This document shows positions 1 to 64,000 of a stretch of 64,000 nt of DNA, piece by piece; the first letter of the stretch is position 1; each line of letters begins with the position of its first letter. The stretch covers positions 1 to 64,000 of the forward strand of contig NZ_JWHL01000005.1 in the NCBI RefSeq assembly GCF_018132105.1. The letters run 5' to 3'. The notes below the pieces were generated by a model that did no database searches, was not told the DNA's origin, and was given only the letters and a program-made list of their open reading frames with translations. The translations under genes were made by a program, and so were the position numbers. Origin of the DNA: Methanocalculus chunghsingensis (GTDB lineage: Archaea; Halobacteriota; Methanomicrobia; Methanomicrobiales; Methanocorpusculaceae).

Positions 1-147
1 ACCGGGGGCCACATAATCCGCTGATTGTTTGGCACTCTCGCTGCTGTCACTTGCCGCGACAATAATCGTTGCAGCCGCAGCCAGCTGCACGATACTGAAG
101 ATCACTACCAGCACTATCAACAGTCTGGTGACATGTGTTCGTTTCAT
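1..147 (-). CDS. Secreted beta-helix family protein, N-terminal fragment (cut by window edge)
   Basis: The gene starts with ATG at 147 and runs off the left edge, leaving 49 codons. The visible part is a signal peptide (MKRTHVTRLLIVLVVIF..., Ala-rich cleavage region) followed by a segment beginning IIVAASDSSESAKQSADY. The same segment occurs in the secreted protein encoded at 979-2394, so the two are paralogues. From memory, this leader plus short segment is common at the start of pectate-lyase-like beta-helix surface proteins of Methanomicrobiales. The product is probably exported. Its full domain content cannot be seen. Confidence 0.75.
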   Translation of the reverse strand, partial: MKRTHVTRLLIVLVVIFSIVQLAAAATIIVAASDSSESAKQSADYVAPG

Positions 148-978
148 TAGATTCTTTTTTGTATATACTACATTATAAACTTATCTCTTTTAAAAAAACT
201 ATATTTTAGCTAGCTTTTAATTTTTTATTGTAATATTACGACTATTTTAACATTTAAGTAGTAATTTATGAAGGCATCTCACGTCACCCCTGACTAACGT
301 TGTAAGATGTTTCTTGCTTGTAATAAATGAGAACAAAAATCAATTTTTTCTAGATTTTATTGAAGAAAACCATTTTATTTCCAATCCTCATATCAATCTC
401 ACATTGAGGGTGACGCAGATTTTGTTGTAGTAGGATCTTTATAATCCATAATATTATTACATTATTCTTCCTTCAAGATCCATAAACGTAATCAGCACCA
501 AAAATTTTTAAACGAATTTTAGATTTTTTTTCTAAAATAAAGACCATAAATGTCAATAAAGTTTAGTAAACAATTTTTTTCCAGTGAATCCTGGAAAATG
601 TAGTTCGTGTGCGTGCCGCATGGTAAAAATGAATGTGGATTATAGAGTTTAAGAGTTTTTAGAGTATATTTATTCAAAATATATTAATTTTCAGACCTTT
701 AAAATTAATAATCTTTAAATATCATTAATATATTATAATCTCAAATCCAATAAGGATAAAAAAACAAAATAACCGGAGATCCGCTTCAGGATTGTATGGG
801 AGCTATGACCCGGCCACTCAGATATACTATTGAAGGTCCAAAATCATCTTTTTCTTATCTGGTTAAAACACGAAGAAATCATATCGAGGTAACGTTCCAT
901 TCATATCTATCAGAGAAATCCTATCATAATTTCCCTTATCAGCATTAATTCCTGCCAATTGGAGTGAAAATTTTTTAT
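148..978. other. AT-rich intergenic region without a convincing gene
   Basis: About 830 bases of strongly AT-rich sequence between two genes that both read leftward. It contains several TATA-like stretches, some of which could serve the truncated gene at the left edge. The only notable open frame is 50 codons at 796-948 on the plus strand (starts MGAMTRPLRY). It has no recognisable motif and no clear ribosome site. The stretch around 770-870 is less AT-rich than its surroundings and may be the remnant of a decayed gene. Nothing else is supported. Confidence 0.5.
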
Positions 979-2394
979 TTATGCCTGAGAAGTAATAATC
1001 CTGGCATTGACAAAGTCAATCTTCGCTCCATATACTGAGATATTATCAATGAAAACGAATGTTCCTTCAACAACATTATTGATACCGAATTCATATCCAT
1101 CGATTTTTGAATTTTTTATTATAATCCCAGAAGGATTACTAACTCCCTCTGTTATTGTAATACCGGATGTATTCATTGACATTGTTTCAGAATAGATATT
1201 AACCCCATCAATAACAACATCTATGGGATCTCCACTGTGGAAGTGAATCGGGTATACCTGGTTGACTAAGCTGGTTCCAGTGATCCTGGTACCGGATGGA
1301 TCAACGGGCATTGCCATTGCAACTCCCATCCATGAATCCGTATCACGAGAGTTTTCGATATGGAACCCACCGCCATAGGTGAGGAAGCCATAACGATTAT
1401 TTTCAGACGTACAATTGATCAGGTGCATATCATCACTTACCATGAAGCCTGCACCAAATATCGTTCGCTCATCTGTTTGTTTCCCTTTTTGATCGTTATT
1501 CCGGCTGACACAGTCGATGTACGTTACATTCTGTTTAATAGCCGGGAGGAATTGTCCATTGAAAGTCTTGGGGTTTTCAACATGGAATCCCGATTCCCAG
1601 TTTCCTTCTGCGGTACAATTGATTGCAACAAGATCAACAAGGTTGTTATTTTCGGCAAATAAGAACCCCGTAACCCACGGATTGTACCTGCTCTCCCGTC
1701 CACAATTAATCGCAACACAATCAATAAATCGTGTATTAATTATGTCCAGATATGAACCACCTGCATTCAGAACGAATCCTGTTGACCCGGCATCATACAC
1801 TTTACAGTTGTTAAATTCAATATTCTCGATATTTTTATTATACCCGGGTAACGAACCTCCATGAACATAAAAGACCCCTTCAATGCTCGAGTCGCCTATG
1901 CCGGTGACGTTCCTGACGGTGACGTGGCCAACACGAATCGTGACGACCCCCTTATAGGGATAACTATAATTCTCCCCGGATACATGGAAGTCTCTCAGTG
2001 TTACACCTTCATTGATAACACTGAGGTGCGCGTCATTCTTTACAAATTTTATAAATGTCTTCGTTTCTCCCTCGCCGCGTAGCGTTGTCAATTCTTTCGG
2101 CCTTATACTTCTTTCACAGATATACGTACCTTCCATCAGGAGCACTTCTCCACCTGACGAGGGTACAGCGTTTAATGCTTCCTGAATAGTCAGGTGATCA
2201 TTGACACCGGGGGCCACATAATCCGCCGATTGTTTGGCACTCTCGCTGCTGTCACTTGCAGCGACAATTATTATTTCTGCATGTTCCGGTTGATTATCAT
2301 TAGATATATCAATAAAAAAGTTATATATAAAAATCATAATCAGCATTAGAACCGTAAGATGCACCTTCATCTTTACGGAATATATAGTTATCAT
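979..2394 (-). CDS. Secreted right-handed beta-helix (pectate-lyase-like) surface protein
   Basis: A 471-residue exported protein. An N-terminal hydrophobic segment (about residues 11-27) acts as signal peptide or anchor. The segment shared with the gene at 1-147 follows, then a short coil-building lead-in (TIQEALNAVPSSGGEVLL) that typifies parallel beta-helix proteins. The rest is a series of roughly 22-25-residue rungs rich in N, V, I and G with recurring NCTAEGN and DCVSRNN type turns. No catalytic residues can be assigned, so binding or structural surface function is as likely as glycan lyase activity. The start is uncertain: ATG at 2394 or the internal ATG at 2370 (MKVHLTVL). A TATA-like ACTATATA lies between them and favours the shorter form. 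The gene stands alone, divergent from the nucleotide-sugar operon at 2640. Confidence 0.75.
   Translation of the reverse strand: MITIYSVKMKVHLTVLMLIMIFIYNFFIDISNDNQPEHAEIIIVAASDSSESAKQSADYVAPGVNDHLTIQEALNAVPSSGGEVLLMEGTYICERSIRPKELTTLRGEGETKTFIKFVKNDAHLSVINEGVTLRDFHVSGENYSYPYKGVVTIRVGHVTVRNVTGIGDSSIEGVFYVHGGSLPGYNKNIENIEFNNCKVYDAGSTGFVLNAGGSYLDIINTRFIDCVAINCGRESRYNPWVTGFLFAENNNLVDLVAINCTAEGNWESGFHVENPKTFNGQFLPAIKQNVTYIDCVSRNNDQKGKQTDERTIFGAGFMVSDDMHLINCTSENNRYGFLTYGGGFHIENSRDTDSWMGVAMAMPVDPSGTRITGTSLVNQVYPIHFHSGDPIDVVIDGVNIYSETMSMNTSGITITEGVSNPSGIIIKNSKIDGYEFGINNVVEGTFVFIDNISVYGAKIDFVNARIITSQA
2206..2266. repeat. Direct repeat of 1-61: shared leader segment of two paralogues
   Basis: Bases 2206-2266 match bases 1-61 with only a few mismatches, for example at the base equivalent to position 22. 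Both copies encode the same stretch after the signal peptide (VAASDSSESAKQSADY) in minus-strand genes. The high nucleotide identity between copies about 2.2 kb apart suggests recent duplication or gene conversion within this surface-protein family. The segment could act as a recombination point that swaps downstream domains. Confidence 0.7.
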
Positions 2395-2639
2395 ATATAA
2401 TAGATTTGTTTCAGCTTAGTGTCGTCATCTGATATGCTCGTTCGCTTGTATTGTTTTATAATGATATGATATCAATTTGTGAGAGAATTAATAATACTAT
2501 AATAAAATTTATAATTATATAATTGCTATATGCCAGTACCTGAAAATTAATCAAATGATGAATAAAATAACTATTACATACAAATAAATATGTAAAAGTT
2601 ATAATAAAAAGCATCTGATAGATTTGAGGCGATGACTTC

Positions 2640-3629
2640 ATGAATTGGAATAATAAAAATGTATTGGTTACTGGTGCCGGAGGATTCATTGGGAGCCATC
2701 TGGTTGATGAACTGGTTCGAAGAGGGGCAGATGTCACCGCATTTCTCCATTACAATGCAAGGAATGATTGGGGGATGCTTGATGATCGATATAATGAAAA
2801 TGATGATCGGGTCTCAGTCGTTATGGGGGATGTGACGGACGGCTTTGCAGTTTCTCATGCGATCGAGGGTCAGGATATTGTATTTCACTTAGCGGCATTG
2901 ATTGGCATTCCATACTCATACATCGCTCCAGAATCGTATATTAATACAAACGTCATGGGAACACTCAATGTCCTTGAGGCCTGCCGCAGACATGATGTCG
3001 GAAAGATAGTGCATACCTCCACAAGTGAGGTATATGGTACTGCACAATATACTCCAATAAATGAAAAACATCCACTGCATGGGCAATCACCGTATTCTGC
3101 AAGTAAAATTGCCGCTGATAAGATTGCAGAATCATATTATTGCTCATTCAGCCTCCCGGTCGCAACGCTGCGACCTTTCAATACTTTTGGTCCACGGCAG
3201 TCAAATCGCGCAGTCATTCCGACCATAATAACTCAGGCACTGACATCCGACAGAATCAGTTTGGGTTCACTCACACCAGTACGTGATCTGACCTATGTTT
3301 CAGATACCGTCCAGGCATTCCTCCGAATGGCTGAATGTGATTCTGCAGTAGGATTGACAATTAATGCTGGCAATGGCAAGGGGATTACGATTGGCGAACT
3401 AGCAGCTAAGATAGTCACTCAAATCAATCCCGAAGCCCAAATAATTAACAATGATGAGCGGATCCGCCCTGAAAAAAGTGAAGTGAGAGTTCTCGTCTGT
3501 GATAATTCTGCTGCTGAAGAGATTCTTGGTTGGAAGCCATCCATATCACTTGACGAGGGGCTCAGAAAGACGGTGGACTGGATGAAAGAACATATCACAT
3601 CCTATAAACCGGGGATGTATTCAGTCTGA
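2640..3629 (+). CDS. NAD-dependent 4,6-dehydratase, LegB-like (extended SDR family)
   Basis: This 329-residue extended short-chain dehydrogenase acts on a nucleotide sugar. The Rossmann motif GAGGFIG (residues 12-18) binds NAD. The active site has TSE (128-130) and Tyr152-x3-Lys156 (YSASK). RPFNTFGPRQS and a C-terminal WKPSISLDEGL segment are typical of the family. The overall pattern closely recalls the bacterial LegB group (nucleotide-sugar 4,6-dehydratases of legionaminic acid-type pathways), so the product is probably a 4-keto-6-deoxy sugar nucleotide. It is first in an operon with a sugar nucleotidyltransferase and an RMD-like reductase. No legC, legI or legF homologue is present here, so legionaminic acid is not established as the end product. 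GDP-mannose dehydratase is an alternative. Confidence 0.85.
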   Translation: MNWNNKNVLVTGAGGFIGSHLVDELVRRGADVTAFLHYNARNDWGMLDDRYNENDDRVSVVMGDVTDGFAVSHAIEGQDIVFHLAALIGIPYSYIAPESYINTNVMGTLNVLEACRRHDVGKIVHTSTSEVYGTAQYTPINEKHPLHGQSPYSASKIAADKIAESYYCSFSLPVATLRPFNTFGPRQSNRAVIPTIITQALTSDRISLGSLTPVRDLTYVSDTVQAFLRMAECDSAVGLTINAGNGKGITIGELAAKIVTQINPEAQIINNDERIRPEKSEVRVLVCDNSAAEEILGWKPSISLDEGLRKTVDWMKEHITSYKPGMYSV

Positions 3630-3638
3630 GGCATTATC

Positions 3639-4343
3639 ATGCAGGCAGTTATTCTTGCAGGAGGCCGGGGAAGGCGCCTATACCCGTACACAACAGTACT
3701 ACCAAAACCGCTGATGCCAATTGGAGACATCCCAATCCTTGAAGTGATCCTCCATCAGTTAGAAAAATATGGTTTTGATGACATTATTATTTCCACCGGG
3801 TACCTCCACAGTCTTATTCGGGCATACCTTGGGGGGACATCACATCCAGGACTTTCAATCAGGTACAGCCATGAGGAGGAGCCTCTTGGGACAATAGCAC
3901 CTCTCCATCTGATACAGAATCTCGAAGAAACATTTCTCGTTATGAACGGGGACCTCCTGACAAATCTGAACTATCGGCAGCTTATCGATTTTCATAAAGA
4001 AAAAAATGCAATTGCAACGATAGCAACCTACGCAAGGGATACAAAAATTGATTTTGGTATACTTGAACACGATGTTGATGGCCGAATCAATAAATTCTGG
4101 GAGAAGCCGGTGTATCACTTTGAGGTGAGTATGGGAGTGTATGTGTTAGAGCGTGAGATTCTGAATATGATTCCCAAGAATCCACCCTTTGGATTTGACG
4201 ACCTTATGTATACGTTAACAGATAGGAAAGATCCAGTCTATAGTTATCCATTTGATGGTTATTGGCTTGATATTGGAAGACCAGACGATTATGAGCGAGC
4301 CATCGTCGAATTTGAGGAGATGAAGGAGATTTTCCTGAAATGA
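3639..4343 (+). CDS. Sugar-1-phosphate nucleotidyltransferase
   Basis: A 234-residue GT-A-like NTP transferase that activates a sugar 1-phosphate to an NDP-sugar. The signature LAGGRGRRL followed by PKPLMPIGD (residues 6-30) is the nucleotide-binding loop and catalytic Lys. MNGDLL (about 106-111) supplies the metal-binding Asp. It lacks the left-handed beta-helix of long RmlA/GlmU forms and the CBS domains of PtmE, so it is a minimal single-domain type, closest to mannose-1-phosphate or heptose-1-phosphate guanylyltransferases. It starts nine bases after the LegB-like gene and overlaps the next gene by ATGA, so the three are probably co-translated. Sugar and nucleotide specificity cannot be read from the sequence. 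Confidence 0.85.
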   Translation: MQAVILAGGRGRRLYPYTTVLPKPLMPIGDIPILEVILHQLEKYGFDDIIISTGYLHSLIRAYLGGTSHPGLSIRYSHEEEPLGTIAPLHLIQNLEETFLVMNGDLLTNLNYRQLIDFHKEKNAIATIATYARDTKIDFGILEHDVDGRINKFWEKPVYHFEVSMGVYVLEREILNMIPKNPPFGFDDLMYTLTDRKDPVYSYPFDGYWLDIGRPDDYERAIVEFEEMKEIFLK

Positions 4344-5257
4344 ATGTTCTCATTACCGGAGCGTCCGGCTTTACGGGTTTCTATTTAATCAGGCACCTTC
4401 TCTCACATAACGAGGGGGTTAATCATATCTGGGGGCTTAGCCGTCGGTTACCTCTGAAGTCTCATGCCGGATTTACCGCAGTTCGTCTGGATCTCAGCAA
4501 TAAAAAGGAAGTTGAGGATAAAATCGATGAGATCAAACCGGATGCGATTATTCACCTTGCCGGTCAGAATCATGGAGATCTACCTGATCTCATGTACGCA
4601 AACGTTGTCAATACCGGTTGGCTTCTCGATGCGGTACGAAAGAATGCGCCAGAATCACGGGTTCTTGTCATCGGCTCCTCAGCAGAATATGGGTATGCAG
4701 GTAATAAACTGATTTCTGAAGACACCCCCCTTCAGCCGACTGGGGTTTATGGAGTCACCAAGGTAGCCCAGGACATCCTCGCGCTTCAATATTACCGTGC
4801 CTATAATCTCAAAGTGTCAGTTGCCCGCCCATTTAATCTGATTGGGCCTGGGCAGCCGGATACCTTCATCTGTGGTAAGCTTGTGAAACAGGCGCTAGAA
4901 ATCAGAGCAGGTAAAAGAATATGTTTCGAATGTGCAGGGGGAAACACACGCCGGGATTTTATTGATGTTCGCGATGTGGTAGATGCATACTGGAAACTTA
5001 TCTCTCACCCACACTTCACTGATCGGATTGCCGGAAATACATTCAATATCGGTTCCGGAAGTAGCTATTCCATTTCTGAACTAATTCATATCATGTCAGA
5101 AATTTTAGGCAAGACATGGCCATGCATAATGGGGGAGATGGAAAATGAACTTATTCCCAGCCAAATCACAGATATAACCCGTTTAACAAGTGAAATCGAA
5201 TGGAAACCCTCCTTCACGATTCATCAGTCAATAAAAGATATGATGGAAACAATATAA
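4340..5257 (+). CDS. NAD(P)-dependent sugar epimerase/reductase, RMD-like
   Basis: A 305-residue extended SDR. The N-terminal GASGFTG motif (residues 7-13) binds NAD(P), SSAEYG carries the Ser, and Tyr-Gly-Val-Thr-Lys is the YxxxK catalytic pair. The sequence style (VARPFNLIGPGQ, RRDFIDVRDVVDAY, a WKPSF segment near the end) resembles GDP-4-keto-6-deoxy-D-mannose reductases (RMD). It would reduce the 4-keto group made by the upstream dehydratase, finishing a 6-deoxyhexose nucleotide. The ATGA overlap with the nucleotidyltransferase indicates translational coupling. The likely use is S-layer or exopolysaccharide glycosylation, inferred from the neighbouring surface-protein genes. Confidence 0.8.
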   Translation: MNVLITGASGFTGFYLIRHLLSHNEGVNHIWGLSRRLPLKSHAGFTAVRLDLSNKKEVEDKIDEIKPDAIIHLAGQNHGDLPDLMYANVVNTGWLLDAVRKNAPESRVLVIGSSAEYGYAGNKLISEDTPLQPTGVYGVTKVAQDILALQYYRAYNLKVSVARPFNLIGPGQPDTFICGKLVKQALEIRAGKRICFECAGGNTRRDFIDVRDVVDAYWKLISHPHFTDRIAGNTFNIGSGSSYSISELIHIMSEILGKTWPCIMGEMENELIPSQITDITRLTSEIEWKPSFTIHQSIKDMMETI

Positions 5258-5452
5258 CAGTCTAACAATTGTTACAAAATCTAATCTTTGAATTTTTAAG
5301 CAAGAGAACTGCTCCTTTTCCCGAGAACATCTGACCCGATTGTTCCAATATGGCATCCATTCCTCAGCCAGTCGCGGAAGGGCCATCGGCAGCAATAACG
5401 GATGAGGGTACTCGTACAGACAGGCGATTAGATAATCCAAGAATTTAGGCAA
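5228..5452 (-). CDS. Unidentified small ORF, possible gene fragment
   Basis: A 74-codon frame (MPKFLDYLIACLYEYPHP...) in the gap between the nucleotide-sugar operon and the first surface-protein gene. It overlaps the end of the RMD-like gene by about 30 bases. The first 40 residues have a plausible protein composition (Trp, Tyr, Pro, charged residues), but the C-terminal third falls in AT-rich intergenic sequence and looks non-coding. It could be the stump of a transferred or deleted gene. No family is recognised, and it may be chance. Confidence 0.25.
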   Translation of the reverse strand: MPKFLDYLIACLYEYPHPLLLPMALPRLAEEWMPYWNNRVRCSREKEQFSCLKIQRLDFVTIVRLLYCFHHIFY

Positions 5453-5505
5453 AAGATGAAAGGAGAGAAGGATTTTGTGCTTTTGATAGCGCCATCCCCC
5501 CTCTC

Positions 5506-5512
5506 AAAAAAA
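5506..5512 (-). terminator. T7 terminator after the 5517-6728 gene
   Basis: Seven consecutive A on the plus strand, read as T7 on the coding strand, lie a few bases past the stop codon. Oligo-T tracts without a stem are the normal archaeal transcription stop. Confidence 0.6.
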
Positions 5513-5516
5513 GTGT

Positions 5517-6728
5517 TTATCCCCTCTTCCGCACACCCATCAGAAGGAGCCCCGCAACCCCTGTAGTAAGGATTGCGACAAGGCCTCCTGCAGACTTCTC
5601 AGCCGCAGGCGCCTCGGTCGGGGGGACCTCATTCAGCGGAGCATCGGAGGTCACCGGCGGGGTTGCCGGCCCCTCTGTCACAACCGGGGCAGGATCATCA
5701 GAGTGATAACTCATCATCGCATACTGGCCGCCCCCGGAGATCTCCACAACCAGGGAGGAGCCCTCAACCCGTGATGGAACGATAGTCCATCCACCATCCC
5801 TGTATGCAGCGATGAACGGTGTGCCGGCATCCCCATCCATCACAAACGAGAGGCGGGCAGGGGGCTGGAAGGAGATACCTGTCGGGGAGATGATATATGA
5901 ACCGGATAAAGCGATCCAGTCGGCCGGGATATTAACCGGTTCGGACTGGATGATCCGGATGTCATCCGGGGAGGCCCAGGTCACCGATGAAGCCACAGTC
6001 TGAAGCCATACAATCCCGTCAAGTGAACTGACAGAGACCTGGTCGACAGGGACAGGCGTTGTTGTGCCACCTGAGCTTCCGGAACTACCACCGGTTGGTG
6101 GTGCTGTCGTCGGCGTGGGGGTGACCGTCGGTGTCCCGATGGTAATCTGCTGGTTCATCGCTTCACTCCCATCCACCAGGACGATGATCCGGGCCGATCC
6201 GTCCGAGATACCTTCCAGCCCAAAGGTGATCGATCCTGCATCAGGTCCCTTCTTGGTGCCGGAGAGTTCAAGCATCATATCGACATAATCGGAACCATCA
6301 ACCGGCTTTCCGAACGCCTTGAGGACCTCGATGGTGCCCGACGGGATAGCATCAAGGCTCTGGGTGATCCGCACCTCTCCGGTCTGCGTCCGCTGGGTCA
6401 TCCGCTTGATGGTATCACCATCAGATGCCTCAAGGCCAGCTTCGGTCACCGGAGAAGCAAGGAGAAGGACACGCGGACTTTCCATCCCGAACGGTACACT
6501 TACCTGGTTGGACTGGTAGGTGAATGTTGACGCTCCATCAAGCTCGATGGCAGCCTCCATCCTGAGCGCAAAGATACTGCCATCCTGGAGTCCTGAGATC
6601 CCGATGGTGATCGTATCCCCTTCCTCAATCTGCTCCGGGCTGATCGTGACCGAGACTGCTGAAGCCTGGGCAACAAGAGCGAGAAGGAGAAGGCATACTG
6701 TAAAAACAGTGATTCTATATTGTCTCAT
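5517..6728 (-). CDS. Membrane-anchored surface protein with a domain shared with the 8346-9140 dockerin protein
   Basis: About 403 residues if ATG at 6728 is used, which puts a clean signal peptide (MRQYRITVFTVCLLLLALVAQ) at the N-terminus. The frame stays open to 6794. The first ~190 mature residues (VSVTISPEQIEEGDTITIGI...) form a beta-rich domain clearly homologous to the one encoded at 8346-9140. A Thr/Pro/Ser-Gly linker follows, then a second domain resembling the membrane-proximal domain of the 9231-12392 product, an acidic Pro-rich stalk, and a C-terminal membrane helix ending in the stop-transfer residues RKRG. It is therefore a tethered extracellular protein. No catalytic motif was seen. 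It belongs to the surface locus that extends to 24.3 kb. Confidence 0.8.
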   Translation of the reverse strand: MRQYRITVFTVCLLLLALVAQASAVSVTISPEQIEEGDTITIGISGLQDGSIFALRMEAAIELDGASTFTYQSNQVSVPFGMESPRVLLLASPVTEAGLEASDGDTIKRMTQRTQTGEVRITQSLDAIPSGTIEVLKAFGKPVDGSDYVDMMLELSGTKKGPDAGSITFGLEGISDGSARIIVLVDGSEAMNQQITIGTPTVTPTPTTAPPTGGSSGSSGGTTTPVPVDQVSVSSLDGIVWLQTVASSVTWASPDDIRIIQSEPVNIPADWIALSGSYIISPTGISFQPPARLSFVMDGDAGTPFIAAYRDGGWTIVPSRVEGSSLVVEISGGGQYAMMSYHSDDPAPVVTEGPATPPVTSDAPLNEVPPTEAPAAEKSAGGLVAILTTGVAGLLLMGVRKRG

Positions 6729-6828
6729 ATCATCACGTACCTGAGATTTTGATCGCACGCTATCTAATCTTTCCGGTAGATCTCCTGTATACAAAGAGAG
6801 GCTTCCGTTCTCTCCGGGTTTTTTGGAT

Positions 6829-6840
6829 GGTATGCATACC
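6829..6840. promoter_or_regulatory. Perfect 12-bp palindrome GGTATGCATACC in a divergent promoter region
   Basis: The palindrome lies between the leftward surface-protein gene (start 6728) and the rightward gene at 6876. An AT-rich TATA-like element (AATATATAATA, about 6862-6872) is just before the rightward start. Position and symmetry fit a repressor or activator operator acting on one or both genes. This is inference from symmetry only. Confidence 0.35.
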
Positions 6841-6875
6841 TTAACGATTCATGCCATACAGAATATATAATACGT

Positions 6876-8345
6876 ATGAAGCAGAGGGTCAGGCATTACT
6901 ATCATGGCATCGGAACCATCAGAGAGGAGCGTGGTGCCGAAACACTCGTTTCGTTTGATAACGGGGAGTCTCTCCGGGTATACACCATGACCCTCACTCC
7001 CATCAGGGATGAGAAGACAGAGACTGCCATCTCCCAGCCTCCCGACCAGGACACCCATCCCCACGCTATCCCACCCGAAGAGGCGAAGACAGACACCCTC
7101 CTCTTCACCAGGGATACTGCATACAAAGAAGAGACATCCCCGGCGACTGAAAAGAAAACCTCAGGAAAGAAGGGGAGAACGATCCCCCCTCAGGTACCAG
7201 AGACGAACAGGAATGACACCTATCTCACGATGATCGTGCTGATCATCGGTATCATCTTCATATCCGCGGTGATCATCACCACCACCCCGGAACCACCGGA
7301 GGAGATCCCGATCACCAATAGTAACAGTGCCATCAACCAGAGCCAGCCGGCGGTCTGGGGGATGCTTGAGGACTACTTCGGCAGATCCGTGATCGTCATC
7401 AATGCAACACCAAATCTGCCACCGGAAGCGCCGGATGATACGGCCGACCCTGTGATTGAGTACGACGATGAGCTCTTTATTCAGACGATAACCGCAGGTG
7501 CCGTCCCCCTCACCATCATCAGCATGCATACCATCATCGCCATCGATCAGTCAAACGCACAGATCCTTGCCCAGAACATCGAGAGCCTGCAGACAATCGC
7601 CGGTGAGAACTTCGGAAAGGTCAGTAAAATGAGGGTCTCCAGGGGGCAGATCGAGCGGAAAGAAGACTTCCAGCATGCAATGCTCGAGTTCATCTCTGCC
7701 TCCTCGTATCTGCGGCGTGGACTCCCGGCCTCAGATAGTGAGAGGCGGGAAGCACTGAATTACCTGGCAACAGGAACCGAGCGGCTTGATGCCGCCCTCC
7801 GCGATATCAATCTCGATATCGAGAGCCTTACTGAAAGGGACCTCTATGCGGTTGAATTATCGACACTCAGCGCACCGACAAAACCTGATGATCTCCTCGC
7901 TCTTGGAACACCATTCATCTACAAGGATGCCACAGAGAGTAACGAGATCTCGATCTACCCAAGGTACGCACGCCGGCAGACGACAATCTGGTATGATGAT
8001 GCTGCGGGAACCGGGCACCTCACCGCCGGTGAGGGAAAGACCTTCATGATAATCCTCATTCAGGTGACACACCGAGGAAACCTTGATGGACGGCGGTATA
8101 CCATCCAGACACCACAACCTGCTGCATTCACCCTTCATGGCGGCGGGGAAACATTCACCCCTGTGCAGACGGTCGCACATACGTCGCTTGGGGAAATGTA
8201 CCGGCCATTCACACTAAACAGGAAGGAGAGTCGCCAGAGCTCTATACTCTTCGAGGTGCCATACAGCCTGAGCCCGCTTGATGCTCATCTCTCGATTAAT
8301 CTTGGATCAACCTGGGGAACGCCGGCATGGGATCTGAAAGAATAA
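6876..8345 (+). CDS. Single-pass membrane protein with C-terminal DUF4352-like domain
   Basis: A 489-residue protein. Residues 1-47 form a small beta-rich cytoplasmic domain with a KOW/SH3-like look (HGIGTIREERGAETLVSFDNG). A charged, Pro-rich linker and one membrane helix (about 119-140, MIVLIIGIIFISAVIIT) follow. The large C-terminal part is outside: a helical region (about 210-320) and then an immunoglobulin-like beta domain (IWYDDAAGTGHLTAGEGKTF... to the end) resembling DUF4352. Function is unknown; sensing or anchoring at the envelope is possible. It is the only rightward gene within the surface locus and its stop abuts the end of the convergent dockerin gene at 8346. A TATA-like element sits unusually close to the ATG, so the true start is uncertain. 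Confidence 0.7.
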   Translation: MKQRVRHYYHGIGTIREERGAETLVSFDNGESLRVYTMTLTPIRDEKTETAISQPPDQDTHPHAIPPEEAKTDTLLFTRDTAYKEETSPATEKKTSGKKGRTIPPQVPETNRNDTYLTMIVLIIGIIFISAVIITTTPEPPEEIPITNSNSAINQSQPAVWGMLEDYFGRSVIVINATPNLPPEAPDDTADPVIEYDDELFIQTITAGAVPLTIISMHTIIAIDQSNAQILAQNIESLQTIAGENFGKVSKMRVSRGQIERKEDFQHAMLEFISASSYLRRGLPASDSERREALNYLATGTERLDAALRDINLDIESLTERDLYAVELSTLSAPTKPDDLLALGTPFIYKDATESNEISIYPRYARRQTTIWYDDAAGTGHLTAGEGKTFMIILIQVTHRGNLDGRRYTIQTPQPAAFTLHGGGETFTPVQTVAHTSLGEMYRPFTLNRKESRQSSILFEVPYSLSPLDAHLSINLGSTWGTPAWDLKE

Positions 8346-9140
8346 TCATAGGGAAGATATCTTCCCGACATAATACCAGGCGATCATCGCGGCATCAGCA
8401 GAGTCGACGACAGAATCTCCATTGAAATCTACTCCCAGGTCAGCAGGCTCAAGGCCGACTGCCATATAGGCGACCCGTGAGACATCCCCGATATCAACAC
8501 GTCCATTGCCATTGAAGTCGCCCCGGAGATGCTGCTGGCCAACGGTGATCCGGGTTGATGTCACCTCATCCCCATCAACCGTGATGGACGCATCGATCGT
8601 TCCGGCAGTGATACCAGAGAGGGCGAAGCTGATGGCAGCCTGATCCGGACCTTCCTTGACACCCTGAATCTGAAGCATCAGGGTAAGATGTTCTCCTCCA
8701 TCGGCTGTTATCCCGCTGATGACAAGTTCCTCGATTGATCCTGCCTGGAGTGACTCCATCCGCTGGAGGATGGTCACAACGCCGGTCTGGCTGTTCTGGA
8801 TGATACTCTTTTCAGCACCACCTTCCACGACCACCAGTCCCGCACGGGTCACCGGTTCGGCACGCAGCCGGATCTCAGCACCGGTGAGGGTATAGGGAAT
8901 GGTCATCTCCCTGGCGGAGAGAGCAAATTCCTGGTCCGTGATCGGGATGCCGATGGCGAGCTCTACTGTAAGGGCACTCCCATCTTCGAGATCATCGATC
9001 GCGATGGTGATGGTATCTCCTTCTTCAATATGATCAGGAGAGATGGCAACCGAGACCGCCCCTGCGCAGAGAGGAAGAAGAGCCAGGCAGAATGATATGA
9101 TAAGCAGCGTAATGCGGTTCATACCAAACAGATTCGTCAT
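8346..9140 (-). CDS. Secreted protein with C-terminal type I-like dockerin
   Basis: A 264-residue exported protein. The signal peptide begins at ATG 9140 or, aligning better with its paralogue, ATG 9122 (MNRITLLIISFC). Residues ~30-200 form the beta-rich domain shared with the 5517-6728 product (VSVAISPDHIEEGDTITIAI). The last ~60 residues are a dockerin: two 12-residue calcium loops (DFNGNGRVDIGD and DFNGDSVVDSAD), each followed by a helix (VSRVAYMAVG, AAMIAWYYVG). Dockerins bind cohesin domains, so this protein should attach non-covalently to a cohesin-bearing partner, and several candidates are encoded alongside. There is no transmembrane anchor, unlike its paralogue. No enzymatic motif was seen. 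Confidence 0.85.
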   Translation of the reverse strand: MTNLFGMNRITLLIISFCLALLPLCAGAVSVAISPDHIEEGDTITIAIDDLEDGSALTVELAIGIPITDQEFALSAREMTIPYTLTGAEIRLRAEPVTRAGLVVVEGGAEKSIIQNSQTGVVTILQRMESLQAGSIEELVISGITADGGEHLTLMLQIQGVKEGPDQAAISFALSGITAGTIDASITVDGDEVTSTRITVGQQHLRGDFNGNGRVDIGDVSRVAYMAVGLEPADLGVDFNGDSVVDSADAAMIAWYYVGKISSL

Positions 9141-9217
9141 CCGATCATATGGTAGATGCGGTTTGGAGTCAGAGAAGAACGTCCGAACGTATCAGATGAG
9201 ACGGAAATACCCCCAAT

Positions 9218-9225
9218 AAAAAAAA
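9218..9225 (-). terminator. T8 terminator after the 9231-12392 gene
   Basis: A run of eight A on the plus strand, read as T8 on the coding strand, five bases past the stop of the large anchored surface-protein gene. Confidence 0.6.
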
Positions 9226-9230
9226 GGTTG

Positions 9231-12200
9231 TTAGTTGTTTTTGTTATAGTAGTATGCCCCGCCTGCGATCAGGAGCAGGAGAACGATACCGATGATCACG
9301 TAGGTCCATGGGAACTCGGATGGCTCCGGAGCGACCGGAACATCCGGTGTCGTCGGAACATCCGGTGTGACAACCGGGGTCGGGGTTGGTGTGACGATGA
9401 CAGACGGTGCTTCAGTGTCAGCAAAGAGTGCAAAGATACTGAAGTGGGTGATCGATGCGGTGATCGTCCGTGTTTCCGGATTCACCGTCGTCGGAACATT
9501 CTCCCAGACACCAGCTTCTGCATTATACCATTTCACAACGAGGAAGTCAGGGTTCTGATCTGCCTCGGCCATTGCTGCATTCCATTGCGCCTCGGTGAGC
9601 TCAAACGCAAGCCTGATCGATGGTGAGAATGTTGCGCCTGCAGGTCCAAGGGTAACCGCATGTCCGGCAAATGAGAAGGCTGCACCGGATGGTACTGCCG
9701 GTACATCTCCGGCTGCAAGATCATCGATGGTCACTTCTGAGAGCGGAGCTCCGTTCCTGTCAAGTGCGACGACATTGCGGTTCAGGTAGACTTTTGCAGC
9801 TTTCGAGGAGGAATCGACGATATAGGACTGGAGCAGCTGACCAAGAGAGTTGGTCAGGAGTGACCCTGTCCCGACAGTCTCAACAGGACGTGGAGCACTT
9901 GAGCCGCCACCACCACTTGGACCCGGGGCCGGGGTTGGAGTCGGGGTTGGAGTAACAGTTGTCAGGGTAACCTGCTTCGTTCCATAGGATGTCAGGTACC
10001 CGTTATTCTCCACGATCATGTGAACAGTATAGGTGCCCGTCAGGAGACCGGTGGTGTCAACATCGAGCGTCTTTGAATTTGTGGTTGTTGCTGCATTTCC
10101 GTATCCTTCGGATATCCAGACATTCGCCTGGGAAATGAGCTTCTTAACGCTCTGGTTGCCATCGCCGATGAGATAGACACTATCAAGCGATCCTGTACCG
10201 AGGGTTGTCAGATCGATGGTGACGTTTCCGGTGTAGGTTGAACCCTCACGAATGAGGAGACCCGCAATGTTCTGTGGAACTGCTGCTCCACCCCAGTTGA
10301 CAACGACGGGGTTGCCGATGAGATAGCTGTCAGCAGTTGTGGTAAACTGGGAAGCTTCTTCGGTAATGATGAACGGTGTTGCCGAGATCAATGATATACG
10401 CTCATCCGGACCATCAAGGCACATCGCAACAATTGAATACTCGCCGGGTCCGAGGTCACTGACTTGAAGACCGGACGGAGCGGTGTATCCAGAATGAAGA
10501 TTGACGTAGTTCTCTTTGATCATTGTGGGGAGGTCAGTATAGAAATCAAACGGTGCCTGTGTCTTGATGATAATTGCATCACCGTTATCATCGATTCTGA
10601 AGATAGCATAGCCTTGAGGGCCATACATGACAACCTTGTCCTTGGAGAGCATCGCCTCGATGGTATCCTTGGATGCGGAGGCTGAACCACTGCGAAGAAT
10701 CTCGTCAATGAGCGTGCTGTTTGCCTTTCCGATAAGGATGGCGGCTTTATCGATATTTGGAACCGAGGCAGTGAAGGTCAGGGTCCCTGTCGGATCGATG
10801 TAGTAGGAGACACCCTGCGGAATCGTGTTGGCTGCAATATCATCGTTTGCACGGTTATCGACGACGACACCCGATCCTGCTGTCATCTGCTTCTGCAGAA
10901 CACCAAGGGTCGGGAGATTCATCGTTCCCGCAGCACCACCGATGGTAAATGCGCGTGCCACTGAAGGGGTGAAGTAGTTGTAGACGGCGGTCTTCGTCAG
11001 ATCAAGGCCGGCAAATTCACCAGCTGTTGGTTCATCGATGTATGCGAGGTAGTTGTTGTAGATATGGAATGGTGCGCTCTGGCCGACATTTCCAGCCTCA
11101 TCAACCGCATAGACGACAGCCTGCCTGTTCCCCTGTGTGTTGCCCTGTGCGACACCATAGGCCAGGTTTCCGGACGGGAACGTTGTGCTCGACGCACCGC
11201 CGATCCAGATGCTCTGTGGGTTTGCATCCGTGACAGTGTAGGCAATCGTCAGCGTCTCAAGTGCCTCGGGATAGCCATCGCCATCAGAGTCGGTGATGCC
11301 GTTGATTGTGACAACGGGTGCAATAGTATCTTTTGTGAAGGACTGGGTTCTGCTCACCTCTCCAACACCGAAGAGTGAACTGGTACCATTGACGACGATG
11401 GTATATTGTCCGTCAGCGAGTGCGCCATAGGCAGTATAGTTGAGTTCAATCGAACCTGCATCCGCACTGCTCGGTGTCAGAGTGATCTGCCCGGTTACAT
11501 CGACATTGTTGATGAACATCTTCACTGTCGCGCCGGTGACCTGGACGTAGTCTGCCTTGATGACAGGCTCGGTTGCATTGGTAAATGTACCGTCAAGATT
11601 TGGATTGAAGGTAATACCTGATTCGGCAACGGTAATAGTATGGGTTCTCGTTGCCAGGTTACCTGCCATATCAGAGGCGGCAACCACAACAGTTGATGCA
11701 CCCAGTGGTACATTCGACCGGGTTCCTGTGACGGTATATCCTCCGGCAACAGGTGTGATCGTCAGGTCTGAGTTTGGAATGGCCACTCCACCGACTGAGA
11801 CGGTGATCGTTGCTGGATCAACACCCCCGACATCAGTAATGGTTGCAGTAACAGCAACATCCTGAGGAACGGTTGCACCATCAGCCGGGGTGGTGATGGT
11901 GATCTCCGGAGGAACGTCATCTTTTGTGGTGAATGAACCATCTACTGGAGTGTATGGGCCAACGGTCCCGGGATCACTCAGTGTTGTAATTGATACGGTT
12001 AACGGAGTCGATGATCCATCATCCTTTTCAGCCCGACAATTCAATCCGAAGAGAGAGGTTGTACCTGAAAGACTGTCTGCAGGTGAATTTGCAAATGCTG
12101 ATACAGTGACAGTTCCAGGAACTGCTACATTAGGGAAGATTGACCACCCGGCAGGATTATACGTTGCATTTGCAGATGGAACAGTCATCACTGTTGGATC

Positions 12201-12392
12201 ATATGTGATCACAATAGTGAAGGCATCCAGACTGGCCATATTCTGACCATAGATTCCAACAGATGCTGTTGTATCTTTTTGTACATCAGTAACAGTACCA
12301 GCAGCAATCTCTTGTGCTGCAGCGAGTCCGGTACATGCTGCCAATAACAAAACAGCACAGAGACTCATTATCAATAATCGACTAATAGTCAT
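9231..12392 (-). CDS. Large multidomain membrane-anchored surface protein with N-terminal cohesin-like domain
   Basis: The start is ATG 12392, because GGAGGG lies at ideal distance upstream; a TTG at 12404 is in frame but is part of that site. The 1053-residue product has a signal peptide (1-26), a cohesin-like domain (~28-160: IVITYDPTVMTV, NPAGWSIFPN), an Ig/Big-like domain (~165-252), further beta domains (~255-445), and a 370-residue region (~450-820) that recalls repeat domains of methanogen S-layer-associated proteins. A Pro-Thr linker, a membrane-proximal beta domain (~845-970, also in the 5517-6728 product), a Pro-rich stalk and a C-terminal membrane helix (~1022-1045) ending YYYNKNN complete it. 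It is the best scaffold or S-layer-like candidate in the locus. No enzyme motif was seen. Confidence 0.85.
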   Translation of the reverse strand: MTISRLLIMSLCAVLLLAACTGLAAAQEIAAGTVTDVQKDTTASVGIYGQNMASLDAFTIVITYDPTVMTVPSANATYNPAGWSIFPNVAVPGTVTVSAFANSPADSLSGTTSLFGLNCRAEKDDGSSTPLTVSITTLSDPGTVGPYTPVDGSFTTKDDVPPEITITTPADGATVPQDVAVTATITDVGGVDPATITVSVGGVAIPNSDLTITPVAGGYTVTGTRSNVPLGASTVVVAASDMAGNLATRTHTITVAESGITFNPNLDGTFTNATEPVIKADYVQVTGATVKMFINNVDVTGQITLTPSSADAGSIELNYTAYGALADGQYTIVVNGTSSLFGVGEVSRTQSFTKDTIAPVVTINGITDSDGDGYPEALETLTIAYTVTDANPQSIWIGGASSTTFPSGNLAYGVAQGNTQGNRQAVVYAVDEAGNVGQSAPFHIYNNYLAYIDEPTAGEFAGLDLTKTAVYNYFTPSVARAFTIGGAAGTMNLPTLGVLQKQMTAGSGVVVDNRANDDIAANTIPQGVSYYIDPTGTLTFTASVPNIDKAAILIGKANSTLIDEILRSGSASASKDTIEAMLSKDKVVMYGPQGYAIFRIDDNGDAIIIKTQAPFDFYTDLPTMIKENYVNLHSGYTAPSGLQVSDLGPGEYSIVAMCLDGPDERISLISATPFIITEEASQFTTTADSYLIGNPVVVNWGGAAVPQNIAGLLIREGSTYTGNVTIDLTTLGTGSLDSVYLIGDGNQSVKKLISQANVWISEGYGNAATTTNSKTLDVDTTGLLTGTYTVHMIVENNGYLTSYGTKQVTLTTVTPTPTPTPAPGPSGGGGSSAPRPVETVGTGSLLTNSLGQLLQSYIVDSSSKAAKVYLNRNVVALDRNGAPLSEVTIDDLAAGDVPAVPSGAAFSFAGHAVTLGPAGATFSPSIRLAFELTEAQWNAAMAEADQNPDFLVVKWYNAEAGVWENVPTTVNPETRTITASITHFSIFALFADTEAPSVIVTPTPTPVVTPDVPTTPDVPVAPEPSEFPWTYVIIGIVLLLLIAGGAYYYNKNN

Positions 12393-12415
12393 AAAACCCT
12401 CCAAGTGATATCTTA

Positions 12416-13165
12416 CTATACTCTAACCCTCATAATTAATATTCCGATTACTATTCCAAAGATTGCGGGAACAAATGATAAAGGCGTCTGGGAAACAGGA
12501 ATTTCCGATGTCCCGGTTGTCATAATCTGTTCGTTATTGATCTCGATCACCTCATCGGAGAGATTATTCTGTGAGGCATCTGGTGTTTCCGTTGCCAATT
12601 CTTCTCCTTCAGCCTGTTGAACCGGTGTCGTAGAGGGGGTGGGTAGATAGATAGTTTCAGAAACAGGCAATTCCCAGGCAACACGCTTTTCTACAGGAAT
12701 TGTCGGTTGTGGAACAACAGAATCTTCAGACGGTGATTCATACACCGGGATTGTACTCTCATCTACCAATGGTTCACTCCCGACAAAAGGGATTGGATTT
12801 CTATTAAAATCATCCAATATTTCAATAGAGACCTTCGGGGAGAAACCAGCCTCAGCCTGAATACGCGCAAGTGGAACACGTGTTGACTGAACATGAGGAG
12901 TCATTGCAAATGCCGAGATTCGAACCAGACCAATCTCATTATCATACTTTGAAAAGACCTCAAATGGCTCGACCGAATTCACTTTAAAAATTGGTGTCGA
13001 CAAATCGTATTCAAGCTCAACGGTATAGGCACTGATCACATACGGTTGGCTGGATGAGAATAAAAGAACATAATCTCCATCAACCGGCTCAACGGTGACA
13101 TCTGCAGCGGTTACTGTCATTGTTAGAATAAGAATAAGAAAAAAACCGATCAATACCTTCCTCAT
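12416..13165 (-). CDS. Small membrane-anchored cohesin-like protein
   Basis: 249 residues starting at ATG 13165 with GGAGTGAATT upstream. A signal peptide (1-20) is followed by a single cohesin-like beta domain (~21-130: AYTVELEYDLSTPIFKV, VRISAFAMTP, PLARIQAEAG). A ~95-residue acidic Pro/Thr/Gln stalk and a C-terminal membrane helix (PAIFGIVIGILIMRV) ending RVRV follow. This is the layout expected of a cell-surface receptor for dockerin proteins. It lies directly downstream (18 bases) of the macroglobulin-like dockerin gene, which makes the two a natural binding pair; that is inference. The cohesin assignment rests on fold-like sequence pattern and context, since archaeal cohesins diverge strongly. 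Confidence 0.7.
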   Translation of the reverse strand: MRKVLIGFFLILILTMTVTAADVTVEPVDGDYVLLFSSSQPYVISAYTVELEYDLSTPIFKVNSVEPFEVFSKYDNEIGLVRISAFAMTPHVQSTRVPLARIQAEAGFSPKVSIEILDDFNRNPIPFVGSEPLVDESTIPVYESPSEDSVVPQPTIPVEKRVAWELPVSETIYLPTPSTTPVQQAEGEELATETPDASQNNLSDEVIEINNEQIMTTGTSEIPVSQTPLSFVPAIFGIVIGILIMRVRV

Positions 13166-13175
13166 AATTCACTCC

Positions 13176-13183
13176 AAAAAAAA
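13176..13183 (-). terminator. T8 run after the macroglobulin-like gene
   Basis: Eight A on the plus strand directly beside the stop codon of the 13184-18412 gene. It lies between that stop and the ribosome site of the anchored cohesin-like gene, so it may attenuate rather than fully separate the two. Confidence 0.5.
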
Positions 13184-16100
13184 TTATTGATAGTATCTAT
13201 CACGCTCACCAACAGTATACCATGCGACATCCCGGGCATCCAGAATTGTTACCATCCCTGTATCCTGAACATCTGCATAGAATCTGTCATTGAATGATAA
13301 TTGTTTACTACCAACGGTCGACCAGGCAATATCCCGTGCGTCAAGAATCGTCACAGTTCCACTGCCATCCACATCCCCAAGGGGTCTTCCCTCGAAGGTA
13401 AGGATAATCTGATCGATCTGACCGGTGTCAAGATCTGAGATCAGAACGACACCTTCGGAGATATAATCCCGGACATCGAATGGACCCTGCCAGCCTGTTA
13501 CATTACGATAGCTGAATGTCACTGTATCATTGACCAGTGCAGTTCCAAGTGTACGGTTGATAGTCGGCACATCCACTGCAATCGTGGCTATACCACCACT
13601 GCTTGAGATGGTCGAGTTGAAGATCTGTTTCGCCGTCACCGCTGCATTCCAGTGGTTTGTGCTCGTCTCACTAATCGTCTCCTCAATCTCTGGTGGCATC
13701 ACCAGGACATCGCCGGCAGCACCGGTGACGGTTGTGATATGCGGCAGGCCAGTGTCCGTCACAAACTGAGCAGAGTAATCGGTTACCTCACCGGTGTTGA
13801 CACGGAGCGTGGTATTCAGCCACCGGTCAACACCTGTTCCGTAGATAGCTACGTTATACGTATCCTCGATCCGCTCGATGGTCGTCGTATTGACACCGGT
13901 TCCAACACTGATATCATTGACATAGAAGTCCGCATTGACCGGATCTCCATCCTCATCCACGGCAGAGACGGTTAATGTACCAAATCCTCTGATAGTTGCG
14001 GTGGCGTCGCCAACGGCCATCCACTCGTCATCATACATCGGGTAGACCCGTGCTTCAACGGTCTGTGATCCGGATTCTCCGAACCTGAGTGGGACATAGA
14101 AGTTCTTAATCTCGCCTGCAACAATGCTCGGCTGGGACTCGTCATCAGACCCGGGGTAGACATAGAGCCTGCCTGCTGTCCGGTTAACCATATGCGACAG
14201 GTATACCTTTGATACCGGGTCCGACGGATTGCTGAGATAATATGCAGAGTTCTCGCCGGTATCTGCTCCGGTGAAGTTCACACCAGCGCTGATTGGAATC
14301 TCAATGATCATCACCGTCTGATTGATATTGCCGGGTCCTGTGTTATCCACAGTGAAGACGACGTCAACATCATCTCCGATCTCGAGGCCTGCCGGGTCAG
14401 CAACAGGTATCGTGACATCAAGGAAGAAGTCGGTTGCGATCGGGTCGATGAATACCTCAGGGATGCGGGCAACTTCCCCAAAGGTCGCCCTGGCAACAGA
14501 GAGTGGAACCTTCTCGAAACTCTGGACAGCGACAACCATCTTCACCGCATCAGGACCTGCATCAGACTTGCCGGTTATGGCAATCGTTCCGAGCCTGTTT
14601 GCAACAGCATCGCCATAGAGGTCATCGACCTGTTGCGGAGTGAGAGTGAATGAATGACGGACATTGGCATTGTCAAACGTCAGCGTCTCCGGTGCACGAA
14701 TCACATTCCCACCATAATTGACCCCGACGTTGGCGGTGAAGGTAAAGTCAGTCTTCACCTGAAGTTCCATCAGGGTATTGACGACCGCTCCGGTCGCCCG
14801 GGTGTTCCCCCAGCGCCCGTTGCTATCATACTGGCTGATAAGGTACCGGAGTCCTCCGGCGATATTCTCATCATCGGTTGAAAGGCCTGACCTGTTCAGG
14901 GCAAGGATCGCATAGGCAGTCGCCTCACTCTCTGCATACCAGCCATCCTCCCAGTAGAAGTTTCCGGCTGCATCAGTCTTCCGGTCGGCAATAAGTGCGT
15001 CCCGGAGTTCCGGAATCTTATCGTCTATCTCACCGACAAGAGCCTGATCATCGCTGTAATGCTCTTTGATCGCATGTAATCCGAAGATACGGAATGCTAG
15101 AGCCTTTGTTGTGGGTGTATCCTTTCCATCGGTCAGCAGATAGTCAGCAGACCTGTTCAGTGACTGGTTCACAAGAACCTGGGTCGCTGGTGTCAGGAAT
15201 TCAAACTCACCGACGAACTTCTCGGAGATGAAGCCGGTCCATTCATACCGGTTGCTGATGTAGCCCCAGGAGTGCCATCCACCCTCATGGGTTCCTGTTT
15301 CAATCTGCTGATCAATCAGCCAGAGGGTGCTTGCACTGAGGTTGATCTCAGTCGTGTTAAAGATATCAACATTCCAGTATCCAGGATCATTGATCATGTC
15401 CTTCTTCAGCTCTGAGAAGACGTAATTTGGCTGGAGCGTGTAGAAGAGCGACGGAGCCGATGTTGTACCCCACGCCCATGCTCCATAATCAGCAGTACTG
15501 AATCTGCCAGTATCAAGCCTCTGCGGGTTTGCGGTGCTTGTCGCCTTCATCCGGTCAAATGCCTGATCCATAGTTCTCCTGACAGATGCATTCAGCGAAT
15601 CAGTGAGACCGTCATGTTCGGCATAATACTGCTTCACACGGAGTGCGGCAAATGCCGGGCTCATCGTCTGCTCGGGGCAGCCATGCGGGTATCCGATCAG
15701 ATATTCAAGACCCTGTAATGTACGCCCTTCTGCACCTGCCGATGCGGTGATGGTGATCTCACGCCCCTCGGAGGGGTTACGGTTGAAGATCTCAAAGTTG
15801 ATCTCTCCTGCAGCATCAGTTCCATCAAGCGCGGTGGAGCGGAGGACTTTAATATCGACGAAGGGTTCTCTGACAACCAGCGTTCCATTGACAAAGTCAG
15901 ATTCACCTTTGGCGTCAAGCTCAATTGAGTAGGTAAATGTTCCAAGCTCACGTGGGACGATAGAGTACCAGATCGCCGAGTTCCAGGTGGACTGGTAGCC
16001 ATAGAATGTCCTCTCAGCAGGATTCCAGTAATTCATCTGGATCGGATTGTTCTGTGTCAGGTCGATCTCTGTACCATCAGGACCCCACATGCGAAGCCTG

Positions 16101-18412
16101 CCGTTCACCTGGCCTGGCTGGTTGGCTGTGTAGTAGGTACCAAGCATAACAGAGTTGCCCTGGACAACCGAGCGGTTATAACCATAGTACTGCTCCCACC
16201 AGCCTTCATTCTGGTTTGTTATCTCCAGATTATAGCTATCAATACGGACCGAGCGGGTTGCTACATTTCCTGCAGGATTATCATCTCCTGCAATCGTTGC
16301 GGTCAGGGTCTGCTGTCCGGCAGTGTCCGGCTGCCATGTGTTGACGGTAAAGTATCTGGACTGGTATGCCCCAAGTGCAATCTCATCCTGCTCCCAGAGA
16401 ACAGCCCCGCCAGTCGTCACATTCGCGGAGACATTGACCGGGGTAGCTTTTGTATTCCAGACCGAGACCGAGAGGGAGACGGTTGAATCAACAGGGCCTG
16501 ATGTCGGTGCCCAGAGGGATACGCGGGCATCAGTCACCCGATCCTGGGTAAAGGTACCACCGGTGATCTCAAGCTCAAGGAAGTTGTTGTTATCTGTTCT
16601 GACAGTGGCAGCAGTGGTCGATCCAAAGTCAGCCGTCCTCCCAGCCTCAGACTGCGCCTGGAACCGGAGTGTTGCCACGGTCGTGTCGGTCGCATAATTG
16701 ACGTTTGTTCCCTCAACAAGCAGGCGGCCATACCCTGGATTGGTCACTGTCACACCTGTGGCAGGAGCCGAGCCGACATACCTGCAGACCGTTGGATCAT
16801 ACGTGACAGGAATGGAGAATGAACGAACCGGCGCTCCTGCAGAGACGTTGGAGAGGACGACAGGGACATCTTTGATCTCGGCACTTGCTCCGGTGACATG
16901 CGGCAGGATTACCGTGACAGGTTTAAATGAAGCAAATTCTGATGTAATCGTCTTGGAAACCTGCCCCTGGTCGGGATAGAGTATCCGCTCAGTGGGCTCT
17001 TCCTGTGCCTGGCCCCGGGAGTTCACCTCGACGGTGTAGGTCTTTGTACCCTTCGTCTTATCGAGCTGAATGGTCTCGCTTGCAGTCCAGTTTTCACCGG
17101 GTGCAAGGGCAGGGACAGAGATGAACTCATTGACCCCATCCCGTGCGACACGGAGGTACGTCGGGACTGCAGACACATCGCCGTCATTGCTGACACCATA
17201 GGTTACCCGGTGGGTTCCAGGGATGACATCGGCATTGATAACAGTCTGGCTCGATGGAAGCCCTTCAATCAGTGTTGTGTCAAGGACAGGAACGAGATCC
17301 GGATAGGTGACCCATGCCTGCATCTCGTGATAGTTGTTATCATATCGAATCTCCTCAAACGCCCGTGGTTCAGGGTTGATCTCGATGGCAATCTTCTTCA
17401 TACCGGTTGAGATATCCACCCCATGCGTAATCTCGAGGACCTGATAGTCAGGACCATCGTCAGCCACCCTTACATGAGTAATAGAAGAAGAAGGATCAAG
17501 TGTGATAGCAGTGTAAATTGTAAAATTACTATTAACCGGGATCGTGTACCCCAATAACTCCCAATTCTCACTCCTATCAACAAAGGTCATTCTGATTTTG
17601 AAATCCTGATTCACAGGTGCCCGGCCGACATTACGAATAACAAAGGTCGGATCCATCATGATGGTGCCGTTCTTGTACTTCTTGATATGATCCGGGGAGA
17701 TGATCTCATGGACCGCAAGATCCGGTAATTCGGGTGGCAGGATCGTCACGACGCCGGAATGCATCTTTTCCCAGTCAAAATCAACCGCGTCGAATCCATG
17801 ACTCCATTCAGCCCAGTTAAAATCAAGCCATGCCTCACCAGACACCCCGGACTCTGCCCTGACTGTGATCAGGACAATATCCTGTGGAGTAGCCCCGATA
17901 TTCAGAGGTGTCTCTGAAGGTATCGTTACGGCAACGCGAAGGAGACTCTCATGATGGTAACCAGGTCCTGTATAATACTCATACTCCTCCCCATAATCTT
18001 CCTCACCAAAGTGGGTAACATTATAGGTCACGAGCGTACCAGAAGGAAGACCGGGAGCCACGACGACATCCTCAATATCCACCATCTCTGATTCAAAGAA
18101 GATGAGAAACCCAACCCCTTCAACTCCGGTCACATTGGCAACCGAAACCGGGATATCCACAGTCTGGCCTGCCGGAACCTCATCAGATCCAATCCGGATT
18201 GTGGCATCCGAATTCTGATCTATCAGAGCCTGCAGACTGGTAGAATCAGTCTGTTTTGGTACATCTGCACCATATTCATCATTCAGCACAAAATAAGGAG
18301 GGTCAGAATACCCCCCCTCTTCAGTATCATTGCCATTTGCCCCGGCATATGCCACTCCGATAAGGCAGCATATGATGACGGCAACAGCAAGAAATCTCTG
18401 CAACTCACCCAT
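13184..18412 (-). CDS. Alpha-2-macroglobulin-like thioester protein with cohesin-like domains and C-terminal dockerin
   Basis: 1742 residues from ATG 18412, which has GTGATT five bases upstream (TTG 18418 is in frame). Order: signal peptide (1-24), cohesin-like domain (~45-225), two CARDB-like domains (~228-480), a second cohesin-like domain (~495-618), another CARDB-like domain (~622-727), a macroglobulin-like beta region (~740-890), a thioester domain with GCPEQ at Cys912-Gln915 and an alpha-toroid to ~1215 (YAESEATAYAILALN, NGRWGNTRATGAVVNTL), receptor-like beta domains, and a dockerin (~1676-1742) with loops DVDGSGTVTILD and DVQDTGMVTILD. Macroglobulins trap proteases or bond covalently to targets through a Cys-Gln thioester. 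The intact CxEQ suggests chemistry is retained. No lipobox was seen, so attachment is probably via the dockerin. Confidence 0.85.
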   Translation of the reverse strand: MGELQRFLAVAVIICCLIGVAYAGANGNDTEEGGYSDPPYFVLNDEYGADVPKQTDSTSLQALIDQNSDATIRIGSDEVPAGQTVDIPVSVANVTGVEGVGFLIFFESEMVDIEDVVVAPGLPSGTLVTYNVTHFGEEDYGEEYEYYTGPGYHHESLLRVAVTIPSETPLNIGATPQDIVLITVRAESGVSGEAWLDFNWAEWSHGFDAVDFDWEKMHSGVVTILPPELPDLAVHEIISPDHIKKYKNGTIMMDPTFVIRNVGRAPVNQDFKIRMTFVDRSENWELLGYTIPVNSNFTIYTAITLDPSSSITHVRVADDGPDYQVLEITHGVDISTGMKKIAIEINPEPRAFEEIRYDNNYHEMQAWVTYPDLVPVLDTTLIEGLPSSQTVINADVIPGTHRVTYGVSNDGDVSAVPTYLRVARDGVNEFISVPALAPGENWTASETIQLDKTKGTKTYTVEVNSRGQAQEEPTERILYPDQGQVSKTITSEFASFKPVTVILPHVTGASAEIKDVPVVLSNVSAGAPVRSFSIPVTYDPTVCRYVGSAPATGVTVTNPGYGRLLVEGTNVNYATDTTVATLRFQAQSEAGRTADFGSTTAATVRTDNNNFLELEITGGTFTQDRVTDARVSLWAPTSGPVDSTVSLSVSVWNTKATPVNVSANVTTGGAVLWEQDEIALGAYQSRYFTVNTWQPDTAGQQTLTATIAGDDNPAGNVATRSVRIDSYNLEITNQNEGWWEQYYGYNRSVVQGNSVMLGTYYTANQPGQVNGRLRMWGPDGTEIDLTQNNPIQMNYWNPAERTFYGYQSTWNSAIWYSIVPRELGTFTYSIELDAKGESDFVNGTLVVREPFVDIKVLRSTALDGTDAAGEINFEIFNRNPSEGREITITASAGAEGRTLQGLEYLIGYPHGCPEQTMSPAFAALRVKQYYAEHDGLTDSLNASVRRTMDQAFDRMKATSTANPQRLDTGRFSTADYGAWAWGTTSAPSLFYTLQPNYVFSELKKDMINDPGYWNVDIFNTTEINLSASTLWLIDQQIETGTHEGGWHSWGYISNRYEWTGFISEKFVGEFEFLTPATQVLVNQSLNRSADYLLTDGKDTPTTKALAFRIFGLHAIKEHYSDDQALVGEIDDKIPELRDALIADRKTDAAGNFYWEDGWYAESEATAYAILALNRSGLSTDDENIAGGLRYLISQYDSNGRWGNTRATGAVVNTLMELQVKTDFTFTANVGVNYGGNVIRAPETLTFDNANVRHSFTLTPQQVDDLYGDAVANRLGTIAITGKSDAGPDAVKMVVAVQSFEKVPLSVARATFGEVARIPEVFIDPIATDFFLDVTIPVADPAGLEIGDDVDVVFTVDNTGPGNINQTVMIIEIPISAGVNFTGADTGENSAYYLSNPSDPVSKVYLSHMVNRTAGRLYVYPGSDDESQPSIVAGEIKNFYVPLRFGESGSQTVEARVYPMYDDEWMAVGDATATIRGFGTLTVSAVDEDGDPVNADFYVNDISVGTGVNTTTIERIEDTYNVAIYGTGVDRWLNTTLRVNTGEVTDYSAQFVTDTGLPHITTVTGAAGDVLVMPPEIEETISETSTNHWNAAVTAKQIFNSTISSSGGIATIAVDVPTINRTLGTALVNDTVTFSYRNVTGWQGPFDVRDYISEGVVLISDLDTGQIDQIILTFEGRPLGDVDGSGTVTILDARDIAWSTVGSKQLSFNDRFYADVQDTGMVTILDARDVAWYTVGERDRYYQ

Positions 18413-18499
18413 AATCAATCACTTCTCGACTGTCATTCTGTATATGCTAATACATTTCCCGAATCTACTTAAATCTTCTCTCATTTTTCGCTGATATGG

Positions 18500-18506
18500 A
18501 AAAAAA
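18500..18506 (-). terminator. T7 terminator after the subtilase gene
   Basis: Seven A on the plus strand, directly adjacent to the stop codon of the 18507-23498 gene and upstream of the promoter region of the macroglobulin-like gene. Confidence 0.55.
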
Positions 18507-21500
18507 TCAGAGGTCATTTATCTTCCCCACATAGAAGTACGCAATCTTAGCCGCATCATTCCCATCAACTGACCCCGAATTATCAAAGTCCGCCTCGGGA
18601 TCTTCGGTTGTCAGTCCGGCAACCATCCAGGCGACCTTAGAGACATCCCCGATATCGATCCGGTCGTTCCTGTTGAAGTCGCCCCGCAGATGGACGGAGA
18701 GATCTCCATCCTCCTGAATGCGGAAGATTTCATACGCAAAGGTATCTGGAGACCATTCAGCGCCGGTGATCTCTATTGGCGCAGCACCAACCTTCTGGCC
18801 AGCCTCAAATCTGATATCGATGATCCCGGTGAGATCGATAAAGTCACGTTCTCTGGTGAGGGTCATCGAGATATCGGCCCTGCCGGTGGTGTTGTCAATA
18901 TCATAGATCAGCTGGTAGAGATCATCCGCAACCGATGCATTCGGAGTGATTTCAACCAGCTCAACGAGCGTCTGATCAAACGTCAGATTGACGCCAAACG
19001 CGATGGCGCCCTGAATCTGTTCGACCGAGATCCCGGTTGTCCTGTTCATACCTGTGGCGATATCAAGGTCACCAACCTGGACACGGCTTGGGACATGGAC
19101 AGTGATATACCCTTCTTTTGTGATCGTATCACTCCCCTGCTCATTTGTAACGGTCAGGGTCACATTGTACTGCCCCGGAGTCCCATAGAGCTTCACCGGG
19201 TGGCGATCAGTTGATGTCGTTCCATCCCCGAAGTTCCACTCCCATGATGTCGGGGTGCCGGTAGATGTATCACTGAACCTGATTGTCAGGGGAGCGGTTC
19301 CGGTGGCCGGCACTCCGACGAAGTTCGCCGTTGGTGCAACCGGCTCAGGACCGACAGACTGGACAGAATACCCAGAGAGTGTCGTAAAGACGTGATCCGG
19401 CGTTCCGCCACCGATCTCCCAGTAGAGATAGCCGTTCTCCGGGATATACATCTTCAGAGTGGCGGCCCCGTCGGCACCGGTTGTTGTGACATCCACACCA
19501 CCATACTCAGAGAAGAGAGAGGGTAATTCCTCGTAATATGCATATGGACCGACACTATCATAGGTCAGATAGACGGGCACACCGGCCCGGCCATCCGTCA
19601 TCCGGACGGTCACATCAACAAGGCCCGCCTGCTCAACAAACAGAGGGGGCGGGTTCTCAACAACGAGCGGGGTTGCTCCGATGAACATCGAATATGACCA
19701 CCAGTTGCCCTGGCTGTAGTTGCCACGATAGAAGTAATCCTTCATATCAAGGGTGATCAGATACGACCCAAACGGCAGGGCAGCTGCAAACTCACCATCC
19801 CCGGTGATAGACTCTGAATGGATAGTTGCAGCCTGCCGGTATCCGTGATCTGAATCCCAGCCCGTTTTCACATCCTGCCGTGAGACCTCAAAGATACCGG
19901 GCATCGGAATCGGATCTCCTGCCTGATCAATGATTGTTACATCCCCCATCAGGATGCCATCATCACCCCCAGGAATGTACTCTCCGGTCATAACAGGCCA
20001 TTCGTACGGCGGATAGACATACGTATACGCATAGGCGTCACCTGAGATGCCAATAACCTGGATACCATTCCCGGACCATTCACCTTCAAACCTGATATCA
20101 ACCGGGAGGGAGGCATACCCATACCCGTCAGCCCCCGTCGTCACAACGGCAGACTGGTCGCTTGTATAGAGATAGACCGTTCCGGCAACAGGCTCGCCGG
20201 TCTCGGGATTCCAGAGCTGGCAGGTGACATTCATCTCGGTTCCCGGCACGATACTCTTCTGATCAGACGAGAATCCGCCAGCCCAGTCACCGCGGATGGA
20301 GATCGCCTGGGACGGTATGGTATCCGGGGCGACTGGATGGTGTGTAAACGGCCAGAGATCGACAATGATGAGCGCAATTGACCCCATCATTTCCGAGTTG
20401 ACCCCACTCTCACCATAGAAATCGCTCCCGGCAATGACGATGCCAAGATATGCACCCTCAGGGACCGGGATATCCGCCTTCCCGATACCGTTCTTCAAGA
20501 GATACGGAACGGTGATGAAATCCATCTGCAGATTCTCGATCTCAGCAAGGAGATCCCGGTACCCGGGTGTCATCTGCTCGACCTCTCCTTCAAGAAGCCG
20601 GTGCATTTCTACTGGATATTCTGCCGAGAGAGACCGGACATCTGCTTCAGAGAGCCATATGATCGGAAGTTCCCGTGTCTCGTCAGGAGCAGGCGTTGCA
20701 TTCAGCGGTGAATACCGCTTCACAAGAACGGGTGTGGTACTCTTCGGGGCAGCACGGGATACAACCGGTTGTATCTCCTCTTTGAACCAGTCATCATCAA
20801 AGAACGTGACCTCTCCTACATAGAGAACCTCTGATGCATCAGCTATCGGAGAGACTTTCATCTCACCATAATAGGAGGATATCGTCGATCCGTCTATCTC
20901 ATGCTCGATCACTCCGTTGACCGGCGTGAGCGTCTCATTCACGAACTCTTCCTGCCAGGTGCCGAAGATAAACCGCAGATCACCTGTATACGGCTCCATC
21001 GTCACCGGATCAACGAAGGTATACTTCACTGGAATGGTCGAGTTCTGGAGGGCTTCATACCGCTTCCAGGGAGTATCTATCAGCAGAAGCTCCTGCGAAT
21101 GGCTATTCCGGGTATATATCCATCCCGAAACGACATTGCCATGATCGTCAGTCACCTGATAATCATACTCATATGCAGTCGGAACAAACGAAACCGTCAC
21201 CATCCCTGAGGCATCCGTCATGACGGTTGTATTCAGAACCTCATCGTCCCCGGCCCGGATAAGGAACTGAACAGGTTCATCCTGAGAAGGAGTGCCGTTC
21301 CAGACGATTGCGGTGATAACATTCTCTTCACCAGGCTTCAGGTACTCATACCCAAATCCGGCATGCAGCCGGGGACCATCATAAACCGGGGGAGCAAGCG
21401 GCTCTGTTGCATTCACAGCAGCCCAGGCACTCACCCTGCCGTAGCCATAGTCGTTGTCGGGGCCTTCTGGCCCGAGATCGACGGCGGTGCTGGTCAGAAT

Positions 21501-23498
21501 TGATCGGATATCCTCAGGCTCCAGATCCGGGTTCACCTGCAGGAGCAGGGCAGCCACACCGGCAACATGCGGGCATGCCATCGAGGTGCCGCTCATGGTG
21601 CGATAGAGCTCCCCATCCCGTGTCGATGCAGAGAGGACCTGTGTTCCCGGTGCAACGACATCCGGCTTGATGATGGTATCCGCACCCCAGCCGACCGGTC
21701 CCCGGCTGCTATATGGAGCGATATAATCCTGCATAGACCCGGTTGCACCGACATGAATCGCTGCCGGAGTTGCAGGGCCACTGACCGTCCGGAGACCAAA
21801 TTCCCCATCGTTTCCGGTGGAGGTGACAAAGGTCACGCCATCGGCGACGATCTGATCGACCGTCTGGGACTGGAGGGATGTTCCATTATCTGTATAATAC
21901 ACAATCCATTCAATGGAAACCGGATACTCCTCTTTCGTCCGGCTCCAGCCATCCTCGGGATCTGCCTCCCACCCGGTATCCCCGGATGCATCATCATAGA
22001 ACCCGATCTCAGGGATCGCCATCCAGTCAATATACCAGCCGGCATTGATAACTGACCCATCAGTCTCATACCGGAGGCGGAGGTCAAAATAGCTCAGCTG
22101 GTACTGGCCATCCTGTTGCCAGAGATACTCTGTGAGATTGGCAGTATAGACACCATCACCAGTACCGGTAAATTCCAGGATGACATCCCATGAAGAGGTC
22201 CCGACATTATAAACCTCGAGATACCCAAAATCCCAGCTACTTTCGATATCGTACCAGGTTTCCATTTCAAAGGTTGCCGAGTCAAGAACCCCGACATAGT
22301 CCGAGTAATCAAACCTCTGATAGAGCACATTATCGAGGTTATCCCCCTTTCCGGAATGCCAGACCCTGTTGCTCGCATTTATTGAAGGATAGGCAGCATT
22401 CAGGGTCCAGTTACCGGCAGGCAGGGCCTCATCACCGATGAATTTCAGCATCACATATCCCGGAGGATTCGGGAAAGAAAGCCAGTCACAATCAACACCG
22501 GAATACACAGTACCATCGGGTCGCATCATCGTCAGCTCGAGATCGGCAAACGGAGCCTCTTCACCCATGAGGAGAATAAACGATGGATCATAGCCGTCTC
22601 CGTCATTGGTTACCTCAAAGGAAATATCAACGCCTTCGGGGCTTTCACAAACCACATACTCGGAGAAGGTATCATACCATCTGCTCCCTCCACTGTACGA
22701 GATCAGATCAGCACCAAGCTCCACAGCCGTTTCAAACCCGGCAATGATCGTCGAGGTTTGTCCAGAACCGTTTGCGTCGAAGACCTTAACACCGATCAGA
22801 TCAGCACCCGGCGCCACTCCGGTGTAGACCCCCCCGGCACCGGTTCCGGCAACCGTCCCGGCACAATGGGTTCCATGGCCAGCATCATCATAGGGTTCAT
22901 CCAGATCATTCACCAGATCGACCCAGCCGATGATCTTCCCTGCAAGGTCCGGGTGCCCGGAATCGATGCCGGTATCAACGACCGCGACCGTCACCCCGGT
23001 CCCATCGATTCCGTTTGACCAGACATCAGGAGCCTCAATCCAGGAGAGACCCCATGCAATATCATCCTCTGCCGGATGCGACGGATCGATCCATTCGACC
23101 TCAGCAGATCCGGGTTTGAAGAACTGCATCTCCCGCTCACCCTTTTCAGGTTTGGTCAGGAGATCCAGTGTCACAATCCGGTCCGGTACGACCCGGGCAA
23201 CATCCCTCCGGGCGGCGACCTGTTTGACCTGATCCTCGGTGAGGGTCGCTGCAATCGCATTGACAGACCAGAGTGGCCGCACCTCACCCACCCCCATACT
23301 TTTAAGGGATGTTACGACATTTCGTTGCGATTCCGCCGCAAACATAGCGAGTTCTGCAGACCCTGCTCCATGAGCGGGCTGCTCTTTCATAACAATAATA
23401 ACCTGCTGCGAATCACCGGAAAACGGTGCTGCAGACCCGGTTCCCACAAAGAGAAGGAGAACCAGTGCAAAAATAATAATGGCAGAACGTGCAGACAT
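18507..23498 (-). CDS. Secreted subtilisin-like protease (S8) with PKD, cohesin-like and dockerin domains
   Basis: 1663 residues from ATG 23498 (a GTG at 23507 is in frame). A signal peptide (1-23) is followed by an I9-type propeptide (~30-110) and an S8 domain with Asp175 (VVDTGIDSGHPDL), His208 (HGTHCAG) and Ser639 (GTSMACPHVAG). The oxyanion Asn is in FVTSTGND. About 280 residues are inserted between His and the oxyanion region, resembling a jelly-roll domain. Downstream are several beta domains, a carboxypeptidase-regulatory-like region, a PKD domain (~1389-1470, WNFGDG), a cohesin-like domain (~1472-1598) and a dockerin (~1600-1663; loops DFNRNDRIDIGD and DFDNSGSVDGND). It should be an active extracellular endopeptidase docked on the cell surface. 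Probable roles are peptide scavenging, processing of surface proteins or defence. Confidence 0.92.
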   Translation of the reverse strand: MSARSAIIIFALVLLLFVGTGSAAPFSGDSQQVIIVMKEQPAHGAGSAELAMFAAESQRNVVTSLKSMGVGEVRPLWSVNAIAATLTEDQVKQVAARRDVARVVPDRIVTLDLLTKPEKGEREMQFFKPGSAEVEWIDPSHPAEDDIAWGLSWIEAPDVWSNGIDGTGVTVAVVDTGIDSGHPDLAGKIIGWVDLVNDLDEPYDDAGHGTHCAGTVAGTGAGGVYTGVAPGADLIGVKVFDANGSGQTSTIIAGFETAVELGADLISYSGGSRWYDTFSEYVVCESPEGVDISFEVTNDGDGYDPSFILLMGEEAPFADLELTMMRPDGTVYSGVDCDWLSFPNPPGYVMLKFIGDEALPAGNWTLNAAYPSINASNRVWHSGKGDNLDNVLYQRFDYSDYVGVLDSATFEMETWYDIESSWDFGYLEVYNVGTSSWDVILEFTGTGDGVYTANLTEYLWQQDGQYQLSYFDLRLRYETDGSVINAGWYIDWMAIPEIGFYDDASGDTGWEADPEDGWSRTKEEYPVSIEWIVYYTDNGTSLQSQTVDQIVADGVTFVTSTGNDGEFGLRTVSGPATPAAIHVGATGSMQDYIAPYSSRGPVGWGADTIIKPDVVAPGTQVLSASTRDGELYRTMSGTSMACPHVAGVAALLLQVNPDLEPEDIRSILTSTAVDLGPEGPDNDYGYGRVSAWAAVNATEPLAPPVYDGPRLHAGFGYEYLKPGEENVITAIVWNGTPSQDEPVQFLIRAGDDEVLNTTVMTDASGMVTVSFVPTAYEYDYQVTDDHGNVVSGWIYTRNSHSQELLLIDTPWKRYEALQNSTIPVKYTFVDPVTMEPYTGDLRFIFGTWQEEFVNETLTPVNGVIEHEIDGSTISSYYGEMKVSPIADASEVLYVGEVTFFDDDWFKEEIQPVVSRAAPKSTTPVLVKRYSPLNATPAPDETRELPIIWLSEADVRSLSAEYPVEMHRLLEGEVEQMTPGYRDLLAEIENLQMDFITVPYLLKNGIGKADIPVPEGAYLGIVIAGSDFYGESGVNSEMMGSIALIIVDLWPFTHHPVAPDTIPSQAISIRGDWAGGFSSDQKSIVPGTEMNVTCQLWNPETGEPVAGTVYLYTSDQSAVVTTGADGYGYASLPVDIRFEGEWSGNGIQVIGISGDAYAYTYVYPPYEWPVMTGEYIPGGDDGILMGDVTIIDQAGDPIPMPGIFEVSRQDVKTGWDSDHGYRQAATIHSESITGDGEFAAALPFGSYLITLDMKDYFYRGNYSQGNWWSYSMFIGATPLVVENPPPLFVEQAGLVDVTVRMTDGRAGVPVYLTYDSVGPYAYYEELPSLFSEYGGVDVTTTGADGAATLKMYIPENGYLYWEIGGGTPDHVFTTLSGYSVQSVGPEPVAPTANFVGVPATGTAPLTIRFSDTSTGTPTSWEWNFGDGTTSTDRHPVKLYGTPGQYNVTLTVTNEQGSDTITKEGYITVHVPSRVQVGDLDIATGMNRTTGISVEQIQGAIAFGVNLTFDQTLVELVEITPNASVADDLYQLIYDIDNTTGRADISMTLTRERDFIDLTGIIDIRFEAGQKVGAAPIEITGAEWSPDTFAYEIFRIQEDGDLSVHLRGDFNRNDRIDIGDVSKVAWMVAGLTTEDPEADFDNSGSVDGNDAAKIAYFYVGKINDL

Positions 23499-23575
23499 AG
23501 AGACCACGTCAGGGCTATATCCACACTCATTGGTTATAATAACTTTTATGAGATCTTTAATATATTATATTATTT

Positions 23576-24343
23576 TTATTTATATTTCATAATTTTTCGA
23601 ATGAATGGAATCATAAACAGCCCGGAAATACAGGCAACCGAGAGAGGAGCAGGGGTCGGTTCGGGAACCGCAGGTTCCTCACCCGGTACGACAGGGTCGG
23701 AGGTCAGATCCGGAATGGGTGTAACCGTAGGTGCAGCAGTAGACTCCGGCAATGCGGGAAGTTCCACCGGATCATCTGAGGTAAAGAAATCACCGGGATC
23801 ATAGGTGGTTACAGGAGCCGGACTCGCTACTCCCGAACCTCCCCCTGAGGACGATGGCTGGGATGTGGGTGATGGTGTCGCACCAGGTGCGATGGTACTC
23901 GCAATCTCCCCTCCATTGACATCATCAAACTCAATGGAAGCAAATGCAGGAAAGTCGCTCCAGCGGGCATTGGAGAGGCTCAGAGGAGTCGTTCCCGCGG
24001 CTACTGATGAAAATGAAACCAGAACAACTCCGTCCGGAGACGCAATTGTCACAGGATCGGGAAAGATGACAAGAACTCGTGCAGTACCCGGAGTATTCAT
24101 ATTGGTCGTCATTGAGACGCCCTGGTAGTCATCTGCCTTGCTGATGGATGCGATCTGCACAATATCGGGATCATAGGCGAGATCAAACTGAATGCTCGTT
24201 GCCGATGCAATGCCGGAGACCTTTACCTCCAGGAGAGATTCATCGGCACGACCTGAATCAATCTCAATGACTGATGCCGCATGAACCGTGCCGACCATGA
24301 CGAGCAACAGACAGACAAGTACGCCAAATGAACGAATATTCAT
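23576..24343 (-). CDS. Membrane-anchored cohesin-like surface protein
   Basis: 255 residues from ATG 24343. The open frame extends to 24514, but only the later start gives a signal peptide (MNIRSFGVLVCLLLVMVG), and GTGATT lies upstream. The mature part has one cohesin-like domain (~25-140: IQFDLAYDPDIVQIASI, VLVIFPDPVTI, VLVSFSSVAAG, then LSNARWSDF). A ~90-residue linker rich in Ser, Pro, Thr and Gly and a C-terminal membrane helix (ACISGLFMIPFI) with basic end RKIMKYK follow. It lies 77 bases upstream of the subtilase in the same direction and is divergent from a DUF1616 gene. The layout matches the anchored receptor encoded at 12416-13165, so it is a candidate docking site for the neighbouring protease. 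Confidence 0.75.
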   Translation of the reverse strand: MNIRSFGVLVCLLLVMVGTVHAASVIEIDSGRADESLLEVKVSGIASATSIQFDLAYDPDIVQIASISKADDYQGVSMTTNMNTPGTARVLVIFPDPVTIASPDGVVLVSFSSVAAGTTPLSLSNARWSDFPAFASIEFDDVNGGEIASTIAPGATPSPTSQPSSSGGGSGVASPAPVTTYDPGDFFTSDDPVELPALPESTAAPTVTPIPDLTSDPVVPGEEPAVPEPTPAPLSVACISGLFMIPFIRKIMKYK

Positions 24344-24423
24344 GTAATAATCACGATCTTTTATCCACAAATAGCTAACGGTACAATTCAATCCCGGATA
24401 TCGGCATCTTTTTTTCCGATGTG

Positions 24424-25410
24424 ATGATAAAGAGATATATGCAATCCCGGCCGGCTGACATCGCAACAGAGCTCCTCGATCCAAGGATCCTCCCGATTGA
24501 TCTGAAGATAGCACTCCTCTGGATCATCGGAACGGTCAGCTGTATATATCTCCCTTTTCTCCAGAATACACCATTCCGGGTAGCATTCGCCCTTCCCTTC
24601 ATCCTCTTCATCCCGGGGTACCTCCTCATTGCGGCCCTCTTCCCGGCAGATGACGATCTCGACTGGATAGAGCGGATTGCACTCTCCTTTGGGTTATCCA
24701 TCGCAGTCGTCCCGTTAATCGGCCTTGGGTTAAACTATACTCCATGGGGGATCAGACTCGACCCGATCGTCATCTCGCTCATCATCTTCGCCCTCGCAAT
24801 GGCAACAGTCGCCGCGTATAGGAGAATTATCCTTCCTGTCGAACAACGGCTTACAATCCCGTTCAATGAAGTAAAAGAAGGGGTCAGAGAGGAGTTATTC
24901 CCGGAGAAGAGCAACAGGCTCGATCGCGCCCTAAGCATCATCCTCATCTGTGCCATCATCCTTGCCATTGGGACAACCATCTATGTGATCGTCGTCCCGA
25001 AAGAAGGGGAGAAGTTCACCGAGTTCTACATCCTCGGGGAGAAAGGAAAAGCTGCGGACTACCCGACGAACTTCCAGGCAGGAACGGAACAGTTTGTCAT
25101 CATCGGGATAGGAAACCACGAGTACAGAAACGTCACCTATACCACACAGGTTTTTGGCTTTAATCAGCAGTTTGATACCAGCACAAATACATCATCGATC
25201 CTCTCGTCAATTCCGCTTGGATCCTACCAGATCGAGATCCCACATAATGAGACCGTTGAGCGACGCTTCAATTTCACCATCAACGATACGGAGATTAACC
25301 GAATCCAGTTCCTCCTCTTCACCGAGGATCTCCCGGAACCTGGCCTCTCACCGGCAGAACTTGTCAATAGCAGCTACCGGGATCTCCACCTCTGGATCAG
25401 GGTGACCTGA
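24424..25410 (+). CDS. DUF1616 family membrane protein
   Basis: About 328 residues. The N-terminal half has four to five hydrophobic helices (ALLWIIGTVSCIYLP, VAFALPFILFIPGYLLIAALF, LSFGLSIAVVPLIGLGLNY, IVISLIIFALAMATVAAY) with the FIPGYLLIAALFP motif typical of DUF1616. A single helix (~178-200) then leads to an extracellular beta domain (~205-329: YTTQVFGFNQ, RFNFTIND). DUF1616 proteins are envelope proteins of unknown function in methanogens, often near surface-polymer genes. The start is ambiguous: GTG 24421, ATG 24424 or ATG 24439. If GTGATG at 24421 is the ribosome site, ATG 24439 is correct. The 3' end overlaps the convergent gene at 25397 by 14 bases. Confidence 0.8.
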   Translation: MIKRYMQSRPADIATELLDPRILPIDLKIALLWIIGTVSCIYLPFLQNTPFRVAFALPFILFIPGYLLIAALFPADDDLDWIERIALSFGLSIAVVPLIGLGLNYTPWGIRLDPIVISLIIFALAMATVAAYRRIILPVEQRLTIPFNEVKEGVREELFPEKSNRLDRALSIILICAIILAIGTTIYVIVVPKEGEKFTEFYILGEKGKAADYPTNFQAGTEQFVIIGIGNHEYRNVTYTTQVFGFNQQFDTSTNTSSILSSIPLGSYQIEIPHNETVERRFNFTINDTEINRIQFLLFTEDLPEPGLSPAELVNSSYRDLHLWIRVT

Positions 25411-26188
25411 GGACGATCCGAACCGATCGATCCTCAGGGTTCATCGTAATCTGATCATAGATCCAGGGTTTTCCGGTCGCCTCAGCAAGGAGAAGACCGG
25501 CAAGGCCGCATATCGCACAGGGAAACATCGTGCAGCACTTCGGCGACTCAGCCGCTACTATCCTGCATCCATCAAAGAGGGTAAATCCGACGATCCCGAT
25601 AACAGGATCCTCTCCCTCGACCGTTGCATGAACCTCATCAGCCAGTTCAAGGCAGACGATGATCGCCTCTTTATATGCTGAGAGGGCAGATGCAACCCCG
25701 TCGGGGGTACCGAGCCCGTACTCATCCCGGAGATGATGCCGGAGCGGGAGGGAAAGGGGTGGTACACAGAGACCAACTGATCCCTCCTGGATACAGAGCG
25801 AGGTTATTATATCACCCTCCGGAAGCACGGAGAGGCCGGAGGAGGTAAACTGCAGGGGATCGCCATCCCTGCGGGGAAGAATCGCTGCATCCCCGTCGAC
25901 ACCGAGGTCGGCAGCAACCCGGGCAAGGGCGATCCGGGCGCCGGGATCAAGCAGGCCCGCAATCTCCGGTGAGACAGCGGCGCCCCTGTGGAAGGTCAGG
26001 AGGAAGAGTCCGGCGATGAAGCAGGCAAATCCAGAGAGGATGAGCGTTGCCGTCGTCATATCTGCTCTGTCCGTAAAGGCAACGAGGCCAAGAGAGGCTG
26101 CTGCTGCGATAAAGAGGAGCAGGGCGGCCCTGGCATCATCCGAATCTCCCGGATGGCTGAGCCGGTACACGAGATCAGAGAGGTTCAT
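25397..26188 (-). CDS. Two-helix membrane protein with Cys-rich C-terminal motif, last gene of the MoxR operon
   Basis: A 263-residue protein not assigned to a named family. Two membrane helices lie near the N-terminus (ALLLFIAAAASLGLVAF, TLILSGFACFIAGLFLLTF, ~22-66). The rest is a soluble domain, probably cytoplasmic, with ARVAADLGVDGDAAILPR early and a cysteine cluster late (CCTMFPCAIC, ~217-226) that could bind a metal or form disulfides. A four-base overlap with the upstream membrane gene (26185) links it to the DUF58/MoxR operon. That operon context suggests envelope assembly or stress, which is inference. Confidence 0.6.
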   Translation of the reverse strand: MNLSDLVYRLSHPGDSDDARAALLLFIAAAASLGLVAFTDRADMTTATLILSGFACFIAGLFLLTFHRGAAVSPEIAGLLDPGARIALARVAADLGVDGDAAILPRRDGDPLQFTSSGLSVLPEGDIITSLCIQEGSVGLCVPPLSLPLRHHLRDEYGLGTPDGVASALSAYKEAIIVCLELADEVHATVEGEDPVIGIVGFTLFDGCRIVAAESPKCCTMFPCAICGLAGLLLAEATGKPWIYDQITMNPEDRSVRIVLRSP

Positions 26189-26634
26189 ACACCATCACCC
26201 CTGACCGTTCGGGCTACTGCATGTTCCAGGAGGTAAAGGACCCCTGAAAGAAGAACCGCCAGAATCAGAACAATGAGCATCACCCTGAACGGGTCAGTAC
26301 CAGGGATAGACAGAAGTGCGAGAACCGATCCTCCAGAGAGGATGATGCCCTGCATCCACCCTGACAGAAGGTTCTCCGGACCTGTAGCCAGTGCGATGAG
26401 AAGAAGAGCAGAGACTACCATCAGAGGGATCGAGAGGTATCCGACCGCGACAACGAGAGGAATACCGCAGCAGAGCCGGGCTACGCCCTGATCATCATAC
26501 CAGCGTGAGAAGAGTATCCCGGCAAGTGCCATCGGCCAGGTTATCAGGAGAATCAGATCCCCAAAAAGGAGAGCTCCTCCCGAAACCAGGAGAAAGAGGA
26601 GAGCGATAGTATCATCAGGAGAAAAACGGAACAT
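26185..26634 (-). CDS. Small polytopic membrane protein in the MoxR operon
   Basis: 149 residues with about four to five hydrophobic helices (IALLFLLVSGGALLF, LILLITWPMALAGILF, IPLVVAVGYLSIPLMVVSALLLIAL, MLIVLILAVLLSGVLYLL). No family motif is recognised. The stop overlaps the start of the downstream gene by four bases, and its own start lies right at the DUF58 stop, so it is translationally coupled on both sides. It is probably a membrane partner of the DUF58/MoxR complex. Confidence 0.65.
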   Translation of the reverse strand: MFRFSPDDTIALLFLLVSGGALLFGDLILLITWPMALAGILFSRWYDDQGVARLCCGIPLVVAVGYLSIPLMVVSALLLIALATGPENLLSGWMQGIILSGGSVLALLSIPGTDPFRVMLIVLILAVLLSGVLYLLEHAVARTVRGDGV

Positions 26635-27873
26635 TCAGATCACCTCGACAGAGTCAGGGGAGAGCGATGAGAGAAGATACCCTTCCGGGAGAGATGACGG
26701 GATCCGGAGATGGAGAGAGAGGCCGACCCGTCTGGCGGCCCGTGTAACCATCGCAAGATGGCTGAGATCACCGGTACATGCACTGAAGAGGAGAAGGGAT
26801 GTCCCCCGAGCCCGTGAAAAGGCACGGAGACATTCCTTTTCAAATGCCGGAATCCCCCGGATCTGGTGCACCGCCTCATACCATCGGTTCAGCCTGGAGG
26901 CGGCAGGTGCGGCTTTCATCCGGATGGCAAGATCTGACGGTGCAGCGTACCGGTAGAAGTGGTGATCCCGGTATGCGGGAGGGAGATCCCGAATGGCAGC
27001 AAGCACCCGGTGGGACTGGCGTTCATTTGGCAGGAACCGCAGCACAGTACCCCCGGCGATGACAAGGAGAGAGACGGAATGGGATACTTTGAGCGTCTCC
27101 TCGATGGTGCCGACGGTAAAACCGACCAGCTTCTCATTCTCGGAGGCTTCCCCGGAGAGATCCAAAACGATCATCGGAATCTCGCCACGTTGCGCATACG
27201 TCTCCCGGATGATGAGCTGATCCCGTTTCGCCGTCGTCTTCCAGTCGATCTGGCGGGTGTCATCACCAGGCATATACTCACGATATGATCGGACAACAGA
27301 TCCGGATGGAGAGGTATACCGGCGTGAGGTCGCATCCCCATACCCCAGACTATCTCCGATGGCAAGGACAGGAGAGCCCTGGGGCTGCACCTGGATGAGC
27401 GGGTTTTGATCCTCTTCCCGGCCAAGGGCGATCTCTGACGTAAAATAGCTATCAGCCAGTGTCACCACCGCCCCATGGAATGAGACACTTCCACGGGTGA
27501 TCGCCCTGGTACGGTACCTGATCAGGTCATCCTCCAGGAGATTGAGCAGTGGAATATCGCCGACCGTGGCAAACCCCGGTCCCGGATAATCGAGGAGCGT
27601 AGCCTCCATCCCTTTCGGCATCTCGGCTGTTGCTGAAAGGGTGACAGCGATGAGCCCGTACTGCCGTATGATCTTGTTGTCACAGTGCCTTTCTATTCTG
27701 ATACTCCGGATGACCATCTTCTCCCCGGAGAAGAAGACGGCTGCACGGGAGAAGAGAAAGAGGAGGATCAGCGTTCCGGCAAGCACGCCAGGGCTGCTCC
27801 CCATGGCGCCACCCCCTGCCACGGTAAGGATCCCTGCGGCACCGATGGCACGCGAGAGGGATGTTGGCCGCAC
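26635..27873 (-). CDS. DUF58 domain protein
   Basis: The best start is GTG 27873, one base after the moxR stop, with GAGGTG eight bases upstream inside moxR. That gives 412 residues; the longer frame to 27948 would overlap moxR by 74 bases. Two hydrophobic segments lie near the N-terminus (IGAAGILTVAGGGA, LAGTLILLFLFSRAAVFF). The DUF58 signature is present (SYREYMPGDDTRQIDWKTTA, about 230-250), followed by a vWA-like region (PMIVLDLSG). DUF58 proteins are coupled to MoxR ATPases in assembly or activation of large surface or metal-containing complexes. Here it sits between moxR and small membrane genes in one operon. Confidence 0.88.
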   Translation of the reverse strand: MRPTSLSRAIGAAGILTVAGGGAMGSSPGVLAGTLILLFLFSRAAVFFSGEKMVIRSIRIERHCDNKIIRQYGLIAVTLSATAEMPKGMEATLLDYPGPGFATVGDIPLLNLLEDDLIRYRTRAITRGSVSFHGAVVTLADSYFTSEIALGREEDQNPLIQVQPQGSPVLAIGDSLGYGDATSRRYTSPSGSVVRSYREYMPGDDTRQIDWKTTAKRDQLIIRETYAQRGEIPMIVLDLSGEASENEKLVGFTVGTIEETLKVSHSVSLLVIAGGTVLRFLPNERQSHRVLAAIRDLPPAYRDHHFYRYAAPSDLAIRMKAAPAASRLNRWYEAVHQIRGIPAFEKECLRAFSRARGTSLLLFSACTGDLSHLAMVTRAARRVGLSLHLRIPSSLPEGYLLSSLSPDSVEVI

Positions 27874-27874
27874 C

Positions 27875-28840
27875 TTAAGGCACCTCAACTGATCGGATAA
27901 TATCACTGACAACAGACTCAAGGGTGATACCGGCAATCTCAGCTTCACGACGGAGGATCATCCGGTGCTGGAGAATATTCGGGGCGATGGTGCGTACATC
28001 ATCGGGGGTCACAAAATCGCGGCCGCGGAGAGCCGCAACCGCCTTACTCCCTTTATAAAATGCGATCGAGGCACGCGTACTTGCCCCAAGGGAGATATCA
28101 CCATTCGATCTCGTTGCAACGACAAGATCCCGGATGTACGCGGCGACCCGCTCTTCGATATGAACCGAGGTGACTGCATCCCTGAGGCTGAAGATATCGG
28201 CCTTGCCGGAATGCTCTTCGAGATATGCAAAGTACTTCTCCCAGTCAAGCCTTCCTGAACCAAGCCTCACCAGAACCTCAAGCTCCTCATCCGGATTGAG
28301 ATACTCGGAGGTAAAACTGTACATAAAGCGATCCTTCTGGGCCTCTATGAGCGGGAAAGTTCCTTCAAACTCATAGGGGTTCTGGGTAGCCATCACAAAG
28401 AAGGGACTTGGCAGGGAGAGCCGATCCCCCTCGATCGTCACCTGCCGTTCGCTCATGACTTCGATGAAAGCACTCTGTGTCCTCGGATTCAACCGGTTCA
28501 ACTCATCAATCAGAAGAATATTTGCAAATGCCGGACCCTTCCGAAGGACGAACTCACCCTTCTGCTGATCATAGATCCGAAGGCCGAGGATATCGGCAGG
28601 CTGCGTATCAACGGCACACTGCACACGATTGAACGAATAGCCGAGGATCTTTGCATATGCCTTGGCAATCGTCGTCTTCGCAGTGCCGGGAACACCCTCA
28701 ATAAGAATGTGTCCATCTGAGAGGAGGGCGACATTGATCAACTCGATCAAGGAATCCTTCCCGACGACATACTGATTTAAGAGCGAACGGATCTCATCGC
28801 ATCTCTGTGCGATCTCTGGGATGGAAATTTCTGATGACAT
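27875..28840 (-). CDS. MoxR-family AAA+ ATPase
   Basis: About 321 residues from ATG 28840, which has GTGA upstream; a GTG at 28849 is in frame. Walker A is GVPGTAKTT (~50-58), Walker B is ILLIDELNR (~110-118), sensor 1 is MATQNPYEFEGTFPL, and the arginine-finger/sensor 2 region and lid domain follow. The protein is cytoplasmic, a hexameric chaperone-like ATPase of the APE2220/MoxR type. It lies in a tightly packed operon with DUF4129-like, DUF4350-like and DUF58 genes, the classic MoxR neighbourhood. It probably uses ATP to remodel or insert a partner complex at the membrane; the substrate is unknown. Confidence 0.92.
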   Translation of the reverse strand: MSSEISIPEIAQRCDEIRSLLNQYVVGKDSLIELINVALLSDGHILIEGVPGTAKTTIAKAYAKILGYSFNRVQCAVDTQPADILGLRIYDQQKGEFVLRKGPAFANILLIDELNRLNPRTQSAFIEVMSERQVTIEGDRLSLPSPFFVMATQNPYEFEGTFPLIEAQKDRFMYSFTSEYLNPDEELEVLVRLGSGRLDWEKYFAYLEEHSGKADIFSLRDAVTSVHIEERVAAYIRDLVVATRSNGDISLGASTRASIAFYKGSKAVAALRGRDFVTPDDVRTIAPNILQHRMILRREAEIAGITLESVVSDIIRSVEVP

Positions 28841-28851
28841 GTATTTCACGT

Positions 28852-29754
28852 TTAAAGGATCTGCCTGCGGAAAGCGAAGGCCACAACCATCATGAGTAAA
28901 AATATGACGATAATGCTACTTATTGGTGCGGATTTAACCGTATGAACAAGATATGCAGGACCATCCGCATCTGCGGGCCGCCCGTACATGGCATCCACCA
29001 TGACGCTATCGGAATCGAGGAGATTGAAGAGAAGGCGTTGGTTATCATGAAGACGCCGGACCTGCTGCATCGTCGAGGCGAAGAGGCTGGCATCAGCGAT
29101 AAGGATCACATCCCCGATCTCACTCTTCTCTGATGCCATCAATGTATAGCGCCCCAGCTCCTCACCGGATCCGGGGCTGCCATCGCCATCGTGATCAATC
29201 CAGGAGAGGACCGATGTCCGGACGAGCGGCTCACCGCCCTCGATAGACGAGGGACGGTTAAAGACGAGGGTTTCGACACCCTGTAAAACCGAATGGTTCG
29301 AACTGACGGTTGCACGAACCGTCCGGGGAGATGCAAACTCCATATCAACGCTCGAAACATTTCCAGGACGGATCCGCATCTCCAGACCCAGTGCCTCGAG
29401 AAGCTCGTTTGCACCCCCGTCCTCATCAGCGATGATGACGATCCCGCCTGCTGCAAGAACCCCTCTGACGATCGGTTCGGCATCAGTACCATCAGGAGCG
29501 ATGAGAATATACCGATCCGGTTGATCATGGGGAGCAACATTCGGGCTGTGGATCACCGCCCCCAGACTTTCTGATAGGGAAAAGAACGCCGCCGTCCCAT
29601 TCCAGCCAGGATTGAACCGCGAGAGTTCTGCTGAGGTAGCCTGGAGATGCGCCCCTGCAGCGCCCAGTGTCAGAAGGATGAGGAGACAGGCAATAAGAAG
29701 AGACGGTCTTATGCCAGCACCTCCCGGAGAAGAAGATACTCTGAGAGGAACCAT
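28852..29754 (-). CDS. DUF4350-like membrane protein
   Basis: 300 residues. An N-terminal helix (SLLIACLLILLTLGAAGA, ~18-36) and a C-terminal helix (PISSIIVIFLLMMVVAFAF) flank an extracytoplasmic domain. SRFNPGWNGTAAFFSLSESLGA and the following DRYILIAPDG/GGIVIIADEDGGANELL segments match the DUF4350 pattern, a glutamine-amidotransferase-like fold without a catalytic Cys. The only plausible start (ATG 29754) overlaps the upstream gene by 46 bases; no ATG or GTG lies closer to the hydrophobic segment. Such proteins accompany MoxR and DUF4129 genes and are presumed parts of the same membrane complex. Confidence 0.75.
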   Translation of the reverse strand: MVPLRVSSSPGGAGIRPSLLIACLLILLTLGAAGAHLQATSAELSRFNPGWNGTAAFFSLSESLGAVIHSPNVAPHDQPDRYILIAPDGTDAEPIVRGVLAAGGIVIIADEDGGANELLEALGLEMRIRPGNVSSVDMEFASPRTVRATVSSNHSVLQGVETLVFNRPSSIEGGEPLVRTSVLSWIDHDGDGSPGSGEELGRYTLMASEKSEIGDVILIADASLFASTMQQVRRLHDNQRLLFNLLDSDSVMVDAMYGRPADADGPAYLVHTVKSAPISSIIVIFLLMMVVAFAFRRQIL

Positions 29755-31439
29755 TCACGTTCCTTATCCTGCGGAATCTGCCCTGCGTAGAGGACCCGCT
29801 CATAGGCAGAGAGCCATGCATGCATACGGGTATCAGATGGGAGAGCCACCCGGAGATCGCCTGCCGTCGCATATGAAGGATTCTGCAGCCCGGCAGCCCC
29901 GGCGAGGGAGATGAAGAGATGGCGGAGTGCATCCGGATAATCGGATCCGGCAGCGGCATGGTATGCCTCAAGGACGGGATCAGAATCGCTCTCTGGCAGG
30001 GGAGAAAGATCCGTTTCGATATCATCGGCCAGGCCCTCTTCGGTATCATCCGGACGCTCTTCCAGGAAGGAAGCCGGGGGGGTGGGAAGGGGACGCCGAC
30101 TTCTCAGGTACCAGATCCCGCCCCCGACAGCAGCAAATAGCATCAGAACAACCAGAGGATAAAGGAGTATCGCACCAATCTCCTGCCCCTCCTTCCGGGG
30201 TGGCACATGAACAAGCACCTCGACACTCCATGATGGTTCAAGGGGATACCGGAGATCATCAAATGCCGCAACGACCCGGTGATCACCTTCCGGTAACCCG
30301 AGGGGGCCGGCAAACCGGCCATCCTCATCCGTCGTCAGGGTTGCAACCGGCCTCCCGGCTGAGAGGATCCGGACCGGCGCATTCCTGACGGGGATATCCC
30401 CGGAGAGGAGAAGACCACTGACCTTCCCCCCTCCGGAAGAGGAGAGGGTCACGGACGTCGGGGATTGGATAACACGAAACACCGGGACATCCGAGAAGAC
30501 ACCGTCACTGGTCGCATAGAGGGTATGCATGCCGGTCCGGATCATAGCGATTCTCATCCGGTGAAGATACGTTCCATCAAAAGTAACGGTACCATTCCAG
30601 AGCAATCTGCTGTCAAGGTAGAGCGCGACATCCCTGCTTCCGGACCCGGTGATACGGCCGGAGATCGTCAGGATATCGCCATACCTCACCTCTGCCGGTT
30701 CAACCCCGATGGTGATCGACCGGTCTGCCCGTGGCGGGACGACACGGCGGATTTCGGTAGATCGCTCCTCCTGCTCATCCTCAACACTCGCCGAGACAGC
30801 CAGCGCATCTTCGACACTCTGTGTGTAATCATCCGTCGCGACACCGAACCGTTCCGAAACCCCGGCCATCTCCTCATTACGCCCCTCATATGATGATACC
30901 GTCTCTTTAATTCTGGATCTGAGCGCTTCCCCCTCATACATAACCGAGTAGAGCATATCCGGGTTATCTGCATCCCGGTACTCGATCTCAAGCCGTTTCA
31001 GCTCAGAGAAACGCTGGGTATCCTCAAATAATGAGGTGAGATCCTCCCGGTTCTGCGCATTCAGGCGGCGCCACTCCTCAAGATCCGACTGGGACATATC
31101 AAGCCGTATCACCATATTGTCAAACTGGCGAGACCGGGCGAGGTACTCATCAAGATCCTTCTCTGCGGATTCAAAATCCTTCAGATTAATGTTGAGGACG
31201 AGGGTGCCGGAACTCGCAAAGATCTCCTCCATCAGCGGGAGGGCAACTCCTGTGGAATCCTGCGAGAGCTGCCTCAGAACCGAAACCCGGTCATGCATCG
31301 CGGTAAATGCATCAGATTCGGTGGTGTAGAGGGCAGGGCTCGCGGCATGCGGGGTGATGAGGAGGAGGAAGATGCAGACAGCCACCGCTATAGCCGGGAG
31401 TGTCGGCAATGTATGCTTTGAATCGCGTCCTCTTTTCAT
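29709..31439 (-). CDS. Membrane protein with coiled coil, Ig-like domains and DUF4129-like C-terminus
   Basis: 576 residues. A signal or anchor helix (AIAVAVCIFLLLITP, ~17-31) precedes a long helical, coiled-coil-prone region (~45-235) rich in E, R, D and L. Two Ig/CARDB-like beta domains follow (~240-405: RYGDILTISGRITGSGS; APVRILSAGRPVATLTTDEDGRF). A membrane helix (~418-440) leads to a cytoplasmic C-terminal domain (~490-576; HLFISLAGAAG, LSAYERVLYAGQ, WFLSEYLLLREVL) resembling DUF4129. The ATGA overlap with the upstream 88-residue gene and the 46-base overlap downstream show tight coupling. It is probably the structural core of the MoxR-associated envelope complex. Confidence 0.75.
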   Translation of the reverse strand: MKRGRDSKHTLPTLPAIAVAVCIFLLLITPHAASPALYTTESDAFTAMHDRVSVLRQLSQDSTGVALPLMEEIFASSGTLVLNINLKDFESAEKDLDEYLARSRQFDNMVIRLDMSQSDLEEWRRLNAQNREDLTSLFEDTQRFSELKRLEIEYRDADNPDMLYSVMYEGEALRSRIKETVSSYEGRNEEMAGVSERFGVATDDYTQSVEDALAVSASVEDEQEERSTEIRRVVPPRADRSITIGVEPAEVRYGDILTISGRITGSGSRDVALYLDSRLLWNGTVTFDGTYLHRMRIAMIRTGMHTLYATSDGVFSDVPVFRVIQSPTSVTLSSSGGGKVSGLLLSGDIPVRNAPVRILSAGRPVATLTTDEDGRFAGPLGLPEGDHRVVAAFDDLRYPLEPSWSVEVLVHVPPRKEGQEIGAILLYPLVVLMLFAAVGGGIWYLRSRRPLPTPPASFLEERPDDTEEGLADDIETDLSPLPESDSDPVLEAYHAAAGSDYPDALRHLFISLAGAAGLQNPSYATAGDLRVALPSDTRMHAWLSAYERVLYAGQIPQDKEREWFLSEYLLLREVLA

Positions 31440-31702
31440 GAACTGATAATCTCCAGTACTTTATGGGCGACGATGGCACCAAAGAGGATGACGCCGGCGG
31501 CGATGATATACCGAAGGCGTTTCAGAAAGAGCGGCCTGATATGAACAGGATCTGCAAGCTCGGCGATGACAAGCATCCCGATGAGGACGAGGACGAAGAG
31601 GATCTCAAGATCAGGACTCTCGGCAAGGATCATGAAGAAGATCACGATCCCCATCCAGATGGTGATAGCCGATACTGCAAGCTCCCCTGATCGAATATGC
31701 AT
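31436..31702 (-). CDS. Small three-helix membrane protein, first gene of the MoxR operon
   Basis: 88 residues, ATG 31702 with GGGTG upstream. Three hydrophobic stretches (ITIWMGIVIFFMILA, LEILFVLVLIGMLVIAEL, YIIAAGVILFGAIVAHKVL) with a basic loop (HIRPLFLKRLR) between the second and third. No family name is recognised. It ends in an ATGA overlap with the DUF4129-like gene and appears to be the promoter-proximal member of the seven-gene operon. Confidence 0.65.
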   Translation of the reverse strand: MHIRSGELAVSAITIWMGIVIFFMILAESPDLEILFVLVLIGMLVIAELADPVHIRPLFLKRLRYIIAAGVILFGAIVAHKVLEIISS

Positions 31703-31768
31703 CCAAACACCCTTTACACAATATATAAGAGACCCAATACTATAATAGTCATCGATACAATCATACAG

Positions 31769-32266
31769 ATGATACAGATGAGATCGACAGTACTTATTAC
31801 GATCCTCCTCCTTATGTTCCTGGCTCTGCCGGCAGCAGCATTCAGTGCAGACCGCTTCACACTGACAATCGAGGAGAATGGAGATGCGGATATAGAATTT
31901 GACTACACCCTCACATGGATTGAGAGGGTCGCCGTCTATCTCAGGATAGCTGAACCTGAGAACGAACTCAGGCAGGCCCTTGAACGAAATTACAACCGCC
32001 CGGTCGAGATTAAGGCAGTAACACCGGGATCCGTTCAGTTTACCGTTGATGGACTCTCAAAGGTGAAGGAGACATTTGACGGAACAGTCTACACAGTTCC
32101 TGTTCTTGACTTCTCATCTGCGGTCACTGCGCTTGAAAGGTACTGGTTTGCACCCCTCGTAAAGGTTGATCTCTCCCCGGATATCTCAACAGTCACCTTC
32201 CCTGACGGAAGAACAGAAGAGTTCAGGAATGTCACCATCATCCCGATGCTGGTGCATACCATATAA
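31769..32266 (+). CDS. Small secreted protein of unknown function
   Basis: About 165 residues from ATG 31769, or 162 from ATG 31778; the upstream extension to 31697 is not needed. A signal peptide (MRSTVLITILLLMFLALPAAA) is followed by a compact domain beginning FTLTIEENGDADIEFDYTLTW, typical of archaeal secreted proteins annotated only as conserved hypothetical. It has no membrane anchor at the C-terminus and no cysteines. It is divergent from the MoxR operon with under 100 bases between them, so the two may share regulation. Confidence 0.65.
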   Translation: MIQMRSTVLITILLLMFLALPAAAFSADRFTLTIEENGDADIEFDYTLTWIERVAVYLRIAEPENELRQALERNYNRPVEIKAVTPGSVQFTVDGLSKVKETFDGTVYTVPVLDFSSAVTALERYWFAPLVKVDLSPDISTVTFPDGRTEEFRNVTIIPMLVHTI

Positions 32267-32268
32267 TA

Positions 32269-32275
32269 TTTTTTT
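32269..32275 (+). terminator. T7 terminator after the small secreted protein
   Basis: A T7 run beginning three bases after the TAA stop. Confidence 0.6.
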
Positions 32276-32315
32276 ATCATTTTCAGCCAGGTAATGAACA
32301 GTCTTCGGATGAAGC

Positions 32316-32350
32316 TCTCCCCAGGTCATACTGATCACCGGTTGGGGAGA
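32316..32350. other. Inverted repeat, possible RNA hairpin
   Basis: TCTCCCCA at 32316-32323 pairs perfectly with TGGGGAGA at 32343-32350 across a 19-base loop. It lies in a 200-base gene-free stretch between the small secreted protein and tRNA-Gly. No following T run is present, so it does not look like a terminator. It could be part of a small RNA or chance. Confidence 0.25.
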
Positions 32351-32468
32351 TCCCTGCTTCAATCTACTCTCAATTACAATAGCCTGTGATAACTATCTTC
32401 AATATGTCCATATTCCGATCTGATAGTTCTGCAGATATCAAATAAAAACTGAAGAGAAGAGGAACGAG

Positions 32469-32540
32469 TGCGTCGACCGGGACTCGAACCCGGGTTTAGG
32501 CGTTGGCAACGCCTAGTGATAACCACTACACTATCGACGC
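32469..32540 (-). tRNA. tRNA-Gly(GCC)
   Basis: A complete cloverleaf can be drawn on the minus strand. The 7-bp acceptor stem is GCGTCGA/TCGACGC with discriminator A. The D arm is GTGTAGTGGTTATCAC. The anticodon stem is AGGCG/CGCCT with loop TTGCCAA, so the anticodon is GCC. The T arm is CCGGG-TTCGAGT-CCCGG. The 3' CCA is not encoded. There is no intron. Confidence 0.95.
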
Positions 32541-32692
32541 ATCGGGGCAATGCCCTGCGACCTAAATAGATAGGATCTCACCGTATTTATTCATATCGAA
32601 ATCCCCCGAGCATATGATGAAGAGAACTGGAAAATAACATCGCCTCAGAAAAATCGTCATCTTAATAGTCCAGCATCACAAAACTAAAGGAA

Positions 32693-33319
32693 ATGATCCC
32701 CCTGATCATCGATTGCACACATAAGAAGGTCATCATCTTCGGTGGAGGCGTGGTTGCCACACGAAAGGCCCGGTACTTTGCCGGAGAAGCAGACATATCA
32801 GTGATCAGCAGGAGCTTCTCAGATCCAATCACCGACCTCCCGATTGAGCAGATACAGGCCGACATCTCTCTGATGCAGGATGACGAGATAAGAGAATACC
32901 TCAGGGGTGCGTTTCTTACGATTGCAGCAACCTCCAGCAAAGCAATCAATGACCGGATCGGGCGGATCGCTGCAGAAGAAGGGTGCCTCTTCAACAATGC
33001 TGACGGCAGCGCAGGAGACATCTTCATCCCCTCGATCGTCCGTGGAGAGAACCTCATCATCGGATTCTCCACATCAGGGGGGAGCCCGGCAGTGGCACGG
33101 ATCCTCAGGGAACGTTTTGAAGGAATTGTACCGGAGATCGATGCGATGATTGATCTCCAGCGCATCATGCGTGACGCTTTGAAGAAGACCGATCTCCCGG
33201 AAGAGGAGCGGCGGCGCAGGCTCAGGGAGGCGGCGCAGGATCCGGAGATCATCGAGGGGCTTTCCAGAGCCAGAGATGAGACGATCCGATCGGCTCTTCT
33301 GAGGTATGCCCATGAGTGA
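32693..33319 (+). CDS. Precorrin-2 dehydrogenase (siroheme synthase N-terminal type)
   Basis: 208 residues. It oxidises precorrin-2 to sirohydrochlorin with NAD+, the branch-point intermediate for F430, siroheme and cobalamin. The N-terminal Rossmann motif FGGGVVATRKARYF (~16-29), the FNNADGSAGDIFIPS segment (~101-115) and GFSTSGGSPAVARILRE (~126-142) match the CysG-N/Met8/SirC family. It ends with a short helical dimerisation domain and lacks the methyltransferase half, which is encoded separately by cobA at the end of the same operon. It is the first gene of sirC-hemA-hemB-hemL-hemC-cobA. Whether it also chelates metal, as Met8 does, cannot be told. Confidence 0.85.
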   Translation: MIPLIIDCTHKKVIIFGGGVVATRKARYFAGEADISVISRSFSDPITDLPIEQIQADISLMQDDEIREYLRGAFLTIAATSSKAINDRIGRIAAEEGCLFNNADGSAGDIFIPSIVRGENLIIGFSTSGGSPAVARILRERFEGIVPEIDAMIDLQRIMRDALKKTDLPEEERRRRLREAAQDPEIIEGLSRARDETIRSALLRYAHE

Positions 33320-34586
33320 CGGCCTCCTCGTCCCGATCGCTATCGCCGGCCTCGATCACCTGACAGCCAGCCAGAAAGAGCTGGAGGAGTTTCGGTTTCC
33401 GGATGAGGAGGAGTTCATCAGGCAGGCACGGTCACGATACAAAGGCGTCCTCCTTCTCCAGACCTGCAACCGGGTTGAGGTTCTCGTCCAGGGAGATCCA
33501 CAGGACCTCGCCCGGTTCATGCAGAGCCTTGGAAGGAACAGGTTCAGTATTCATCATGGCCTTGGAGCACTCCGCCACCTTCTTGGTCTTGCAAGCGGGA
33601 TCAACTCGATGATCGTCGGTGAGGACCAGATCCTCGGCCAGATGCGAAAAGCACTCCTCACCTCAACAGCAGCCGGCGGGAACAGCCAGGCGATCGATAT
33701 CTGTATCAACACGGCAATCCATTTCGGCGTCTCGGTCAGGCAGACGACGATGATCAACAGGGGTTCGGTCTCCATCGGATCTGCCGCCGTCAAGCTGGCA
33801 GAAGAGCTCCTCGGCACCCTGAAGAACCGCCATATCCTCGTCATCGGGACCGGGGAGATGGGCCGTCTCGTCACAAAAGCACTCAGGGAGAAGGATCTCA
33901 CCGCCATCTATGTGACAAACCGTACCCATGAACGGGCAGTTGAACTGGCAGAAGAGATCGGGGGAAAAGCCATCACCTTCAAAGAGCTCTTCCCGGTCAT
34001 CACCCTCTCGGATGTCGTCATCTCCTGTACAGCAGCCCCGCATATCGTTATTAAGCGGGATGAACTCGCAGATGCAATGCTGGGGAGAAAATGGCCGCTG
34101 GCTGAGAAACCAAAACCCCTCATCATCATCGATATTGCACAGCCGCGGGATACCGAGGATGCTCTCCGGGAGATCCCGGGAGTCCATCTCTTCACCATTG
34201 ATGATCTCCGGTCGATATCTGAAGAGAACCTTGAGGCACGACGAAGTGAGGCAGAGACGATCCGCTCCCTCATCGAGTCCGAACTCGACACCTTCATCCG
34301 GAGGATCAACCGTGCCGCAGCGAATGATACCATCGCAGCACTGCATACATGGGCTGAGGCGATCCGCATCCGTGAGAGGGATAAAGCGATCAACCGGATC
34401 GGATCAGCAGATCCCAAGGTGATTCAGGTCATCGATGACCTGACACGCGTCCTGACAGGGAAGATCCTCGCCGATGCGACGATGTCGGTCAGGACCTGTG
34501 CTGAGGAGTGCGATCTTGAGACTGCCGAAGGCATCGTCGATGCGATAACAAAAGGAGAGAGACTATGTTTCCGACGACACGATTGA
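33312..34586 (+). CDS. hemA: Glutamyl-tRNA reductase
   Basis: About 424 residues from ATG 33312, chosen because GAGGT lies six bases upstream (an in-frame ATG at 33306 is too close to it). It reduces glutamyl-tRNA(Glu) to glutamate-1-semialdehyde, the first committed step of C5-pathway tetrapyrrole synthesis. The catalytic Cys is in LLLQTCNRVEV. GEDQILGQMRKA and the NADPH motif VIGTGEMGRLV are present, and the C-terminal dimerisation helix ends in the E/R-rich DATMSVRTCAEE segment. The start lies within sirC and the 3' end overlaps hemB by about 20 bases, so it is translationally coupled. Confidence 0.96.
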   Translation: MSDGLLVPIAIAGLDHLTASQKELEEFRFPDEEEFIRQARSRYKGVLLLQTCNRVEVLVQGDPQDLARFMQSLGRNRFSIHHGLGALRHLLGLASGINSMIVGEDQILGQMRKALLTSTAAGGNSQAIDICINTAIHFGVSVRQTTMINRGSVSIGSAAVKLAEELLGTLKNRHILVIGTGEMGRLVTKALREKDLTAIYVTNRTHERAVELAEEIGGKAITFKELFPVITLSDVVISCTAAPHIVIKRDELADAMLGRKWPLAEKPKPLIIIDIAQPRDTEDALREIPGVHLFTIDDLRSISEENLEARRSEAETIRSLIESELDTFIRRINRAAANDTIAALHTWAEAIRIRERDKAINRIGSADPKVIQVIDDLTRVLTGKILADATMSVRTCAEECDLETAEGIVDAITKGERLCFRRHD

Positions 34587-35539
34587 GAAGACTCAGAAAC
34601 CGTAAAGTACAACCCCTGGTGAGGGAGACGGACCTTACAAGAAGCGATCTCATCGCCCCGCTCTTCATCGACGAGACGATCCAGCATCCTGCCCCCATCC
34701 CCTCGATGCCCGGGCAGTCGAGGCTGCCCCTCAGAGACCTCCCCGAGACGGTCAAACGGCTCTCTGCCGCAGGAATCAGGGCAGTGATCCTCTTTGGCAT
34801 CCCGAAAGAGAAGGATCCGGGTGCGGCATCGGCATATGCAGACGACGGGATCATGCAGCAGGCGGTCCGGCTGATCCGATCGGATGTGCCGGAGATGCTC
34901 GTCATCACTGATGTCTGTGCATGCGAGTACACCGATCATGGCCACTGCGGGATCATCATGGAGTGCGGAGACTGCCCTGAGCTCGACAATGATCTCTCCC
35001 TTGACCTGATGGGACGCATTGCGGTCAGCCATGCACGGGCAGGAGCAGAGATGGTGGCACCCTCCTGTATGCTGGATGGACAGGTGATGGCGATCAGGCA
35101 GGCTCTTGACAGGGAAGGCTTCTCCTCCATTCCAATCCTCTCGTATTCGACAAAATTCGCAAGTGCGCTCTATGGCCCCTTCAGGGAGGCGGCCGATTCG
35201 GGATGCTGTCAGGGCGACCGCTCCACCTACCAGATGGACCCGGCAAACAGAAACGAGGCATATCGGGAGTCGCTCCTTGACGCAGAAGAGGGAGCCGATA
35301 TCCTGATGGTGAAGCCGGCGGGGCTCTATCTTGATATCATCAGGGAGATCACGACACTCGGCCTCCCCGTCGCCGCCTACCAGGTGAGCGGGGAGTATGC
35401 CATGATCAAGGCGGCTGCCGCCAACGGATGGATCGATGAAGAGAAGGTTGTCCTTGAGTCCCTCATCTCAATAAAAAGGGCCGGGGCAACCCTGATCATT
35501 ACATACTTTGCAGAAGATGTCGCACGGTGGTTACAATGA
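34565..35539 (+). CDS. hemB: Porphobilinogen synthase (delta-aminolevulinate dehydratase)
   Basis: 324 residues. It condenses two aminolevulinate molecules into porphobilinogen. The active-site lysines are in [16 protein letters not shown] and [14 protein letters not shown] zinc site is indicated by three cysteines in [14 protein letters not shown], so this is the Zn-dependent type. APSCMLDGQ is also conserved. GGAGAGA lies just upstream of ATG 34565, inside hemA. The TGA overlaps the hemL ATG. Confidence 0.97.
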
Positions 35540-36780
35540 GAAGTGATGAGTTATTCAGACGAGCAGTATCCCTCCTCCCCGGAGGCGTCAGCAGCCCGGT
35601 CAGGGCGATCAAGCCATACCCCTTCTATACAGACGGAGGGAAAGGATCCCGTATCAGGACATGTGATGGGGATGAGCTCATCGACTGCTGCCTCGGGTAC
35701 GGCCCGCTCATCCTCGGCCATGCGAATAAACAGGTAGCAGACGCCATACGAAGCCAGCTTGAGAAGGGATGGCTCTATGGAACACCGACAGAGCTTGAGA
35801 TCCTGATGGCTGAGCGGCTCATCCGGGATCACAGGGGAATTGAGATGGTACGATGCGTCTCAAGCGGTGCAGAGGCGACGATGGCCGCCATCAGGCTCGC
35901 CCGTGGTTATACAGGGAAGAAGAAGATCCTCAAGATCGAAGGAGGGTTTCATGGAGCCCATGACAGCGTCCTGATCAAGGCGGGATCGGGTGCGACGACG
36001 CTCGGCATCCCTGATTCGGCAGGGATTCCACCGGCTATCGCTGAACTGACCCGGCAGGTCCCATACAATGACCCGGAGGCACTGGAAGCGATACTCAGTA
36101 GCGACGAGGAGATAGCGGCATTCATCATCGAACCGGTGATGGGCAATGTCGGAACTATCCTGCCAGATAAGGAGTACCTGAAGGAGGTGCGGGCGATAAC
36201 AGAAGAGCATGACGTCCTTCTCATCTTCGACGAGGTGATCACCGGGTATCGCCTCGGCATTGGTGGTGCACAGGAAAAGTATGGGATCAGACCTGATCTC
36301 ACCACACTCGGAAAGATCATCGGCGGCGGCCTCCCGATTGGTGCGTTCGGCGGAAGGAGGGAGATCATGGAGATGATCGCCCCGGCAGGACCGGTCTACC
36401 AGGCAGGCACCTTTAACGGAAACCCGCTCTCCCTTGCAGCAGGCATCGCAACCATCGACCTGCTGACAGGTGACCCGGCTTTCTACAGCCGGCTCGATGC
36501 ACAGGCACGGGTTATTGAAGAGAGCATTCCAGGGACCGCAGACGGCTCATTTGTCAGAACCGGATCCATGTTCACCTACTTCTTCAGGGATGCCCCGCCA
36601 AGGAACTATATTGAGGCAAAAGAGAGCGATACCACCCGTTTTGGAGCCTTCTGGAAGAAGTCGCTCGCATCAGGCATCTTCTTCCCGCCTGCGCAGTTTG
36701 AATCCTGTTTCATATCATCGGCCCATACAGACGAGGATATCAGCAGAATCGCCGGGGTCTTCTCCTCATGCCTCAACTGA
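35536..36780 (+). CDS. hemL: Glutamate-1-semialdehyde 2,1-aminomutase
   Basis: 414 residues from ATG 35536, which overlaps the hemB stop (ATGA) and has GGTGG upstream. It is a PLP-dependent enzyme converting glutamate-1-semialdehyde to 5-aminolevulinate. The PLP lysine is in [18 protein letters not shown], the cofactor Asp in [13 protein letters not shown], and [15 protein letters not shown] binds phosphate. It has the usual class III fold and length. The gene order hemA-hemB-hemL places all early C5-pathway steps together. Confidence 0.96.
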
Positions 36781-37661
36781 TCCGAATCGGTACACGGGGA
36801 AGCGCCCTTGCAATGCGCCAGACCGAGATCGTCTCACGCCTCCTCGCCAGCAAGGGTCTCAGGACCGAGACGACGATCATCAGGACCGAAGGGGATGCAG
36901 AGACGAGTGTCCCGCTTCACCAGGTCGGTGGCCAGGGTATCTTTGTCCGGGCACTCGATGATGCAATCCTCCGGGGCGAGATCGATGTTGCGGTCCACAG
37001 CATGAAGGATATCCCCGCACTCCGACCGGAAGGGCTTGCCACCCCGGCCATCCTCGCCCGTGACCCGCCAACAGACTATCTCGCCTTTGATACACCCCTC
37101 GATGAGATCTCCATCATCGGGACATCAAGCACGCGGCGGCGTGCCCAGCTCCTGCGGCATGATCCGGAGCTTGAGATCCGGGAGCTGCGCGGGAATATCG
37201 ACACCCGGATCAGAAAGCTCAGGGACGGGGAGTATGACGCCATCATGCTCGCCGAGGCGGGGTTGGTCAGGATGGGAATGCAGATTAATGGTATCCGTCT
37301 TCCGGTGACACAGTTCGTCCCTGCGCCAAACCAGGGAACGATCGCCATCGTCTGCAGGGATGATACCGGTTTGAAGGACGCACTCGCACCCCTTGACCAT
37401 CAGGAGACACGCATGGATACGATGATCGAGCGGGCGGTTATGGAGGAGGTGGGGGGTGGCTGCTTCACCCCCCAGGGGATCTTCTGCCGGGATCGCTATC
37501 TGATCGCAGAGATCCTCTCCCTTGACGGATCAAGATCCGAGCGGATCGAACGGAGAGTAGATGATATTGACGATGCACGCTTCACCGGCCGGGAATTAAG
37601 GGATGCCGCTGCCGATCTGATACGTGAAGCAAAGACGACACTGGGACTGGAAAAACCATGA
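36768..37661 (+). CDS. hemC: Hydroxymethylbilane synthase (porphobilinogen deaminase)
   Basis: 297 residues. It polymerises four porphobilinogens into hydroxymethylbilane. It starts [15 protein letters not shown] and has VHSMKDIPA with the catalytic Asp region, [11 protein letters not shown] and [14 protein letters not shown]. The dipyrromethane-cofactor cysteine lies in [12 protein letters not shown]. It overlaps the hemL end by 13 bases and cobA by ATGA. The product needs uroporphyrinogen III synthase (HemD) for the next step, and no hemD is found in this operon. Confidence 0.96.
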
Positions 37662-38410
37662 GCGGAATTGTATATCTTGTTGGTTCAGGGCCTGGCGGCC
37701 TTGGACTTCTGACATTTCGGGCACGCGAGGTGATCGATGCAGCAGAGGTCGTCCTCTATGATCAGCTGCCGGGCGAAGAGGTCCTCGCCTCATTACCGGC
37801 ATCCGCAGAAAAGATCAACTGCGGAAAGTTCGGGGGGGCGCACACCCTCACCCAGGACGAGATCGAGAGCCTGATGGTGGACCGGGCGAAGAAGGGATAC
37901 CGGGTCGTCAGGCTGAAAGGCGGCGACTCATTCGTCTTTGGCCGTGGAGGCGAAGAGATGGAGGTACTCAGGGAGCATAACATCACGGTTGAGGTCGTTC
38001 CGGGGATCACAAGTGCCGTCGCCGTCCCCGAATGTGTCGGCATCCCGGTCACCCACAGGACATGGGCAAGCCAGGTCACCTTCCTGACAGGCCATGAAGA
38101 TCCAACCAAGGAGGAGTCAGCCATCGACTGGCGATGGCTTGCGGGATCACCCGGCACCATCGTCATCCTGATGGGGGTGAAGAATCTCCCCATGATCACC
38201 AGGTCGCTCATTGAGCATGGGATGGCAGGGACAAAGCCGGTTGCGATCATCGAACGCGGATTCCGGCCGGATCAGCGGGTCACCACAGGAACACTTGCAG
38301 ATATAACAAAGAAGGCGGAAGAATCAGGGGTGAAGCCCCCGGCCATCATCGTCATCGGTGAGGTCGTCTCGCTCTATCGGGATGGGAGCGAGGGGGCGTG
38401 GAGCAGATAA
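37658..38410 (+). CDS. cobA: Uroporphyrinogen-III C-methyltransferase (SUMT)
   Basis: 250 residues. It transfers two methyl groups from SAM to uroporphyrinogen III, giving precorrin-2, the substrate of the dehydrogenase encoded first in the operon. Motifs are VGSGPGGLGLLTFRA (~5-19), VVLYDQLP, VRLKGGDSFVFGRGGEE and PGITSAVAVPECVGIPVTHR, all typical of single-domain SUMT. It is the last gene, ending three bases from a convergent sensor gene, so hemD, which often follows here, has no room. Confidence 0.95.
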   Translation: MSGIVYLVGSGPGGLGLLTFRAREVIDAAEVVLYDQLPGEEVLASLPASAEKINCGKFGGAHTLTQDEIESLMVDRAKKGYRVVRLKGGDSFVFGRGGEEMEVLREHNITVEVVPGITSAVAVPECVGIPVTHRTWASQVTFLTGHEDPTKEESAIDWRWLAGSPGTIVILMGVKNLPMITRSLIEHGMAGTKPVAIIERGFRPDQRVTTGTLADITKKAEESGVKPPAIIVIGEVVSLYRDGSEGAWSR

Positions 38411-38413
38411 TCG

Positions 38414-39985
38414 CTATCTGTTATTGCGCTTGAGGAATCTGATGACATTCTCAGATTCCAGCCACCTCTCATCCAGTTGCATGATCTGACCATCAATCTG
38501 ATCGATCTCCTCATCGATCGCCTGGATATATTCGGGTTTGTCCTTCAGAAGGAGGAGATACCCCCTGATCACCTGGAGGGGATTTCTGATGCTATCCCCG
38601 ATGATGGCAAACTGTTCAATATTATGACTGATCTGCTCAAGAGAGAGGTTTCGTTCTTCTTCAATCCGGAGCCGCTCAGAGATATTCCGGGCAACCCAGA
38701 CGGCAGCAGGCTGATGGTTCATGGAAAACGTATGCATACTTACTTCAACCGGGATCGACTCGCCGCTGAGGGGGTGAAAATGCCCTATGGAAAGTCCTGT
38801 TTCAGGATTGGCATGCTCCATATCAAAGAACGTCGATAGACGCATCCCAATCAGATCGTGATATCCCACCCCGAGGAGGGAGAGGGCGGCCTCATTTGCA
38901 TCACAGATTACTCCGGGATTATCATCAGGATCGATTGCCACAAGGAGCATGGGATCCATAGCCGCATTGAAGATCCGTCTGTATCGTTCCTCACTCTCCC
39001 GAATCCTCCCCTGATGCTGATCAAGAGATTCCAGCATCCCGTTGATGGAGCCGGCAAGGCCGGAGAGCTCATCATCGCCCTCCAGATATACAGAGTCGCG
39101 GGCAACAGAATCCCCCTTGATCTTCTGAACCTGACTGTTGAGAGAGGCGATTCGTGAGATGAAGGAATGATTGAGGAAGAGATATATCAACACCCCTGAA
39201 ATGAACGCCAGGAAGGCAATCACAATAAATGCGGACTGATAGGCTAATCTTCCTTTCTCATAGATGGAGCGATCATGGGTCACCGAGAGAAGGAAGAGAG
39301 GGGACCCATGTATATCACTCAAAAGACGGGACCCTGTGATCATCGTGCCATCTGCGGATCTAAAGACAGCTGCCCCCCGTTCAGGATTGCCATCCAGTGT
39401 GATGGTGAGGTCCTCTCCCGTCTCTTTGGAGAGGGCAGCGATCCATTCGTCGTCAACGAGTTGCCCGAAGGAGACCGCACCAGAGGTAGCGTCGATCGGG
39501 GCAAGGACAACAAAAACCGGCCCATCTCCGGTCTTCAGAAACCCCGAGGTTTCATGAAAGCCCTCTGCCATGAGATCATGATGGAGAAGGGAGAGTTCAG
39601 GGGGAATGGGAAGCGGACGCTCATCACGGGGATCATACCCTTCAGCTGAGAGGATGCTCCCATCCTCCCGGGTGACAATGATGTATTGGATGTCAAGATA
39701 CTCATAGAGACCTGTATCAGAATAGATCTCCGGATATTCAGTCTGCTCTCCGGCCATTGTTAAAGAGATGCCGTCACATTGCCCAGGATAAAGGGCATAT
39801 CCCGCCAGGTACTCCTGCCTGAGATCGATAGTCCGGACTACCCGATCAAGCGTCTCTTCGATATGCGTTTCTTCAAGGTTTGCAAATCCGTCAAGAATTG
39901 CTCCCTGGGAGACGAGGCCGAGACCAGCAATGAGACAGAGGCTGACAGATGCAATAATTGCAATCGTCTGGGCGCGGACATTCAT
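38414..39985 (-). CDS. CHASE4-HAMP-PAS membrane sensor with degenerate kinase end
   Basis: 523 residues. A membrane helix (~7-29), an extracellular CHASE4-like sensing domain (~35-240: FANLEETHIEETLDRVV, YIIVTREDGSI), a second helix (~249-271), HAMP (~270-325) and PAS (~328-440: RYRRIFNAAMDPMLLVAID) are seen. The end (~445-510) looks like a HisKA dimerisation helix (SIRNPLQVIRGYLLLL), but Asp464 takes the place of the phospho-accepting His and no HATPase_c domain follows. It therefore cannot be a normal histidine kinase. It may act by protein contact, or pair with a separate kinase. It is convergent with cobA and divergent from ilvD. Confidence 0.85.
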   Translation of the reverse strand: MNVRAQTIAIIASVSLCLIAGLGLVSQGAILDGFANLEETHIEETLDRVVRTIDLRQEYLAGYALYPGQCDGISLTMAGEQTEYPEIYSDTGLYEYLDIQYIIVTREDGSILSAEGYDPRDERPLPIPPELSLLHHDLMAEGFHETSGFLKTGDGPVFVVLAPIDATSGAVSFGQLVDDEWIAALSKETGEDLTITLDGNPERGAAVFRSADGTMITGSRLLSDIHGSPLFLLSVTHDRSIYEKGRLAYQSAFIVIAFLAFISGVLIYLFLNHSFISRIASLNSQVQKIKGDSVARDSVYLEGDDELSGLAGSINGMLESLDQHQGRIRESEERYRRIFNAAMDPMLLVAIDPDDNPGVICDANEAALSLLGVGYHDLIGMRLSTFFDMEHANPETGLSIGHFHPLSGESIPVEVSMHTFSMNHQPAAVWVARNISERLRIEEERNLSLEQISHNIEQFAIIGDSIRNPLQVIRGYLLLLKDKPEYIQAIDEEIDQIDGQIMQLDERWLESENVIRFLKRNNR

Positions 39986-40061
39986 GAGATTATTATTATG
40001 TAATTAGTCGCTTTCCCGCAACGATTTATCATTTTAAAGATCAAGGTACTCCTGATCATCT

Positions 40062-41705
40062 ATGCGTAGTGATGCAATAAAAAAAGGGTACCCGCGTGCC
40101 CCAAACCGATCCCTCCTCAGGTCACTTGGGGTCAGTGATCAGGAGATGGATCTCCCCTTCATCGGGATAGCCAATGCATGGAACGATATCGTCCCTGGTC
40201 ACACCCATCTTCGGAACCTCTCCCAGAAGGTCAGGGAAGGAATAGCCGCAGGCGGGGGCGTTCCCTTTGAGTTTGGCGTCATCGGAATCTGTGATGGGAT
40301 CGCGATGGGCCATCAGGGAATGCGGTACTCCCTCCCTTCCCGTGAAAATATCGCAGACTCAGTCGAACTGATGGCAGAGGCACACCGGTTCGATGGCATC
40401 GTCTGTATCGGGACCTGCGACAAGATCGTTCCCGGCATGCTGATGGCCGCCGCCCGCCTCGACATCCCCGCGATCATGCTCACCGGCGGGCCGATGATGC
40501 CCGGATACCTTCAGGGAAAAGACCTCTCCCTCGTCGATGTCTTCGAAGCGGTCGGTAAGGTCGCCGCAGGAACCGTTCCCGAAGAGGCGCTCTGCACCCT
40601 CGAGTGTGCCGCAATGCCGGGATGCGGCAGCTGTCAGGGCCTCTATACTGCTAATACGATGGCCTGTATGAGTGAAGCGATGGGGATGTCCATCGTGGGG
40701 TCAGCCGCCATGCCTGCTGTTGAAGCAGGGAAGCTCAGGATTGCCAGGGAGACAGGACTGCGCATAATGGATCTCGTCAGATCAGGCATAACCGCGACTG
40801 ATATCATCACAGAAAAGAGCCTTCGCAACGCCATACGCGTCGATATGGCACTCGGGGGATCGACAAATACCGTTCTCCACCTGATGGCGATTGCCCGGGA
40901 GGCGGGAGTACCCCTGAATCTTGAGACCTTCAACAGCATCAGTGACACCACCCCCCATATCTGCCATATGCAGCCCGCGGGGCCGCATGCGATGGTCGCC
41001 CTCCACAGGGCTGGCGGAATCCCGGCGGTCTTTCAGAGGCTGATCGACTCGCTTGAGGATGCAGAGACGGTTTCAGGGAAGACCGTGTACCAGATCGCCG
41101 AAGAGATACAGCTCCTCGATGAGAGTATCATCCAGCCGATCACTGATCCGGTGCATACGAGTGGCGGCCTTCGAATCCTCTCCGGAAGCCTCGCCCCGAA
41201 TGGTGCCGTCGTCAAGTACGCAGCAGTTCATGAGTCCATGTGGAAGCACAAAGGACCCGCACGTGTCTTTGATGGCGAAGAACTGGCGATGAAGGCGATC
41301 CTTGGACGGGAGATACAGGAGGGCGATATCGTCATCATCAGGTACGAAGGTCCCCGCGGCGGTCCGGGGATGCCGGAGATGCTCGCACCAACATCGGCAC
41401 TCATGGGACTTGGGTACCAGAAGGTGGTCCTGATCACCGACGGAAGGTTCTCCGGGGGAACACGGGGGCCATGCATCGGCCATGTCGCACCCGAGGCGGA
41501 GGTCGGAGGGCCGATCGCTCTTGTCAGGGATGGGGATGAGATCATCGTCGACATCACGACAAAACGCCTTGATATAAACGTTGATGAGGCAGAACTCGAC
41601 CGGAGACGGAGTATGTGGAGACCGAAAGCGCGCACGCTCAAAGGTGTTCTTGCACGCTATGCACGCACCGTCGGCCAGGCAGATTCGGGTGCCGTCGAAT
41701 TATAA
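40062..41705 (+). CDS. ilvD: Dihydroxy-acid dehydratase
   Basis: 547 residues. It dehydrates dihydroxy-isovalerate and dihydroxy-methylvalerate in valine, isoleucine and leucine synthesis. The iron-sulfur ligands lie in [10 protein letters not shown] and [42 protein letters not shown] and [11 protein letters not shown] (with the catalytic Ser region) are all intact. It is a single gene with a TATA-like TTTTAAAG about 30 bases before the ATG, suggesting a very short leader. A T7 tract follows at 41709. Confidence 0.97.
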
Positions 41706-41708
41706 CCC

Positions 41709-41715
41709 TTTTTTT
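41709..41715 (+). terminator. T7 terminator after ilvD
   Basis: A T7 run a few bases after the ilvD TAA stop. Confidence 0.6.
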
Positions 41716-41814
41716 CCCTCCATACAAGCCGCATCTCCCGTATCGTTAATTCAGAGTGTTTATATTCGTTCATCACCAGAATCACAAAAGGGTTTCAAAA
41801 GCCCTGGTGTTTGT

Positions 41815-42396
41815 ATGATTGAAGAATTTATCAAAGGAAACAAGTCTTTTATCGAGAACGATTTTGAGAAGGATCCGGCACGGTATGATGCCCTTGCGAG
41901 CTCGCAGAGCCCAAAAGCACTCTGGATCGGATGCGCAGACTCACGGATCGAACCAGAACGGATAACAGATGCAGATGCAGGCGAGCTCTTCGTTCACCGG
42001 AATATCGCAAACATCGTCCCGGTCGGGGACTGGAACTTCGCTGCCGTCCTCGAGTATGCAGTCGCCCACCTCAGGGTTCCGGGTATCGTCATCTGTGGCC
42101 ACTCCGACTGCGGAGGGATCAAGGCACTCGACAAGGAGATGGATGACGCCTATATTCCCCTCTGGATCGACAATGCCCGTGAGGCGAAACGAAGGGTCGA
42201 TGCACGGATGGCTGCACCCACAACACCGGAAGAGGCAAAGAACCGGCTCACCGAGATGGAGAAGGAGAATATCAGGCTCCAGATCGAGCATCTGAGAACA
42301 TATCCGATCGTGAAGAAGGCAGAAGCCGACAAAAAAGTGGAGATTTACGGGGTATATTACGATCTCGCAACTGGTCTCCTTGAAGAAGTGCAATAA
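41815..42396 (+). CDS. Beta-class carbonic anhydrase
   Basis: 193 residues from ATG 41815, with GGTG upstream and a TATA-like TTTATATT near 41759. The frame extends upstream into ilvD, but that part is not coding. It interconverts CO2 and bicarbonate. Zinc ligands are Cys in CADSRIEPERI and His/Cys in GHSDCGGIKAL, with the Asp-Arg dyad present. The length and the VHRNIANIVP segment fit plant-type beta enzymes. In a methanogen it would supply CO2 or bicarbonate for methanogenesis and carboxylations. Confidence 0.95.
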   Translation: MIEEFIKGNKSFIENDFEKDPARYDALASSQSPKALWIGCADSRIEPERITDADAGELFVHRNIANIVPVGDWNFAAVLEYAVAHLRVPGIVICGHSDCGGIKALDKEMDDAYIPLWIDNAREAKRRVDARMAAPTTPEEAKNRLTEMEKENIRLQIEHLRTYPIVKKAEADKKVEIYGVYYDLATGLLEEVQ

Positions 42397-42397
42397 T

Positions 42398-42736
42398 TCA
42401 ATTATCCAGTTCTTTTTTTATCTCCTTCCGGATGAGGGCGAGAGATACCCGCCCAATCGGGGTGACACGCCCATTGACGATGACGATGGGGAGTGGTGGC
42501 TGATGCTCCTCGATGATATCGCGGATCCGCCGTGGGACACCATCGTCAAGGAGGGTGAGCGTGACGCTGATATTATCGCCAAATTCCGAGCGAAGCTTCT
42601 TTTTCAGTGCATCCACAGCCGGCAGGAGACGCTCGGTCGGGAAACATTCGGTCAGCTCACAGGAGCGGTCATCATCGCAGGGGAACGGTCCGCAGGGGAG
42701 TTCTGAGAGACCGATGATCTCAATATCAATATCCAT
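42398..42736 (-). CDS. Small Cys-containing protein, possibly thioredoxin-like
   Basis: 112 residues, not assigned to a named family. The N-terminus has strand-like IDIEIIGLSE followed by four cysteines in two CxxxxC pairs (CGPFPC at ~15-20, CELTEC at ~26-31). An alpha/beta pattern ending PIVIVNGRVTPIGRVSLALI follows, with the cis-Pro-like placement of thioredoxin folds. A redox or metal-binding role is plausible but not shown. It lies downstream of top6B in the same direction (69 bases) and its stop nearly touches the carbonic anhydrase end. Confidence 0.6.
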   Translation of the reverse strand: MDIDIEIIGLSELPCGPFPCDDDRSCELTECFPTERLLPAVDALKKKLRSEFGDNISVTLTLLDDGVPRRIRDIIEEHQPPLPIVIVNGRVTPIGRVSLALIRKEIKKELDN

Positions 42737-42804
42737 AGAAGGTATCTGAATGGAGACGATTTAGCACCATCGTTTGGTGCAGGAGTCTGTCCCGAGATAC
42801 ACCC

Positions 42805-44610
42805 TCACTCATCAAGATTCAGCAGAACCATCTGCGACTCATCAATCCCCTGCACCGACAGGCTCCCGCCGCCGGAGCCGGGATACTCGGTCAGGAAGGA
42901 TTCATGCGGCGGCAGGGCGACACGCCAGCACTTCGTCGTCTCCCCGTCGAGGTCAGAGACGAAGTCCGGAGGAATGGTCGCCCCCTCACCGGTATCTGCC
43001 GAGATATCATAGAGCGTCAGCTCAACCGGTTTTGCCGTATGATTATCGACCCGAATGGAGACATGGTCCCCACGGAGCCCGCGTTTCACCACCACACGGC
43101 GCATGATCCTCCCTTCAATCGCGGAGGTGTCGGGGACCGGCGCTTCCACGATCTCTGCGACCTTTGAGGCGATATCAGGGATGATGGCACAGACCGCACG
43201 TGCCCGATCCTCTGCGATCCGGCCCCGGTCCCGCCGTGAGAGAAAGAGTTTCAGATCCCGGCCAAGCTCCTGGAGTGCAAGGACGATCTCCCGTTCGACC
43301 TCGGGGATCGAGGCGACGGCATCCTTGCTCTCACTTGTAAATGGAACATTTGTCGAAGCGACATGGACGAGGATCAGAACCGGGCCCATCGGGAGGCCGG
43401 CCTGGGATATCCCATACCCCTTCCAGTTGATCGACTGGATCGACTGGGTGATGGCGCATGCCCCCTGCTGATAGAGGAGCGGCACCCGGTTTGCAAACCT
43501 GAGTATCTTTGCGGATCCTTCTGCCTCAAGCCTTCCTCCATATCCTATCGCCGCCTCCACCACGAACGAATGTCCTGAGAAGACCCCGGGCGCCCTGCTC
43601 CGTGCCTTCACAAAATCGAGGGCAAACTCCTTCTCAAGCCCCTCAACAAGAAGCTCCTCCCCGATTGGGGAGAGGCAGGTCTGCGCCGGGGGTGCCGGGA
43701 TCCGGACCGTCTGCATCGTTGCAAGGAGTGTCTTCAGATCAGGCGGGGAAAGTGACGATGCCGTGACGCCCCCATCTATCAAAGCGAGGGCAAGGATCTC
43801 CGAAGCGGTCTTCTTTCCGACACGCGAGAACTCCTCCTGGAGGAATACCTCTACCGGAAGGTCGCTTGCCGCCGCCATCCGTTTCAGTATTCCAAGTTCA
43901 ATCCCATGCGGATGTGGCTTGATCGACCTGGGGCAGGGGGGAACCTCACCGGATACCCGTTCAAAGGTCGTCCCCTCGCCATCGATCTCGATCCGGAACC
44001 GGGCATGAGGATTGACGATGGAGGTGTACTTCAGGTACTCAAGGAGACGTTTCTTTGCAGCCATCGAGCTGGCAAACTCAAGCTCGATCCGGGTGCCATG
44101 CGGGAGCGCCCAGTCTATCTCCTCGTGGGAGAGGACTTCCGGCTCATTCGTCTGCGTCCTGATCATCAGGGTGAACCGGTGCGCCTTCGTCTTCGCCCCG
44201 GTCCGTGAGATGACCACCGCAGGTGTCCCGCTTGTCAGCTGGGCATAGAGGACGGCGGCCGAGATTCCGATCCCCTGCTGACCCCTGCTCTGCCTGACCT
44301 GGTGAAACCGGGAGCCGTAGAGCAGTTTTCCGAAGACGAACGGCACCTGCTCCGGCATGATGCCGGGGCCGTTATCCTCAACAGCAATTGAGTAGGTATC
44401 TGATCCCGTCTTCCTGATGATCACAAGAATGTCAGGGAGGACCATCGACTCTTCACAGGCGTCGAGGGCATTATCGATCGCCTCCTTTATCGTGGTGATG
44501 ATACCGCGTGTCGGGGAGTCGAAGCCGAGGAGATGTTTATTCTTCTCAAAGAACTCCGCTACACTGATACTCTTCTGTTGCTTCGCCAGTTCCTCAGCAA
44601 GAACCACCAC
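42805..44610 (-). CDS. top6B: DNA topoisomerase VI subunit B
   Basis: 601 residues. It is the ATPase half of the type IIB topoisomerase that relaxes supercoils and decatenates chromosomes. GHKL motifs are KEAIDNALDACEE (~43-55), VEDNGPGIMPEQVPF and the G-rich RGQQGIGISAAVLYAQ lid. A transducer domain (~230-470) and a C-terminal Ig-like domain (~515-601) follow. The start is GTG 44610 or 44607, with GGGTGGTGA directly upstream inside the hisS end, overlapping hisS by 17 bases. The partner top6A, usually adjacent in euryarchaea, is not within this window. Confidence 0.95.
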   Translation of the reverse strand: MVVLAEELAKQQKSISVAEFFEKNKHLLGFDSPTRGIITTIKEAIDNALDACEESMVLPDILVIIRKTGSDTYSIAVEDNGPGIMPEQVPFVFGKLLYGSRFHQVRQSRGQQGIGISAAVLYAQLTSGTPAVVISRTGAKTKAHRFTLMIRTQTNEPEVLSHEEIDWALPHGTRIELEFASSMAAKKRLLEYLKYTSIVNPHARFRIEIDGEGTTFERVSGEVPPCPRSIKPHPHGIELGILKRMAAASDLPVEVFLQEEFSRVGKKTASEILALALIDGGVTASSLSPPDLKTLLATMQTVRIPAPPAQTCLSPIGEELLVEGLEKEFALDFVKARSRAPGVFSGHSFVVEAAIGYGGRLEAEGSAKILRFANRVPLLYQQGACAITQSIQSINWKGYGISQAGLPMGPVLILVHVASTNVPFTSESKDAVASIPEVEREIVLALQELGRDLKLFLSRRDRGRIAEDRARAVCAIIPDIASKVAEIVEAPVPDTSAIEGRIMRRVVVKRGLRGDHVSIRVDNHTAKPVELTLYDISADTGEGATIPPDFVSDLDGETTKCWRVALPPHESFLTEYPGSGGGSLSVQGIDESQMVLLNLDE

Positions 44611-45820
44611 TCACCACCCGGAGTACCGCCTCTTCCACTGAAACCGTCTCCTGATCTCCGCTCCCGAGGTCGCGGAGTGTCACCATCCCGCTCTCAGCCT
44701 CGCGTCCACCGATGACAACTGCATAATCTGCATGCTTTGCCGCATACGAGAGCTGGGCTGAGAGACTTTTCCCTGTCAGATCAGCGAGCGTCCGTACCCC
44801 GGCTCTTCGGAATGCTGCAGCCGCACCGATGCCTGCCAGTCTCCCCTCAGGTGTCACCACCAGGGCGACCGTCAGGGGGCGCGGGACACCCTGGTCACCC
44901 CGGGAGACCATCACACGATCAAAGCCGATGGCAAACCCACAGGATGGTGTATCTTCGCCGCCGAAGAGATGGGCGAGCCGGTAGGCACCTCCCCCCATAA
45001 TCTGGTTCTCGGCTCCGAGATTCTCGGCAAATGCCTCAAAGACACAGCCGGTATAGTAATCAAGGCCACGGGCAATCCCGAAATACTGGGTATATGGCAC
45101 CTCATGTGCATCAAGGAGGGCAAATGTCTCCCGAATCCGCGCCTCTTCAGGGATTGATCCGGTGATCGCAAATGCATCATCAAGGTTTCGTGACTCGATG
45201 AGTGCGGTGAGGCGCTCCGCGAGATCACCCTCAGGGAGCACCGTCTGAAGAGCCCCATAATCCCGCTTATCGAGGCATGCCATCACCTTCTTCTGGGTAT
45301 CCGGCTCAAGATCGGCGATGAGGCTCTTCATCATCGAGAGATGACCGACACGGAGCTCAAAGGTTACTCCGGCGGAGGTGAGAAGATCAGAGCCGACCGC
45401 GATCACCTCGGCATCTGCCTGTGCGGTATCCGCACCGATCAGCTCGATCCCAAACTGCCAGAACTGCCGGTACCGCCCCTTCTGTGGCCGCTCATACCGG
45501 AAACAGTCCCCGAAATAGTACCACCGGACCGGCCTGTTCAGCACCTTCGCCTCATTGACGTACATCCGGAGGACCGGGGCCGTCAGTTCAGGACGGAGCG
45601 AGAGATCACGGCCTCCTTTATCCTGGAAGGCATACATCTCCCCGATAATGCCTTCACCGGAACGTATGGTGAAGAGTTCGAGATGCTCAAATTCGGGTGT
45701 TGCAACCTCCCGGTATCCCCACTGCGATACCGCCCTGCGTAACGTCTCTTCAACGCCTCTCCGCTCTTCCAGTTCATCCGGGAAGAAATCCCGGGTTCCT
45801 CTCGGTCTCTGAATCATCAC
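44594..45820 (-). CDS. hisS: Histidyl-tRNA synthetase
   Basis: 408 residues, class II synthetase. Motif 1 region PRGTRDFFPDE, motif 2 FGDCFRYERPQKGRYRQFWQFG, the histidine A loop ARGLDYYTGCVFEAF, motif 3 GFAIGFDRVMV and a C-terminal anticodon-binding domain (~315-408) are all visible. It overlaps top6B by 17 bases, so the two are cotranscribed. The upstream small membrane gene ends 12 bases before it. Confidence 0.97.
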   Translation of the reverse strand: MMIQRPRGTRDFFPDELEERRGVEETLRRAVSQWGYREVATPEFEHLELFTIRSGEGIIGEMYAFQDKGGRDLSLRPELTAPVLRMYVNEAKVLNRPVRWYYFGDCFRYERPQKGRYRQFWQFGIELIGADTAQADAEVIAVGSDLLTSAGVTFELRVGHLSMMKSLIADLEPDTQKKVMACLDKRDYGALQTVLPEGDLAERLTALIESRNLDDAFAITGSIPEEARIRETFALLDAHEVPYTQYFGIARGLDYYTGCVFEAFAENLGAENQIMGGGAYRLAHLFGGEDTPSCGFAIGFDRVMVSRGDQGVPRPLTVALVVTPEGRLAGIGAAAAFRRAGVRTLADLTGKSLSAQLSYAAKHADYAVVIGGREAESGMVTLRDLGSGDQETVSVEEAVLRVVSGGSC

Positions 45821-45832
45821 ATACCACGTCGC

Positions 45833-46138
45833 TTATCTCTTCTGTATCCGGACTGCCCCGAGGAACCGCTCAAGGGATCCCTCGCCTGTCCAGATTCGCT
45901 CACGCTCATCCCGCCCCTGCATATACAAGGCACCGAGGACGAGAGCGATCCCGATGAAGGGCTGATTGAAATCCGCTGCTGCAACACCTGCAAGCCCCGT
46001 CGCCGACCAGAAGATTCCCCGGAGGGCTGCCCTCCGATACCCGGCCCTGCCCGTCCGCCCGTAGATCCGGAGGTCACGGAGCCAGAGGAAGATGACGACG
46101 GCTGCGCCAAAACAGGTGACGTAGAAGAGGATATCCAT
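45833..46138 (-). CDS. Small two-helix membrane protein
   Basis: About 101 residues from ATG 46138 (GTG 46147 is in frame). A first helix (MDILFYVTCFGAAVVIFLWL), a basic loop (RDLRIYGRTGRAGYRR) and a second hydrophobic stretch (GLAGVAAADFN ... IGIALVLGALYM) are followed by a charged tail. No family is recognised. It is first of a probable operon with hisS and top6B, and divergent from larB. Confidence 0.55.
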   Translation of the reverse strand: MDILFYVTCFGAAVVIFLWLRDLRIYGRTGRAGYRRAALRGIFWSATGLAGVAAADFNQPFIGIALVLGALYMQGRDERERIWTGEGSLERFLGAVRIQKR

Positions 46139-46181
46139 GCAATGCACTTAATATGAGCCTCATCCCTTGATAATAATAATC

Positions 46182-47455
<1,274 letters not shown>

Positions 47456-47491
47456 ACATTTATAGACCTGACGACAAGGTACAGGGTAGCA

Positions 47492-47902
47492 ATGGCACAG
47501 AAGAAACCAACTCCACCGTTTGCAGCAGCCATCTCACGGTACTGGTACCTGACACCAGGCGTTGCAATGCTTGGTATCGCCCTCGTCTATCTCGGAGTCA
47601 CCCTTCCGCTCCCACTATATACCTCGCCGGGAATATGGGGCTGCTTTATCGCATCCCTCCTCCTCTGCGGGATGGCGTTTGCAGATCCACGGCGTGATCT
47701 CGTCTCGATGTTCACCCCGCTCTATGCAGTCATCTTCTTCTTCCTTCCCGGTGACATCCCTCTCGGCCTCCCGCTCTTCATCTTCTTCACCATCACCATC
47801 GTCATCCTGACGATACGGCTGCAATATCGGATCCATAACTGGGAGGGGAACAGGAAGGTAACCCGTTCAGAGGATGCTCAGCCTGAAAAAGATCAATACT
47901 GA
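47492..47902 (+). CDS. Small four-helix membrane protein
   Basis: 136 residues with about four membrane segments (YLTPGVAMLGIALVYLGVTL, GCFIASLLLCGMAF, MFTPLYAVIFFFLPGD, LPLFIFFTITIVILTIRL) and a charged C-terminal tail. It is not assigned to a family. It begins 37 bases after nadM and may be cotranscribed. The end overlaps the convergent ATPase gene by 10 bases. Confidence 0.65.
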   Translation: MAQKKPTPPFAAAISRYWYLTPGVAMLGIALVYLGVTLPLPLYTSPGIWGCFIASLLLCGMAFADPRRDLVSMFTPLYAVIFFFLPGDIPLGLPLFIFFTITIVILTIRLQYRIHNWEGNRKVTRSEDAQPEKDQY

Positions 47903-49104
47903 AACTTTCGTGCCGGAATGAGCGATATAATCCTTCCGGCTATCCGAATCTCTTCCTCCTGATCAGCAGTCAGAATATATCCCCTCTCAAGTCCGAAGTG
48001 ATCCATCGCCTCCAGCAGCCCGCCCACCTCTCTCTCTTTATTCCGGCTGGTGACCTCATAGCAGACCTGGATTGCCTGTATGATGGCCGCCTTCTCTTTG
48101 ACAACGAAGTCACACTCTCCCTTCTCCCGGAAATAGAAGATCTCCCGGTAGCGTCTCCGCAGCTCCAGGAATACATGGTTCTCAAGGAGTCTGCCTTGAT
48201 CATCTGAAAATCCTAAGGAATTTGCCCGGATCAGCCCATTATCAATGGCATACACTTTTTTGGGGTTAACCTGCCTGACTCTTTGGGAAAACGAAAACCG
48301 TGGCAGGATAAAGAGGATATACGCATCTTCAAGAAGATCCATATAGGATGAGAGGGTAGTAACCGAACCGATCTCCGGAAACGTCTTCTGAAGCCGGGAG
48401 AGGGTAACCTCTCTTGATATATTTCCAAGCAGGTAGACTGCAAGGTCAGTTATAGTGCCAGGATTTTTAATGAGGTGACGAAATACGATATCCCTGGCAA
48501 TAATATCCATGAGCAGATTCCGAAGAACCTCATCAAGACCTGTTCTGAGGTACTCCGGAAAGCCACCAGCGAAGAGAAACTCCTGAAATGAATCGAATGA
48601 ATCCTCCCGATCCTGATACATCAGATATTCCTGATAGGAGAATGGAAATAGTTCAATGCGCAGGTTTCTTCCGGTCAGTTTTGTTCCGAGCTCCCGGCTC
48701 AGAAGAGATGCATTTGATCCGGTGATTATCACCTTCTTATTCTGATCCAGAAGGTATCTCACATATGATTCCCAGCCTGGAAGGTTCTGGATCTCGTCAA
48801 AGTAATAGAGATCCCGGTCTCCAAACTCCTCAACGAAGACCTCCTGAAGCATCTCAATATCCTTAAGATCAAAGCTACCCAGACGGGGATCCTCAAAATT
48901 CATAAAGTAACATTCCTCCTCCCTCTTCATCGACTGAAGAAGGAGCGTGCTTTTCCCACATCTCCGGATACCGGATATGATGACGGCAAAATTCAACAGA
49001 GGCTTCACCTTCACGAGATCCCCCCGTATTATTCCGGATTCGCGATTTTGAAGCATATTCCTTTGAGATATGAGAATCCGCGAGAGTTCACTCTTCAGGA
49101 GCAT
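47893..49104 (-). CDS. AAA_14/DUF4143 family ATPase
   Basis: 403 residues. Walker A GIRRCGKSTLLL (~47-58), Walker B-like YYFDEIQNLPGWE (~99-111), and the sensor TGSNASLLSRELGTKLTGR are followed by LFPFSYQEYL. The C-terminal DUF4143 domain shows LLEDAYILFILPRFS, KVYAIDNGL, LENHVFLELRRR and the nuclease-like YFREKGECDFVVKEK (D and ExK pattern of the PD-(D/E)XK fold). This widespread archaeal family is patchily distributed and of unknown function; mobility or self-defence roles have been suggested. It stands alone, with repeats in its upstream region. Confidence 0.9.
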   Translation of the reverse strand: MLLKSELSRILISQRNMLQNRESGIIRGDLVKVKPLLNFAVIISGIRRCGKSTLLLQSMKREEECYFMNFEDPRLGSFDLKDIEMLQEVFVEEFGDRDLYYFDEIQNLPGWESYVRYLLDQNKKVIITGSNASLLSRELGTKLTGRNLRIELFPFSYQEYLMYQDREDSFDSFQEFLFAGGFPEYLRTGLDEVLRNLLMDIIARDIVFRHLIKNPGTITDLAVYLLGNISREVTLSRLQKTFPEIGSVTTLSSYMDLLEDAYILFILPRFSFSQRVRQVNPKKVYAIDNGLIRANSLGFSDDQGRLLENHVFLELRRRYREIFYFREKGECDFVVKEKAAIIQAIQVCYEVTSRNKEREVGGLLEAMDHFGLERGYILTADQEEEIRIAGRIISLIPARKFQY

Positions 49105-49144
49105 ACCAGTACAGGAAGAGGAGATCTCATAAAACTATCCATCT

Positions 49145-49204
49145 CAAATGGACACCATTGATCATTTGGAATGGAAACTTTTGATCAATACAAATGGATA
49201 CCAT
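49145..49204. repeat. Two 14-bp direct repeats with paired TTGATCA sites
   Basis: CAAATGGACACCAT (49145-49158) recurs as CAAATGGATACCAT (49191-49204), one mismatch, 46 bases apart. TTGATCA occurs at 49158-49164 and 49181-49187 between them. The group lies 40-100 bases upstream of the AAA/DUF4143 gene, where operators would be. It could be a binding site for a regulator, or the trace of an insertion. Confidence 0.4.
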
Positions 49205-49265
49205 GTGCACTGAAACTTCCGACATCGCTGTACAAAGGCAAAAAAGAAAATGGTCCGATCAAGGA

Positions 49266-49586
49266 CTAGAATGAGTCGAGGGATACGGTGCCGAAGTCAT
49301 CGGCGATCTGCCTGACATTGGTGACGCCAAACGCGGTCTGGACGATCTCCAGATCAAGGGCGACCGCGGCATCGACCATATAATCGAGGATGTCGACACT
49401 GAGCTCCTTCTTCTCGCGTGACTTGCGCATCTGGTCAAGGAGAAAGGTGACTTTCGAAGGATCCTCGCTTCTGAGCTTTGCGAGGGTGATAACACACATC
49501 GAGATGCGGGTGAGGTTTCTATCCGATCCGGTGATGGTATCGAAGAAGTTCTTCAGCACCTGTGCCTGATAGACCTCGCCTGCCAT
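49266..49586 (-). CDS. Small helical conserved-looking protein of unknown function
   Basis: 106 residues, almost entirely helical, without membrane segments or signal peptide. LKNFFDTITGSDRNLTRISMCVITLAKLRSE and VTFLLDQMRKSREKKEL suggest a compact helical bundle; one cysteine is present. No family is recognised. It lies 47 bases downstream of the YchF-like gene in the same direction, so it may share that transcript. Confidence 0.6.
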   Translation of the reverse strand: MAGEVYQAQVLKNFFDTITGSDRNLTRISMCVITLAKLRSEDPSKVTFLLDQMRKSREKKELSVDILDYMVDAAVALDLEIVQTAFGVTNVRQIADDFGTVSLDSF

Positions 49587-49633
49587 ACGTATACTCTTCT
49601 CTTGATTGATATTACTTTAATCTGTCGCTCATT

Positions 49634-50800
49634 TCACTTTGCTGTGCTGACGATCCGGATGATGTCCCCACTCTTGAGCTCTGTCGAGTCTTTCACCCGC
49701 ATCTTCGTCCGCGCGTCAACCGCATAGAGGAATCCCTTCCCGATATCCGTATGCACACGGTATGCGAGATCGCGTGGGGTCGAACCCCGCTTCATCAAAA
49801 AAGCATCCGGGAGGATCCGGTTCTTCCCATCGGTGAAATGGGTCTCATCCTCGACAGGATAGACGACGATCATATCAAGAAGCGAAAAAACAGCCCTGTT
49901 CACCGCTTCCTGAACACCGGTTCCCTTGAATCTCTGCATCACCGCTCTGATCATGGAGAGACCCTTCTCCTGCTGCGGAGTGAGCGTAACTCCCGGCTTG
50001 ACCGTAAAGTCAGGATCACCAGGAAGATACGAGATAACCCCGGCAGAGGCGGCACCTCTGAGAGCAAGTTCGGCCGCTGCCGTCGTCCTGACAACCTCCG
50101 GAGGGAATGAAGCAAGGAGTTCTTCAAATGCGAGATCTGCCTTGTTTGCAACCGTCACCATCGGTTTGTTGATGGCAATCAGGGCATCCGCAAAGCGGCA
50201 GAGGGCATCGCCATCGGCGGTGAAGAGATCCACATCAGTCTCTGCGAGTGCGGATCTGATATCCTCAGCCGTCATCGAGAGTCCGGCAAGCCCTTCTGCA
50301 AGCAGGTCGACAAGAGCCGCCTCCTTCCCCTGTGCAGCACGGGCAAGGCGGGGAAGATGCTTCTCAATAATGCCTGCAACCCACATCGCCATCTCGAACC
50401 TGAGGAATCTGATATCCTCCTTCGGATCGTGACTCCCCGGATCAACCGGATTCCCCTCGGCATCAGTACCCCCGCTTGCATCCACGACCTGAATAATCGC
50501 ATCGGCAGACCGGAGATTGTCAAGAAACTGATTCCCAAGCCCCTTTCCTTTGTGGGCATCCGGGACGAGACCCGCGACATCGATAAGACCGACATTGATG
50601 AACCGGAATCCATCATGGCAGTTCCCACAATCAAGGCCAAGCTCACGGCATGGACAGGGAGACCGGACATACGCGACGCCATTGTTTGCATCGATCGTTG
50701 TGAACGGATAATTTGCGATCTCGACATCCGCGAGGGTCGCCGCCTTGAAGAAGGTGGACTTGCCACAGTTCGGTTTGCCAGCAAGAGCAAGCGTGATCAT
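49634..50800 (-). CDS. YchF/Obg-like GTPase (archaeal form)
   Basis: 388 residues. G1 is GKPNCGKST (~8-16), G3 DVAGLVPDAHKGKGLGN (~74-90), and G4-like NKADLAF. A C-terminal TGS domain (~320-388) ends in SGDIIRIVSTAK. Four cysteines in CPCRELGLDCGNC (~49-61) form an archaeal zinc-like insertion just before G3. The family associates with ribosomes and may hydrolyse ATP. It is divergent from the gene at 50838 with 37 bases between starts. Confidence 0.92.
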   Translation of the reverse strand: MITLALAGKPNCGKSTFFKAATLADVEIANYPFTTIDANNGVAYVRSPCPCRELGLDCGNCHDGFRFINVGLIDVAGLVPDAHKGKGLGNQFLDNLRSADAIIQVVDASGGTDAEGNPVDPGSHDPKEDIRFLRFEMAMWVAGIIEKHLPRLARAAQGKEAALVDLLAEGLAGLSMTAEDIRSALAETDVDLFTADGDALCRFADALIAINKPMVTVANKADLAFEELLASFPPEVVRTTAAAELALRGAASAGVISYLPGDPDFTVKPGVTLTPQQEKGLSMIRAVMQRFKGTGVQEAVNRAVFSLLDMIVVYPVEDETHFTDGKNRILPDAFLMKRGSTPRDLAYRVHTDIGKGFLYAVDARTKMRVKDSTELKSGDIIRIVSTAK

Positions 50801-50837
50801 AGTAATTCACATGTACGACCGATGCATATTAAGTTAC

Positions 50838-51428
50838 ATGGGCTACATCACACGAGAAACGGCATACTTTGACAAGCCAGGAAAAGAGAATACCGCAGAT
50901 GTGGTTCATCTCGCGGTCGAACGGGCGCGCCTGCTGAACTGTACGCAGATCGTGGTCGCCAGCACCAGCGGGAAGACCGCACTCGCGTTCCTTGATGCAA
51001 TCCGGGGAACCGGGATTCGCCTTGTTGTCGTCTCGCATGTCGTCGGCTTCTCAAAGCCCGGCATCTGGGAATTCTCCGAAGATACCGCGGCAACGCTCAG
51101 AGCAGAAGGCCATATCATCGTCACCGGAACACATACCCTCTCCGGGCTTGAACGCGCCCTCTCACGTGCAGAGCGTGTCGGCGGAGGCTCACGATCTGAG
51201 GCGATAGCCGAGGCGCTCCGACGCGTTGTTGCAGTCGGGCTGAAGGTTGCGGTTGAGTCGGTTCTGATCGCCGCAGACCAGGGGGCCATCCCGATCGAAG
51301 ACGAGGTGATTGCTGTTGGGGGAACGGCAACCGGCGCAGACTGTGCCGCTGTCATCCGGCCAGCACATACAGCCACCTTCTTCGATCTCCAGGTCAGGGA
51401 GATCATCGCGATGCCAAGGAACCGATGA
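50838..51428 (+). CDS. Pyruvate kinase C-terminal-like alpha/beta protein
   Basis: 196 residues from ATG 50838 (MGYITRETAYFDKPGKENT); ATG 50811 is also in frame. The sequence has the pattern of the stand-alone pyruvate-kinase C-terminal-like domain of archaea: ADVVHLAVERARLLNCTQIVVASTSGKTAL, LVVVSHVVGF, VESVLIAADQGAIPIEDEVIAVGGT. No catalytic residues of pyruvate kinase are present, so it is probably a ligand-binding protein. It ends in an ATGA overlap with the membrane protein gene downstream. Confidence 0.75.
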   Translation: MGYITRETAYFDKPGKENTADVVHLAVERARLLNCTQIVVASTSGKTALAFLDAIRGTGIRLVVVSHVVGFSKPGIWEFSEDTAATLRAEGHIIVTGTHTLSGLERALSRAERVGGGSRSEAIAEALRRVVAVGLKVAVESVLIAADQGAIPIEDEVIAVGGTATGADCAAVIRPAHTATFFDLQVREIIAMPRNR

Positions 51429-52267
51429 CCATGATCCGTGAGGCACTCGCAGATACCATCGGACTCCTGAAGCGCCGGCCGCTTCTCTGGCTCTCCGGCC
51501 TTATCATCGCAGCAGTCACAGCAGGTGATATCCTGATAACCGGATCAGATTCCCTCGCCGGAACAGGGAGCTTTCAGATCCTCGCTCTCCTCGTCTATCC
51601 GTTCATCATCGCTGCAGGTTATGGGATCATCAGGGAGGATTCAAACGATCCGTCCGTCTATCTCCGGTACGGGCTCTCATACTACTTCCGGGTGCTCCTT
51701 CCGCTCCTCGTCATCATCTTTGCAAGTATCATCACCATCATGCTGGTGATTGGGACAACGATGCTGATCGGGATTCCGGCAACGGCAGATTTCACCATGA
51801 TGATCGCGATGTGGGTCATGATCCCGATCTTCCTCTTCACGTACTTCTACGACACCTTCGTCGTCTTCCGGGATGAGAAGATCTTCGACTCGCTCCGTGC
51901 CAGCATCACGCTGGTGATGGTCCATGGATGGAAGGTGCTCCTCTTCATCGCCGCAAACATCATCATCCTGCTTGGCATCCTCTTCGGCCTCGCCTTCCTC
52001 TGGATGGGCCTCCTCTGGGAGAAGATGACAGAGGTTGCAGAGATGGATCCGGATCTCATCAGCGAAATGACCGGCGATGAAGTGATGGCACTCCTCGGAC
52101 CAGACGCCCTCATGGCAACCGCAGTCGTCCTCTTCATCTGGGCGCTCATCGCCACCCCCTTCACCCTCGCCTTCAAGGCGGCCTTCTTCAGGAGACTGGA
52201 GAAGATCCCGGTCGTTCAACAGGAGATCGGTGAGTATGATGAGAAGGGACGGTGGTATAAGTACTGA
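51425..52267 (+). CDS. Polytopic membrane protein of unknown function
   Basis: 280 residues with about six membrane segments (LLWLSGLIIAAVTAG, IIAAGYGIIR, LPLLVIIFASIITIMLVIGT, MMIAMWVMIPIFLFTYF, VLLFIAANIIILLGILFGLAFLWM, ATAVVLFIWALIATPFTLAF). The pattern RDEKIFDSLRASITLVMVHGWKVLLF between segments recalls uncharacterised archaeal membrane proteins (DUF4013/DUF7847-like). The product is coupled by ATGA overlap to the pyruvate-kinase-C-like protein, so the two probably function together. Confidence 0.7.
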   Translation: MTMIREALADTIGLLKRRPLLWLSGLIIAAVTAGDILITGSDSLAGTGSFQILALLVYPFIIAAGYGIIREDSNDPSVYLRYGLSYYFRVLLPLLVIIFASIITIMLVIGTTMLIGIPATADFTMMIAMWVMIPIFLFTYFYDTFVVFRDEKIFDSLRASITLVMVHGWKVLLFIAANIIILLGILFGLAFLWMGLLWEKMTEVAEMDPDLISEMTGDEVMALLGPDALMATAVVLFIWALIATPFTLAFKAAFFRRLEKIPVVQQEIGEYDEKGRWYKY

Positions 52268-52402
52268 GAGAGGGAATCCCCCCCTCATACGATACATCCA
52301 GAAGGAAATTTTCTATCAAACTCTTTTTTCGCAGTCGAACAAGGAGATTAAGAGGATGGATCGGATGCGATCCTGAATGAGAAACAGATACGCCACTCCT
52401 GA

Positions 52403-53602
52403 TCAGATCAGCCAAAGCACCAGTACTGCTGCTGCAACCCCGCCTCCAAAGGTGGCGATGAGGTTCGTCCCCGAATTACCGATGATCCCACGGTTCTCAA
52501 TAGTAGCACCGACGATGCTGTCGATATTTGTCCCGATGAGCCCGGCAAGGGTGCAGATGAGGAAGACCGGAAGGGGGATCATCCCAAGGATCACCGCAAG
52601 GCCGGAGATGATCAGGGACCCAACAAGCGCCGCCATCTCGCCACGGATGGTCACTCCCCCGTTCGTCCCTTCAGGAACAGGCTGAAACGTCGTGATCATG
52701 TATGGGCGACCTCCGGTGACCCCGATCTCCGAGGCAACGGTATCGGCGGTCGCTGTTGCAATGCTCCCGACGAAGACAGCGACCCAGATCGGATCCCCGG
52801 TGATCCCAAAGACGATCGCCGCACCGGTCGCGACAAGACCGTTTGAGAATGCGTTTTTATATCCCCGGGCGCCTCCCCGTTCCTGCTCAACCCCCATCGA
52901 CTGCTTCTTCCGGTACTGGTATCTGGTGCTGGCTGAGCCGATGATGAAGAAGGCGAGCATCACGAGGAACCAGCGGGCATCGGCAAAGACGATCAGAAGA
53001 ATGCCGATGAGCGCACCCGAGAAGAGACCTGAAAGGTCAGCTGCACCAACCCGGAACGAAGAGTACCCGAAGAGGAGCGCGATCGTCACCGCCAGGATCA
53101 GGAGCAGGATATCAACCTGGAAATCCAGCTCGAGGAAGAGGAACATCGTCATCGCCACTCCGAGCATAATGATCATATACGCATCCTCGCGGGCTGCAAG
53201 GATGGATCTGAGGAGAAGAGCAACGAGCACCCCTATGATCAGGACGAGCGGCTGGATATTCCCAAGATATGCCATCACGATGAGGGCTCCAAGGGTTGCG
53301 CCCGCAGTATAGTGGATATAGGCCAGCTTCTCCTCACCACCTGCCCGGAACGCTAATTCCCCGAGCGTGACGATGGCCACCGTCCCTCCGAATGCAACCA
53401 GCGGCAGAAGCCCGACCCCATAAAGGATCGCCGTCACCCCGAGTGCAAAAGAGATGTACTGAGTGCCGCGGATCAGGTACAGAACAGCGGAGAAGGCGAT
53501 GACAAAGATTGAAAAGAGCCACGCTGGCTGGATAAAAGGTGCAAGCAGGATACCTAGGATGGCAATTCCTGAGGCCAGCAGGAGTCGTGGCTGAATCTTC
53601 AT
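52403..53602 (-). CDS. DUF92 family membrane protein
   Basis: 399 residues from ATG 53602; the frame is open to 53809 but that part overlaps valS on the other strand. About ten membrane segments are seen. The C-terminal half has the DUF92 signature: GARGYKNAFSNGLVATGAA, TATADTVASEIGV, PVPEGTNGGVTIRGE and NIDSIVGATIENRG. DUF92 includes plant VTE6, a phytyl-phosphate kinase, so a role in prenyl-phosphate recycling in archaeal lipid metabolism is possible. It is divergent from valS with about 100 bases between. Confidence 0.88.
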   Translation of the reverse strand: MKIQPRLLLASGIAILGILLAPFIQPAWLFSIFVIAFSAVLYLIRGTQYISFALGVTAILYGVGLLPLVAFGGTVAIVTLGELAFRAGGEEKLAYIHYTAGATLGALIVMAYLGNIQPLVLIIGVLVALLLRSILAAREDAYMIIMLGVAMTMFLFLELDFQVDILLLILAVTIALLFGYSSFRVGAADLSGLFSGALIGILLIVFADARWFLVMLAFFIIGSASTRYQYRKKQSMGVEQERGGARGYKNAFSNGLVATGAAIVFGITGDPIWVAVFVGSIATATADTVASEIGVTGGRPYMITTFQPVPEGTNGGVTIRGEMAALVGSLIISGLAVILGMIPLPVFLICTLAGLIGTNIDSIVGATIENRGIIGNSGTNLIATFGGGVAAAVLVLWLI

Positions 53603-53700
53603 AGATACAAAGGGATTGGTCAAATAGAAAGAAGAATCTTCGTATAGGCTCTTCTGGTTGTGCGAACAGTATATCAGATGACGATGACAATCTGATATAA

Positions 53701-56295
53701 ATGTCGTCACCAGAGGATCTCGATAAAACCTATGATTATGCCGGGGTTGAGCAGAAATGGCTCGAACAGTGGCGTGACGAAGACTTCTACTTTGACCGGA
53801 CCTCCACAAAGCCGAGGTACATCATCGACACACCACCACCATATCCGACCGGCAGGCTGCATATCGGCCATGCATTGAACTGGGTCTACATGGATATCAT
53901 CGCGCGGTATAAGCGGATGCGCGGATATAATGTCATGTTTCCACAGGGCTGGGACTGTCATGGTCTCCCGACCGAGGTGAAGGTCGAGGAGATTCATGGA
54001 ATCACAAAGAATGATCTCCCACGAAATGAGTTCCGTGCAATGTGCCAGGAACTGACCCGTGAGAATATTGAGATGATGCGCCGTTCCATCCGGATGATGG
54101 GCTTCTCTGTGGACTGGAGCAATGAGTACATCACGATGGAGCCGGAGTACTACAGCCTTACACAGGCATCATTCCTCAGGATGCTCAAATCAGGCTACAT
54201 CTATCAGTCCGATCATCCCGTCAATTACTGTACCAGATGCGAAACCGCCATCGCATTTGCGGAGGTTGCATATACGGAGAATACCACCCTCCTCAATTAC
54301 TTCATCTTTGACGGCGTGGAGATCGCAACAACACGGCCGGAGCTTCTCGGAGCATGTGTCGCCGTCGCCGTTCACCCCGATGATGAACGGTACACCAGCC
54401 TCAGAGACGGAACCCTCACCGTCCCTCTCTTCTCGTACCAGGTTCCGGTTATTCTGGATGAGACGGTCGATCCTTCCTTCGGATCTGGCGCTGTGATGAT
54501 CTGTACGTTTGGCGACAAGCAGGATGTCGTCTGGTGGAAGACCCACAATCTCGACCTCCGAAAAGCGATTGATCATACCGGCAGGATGACCGCCATCTGC
54601 GCACCCTATACCGGGATGAAGACGAAGGAGTGCCGGGAGGCTATTCTCGCAGAAATGAGGAAGGAGGGTATCCTGATCCGGCAGGAGGAGCTGCCACAGC
54701 GTGTCGGCACCTGCTGGCGATGTCAGACGCCGATTGAGATCCTCTCTGAACGGCAATGGTTTGTGAAGGTCAGGCCCGATGAGATCACCGATGCCGCAAA
54801 GGAGATCACCTGGTTCCCGGAGCATATGCTCACCCGGCTTCTGAACTGGACATCCCAGATGGAATGGGACTGGTGCATCTCCAGGCAGCGGCTCTTTGCC
54901 ACCCCGATCCCGGTCTGGTTCTGTACAGCCTGTGGCGAACTACTTACCCCTGATGAAGCTGATCTCCCTATTGATCCGACGGTCGAATCCCCAAAGATCC
55001 CCTGTCCGGCATGCGGATCAGCAGAGTGGCAGGGAGAGACCGATGTCCTCGACACCTGGATGGACTCCTCCATATCCCCGCTCGTCGTCTCGGGGTGGGA
55101 CGGAAAGACCACCCCTGCCCTCTATCCGACACAGCTCCGTCCCCAGGGCCATGATATCATCAGGACATGGGCATTTTACACCATCCTCAGGTCACTTGCC
55201 CTTACCGGTGAGAAGCCCTGGGATGGCATCCTCGTCAACGGGATGGTCCTTGGTGAAGACGGGTTTAAGATGTCAAAGTCCAGAAACAATGTCATCTCTC
55301 CCGATGAACTGATCGAGAGGCACGGCGTCGACGCACTCCGGCAATGGGCTGCTGCAGGCGGCGCAACCGGATCCGATATCACCTTCTCATGGAACGATGT
55401 CGTCGCGGCATCACGATTCCAGACGAAGATGTGGAACATCGTCCGGTTCTCCCTCCTTCAGATACGGCGGGATGAAAGCACAGCAGATCCAACAACAGAA
55501 CTCGCAGACCGCTGGCTTCTTGCCCACCTACGGAGGACCGTCGACGAGGTGACAACGGCACTTGACAATAACCAGTTCGACCGGGGGTTAAAGGCACTCC
55601 GGGACTTTGCCTGGTCAACGCTTGCAGACAACTATCTTGAGCTCGTCAAAGGGAGACTCTATGGCAACACCCCGTCCCGTTCCGGGGCGGTATCCACCCT
55701 CAGAACGACCCTTGACACCCTCTGCCGCTGTCTGGCACCCTACACACCATTCTTTGCGGCTGAGTGCTACCATCATCTCACCGGAGAGAGGGTCATCGAC
55801 CAGGAGTGGCCTGCACTCCCGGAATATGATGAAAAGGACCTGAAAGACGGGGATCTCGTTGTCACCATCGTCTCTCTCCTCAGGAAGTACAAACATGATG
55901 AAGGACTTGCCTTAAACGCCCCTCTCGGGCATGTCACCATCTATACTCCGGGAATTTCATTCGATGATGGCGGGGATGCAGGACGGACGGTAAACGCTAT
56001 GATCGACTGGAGATCCACTGCACCGAATCTCGATCGAATCGTCTCGGGTATAACCTTCAACATGGGGATCATAGGGCCCGCCTTCAGAAAACAGGCCGGC
56101 GCCGTCATGCAGGCGATCCGTGATCTCCCGATGGAAACCCTGAAAGAGGGGATCTCTTCGGTGATGATCGGAGAGGATGAGATCGCAATCCCTGACGGTG
56201 CCTATACCCTTGTTCACTCCTATGCGATCGAGGGAGAAGAGGTCGATATCCTCACGATCGGGGATATCTTCCTCGCAATTCACAAACGCGCCTGA
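53701..56295 (+). CDS. valS: Valyl-tRNA synthetase
   Basis: 864 residues, class Ia. HIGH motif in [13 protein letters not shown] (~50-62), CP1 editing site [12 protein letters not shown] (~203-214), zinc-like CysxxCys pairs ([16 protein letters not shown] and CPACGSA), and KMSKS in [10 protein letters not shown] (~522-531). A C-terminal anticodon domain follows, without the long coiled coil of bacterial ValS, as is usual in archaea. The 3' end overlaps the convergent tmk gene by 44 bases. Confidence 0.95.
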
Positions 56296-56869
56296 TCTCC
56301 TCTGCAACAAAGGAGGCGATCACCCCCCTCTCTTCTTCGGCATCAACCAGGATGAATCGTGAAGGCTCTGCCCCTGCACGTGCCAGATACTCCGCCTGAA
56401 CTTCGGTGAGAACCTCCTCCCTCTCAAAATGCTCACGGGTATTTTCTCCATCCAGCCGCTCAAGCGCACGATGAACCGGGAGAACGAGAAGGAACGTGAG
56501 ATCCGGCCGTATCGACCATCCTTCATGAAGAGCGGCCAGCCAGCGCCGGGGATCCTGGAGATGCCCGCGCAGGGTTACCTGCTGATACGCAAACCGGGAA
56601 TCGGTATAACGATCCGATATCACCAGTCGCCCGGCATCAAGAGCAGGCCGGATGACAGCTGCACAATGCATCGCATGATCCGCGACAAAGAGGAGCGCCT
56701 CTGCTACCGGATCAACCTCCTCGGCGATTGCCTGACGGACGACCTGCCCAATCCATGTTGCACCAGGCTCCCGGGTAAAGATGGGATCGCAATCGGCAAG
56801 CTCCTTCTTCAGCGAGGCAAGAAGGGTGCTCTTCCCTGCCCCGTCGATACCCTCGATCGTTATCAGCAG
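56252..56869 (-). CDS. tmk: Thymidylate kinase, apparently starting at CTG
   Basis: It phosphorylates dTMP to dTDP. The frame is open from the HisA-like gene to 56252 without interruption. The P-loop [39 protein letters not shown] (DRY motif) and a C-terminal lid region are all present, giving about 205 residues. No ATG, GTG or TTG occurs before the P-loop. Two CTG codons (56869-56867 and 56866-56864) stand where ATG is expected, 5-8 bases after AGGAGGGGTG. The second gives a CTGA overlap with the HisA-like stop, like the common ATGA arrangement. Starting at the first ATG (56671) would delete the P-loop. The 3' end overlaps valS by 44 bases. Confidence 0.88.
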
Positions 56870-57537
56870 AAGACACCCCTCCTGATGAGATCGAGTGGTA
56901 TGGCTCCGGTATGAAGCGCAGTTGCGATGATGGCACCGTCAAACCCTGCATCATGGAGGATACCAAGGTCCTCTTCACCCCGGACACCCCCGCCATAGAG
57001 GAGAGGGAGATCGGTTGCTGATCGGATCCGCCCGGCCTCGCCGGGATCGATCCCTGAGGAAGACCCGACAGCAGTGATATGAAGATAGATACAACCATCA
57101 ATATTCATCGCATCTGCGCGGGAGAGGAGAGCGACCGGATCCTCACCAGTCGGGACGACGCGCCCCTCCTTCACATCCACACTGAGATATCCGCCACAAA
57201 AACCAGAGAGATCCGGCCCTGCGGTCTCGGTGCCGATGACATTCTCGATAAAGGGTGCTCTGAGTATATCTCCGGGACCCAGGCATCCCCGGTCCAGATA
57301 GCAGCGATCGACAAGGCCGGCAAATCCGAGAACCATCTCATCATGGGATCCGGTTCCGGCGATCCGGTCGAGATCAGCAACATAGAGATACCGCGGACGG
57401 ATTGCTTTGAGATATCCTACCGGCTCCGCCGTCGGGGAGAGTCCCCAGGTAAGGGGTGTATATGAGGACCGATTCCCGGAACACCCATGCACTACCTGAC
57501 CTCCTGAGAGATCCATTGCACAAACAAGCTGCATCAT
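56863..57537 (-). CDS. HisA/HisF-related TIM-barrel protein
   Basis: 224 residues. It has the barrel layout of HisA: strand 1 CAMDLSGGQVVHG with Asp, strand 2 YLYVADLDRIAGTG, strand 5 YLSVDVKEGRV, strand 6 YLHITAVGSSSGID, and C-terminal phosphate loops LLYGGGVRGEEDL and GAIIATALHTG. It matches the archaeal hisAF-related group rather than true HisA, which has different strand signatures. Its start region is divergent from mfnB (40 bases apart), so a role in methanofuran or related cofactor synthesis is an attractive but unproven idea. It overlaps tmk. Confidence 0.82.
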   Translation of the reverse strand: MMQLVCAMDLSGGQVVHGCSGNRSSYTPLTWGLSPTAEPVGYLKAIRPRYLYVADLDRIAGTGSHDEMVLGFAGLVDRCYLDRGCLGPGDILRAPFIENVIGTETAGPDLSGFCGGYLSVDVKEGRVVPTGEDPVALLSRADAMNIDGCIYLHITAVGSSSGIDPGEAGRIRSATDLPLLYGGGVRGEEDLGILHDAGFDGAIIATALHTGAIPLDLIRRGVFC

Positions 57538-57577
57538 TGAACGTAATCACTATTATCCTCCGGGATCATTAAGTTCT

Positions 57578-58270
57578 ATGCAATTGCTTGTCAGCCCGAG
57601 TTCTTTGGAAGAAGCGAAACACTCTCTTTCAGCTGACATTATCGATGTGAAGCGTCCTGCAGAGGGATCCCTTGGTGCAAACTTCCCATGGGTAATCCGG
57701 TCCATTAAAACACTGGCCGGGAATAAGCCTGTATCTGCTGCCATCGGTGATTTCTCTCCGAAACCAGGAACAGCCGCCCTTGCAGCGTATGGTGCTGCCT
57801 GTGCAGGTGCCGATTATGTCAAGATTGGACTCTTGTTTTCAGATCCAAATGATGCGCGTTCCGTGATCAAGGCCGTCGTCCAGGCAGTCAAGCCAGAGTT
57901 TCCTGAGAAGACGGTCGTCATCGCCGCATACTCGGATTATGAACGTCTCAATACGATATCACCGTTTGATATGGCGCAGATAGCCGGCGAAGAGGGGGCA
58001 GATGTATCCATGGTCGACACAGGTGTTAAGGATGGCAGGAGCACCTTTGAGTTTATGGATGAGAGCCAGCTGACCGATTTCACACGGGAGAACCGCCGCC
58101 TCAATATGAAGACGGCACTTGCCGGATCACTCAAATTCGATGATCTCCCCCTCCTCAGAAGGATTAACCCTGAGATCATCGGTGTCCGGGGTATGGTCTG
58201 CGGCGGGGATCGCTCAGGCGTCATCAACCCGGCACTGGTCGGGAAGGCAATTGATCTCATCCGGGGGTAA
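57578..58270 (+). CDS. mfnB: (5-Formylfuran-3-yl)methyl phosphate synthase
   Basis: 230 residues. It condenses two glyceraldehyde-3-phosphate molecules into the furan precursor of methanofuran, the C1 carrier for CO2 reduction. The start MQLLVSPSSLEEA and the motif DIIDVKRPAEGSLGANFPWVI with the Schiff-base Lys region (~27), the SAAIGDF segment, YVKIGLL and a C-terminal VRGMVCGGDRSGVI are diagnostic of MfnB (formerly DUF556). It is followed at three bases by guaB, so both probably share a transcript. It is strong evidence for a C1-metabolising, methanogen-type organism. Confidence 0.95.
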   Translation: MQLLVSPSSLEEAKHSLSADIIDVKRPAEGSLGANFPWVIRSIKTLAGNKPVSAAIGDFSPKPGTAALAAYGAACAGADYVKIGLLFSDPNDARSVIKAVVQAVKPEFPEKTVVIAAYSDYERLNTISPFDMAQIAGEEGADVSMVDTGVKDGRSTFEFMDESQLTDFTRENRRLNMKTALAGSLKFDDLPLLRRINPEIIGVRGMVCGGDRSGVINPALVGKAIDLIRG

Positions 58271-58272
58271 TC

Positions 58273-59736
58273 ATGTTTGAAGAGAAGCTCAATATCCCGT
58301 ACTCACTGACATTCGATGATGTTCTCCTCGAACCTGCCGAGTCCTATGTAGAACCGAGCGAAGCCGATGTCAGATCCAGATTCTCGAAGAATGTTCCTCT
58401 ATTCATCCCGATCTGCAGTTCAGCGATGGATACCGTCACCGAGTCCGAGATGGCAGTCACCCTCGCGAGAGAGGGTGGAATAGGGGTGATCCACCGGAAC
58501 CTTACTGCAACAGATGAGGCGGAGATGGTCCGGATCGTCAAGCGTGCCGAGGATCTCATCGAACGGCACGTGCTCTTCGTTGAGCCGAAGGCAACTATCA
58601 TCTCCGTCGAGCGGCTGATGAATGAACATGGTATCGGAGGGGTACCGGTTCTTGAAGATGGCAATCTGGTTGGAATCGTCAGCAGACGTGACATACGGGC
58701 AATCGTCGGTAAACGCGGAAGCGAGCCGGTCCACAGGGTGATGACCCATGATCCCATCAGTGTTAATGAATCCATCACCCCTGAACAGGCTCTTGAGATC
58801 ATGTATACAAACAAGGTCGAACGGCTCCCGGTACTCCATTCGGATGGATCCCTCCTTGGAATCATCACGATGCAGGATGTCCTCGAGAAGCGCCAGTTCC
58901 CCCGTGCAAACCGGGATGAACACGGACGGCTCCGGGTGGCAGCGGCGGTCGGGCCCTTCGACTTTGAACGTGCGATGCTCCTTGATGACGCAGAGGTTGA
59001 TGCCCTCGTCGTCGACTGCGCCCATGGCCATAATATGAAGGTCGTCAAGGCGTTCCGGGAGATTAAGGAGAGCGCAAAAGCCGACTGTGTTGCAGGCAAT
59101 ATCGCAACACGTGAGGCAGCAGCTGAGTTTGTGAATGATGTCGATGGCATCAAGGTCGGCATCGGTCCGGGATCCATCTGTACAACACGGATCGTTGCTG
59201 GTGTCGGCGTCCCCCAGATCTCAGCAATCGCGGCCGTTGCGGATGTGATGAACGGGACAGGGGTTCCGGTCATCGCTGACGGGGGTATCCGGTACTCAGG
59301 CGATGTCGCAAAGGCGATCGCTGCAGGTGCAGACTGCGTGATGATGGGGAGCATGCTTGCCGGAACCGACGAGTCGCCCGGCAGGGTCATCGTCATCAAA
59401 GGACGGCGGTACAAGCAGTACCGTGGGATGGGATCGCTTGGTGTCATGACCGGAGGCCAGTCGAGTGACCGGTACTTCCAGTCTAAGGGGATCGGTGCAA
59501 CCAAGTTCGTGCCCGAAGGTGTCGAAGGGGCAATACCCTACATCGGCGAGGTATCTGATATCATCTACCAGATCATCGGCGGTCTCAAATCGGCGATGGG
59601 CTATACCGGTGCAAAGACGATCACCGACCTCCAGAAACGGTCACGGTTCGTTCGGATCACCTCAGCCGGGTATACTGAGAGCCATCCACATAATATCATG
59701 ATTACAGATGAAGCCCCGAACTATCGGCTCACCTGA
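58273..59736 (+). CDS. guaB: Inosine-5'-monophosphate dehydrogenase
   Basis: 487 residues. It oxidises IMP to XMP with NAD+ in guanine nucleotide synthesis. Two CBS domains are inserted at ~95-210. The catalytic Cys is in GIGPGSICTTRIV, with DGGIRYSGDVAKAIAAGADCVMMGSM and the KFVPEGVEGAIPY flap. Everything needed is intact. It is three bases downstream of mfnB, and a T-rich element follows the stop near 59744. Confidence 0.97.
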   Translation: MFEEKLNIPYSLTFDDVLLEPAESYVEPSEADVRSRFSKNVPLFIPICSSAMDTVTESEMAVTLAREGGIGVIHRNLTATDEAEMVRIVKRAEDLIERHVLFVEPKATIISVERLMNEHGIGGVPVLEDGNLVGIVSRRDIRAIVGKRGSEPVHRVMTHDPISVNESITPEQALEIMYTNKVERLPVLHSDGSLLGIITMQDVLEKRQFPRANRDEHGRLRVAAAVGPFDFERAMLLDDAEVDALVVDCAHGHNMKVVKAFREIKESAKADCVAGNIATREAAAEFVNDVDGIKVGIGPGSICTTRIVAGVGVPQISAIAAVADVMNGTGVPVIADGGIRYSGDVAKAIAAGADCVMMGSMLAGTDESPGRVIVIKGRRYKQYRGMGSLGVMTGGQSSDRYFQSKGIGATKFVPEGVEGAIPYIGEVSDIIYQIIGGLKSAMGYTGAKTITDLQKRSRFVRITSAGYTESHPHNIMITDEAPNYRLT

Positions 59737-59746
59737 TACCAACTTT

Positions 59747-59776
59747 TTTATACTAAAAATCCTAACATAATGTTAG
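59747..59776 (+). promoter_or_regulatory. TATA element and perfect palindromic operator of the HTH gene
   Basis: TTTATAC at 59747-59753 lies about 28 bases before the ATG (59778), so transcription should start near the ATG (leaderless). CTAACAT-A-ATGTTAG at 59762-59776 is a perfect 15-bp palindrome between TATA and start. A protein bound there would block the transcription start, which suits autorepression by the encoded HTH protein. Confidence 0.6.
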
Positions 59777-59777
59777 T

Positions 59778-60410
59778 ATGCTAAACCACGTCGAGGTTTC
59801 CCGCCTGCTCGACATCCTTGGAAATCGTAATCGAAGGCGGATTATCGAGCTTCTTCGCCAGAAACCCTGTTTTGTCACCGAGATATCCGACCGTCTCATC
59901 ATATCACCAAAAGCGGTGATCGATCATCTTGGTCTGATGGAGCGTGAGGCACTCATCTCCTCCTTCCTCGACGAACGGAGGAGGAAATATTATTATCTCT
60001 CCCAGGAGTTTGACATCGTCGTCTCAATGAGAAAGAACGGGAGTGAGATGCGGGTTGCAGGCCTTCCTTCAGCCGATCTTCGCCTCATTGAATCTCTCTC
60101 AATGCTCAGGCGCATGGCACGGGCACGGGAGAGTATCCTTGACACACTTGAGAATCTGGAACATGATATCGAGGCGACGATGAACGATATCATCAGAATG
60201 AGCCGGGGCGTCTGTGAGGGCGACCTGGATCTCGATATTATTATTACACTCTCTCACCAGGATCTCACCTTCGGCGAGCTCGTCGAAGTGATGGAGAGGG
60301 ATCCGGAGGCGGTCAATATATCGCTTGGACGCCTGGGATCAAGGGGAATCGTCACGAAGGAGGGGGAACGGTACAGGATTGCCGGAATGTATGGAGCAGT
60401 ACAGACCTGA
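59778..60410 (+). CDS. ArsR-like winged-helix transcriptional regulator
   Basis: 210 residues. The N-terminal winged helix (~5-75: LLDILGNRNRRRIIELL, PCFVTEISDRLIISPKAVIDHLGLM, RKYYYLSQEF) is followed by a helical region (~100-145, coiled-coil-like) and a second small winged-helix-like domain at the end (~155-205: ITLSHQDLTFGELVEVMERDPEAVNISLGRL), so it may contact DNA through two domains. It probably regulates its own transcript with the downstream Hsp20-like gene, given the palindrome at its start. Confidence 0.88.
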   Translation: MLNHVEVSRLLDILGNRNRRRIIELLRQKPCFVTEISDRLIISPKAVIDHLGLMEREALISSFLDERRRKYYYLSQEFDIVVSMRKNGSEMRVAGLPSADLRLIESLSMLRRMARARESILDTLENLEHDIEATMNDIIRMSRGVCEGDLDLDIIITLSHQDLTFGELVEVMERDPEAVNISLGRLGSRGIVTKEGERYRIAGMYGAVQT

Positions 60411-60765
60411 AGATGAGTACAGGAAGCGTCCCGGAATCCTACGGATCATTGGATGTATCCTCAGGCCGGAAGGGGGATTTGGCGGATATCTTCTGGTTCC
60501 AACCTACTCCCCGCCGGCTGATCTCCCATTTGAGATGATCGAGACAGAAAACCGGATTTATATCACCGCCGGACTCCCGCCTGAGAATATGTTGAAATCG
60601 GCACCCTATGCCCGGATAGAGAGGGAGAGGGTTGCGGTCGTCGTCAACGAACATGAGACCTGGATCCCCCTCCCGGCCAGGATCAATGTCTTCCATTCAA
60701 ATTACACGGTGCGGAACGGAGTGATGGATATCCTCTGCCGCAAACCGGTCTTCTTCACCCTCTGA
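60391..60765 (+). CDS. Hsp20-like (alpha-crystallin/CS fold) protein
   Basis: 124 residues from ATG 60391, overlapping the regulator by 20 bases; the frame upstream belongs to the regulator. The C-terminal part (~45-124) has the alternating strands of the Hsp20/CS fold (FEMIETENRIYITAGLPPENM, YARIERERVAVVVN, FHSNYTVRNGVMDILCRKP). The short I-x-I tail of small heat-shock proteins is missing, so chaperone activity is not certain. Pairing of an HTH repressor and an Hsp20-like protein suggests a stress-response unit. Confidence 0.72.
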   Translation: MEQYRPEDEYRKRPGILRIIGCILRPEGGFGGYLLVPTYSPPADLPFEMIETENRIYITAGLPPENMLKSAPYARIERERVAVVVNEHETWIPLPARINVFHSNYTVRNGVMDILCRKPVFFTL

Positions 60766-61270
60766 GGGATTGTATCGCCCTCTCTGCCATATCGCGGACA
60801 TATGGGTTTTCGTCATCGAGGAGCGGGGTAATATCCTCAATCGCTGCTGGATTTCCAAGACTCCCGAGTCCTTTGGCTGCCATATACCGGACATGATCCC
60901 TCTCATCCTGTACGGATCTCCTGAGGTGGGGCAGGGTTTGGGGGTTCTTCATCTCCCCAAGTGCTTCGCATGCACGATACCGGACAACCCACCACTGATC
61001 CTTTTGGACCGCGGCAAGCTCAGGAATGGCCACCTCGCCGATCCTGGTAAGCAATGCGGATGCCGAAGCCCGGACAGTTTTGTCGTCATCCCGCAATGCT
61101 GCAATGAGATGTGGGATGGCACGACGGCCGTTCATCGCTGCAAGAGATGTCAGATGGGTTATCTTCTCTCCGGCAGATGGTGTGGTGAGCAGGGCTGTGA
61201 GCGTCTCCTCAAAAGAGACGGTACGCCTCTCATCCGGATGATCATTCATGATCTCTCTTTGCTCTACCAT
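60755..61270 (-). CDS. HEAT-repeat (PBS-lyase-like) protein
   Basis: 171 residues from ATG 61270 (MVEQREIMNDHPDERR). At least four helical repeats of about 31 residues are visible, with conserved turns: AMNGRRAIPHLIAALRDDDKTVRASASALL, GEVAIPELAAV..WWVVRYRACEALGEM, NPQTLPHLRRSVQDERDHVRYMAAKGLGSL, NPAAIEDITPLLDDENPYVRDMAERAI. Such proteins bind other proteins or act as lyase-like scaffolds. It is convergent with the Hsp20-like gene (11-base overlap) and divergent from ppk. Confidence 0.85.
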   Translation of the reverse strand: MVEQREIMNDHPDERRTVSFEETLTALLTTPSAGEKITHLTSLAAMNGRRAIPHLIAALRDDDKTVRASASALLTRIGEVAIPELAAVQKDQWWVVRYRACEALGEMKNPQTLPHLRRSVQDERDHVRYMAAKGLGSLGNPAAIEDITPLLDDENPYVRDMAERAIQSLRG

Positions 61271-61346
61271 ACTATCTTCTTTTGGAAGATAGATCGGTAT
61301 GCGGGAACAAATATCTGCATCAAGCCCAATGGTATCAATGATCATA

Positions 61347-63464
61347 ATGGACGGAGATGCCATCAGACGGGATGATACGACAGATCAGGTCCTGATCAAT
61401 ACACCGAAGGTCTTCTTCAACCGTGAACTCTCCTGGATTCAGTTCAACCGAAGGGTGCTCGAAGAGGCATGGGAAGGTGACCACCCTCTCCTTGAGAGGG
61501 TCAAGTTCCTCTCGATATTCTCAAACAATCTCGACGAATTTGTGATGATACGCCTCTCCGGACTCTGGCGTCAGGTAGAATCAGGAGCACTGGAGCGCCC
61601 CCCTGATGCCCTCTCCCCGGCAGAGCAGATCGCAGGAATTCGATCAGAGCTGCTTCCGCTCCTTGAAGAGGCGACAGAATGCTGGCGGGAATATCTCCTC
61701 CCCCGTCTCCGTGAGGAAGGGATCTTTATCCACAGGATGGAAGATCTCTCCCCGGAATGCAGAAAAAATGCCCGTGAACGGTTCATGAAGGAGATATTTC
61801 CGATCATCACACCGATGGCCTTTGATATCTCCCACCCCTTCCCGTTTATATCCAATCTCTCACTGAACCTGGCCGTCGTCATTAACCATCCACAGCGTGG
61901 CCGTCTCTTCTCCAGGGTCAAGGTACCAAGGGGTATTGTAAAACGGTTCATCAGGCTCGTGGAGATGCCGGATGCAGGGAGGAGAGACTATCACTTCGTA
62001 ATGCTTGAAGACCTCATTGCAGATAACCTCGATCTCCTCTTCCCGGGGATGGATGTGGAGGCGGCATACCCCTTCCGGGTAACAAGGGATGCCGACTTTG
62101 AGATCGAGGAGGACGAGGCATCGGATCTCCTCACCAGCATTGAGGAGAGTGTCGAGCACAGGCGGATCGGCCAGCCTGTACGGCTTGAGGTGGACAGCTC
62201 CGTCCCATCCTGGATCAGAGAGATGCTCGGGGCAAAACTCCATCTCCATCCAAATCAGGTCGATACCAGCACCGGCCCGATCGGGATGGCAGATCTGATG
62301 GAGCTTACAGGAATCAACAGGCCGGAGTTGAAAGACCCGCCGTTCCTCCCGGCAACACCCCCCGGCCTCGAGAACGAAAAGCAGATCTTCGCAGCTATCA
62401 GGCAGCGTGATTATCTCCTCTACCACCCCTATGACAGCTTCAACCCGGTGGTGGCATTCATCAGGCAGGCCGCCCGCGATCCGGATGTCCTTGCAATCAA
62501 GCAGACACTCTACCGGGTCGGCACCAACTCTCCCATCGTCGAGGCCCTGATGGAGGCGCGTGAACGCGGCAAGCAGGTGACCGTCCTTGTTGAGCTGAAG
62601 GCACGCTTTGACGAGGAGAATAACATCGTATGGGCGCGGGCGCTGGAGCGTGCCGGGGTGCATGTCGTCTATGGCCTCGTCGGCCTGAAGGTCCATGCCA
62701 AACTCTGTATGGTCATCCGGCGGGAAGGGGAGAGACTCGTCACATATACACACATCGGAACCGGGAACTACAACGCCCAGACGGCGCGGGTCTATACCGA
62801 TATCGGCATATTTACCACTGATCCCGATGTCGGGTCCGATGCCGCCGACCTCTTCAACGCGCTCACCGGATACTCTGCAAAACGACGGTACCGTACGTTC
62901 CTCGTCTCCCATGGAAAAGACGGTCTGATGCGTGATGATCTCATCATGAGGATCAACCGGGAGATCCAGCGCCACCGTGAGACCGGTGACGGCTGCATCG
63001 TCTTTAAATGTAACGCCCTCGTCGATCCCGCCTGTATCGCGGCCCTGTACAGGGCATCTGAGGAGGGCGTCAGCATTCACCTCCAGGTGCGGGGTATATG
63101 CTGCCTCAGGCCGGGGATTCCCGGTTTATCCCGGAATATCACCGTCTCTTCCATCGTGGGACGCTTCCTTGAGCATACAAGAATTTTTTATTTCAGAAAC
63201 GGCGGGGAAGAGGATGTGTTAATCGGATCTGCGGATCTGATGCCTCGAAATCTTGATCGGAGAGTGGAGATTCTGTATCCGATACGGGATGCAATGATAC
63301 GCCAGATGCTGATTGAGAAGATCCTCTGGATACATCTCAAGGACACCCTGAAGATGAGAATGATGAACGATACAGGCCGGTACAAACGGCAGGAGCTTGG
63401 GCCGGAGCCCCTGGATTCGCAGGGATGGATGATCACGAACAGGGGGATCTGGCATGACGCATGA
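61347..63464 (+). CDS. ppk: Polyphosphate kinase 1
   Basis: About 705 residues if ATG 61347 is used; ATGs at 61299, 61329 and 61338 are in frame. It reversibly transfers the ATP gamma-phosphate to polyphosphate. N-terminal FFNRELSWIQFNRRVLEEA, the head domain, and the HKD-like active-site regions VGLKVHAKLCMV and YTHIGTGNYNAQTARVYTDIG are intact. IGSADLMPRNLDRRVEILYPI is near the C-terminus. It overlaps a second ppk1-like gene by 11 bases. Confidence 0.93.
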   Translation: MDGDAIRRDDTTDQVLINTPKVFFNRELSWIQFNRRVLEEAWEGDHPLLERVKFLSIFSNNLDEFVMIRLSGLWRQVESGALERPPDALSPAEQIAGIRSELLPLLEEATECWREYLLPRLREEGIFIHRMEDLSPECRKNARERFMKEIFPIITPMAFDISHPFPFISNLSLNLAVVINHPQRGRLFSRVKVPRGIVKRFIRLVEMPDAGRRDYHFVMLEDLIADNLDLLFPGMDVEAAYPFRVTRDADFEIEEDEASDLLTSIEESVEHRRIGQPVRLEVDSSVPSWIREMLGAKLHLHPNQVDTSTGPIGMADLMELTGINRPELKDPPFLPATPPGLENEKQIFAAIRQRDYLLYHPYDSFNPVVAFIRQAARDPDVLAIKQTLYRVGTNSPIVEALMEARERGKQVTVLVELKARFDEENNIVWARALERAGVHVVYGLVGLKVHAKLCMVIRREGERLVTYTHIGTGNYNAQTARVYTDIGIFTTDPDVGSDAADLFNALTGYSAKRRYRTFLVSHGKDGLMRDDLIMRINREIQRHRETGDGCIVFKCNALVDPACIAALYRASEEGVSIHLQVRGICCLRPGIPGLSRNITVSSIVGRFLEHTRIFYFRNGGEEDVLIGSADLMPRNLDRRVEILYPIRDAMIRQMLIEKILWIHLKDTLKMRMMNDTGRYKRQELGPEPLDSQGWMITNRGIWHDA

Positions 63465-64000
63465 TCTCACCTCCCCGGAATATTATATCAATCGAGAACT
63501 CTCCTGGCTCTCCTTTAACCGGAGGGTGCTTGCAGAGGCACATGATGATGCTCATCCCCTCCTTGAGCAGGTGAAGTTCCTTGCCATCTGCGGTGCAAAC
63601 CTCGACGAATTCTTCATGGTCCGGGTATCAGGACTGAGGCACCAGATCAAGGAAGGGGTCTGGAAAGCCCCTCCTGACAGTATTATGCCAGCGGATCTCC
63701 TCTGGAGAATTCAGATTGAAGTGGATGAACTCTACCGTCTCTATGATACATGCTGGCGGGAGAGGCTCCTCCCGAGGCTGACAGATGCCGGGATTTCGAT
63801 CATCTCTGCCGGTGATCTCACCGATGAGGAGAGAGAGCAGGTTCAGGAATACTTCATGACGACGATCTACCCGATCCTGACACCGATGGCGATCGATGCC
63901 GCACGTCCGTTCCCCTTCATCTCGAACCTCTCGGTGAACCTTCTGGCCGTCCTTCGCTCAACCGAGCAGAGGCAGTACCTTGCAAGGGTAAAGATCCCGA
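63454..64000 (+). CDS. Second polyphosphate kinase 1 paralogue, N-terminal part (cut by window end)
   Basis: It starts at ATG 63454 inside the end of the upstream ppk and runs off the window after 182 codons. It begins YYINRELSWLSFNRRVLAEAHDDAHPLLEQVKFLAICGANLDEFFMVRVSGL and continues through the ppk1 head region (YFMTTIYPILTPMAIDAARPFPFISNLSVNL), collinear with the upstream protein but clearly divergent. This is a tandem paralogue. Whether the catalytic part is intact is beyond the edge. Confidence 0.92.
   Translation, partial: MTHDLTSPEYYINRELSWLSFNRRVLAEAHDDAHPLLEQVKFLAICGANLDEFFMVRVSGLRHQIKEGVWKAPPDSIMPADLLWRIQIEVDELYRLYDTCWRERLLPRLTDAGISIISAGDLTDEEREQVQEYFMTTIYPILTPMAIDAARPFPFISNLSVNLLAVLRSTEQRQYLARVKIP

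What the first reader, a model, noticed from the sequence alone, without database searches (positions are those of the whole stretch)
5517..24343. Candidate archaeal cohesin-dockerin surface assembly built around a protease and a macroglobulin-like protein
Seven of the eight genes over 19 kb are leftward surface-protein genes. Three products end in dockerins with two calcium loops (8346, 13184, 18507). At least three have a signal peptide, a cohesin-like domain, a stalk and a C-terminal membrane helix (12416, 23576, 9231). Cohesin- and dockerin-like modules outside cellulosomes are known in archaea, but here the docked cargo is a subtilase and a thioester macroglobulin rather than glycoside hydrolases. 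The inference is a docked proteolysis, inhibition or defence complex on a methanogen surface.
Basis: partly seen in the sequence, partly recalled or inferred. Interest (0 to 1): 0.8.

Follow-up and report, generated by a model that had tools for sequence, protein, structure and literature searches.

The report
Docked protease and thioester protein machine
A methanogen carries a gene set that appears to plug a protein-cutting enzyme and a complement-like protein that can bond covalently to targets into sockets on its own cell surface; the same set recurs in three groups of archaea, which suggests an ancient surface machine, possibly for defence.

Summary
The window (genus Methanocalculus) has seven leftward surface-protein genes. 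All five Pfam cohesin matches in its genome lie here, while class-A dockerins sit on about ten proteins genome-wide. The 'macroglobulin' is a thioester (TED) protein with an intact CxEQ motif and no detectable bait or MG-cage domains. Both it and the subtilase carry a cohesin as well as a dockerin.

New evidence: (1) The cluster is syntenic in several Methanomicrobiales families. A related set (thioester protein, dockerin, membrane-anchored cohesin, usually a subtilase) occurs in one genome that is probably Archaeoglobus and in 7 of 194 haloarchaea; one haloarchaeon fuses subtilase and TED in a single ORF. (2) The TED protein's dockerin halves are 70% identical to each other within a species but 30% or less between orthologs. 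Shared residues use codons at random, so selection rather than gene conversion keeps the symmetry. (3) In one genome this dockerin and the cohesins of the next two anchored proteins all switch affinity to another lineage, pointing to 12416 and 9231 as its sockets.

Best reading: a surface-tethered, protease-coupled thioester effector. Tethering is well supported by sequence; binding and defence are inferred. Both parts are known separately; I found no report combining them.

The parts
23576..24343 (-). Membrane-anchored cohesin: signal peptide, cohesin (about 23894-24286), stalk, C-terminal TM; candidate socket for class-A dockerins
   Evidence: PF00963 30.5 bits; family profile to cohesin 4uyp E=0.019; co-occurs with class-A dockerins in 10 genomes, p=3.7e-11 without phylogenetic correction
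18507..23507 (-). Subtilase S8 (catalytic region about 21408-23060) - Ig-like region - PKD - cohesin - class-A dockerin
   Evidence: PF00082 2.4e-54, PF00963 20.7 bits (24.7 bits in the genome search); motifs VAVVDTGI, HGTHC, GTSMACP
18768..19082 (-). Cohesin inside the subtilase
   Evidence: PF00963, 24.7 bits
18510..18701 (-). Class-A dockerin of the subtilase
   Evidence: Alignment A8; E=1.8e-36
13184..18418 (-). Thioester protein: cohesin 1 - CARDB-like - cohesin 2 - MG-like - TED - extra domains - private dockerin
   Evidence: PF00963 two stretches, PF07678 8.2e-7; PDB profile hits CD109 1.3e-10 and complement C3
17774..18211 (-). Cohesin 1 of the thioester protein
   Evidence: PF00963 partial match at 18065-18202, 19.9 bits
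16583..16918 (-). Cohesin 2 of the thioester protein
   Evidence: PF00963, 38.2 bits
15668..15679 (-). Thioester residues CPEQ (C914, E916, Q917 invariant in 13 orthologs)
13187..13387 (-). Private two-fold symmetric dockerin of the thioester protein
   Evidence: Halves VTILDARDIAWSTVG / VTILDARDVAWYTVG; symmetry and codon tests
12416..13165 (-). Membrane-anchored cohesin (domain about 12746-13108), proposed socket for the thioester-protein dockerin
   Evidence: AF2 plus Foldseek: cohesins top; co-variation
9231..12404 (-). Large membrane-anchored protein with N-terminal cohesin (11931-12299), second proposed socket
   Evidence: PF00963 22 bits here, over cut-off in orthologs; core shared by 24 of the 25 genomes with the thioester protein
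8346..9140 (-). Novel all-beta domain plus class-A dockerin (8349-8534)
   Evidence: PF00404 25.4 bits; N domain has no cohesin match
5517..6794 (-). Membrane-anchored protein with the same novel all-beta domain (6120-6659)
   Evidence: Alignment A3; no Pfam family
24421..25410 (+). Divergent DUF1616 membrane-protein gene, conserved neighbour, also in four haloarchaeal loci
   Evidence: PF07760 2.1e-104

Best explanation
A cell-surface assembly in which a complement-like thioester (TED) protein and a subtilase are held beside each other by cohesin-dockerin plugs. Step 1 (strong inference): the TED protein's dockerin plugs into the cohesins of the two membrane-anchored proteins encoded directly after it, 12416 and 9231, in either of two orientations. 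Step 2 (moderate inference): the subtilase, protein 8346 and about eight proteins encoded elsewhere share class-A dockerins that plug into a different anchored cohesin, 23576, and perhaps into the cohesins carried by the TED protein and the subtilase, so chains can form. Step 3 (weaker inference): cleavage, by the subtilase or by an attacking protease, exposes the thioester, which bonds covalently to the attacker or another nearby target at the cell surface. The likely role is defence or capture of hostile proteases or cells. Rough probabilities: step 1 0.75, step 2 0.55, step 3 with a defence role 0.4.
For: Synteny of the set across Methanomicrobiales families. TED protein and 9231 core share 24 genomes (25 and 26 of 199). 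TED-gene, dockerin and anchored-cohesin sets in a probable Archaeoglobus and in 8 of 8 haloarchaeal loci; subtilase and TED fused in one ORF in G404. Subtilase near TED in 10 of 13 Methanomicrobiales loci, 1 of 1 in G327 and 5 of 8 haloarchaeal loci. CxEQ conserved in all. Dockerin halves 0.70 identical within a protein against 0.27-0.30 between orthologs, 0.80 against 0.10-0.13 at the three loop residues, 0 of 100,000 permutations; shared residues use identical codons 0.44 against 0.43 expected; class-A and S8 dockerins show the opposite pattern. In L028 the dockerin and both cohesins are nearest to L029 while other modules stay with the genus; mirror-tree partial r 0.49-0.55 with 23576 and cohesin 1 negative. 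Class-A dockerins co-occur with 23576.
Against: No binding, calcium or activity data and no complex model. The dockerin, 12416 and the 9231 cohesin are contiguous over about 1.6 kb, so block recombination could give the same co-variation without binding. S8 is missing near TED in 6 of 22 loci, so it is not obligatory. No bait region or cage is detectable, so the trigger is unknown. The haloarchaeal dockerins are not symmetric.
Confidence: 0.6

Rival explanations
1. Covalent adhesion: the tethered thioester protein glues the cell to a partner cell or surface, and the subtilase matures or sheds it.
For: A TED without detectable bait or cage, on long stalks at the membrane; Ig, PKD and CARDB domains typical of adhesins.
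Against: Repeated adjacency and one fusion with an intact subtilase fit a proteolytic trigger better.
Confidence: 0.25
2. Nutrient proteolysis: a docked set of proteases (S8 here, papain-like C1 elsewhere) digests protein at the surface, and the TED protein shields the cell from its own enzymes.
For: A C1 protease with a class-A dockerin in the same genome.
Against: Hydrogenotrophic methanogens have little use for external peptides (general knowledge); most class-A cargo seen is NHL, PKD or DUF4430 protein, not protease.
Confidence: 0.12
3. Structural cell-envelope assembly: cohesin-dockerin pairs attach surface-layer proteins, with the subtilase as a processing enzyme and the thioester as a cross-linker.
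For: 9231 is a large conserved surface protein; DUF1616 neighbour; many non-enzymatic class-A cargo proteins.
Against: Patchy presence: TED protein in 25 of 199 genomes of the order, and four of eight sampled Methanocalculus genomes (G012, G018, G054, G086) lack both the cohesins and the class-A dockerins.
Confidence: 0.15

Closest known systems
Archaeal alpha-2-macroglobulin / TEP homologs (Makarova et al. 2021, PMC8416519)
   Same: TED with CxEQ, in Halobacteria and Methanomicrobia, near other surface proteins and endoproteases; an immune role was proposed there
   Different: That text never mentions cohesin, dockerin or subtilisin; the docking sockets, the dockerin symmetry and the S8-TED fusion are added here
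Non-cellulosomal archaeal cohesin-dockerin systems (Archaeoglobus; ANME, Chadwick et al. 2022, PMC9012536)
   Same: Cohesins and dockerins outside cellulosomes; archaeal pairs reported there to bind
   Different: Common ANME cargo is ABC-transporter binding proteins; no TED or subtilase module is described in the section read
Ruminococcus flavefaciens group-4 dockerins, including a peptidase (PMC5301203)
   Same: Symmetric dual-mode dockerins, one on a peptidase, bind a cell-surface anchoring cohesin; dockerin-bearing serpins are known
   Different: Part of a cellulosome, bacterial, no thioester protein
Complement C3, CD109 and insect TEP1
   Same: Homologous thioester domain
   Different: Those have MG cages and, for C3, a regulatory proteolytic cascade; the window protein has cohesins and a dockerin instead

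Membership tests
Cohesin-dockerin systems | Cohesin fold | tested here: met
   Pfam for 23576, subtilase and TED-protein cohesins; 9231 through orthologs; 12416 by fold only, moderate
Cohesin-dockerin systems | Dockerin with two F-hand calcium loops | tested here: met
   second loop of 13184 is weak
Cohesin-dockerin systems | Calcium-dependent cognate binding | not testable with these tools
   Only co-variation evidence
Cellulosome | Dockerin-borne glycoside hydrolases and a multi-cohesin scaffoldin | tested here: not met
   No GH in the dockerin proteins scanned with Pfam (others read by eye); at most two cohesins per protein
Alpha-2-macroglobulin snap-trap inhibitors | Thioester CxEQ in a TED | tested here: met
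Alpha-2-macroglobulin snap-trap inhibitors | MG1-6 cage and bait region | tested here: not met
   No bait, A2M or MG family in 13184 at E<=1; the PDB profile hit to CD109 starts at CD109 residue 800. One haloarchaeal fusion has a weak MG4 match
Complement-like systems | Serine protease that activates the thioester protein | tested here: inconclusive
   S8 adjacent or fused in 16 of 22 loci; cleavage not shown
Subtilases (S8) | Asp-His-Ser triad | tested here: met
Anchored cohesin scaffold | Signal peptide plus C-terminal membrane anchor | tested here: met
   Read by eye from the sequences and alignments A1, A2; PGF-CTERM Pfam hits in relatives

The most novel reading that the evidence does not exclude
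An ancient archaeal complement-like defence: a protease-triggered thioester protein displayed on species-specific, exchangeable cohesin-dockerin sockets, with the subtilase acting as its activator, in cis in one haloarchaeon and docked alongside in methanogens.
Probability: 0.3. Interest if true: 0.9.

Novelty: new variant of a known kind. Interest (0 to 1): 0.72.

Why it matters
It joins two puzzles: what archaeal cohesin-dockerin pairs outside cellulosomes are for, and how archaeal complement-like thioester proteins are held on the cell and triggered. The orthologs also give a natural series of predicted orthogonal plug-and-socket pairs and a clear case of both dockerin halves evolving together by selection, each testable in a test tube.

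Tried and rejected
The 5517/8346 N-terminal domain as a cohesin: rejected for now (no Pfam match, no PDB profile match; confident fold model without a cohesin match). A full alpha-2-macroglobulin: rejected on domain content. Cellulosome: rejected. Gene conversion as the cause of dockerin symmetry: rejected by the codon test, except in G327, where the repeat is identical over the 17 residues tested, codons included. 23576 or TED-protein cohesin 1 as the socket of the TED dockerin: disfavoured by residual correlation. The 8x39 'serine protease' dockerin structure could not be traced to a paper. No paper holds both macroglobulin and dockerin in the library.

Full report
What is there. The window is contig 8 of a 2.13 Mb, 99.5% complete genome. 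A genome in its genus has the same 196,910-base contig length as Methanocalculus taiwanensis NZ_VOTZ01000002.1, so the genus is Methanocalculus, a hydrogenotrophic methanogen. Eight genes fill 5517-24343, seven of them leftward. The thioester gene, 12416 and 9231 are separated by only 18 and 11 bases, so co-transcription is likely (from coordinates).

Domains. The subtilase (18507) has an intact Asp-His-Ser motif set, a PKD domain, a cohesin and a dockerin. The 13184 protein has two cohesins, a thioester (TED) domain with C914-E916-Q917 invariant in 13 orthologs, and a C-terminal dockerin. No bait, MG or A2M Pfam family was found in it even at E<=1, and its profile match to CD109 starts only at CD109 residue 800. 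It is better called a TED protein than a macroglobulin. 23576, 12416 and 9231 are cohesins on stalks with a C-terminal membrane helix. 23576 passes Pfam, 9231 passes in orthologs, and 12416 is supported by fold only (pLDDT 78.5 from a two-sequence alignment; the top 21 PDB matches are cohesins at TM about 0.4-0.57). The domain shared by 5517 and 8346 is a confident all-beta model without a cohesin match.

Cohesins here, dockerins everywhere. In the whole genome PF00963 has five matches at E<=1, all in this cluster. Dockerins lie on more proteins. A profile of the class-A type finds ten copies in the genome. The carriers read so far include NHL/PKD proteins, a DUF4430 protein and a papain-like protease. 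In 199 genomes of the order, strong class-A dockerins (15 genomes) and the 23576 family (13) overlap in 10, p=3.7e-11, not corrected for relatedness and with thresholds chosen afterwards. Within Methanocalculus both occur in G000, G006 and G082 and both are missing in G012, G018, G054 and G086.

Conservation. The order 23576 - subtilase - TED protein - 12416 - 9231 - 8346/5517, often beside DUF1616, recurs in several families. Two variants exist: a long TED protein with N-terminal cohesins, and a shorter one of about 1270 residues. The TED protein is in 25 of 199 genomes and the 9231 core in 26; 24 are shared. Outside the order the set was found in three of the sampled genomes of the phylum. 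G404, which I take for a haloarchaeon from its sequence character (acidic, G+C-rich; not named by any tool), has a single 2668-residue ORF with subtilase and TED, both with intact motifs, followed by a dockerin gene and a cohesin gene with a membrane anchor. Seven of 194 genomes of that class carry the TED, and all eight loci examined keep the order TED, dockerin gene, cohesin-like anchor; five have the subtilase.

The dockerin test. In 18 non-redundant Methanomicrobiales TED proteins the two halves of the dockerin share 70% of recognition-region residues within a protein; the same half shares only 28-30% between orthologs. At the three loop residues before the last aspartate, which include the classical specificity positions (from general knowledge of dockerins), the figures are 80% and 10-13%. 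None of 100,000 permutations reached the observed value, and a protein's own second half is the best match in 17 of 18. Class-A and subtilase dockerins show the opposite: halves differ (12-34%) and orthologs or paralogs agree (67-81%). At residues shared by the two halves (19 proteins, 224 residues), codons agree in 44%, against 43% expected from each gene's codon usage. The symmetry is therefore not recent DNA copying; both halves seem held to the same partner by selection while that partner changes between species. This is what a dual-binding-mode dockerin predicts; symmetric dockerins on a Ruminococcus peptidase bind in that way (PMC5301203).

Which socket. L026 and L028 are the same genus and agree 86-97% in 23576, 8346, the subtilase cohesin and dockerin, and DUF1616, but only 45% in the TED-protein dockerin, 28% in the 12416 cohesin and 24% in the 9231 cohesin. 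In L028 all three are closest to L029, from another family, at 57, 40 and 46%. Across 17 genomes the distances of these three modules correlate after removing the TED distances (partial r 0.49 and 0.55 with the dockerin), while 23576 and cohesin 1 correlate negatively in the small type-I set. The weakness is that the three modules are contiguous over about 1.6 kb, so transfer of one block explains the switch without binding. The symmetry result does not depend on this.

How it probably works. The dockerin plugs the TED protein into the membrane-anchored 12416 and 9231. The subtilase and other class-A proteins plug into 23576 and perhaps into the cohesins on the TED protein and the subtilase, so short chains are possible. 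Proteolysis then exposes the thioester, which bonds to a nearby target. The tether is the best-supported part. The trigger and the target are inferred from the chemistry of the family, from proximity to the subtilase in 16 of 22 loci and from one fusion.

Known and new. Archaeal TED proteins and their possible immune role were described by Makarova et al. 2021 (PMC8416519), without cohesins or dockerins. Archaeal cohesins and dockerins are known (PMC9012536). No paper in the library holds both 'macroglobulin' and 'dockerin'; subscription papers and preprints were not searched, and supplementary tables could not be read, so priority is not certain.

Noticed in passing
L001:4259-16967 (G000 contig 49): A second docking cluster in the same genome: four NHL/PKD-type proteins ending in a different dockerin class (GFNDV motif), with an anchored cohesin-like protein (6546-7337) that Pfam does not recognise, and two class-A dockerin proteins.
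   Followed up: partly
window 6876-8345: The one rightward gene inside the cluster encodes an SH3-like N-terminus, a membrane helix and an outer domain; a relative of its outer domain lies beside the cluster in L031 and L037, and a similar protein lies near a class-A dockerin gene in L002:5908-6975 (by eye).
   Followed up: no
L045:7843-14931: The dockerin halves of the probable-Archaeoglobus TED protein look identical over about 29 residues; the 17 tested are identical at codon level too: a very recent duplication or an assembly artefact.
   Followed up: partly
L026 and L028, TED gene and 9231 gene: Strong mosaicism: segments of 80-96% identity alternate with segments of 20-50% in one gene, suggesting recombination between lineages.
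   Followed up: partly
G000:C1:44064-44249: A tenth class-A dockerin in the window's genome on a 585-residue frame, not examined.
   Followed up: no
L047, L050, L052, L053: A DUF1616 gene sits between the subtilase and the TED gene in haloarchaea, as it sits beside the cluster in methanogens; its role is unknown.
   Followed up: partly
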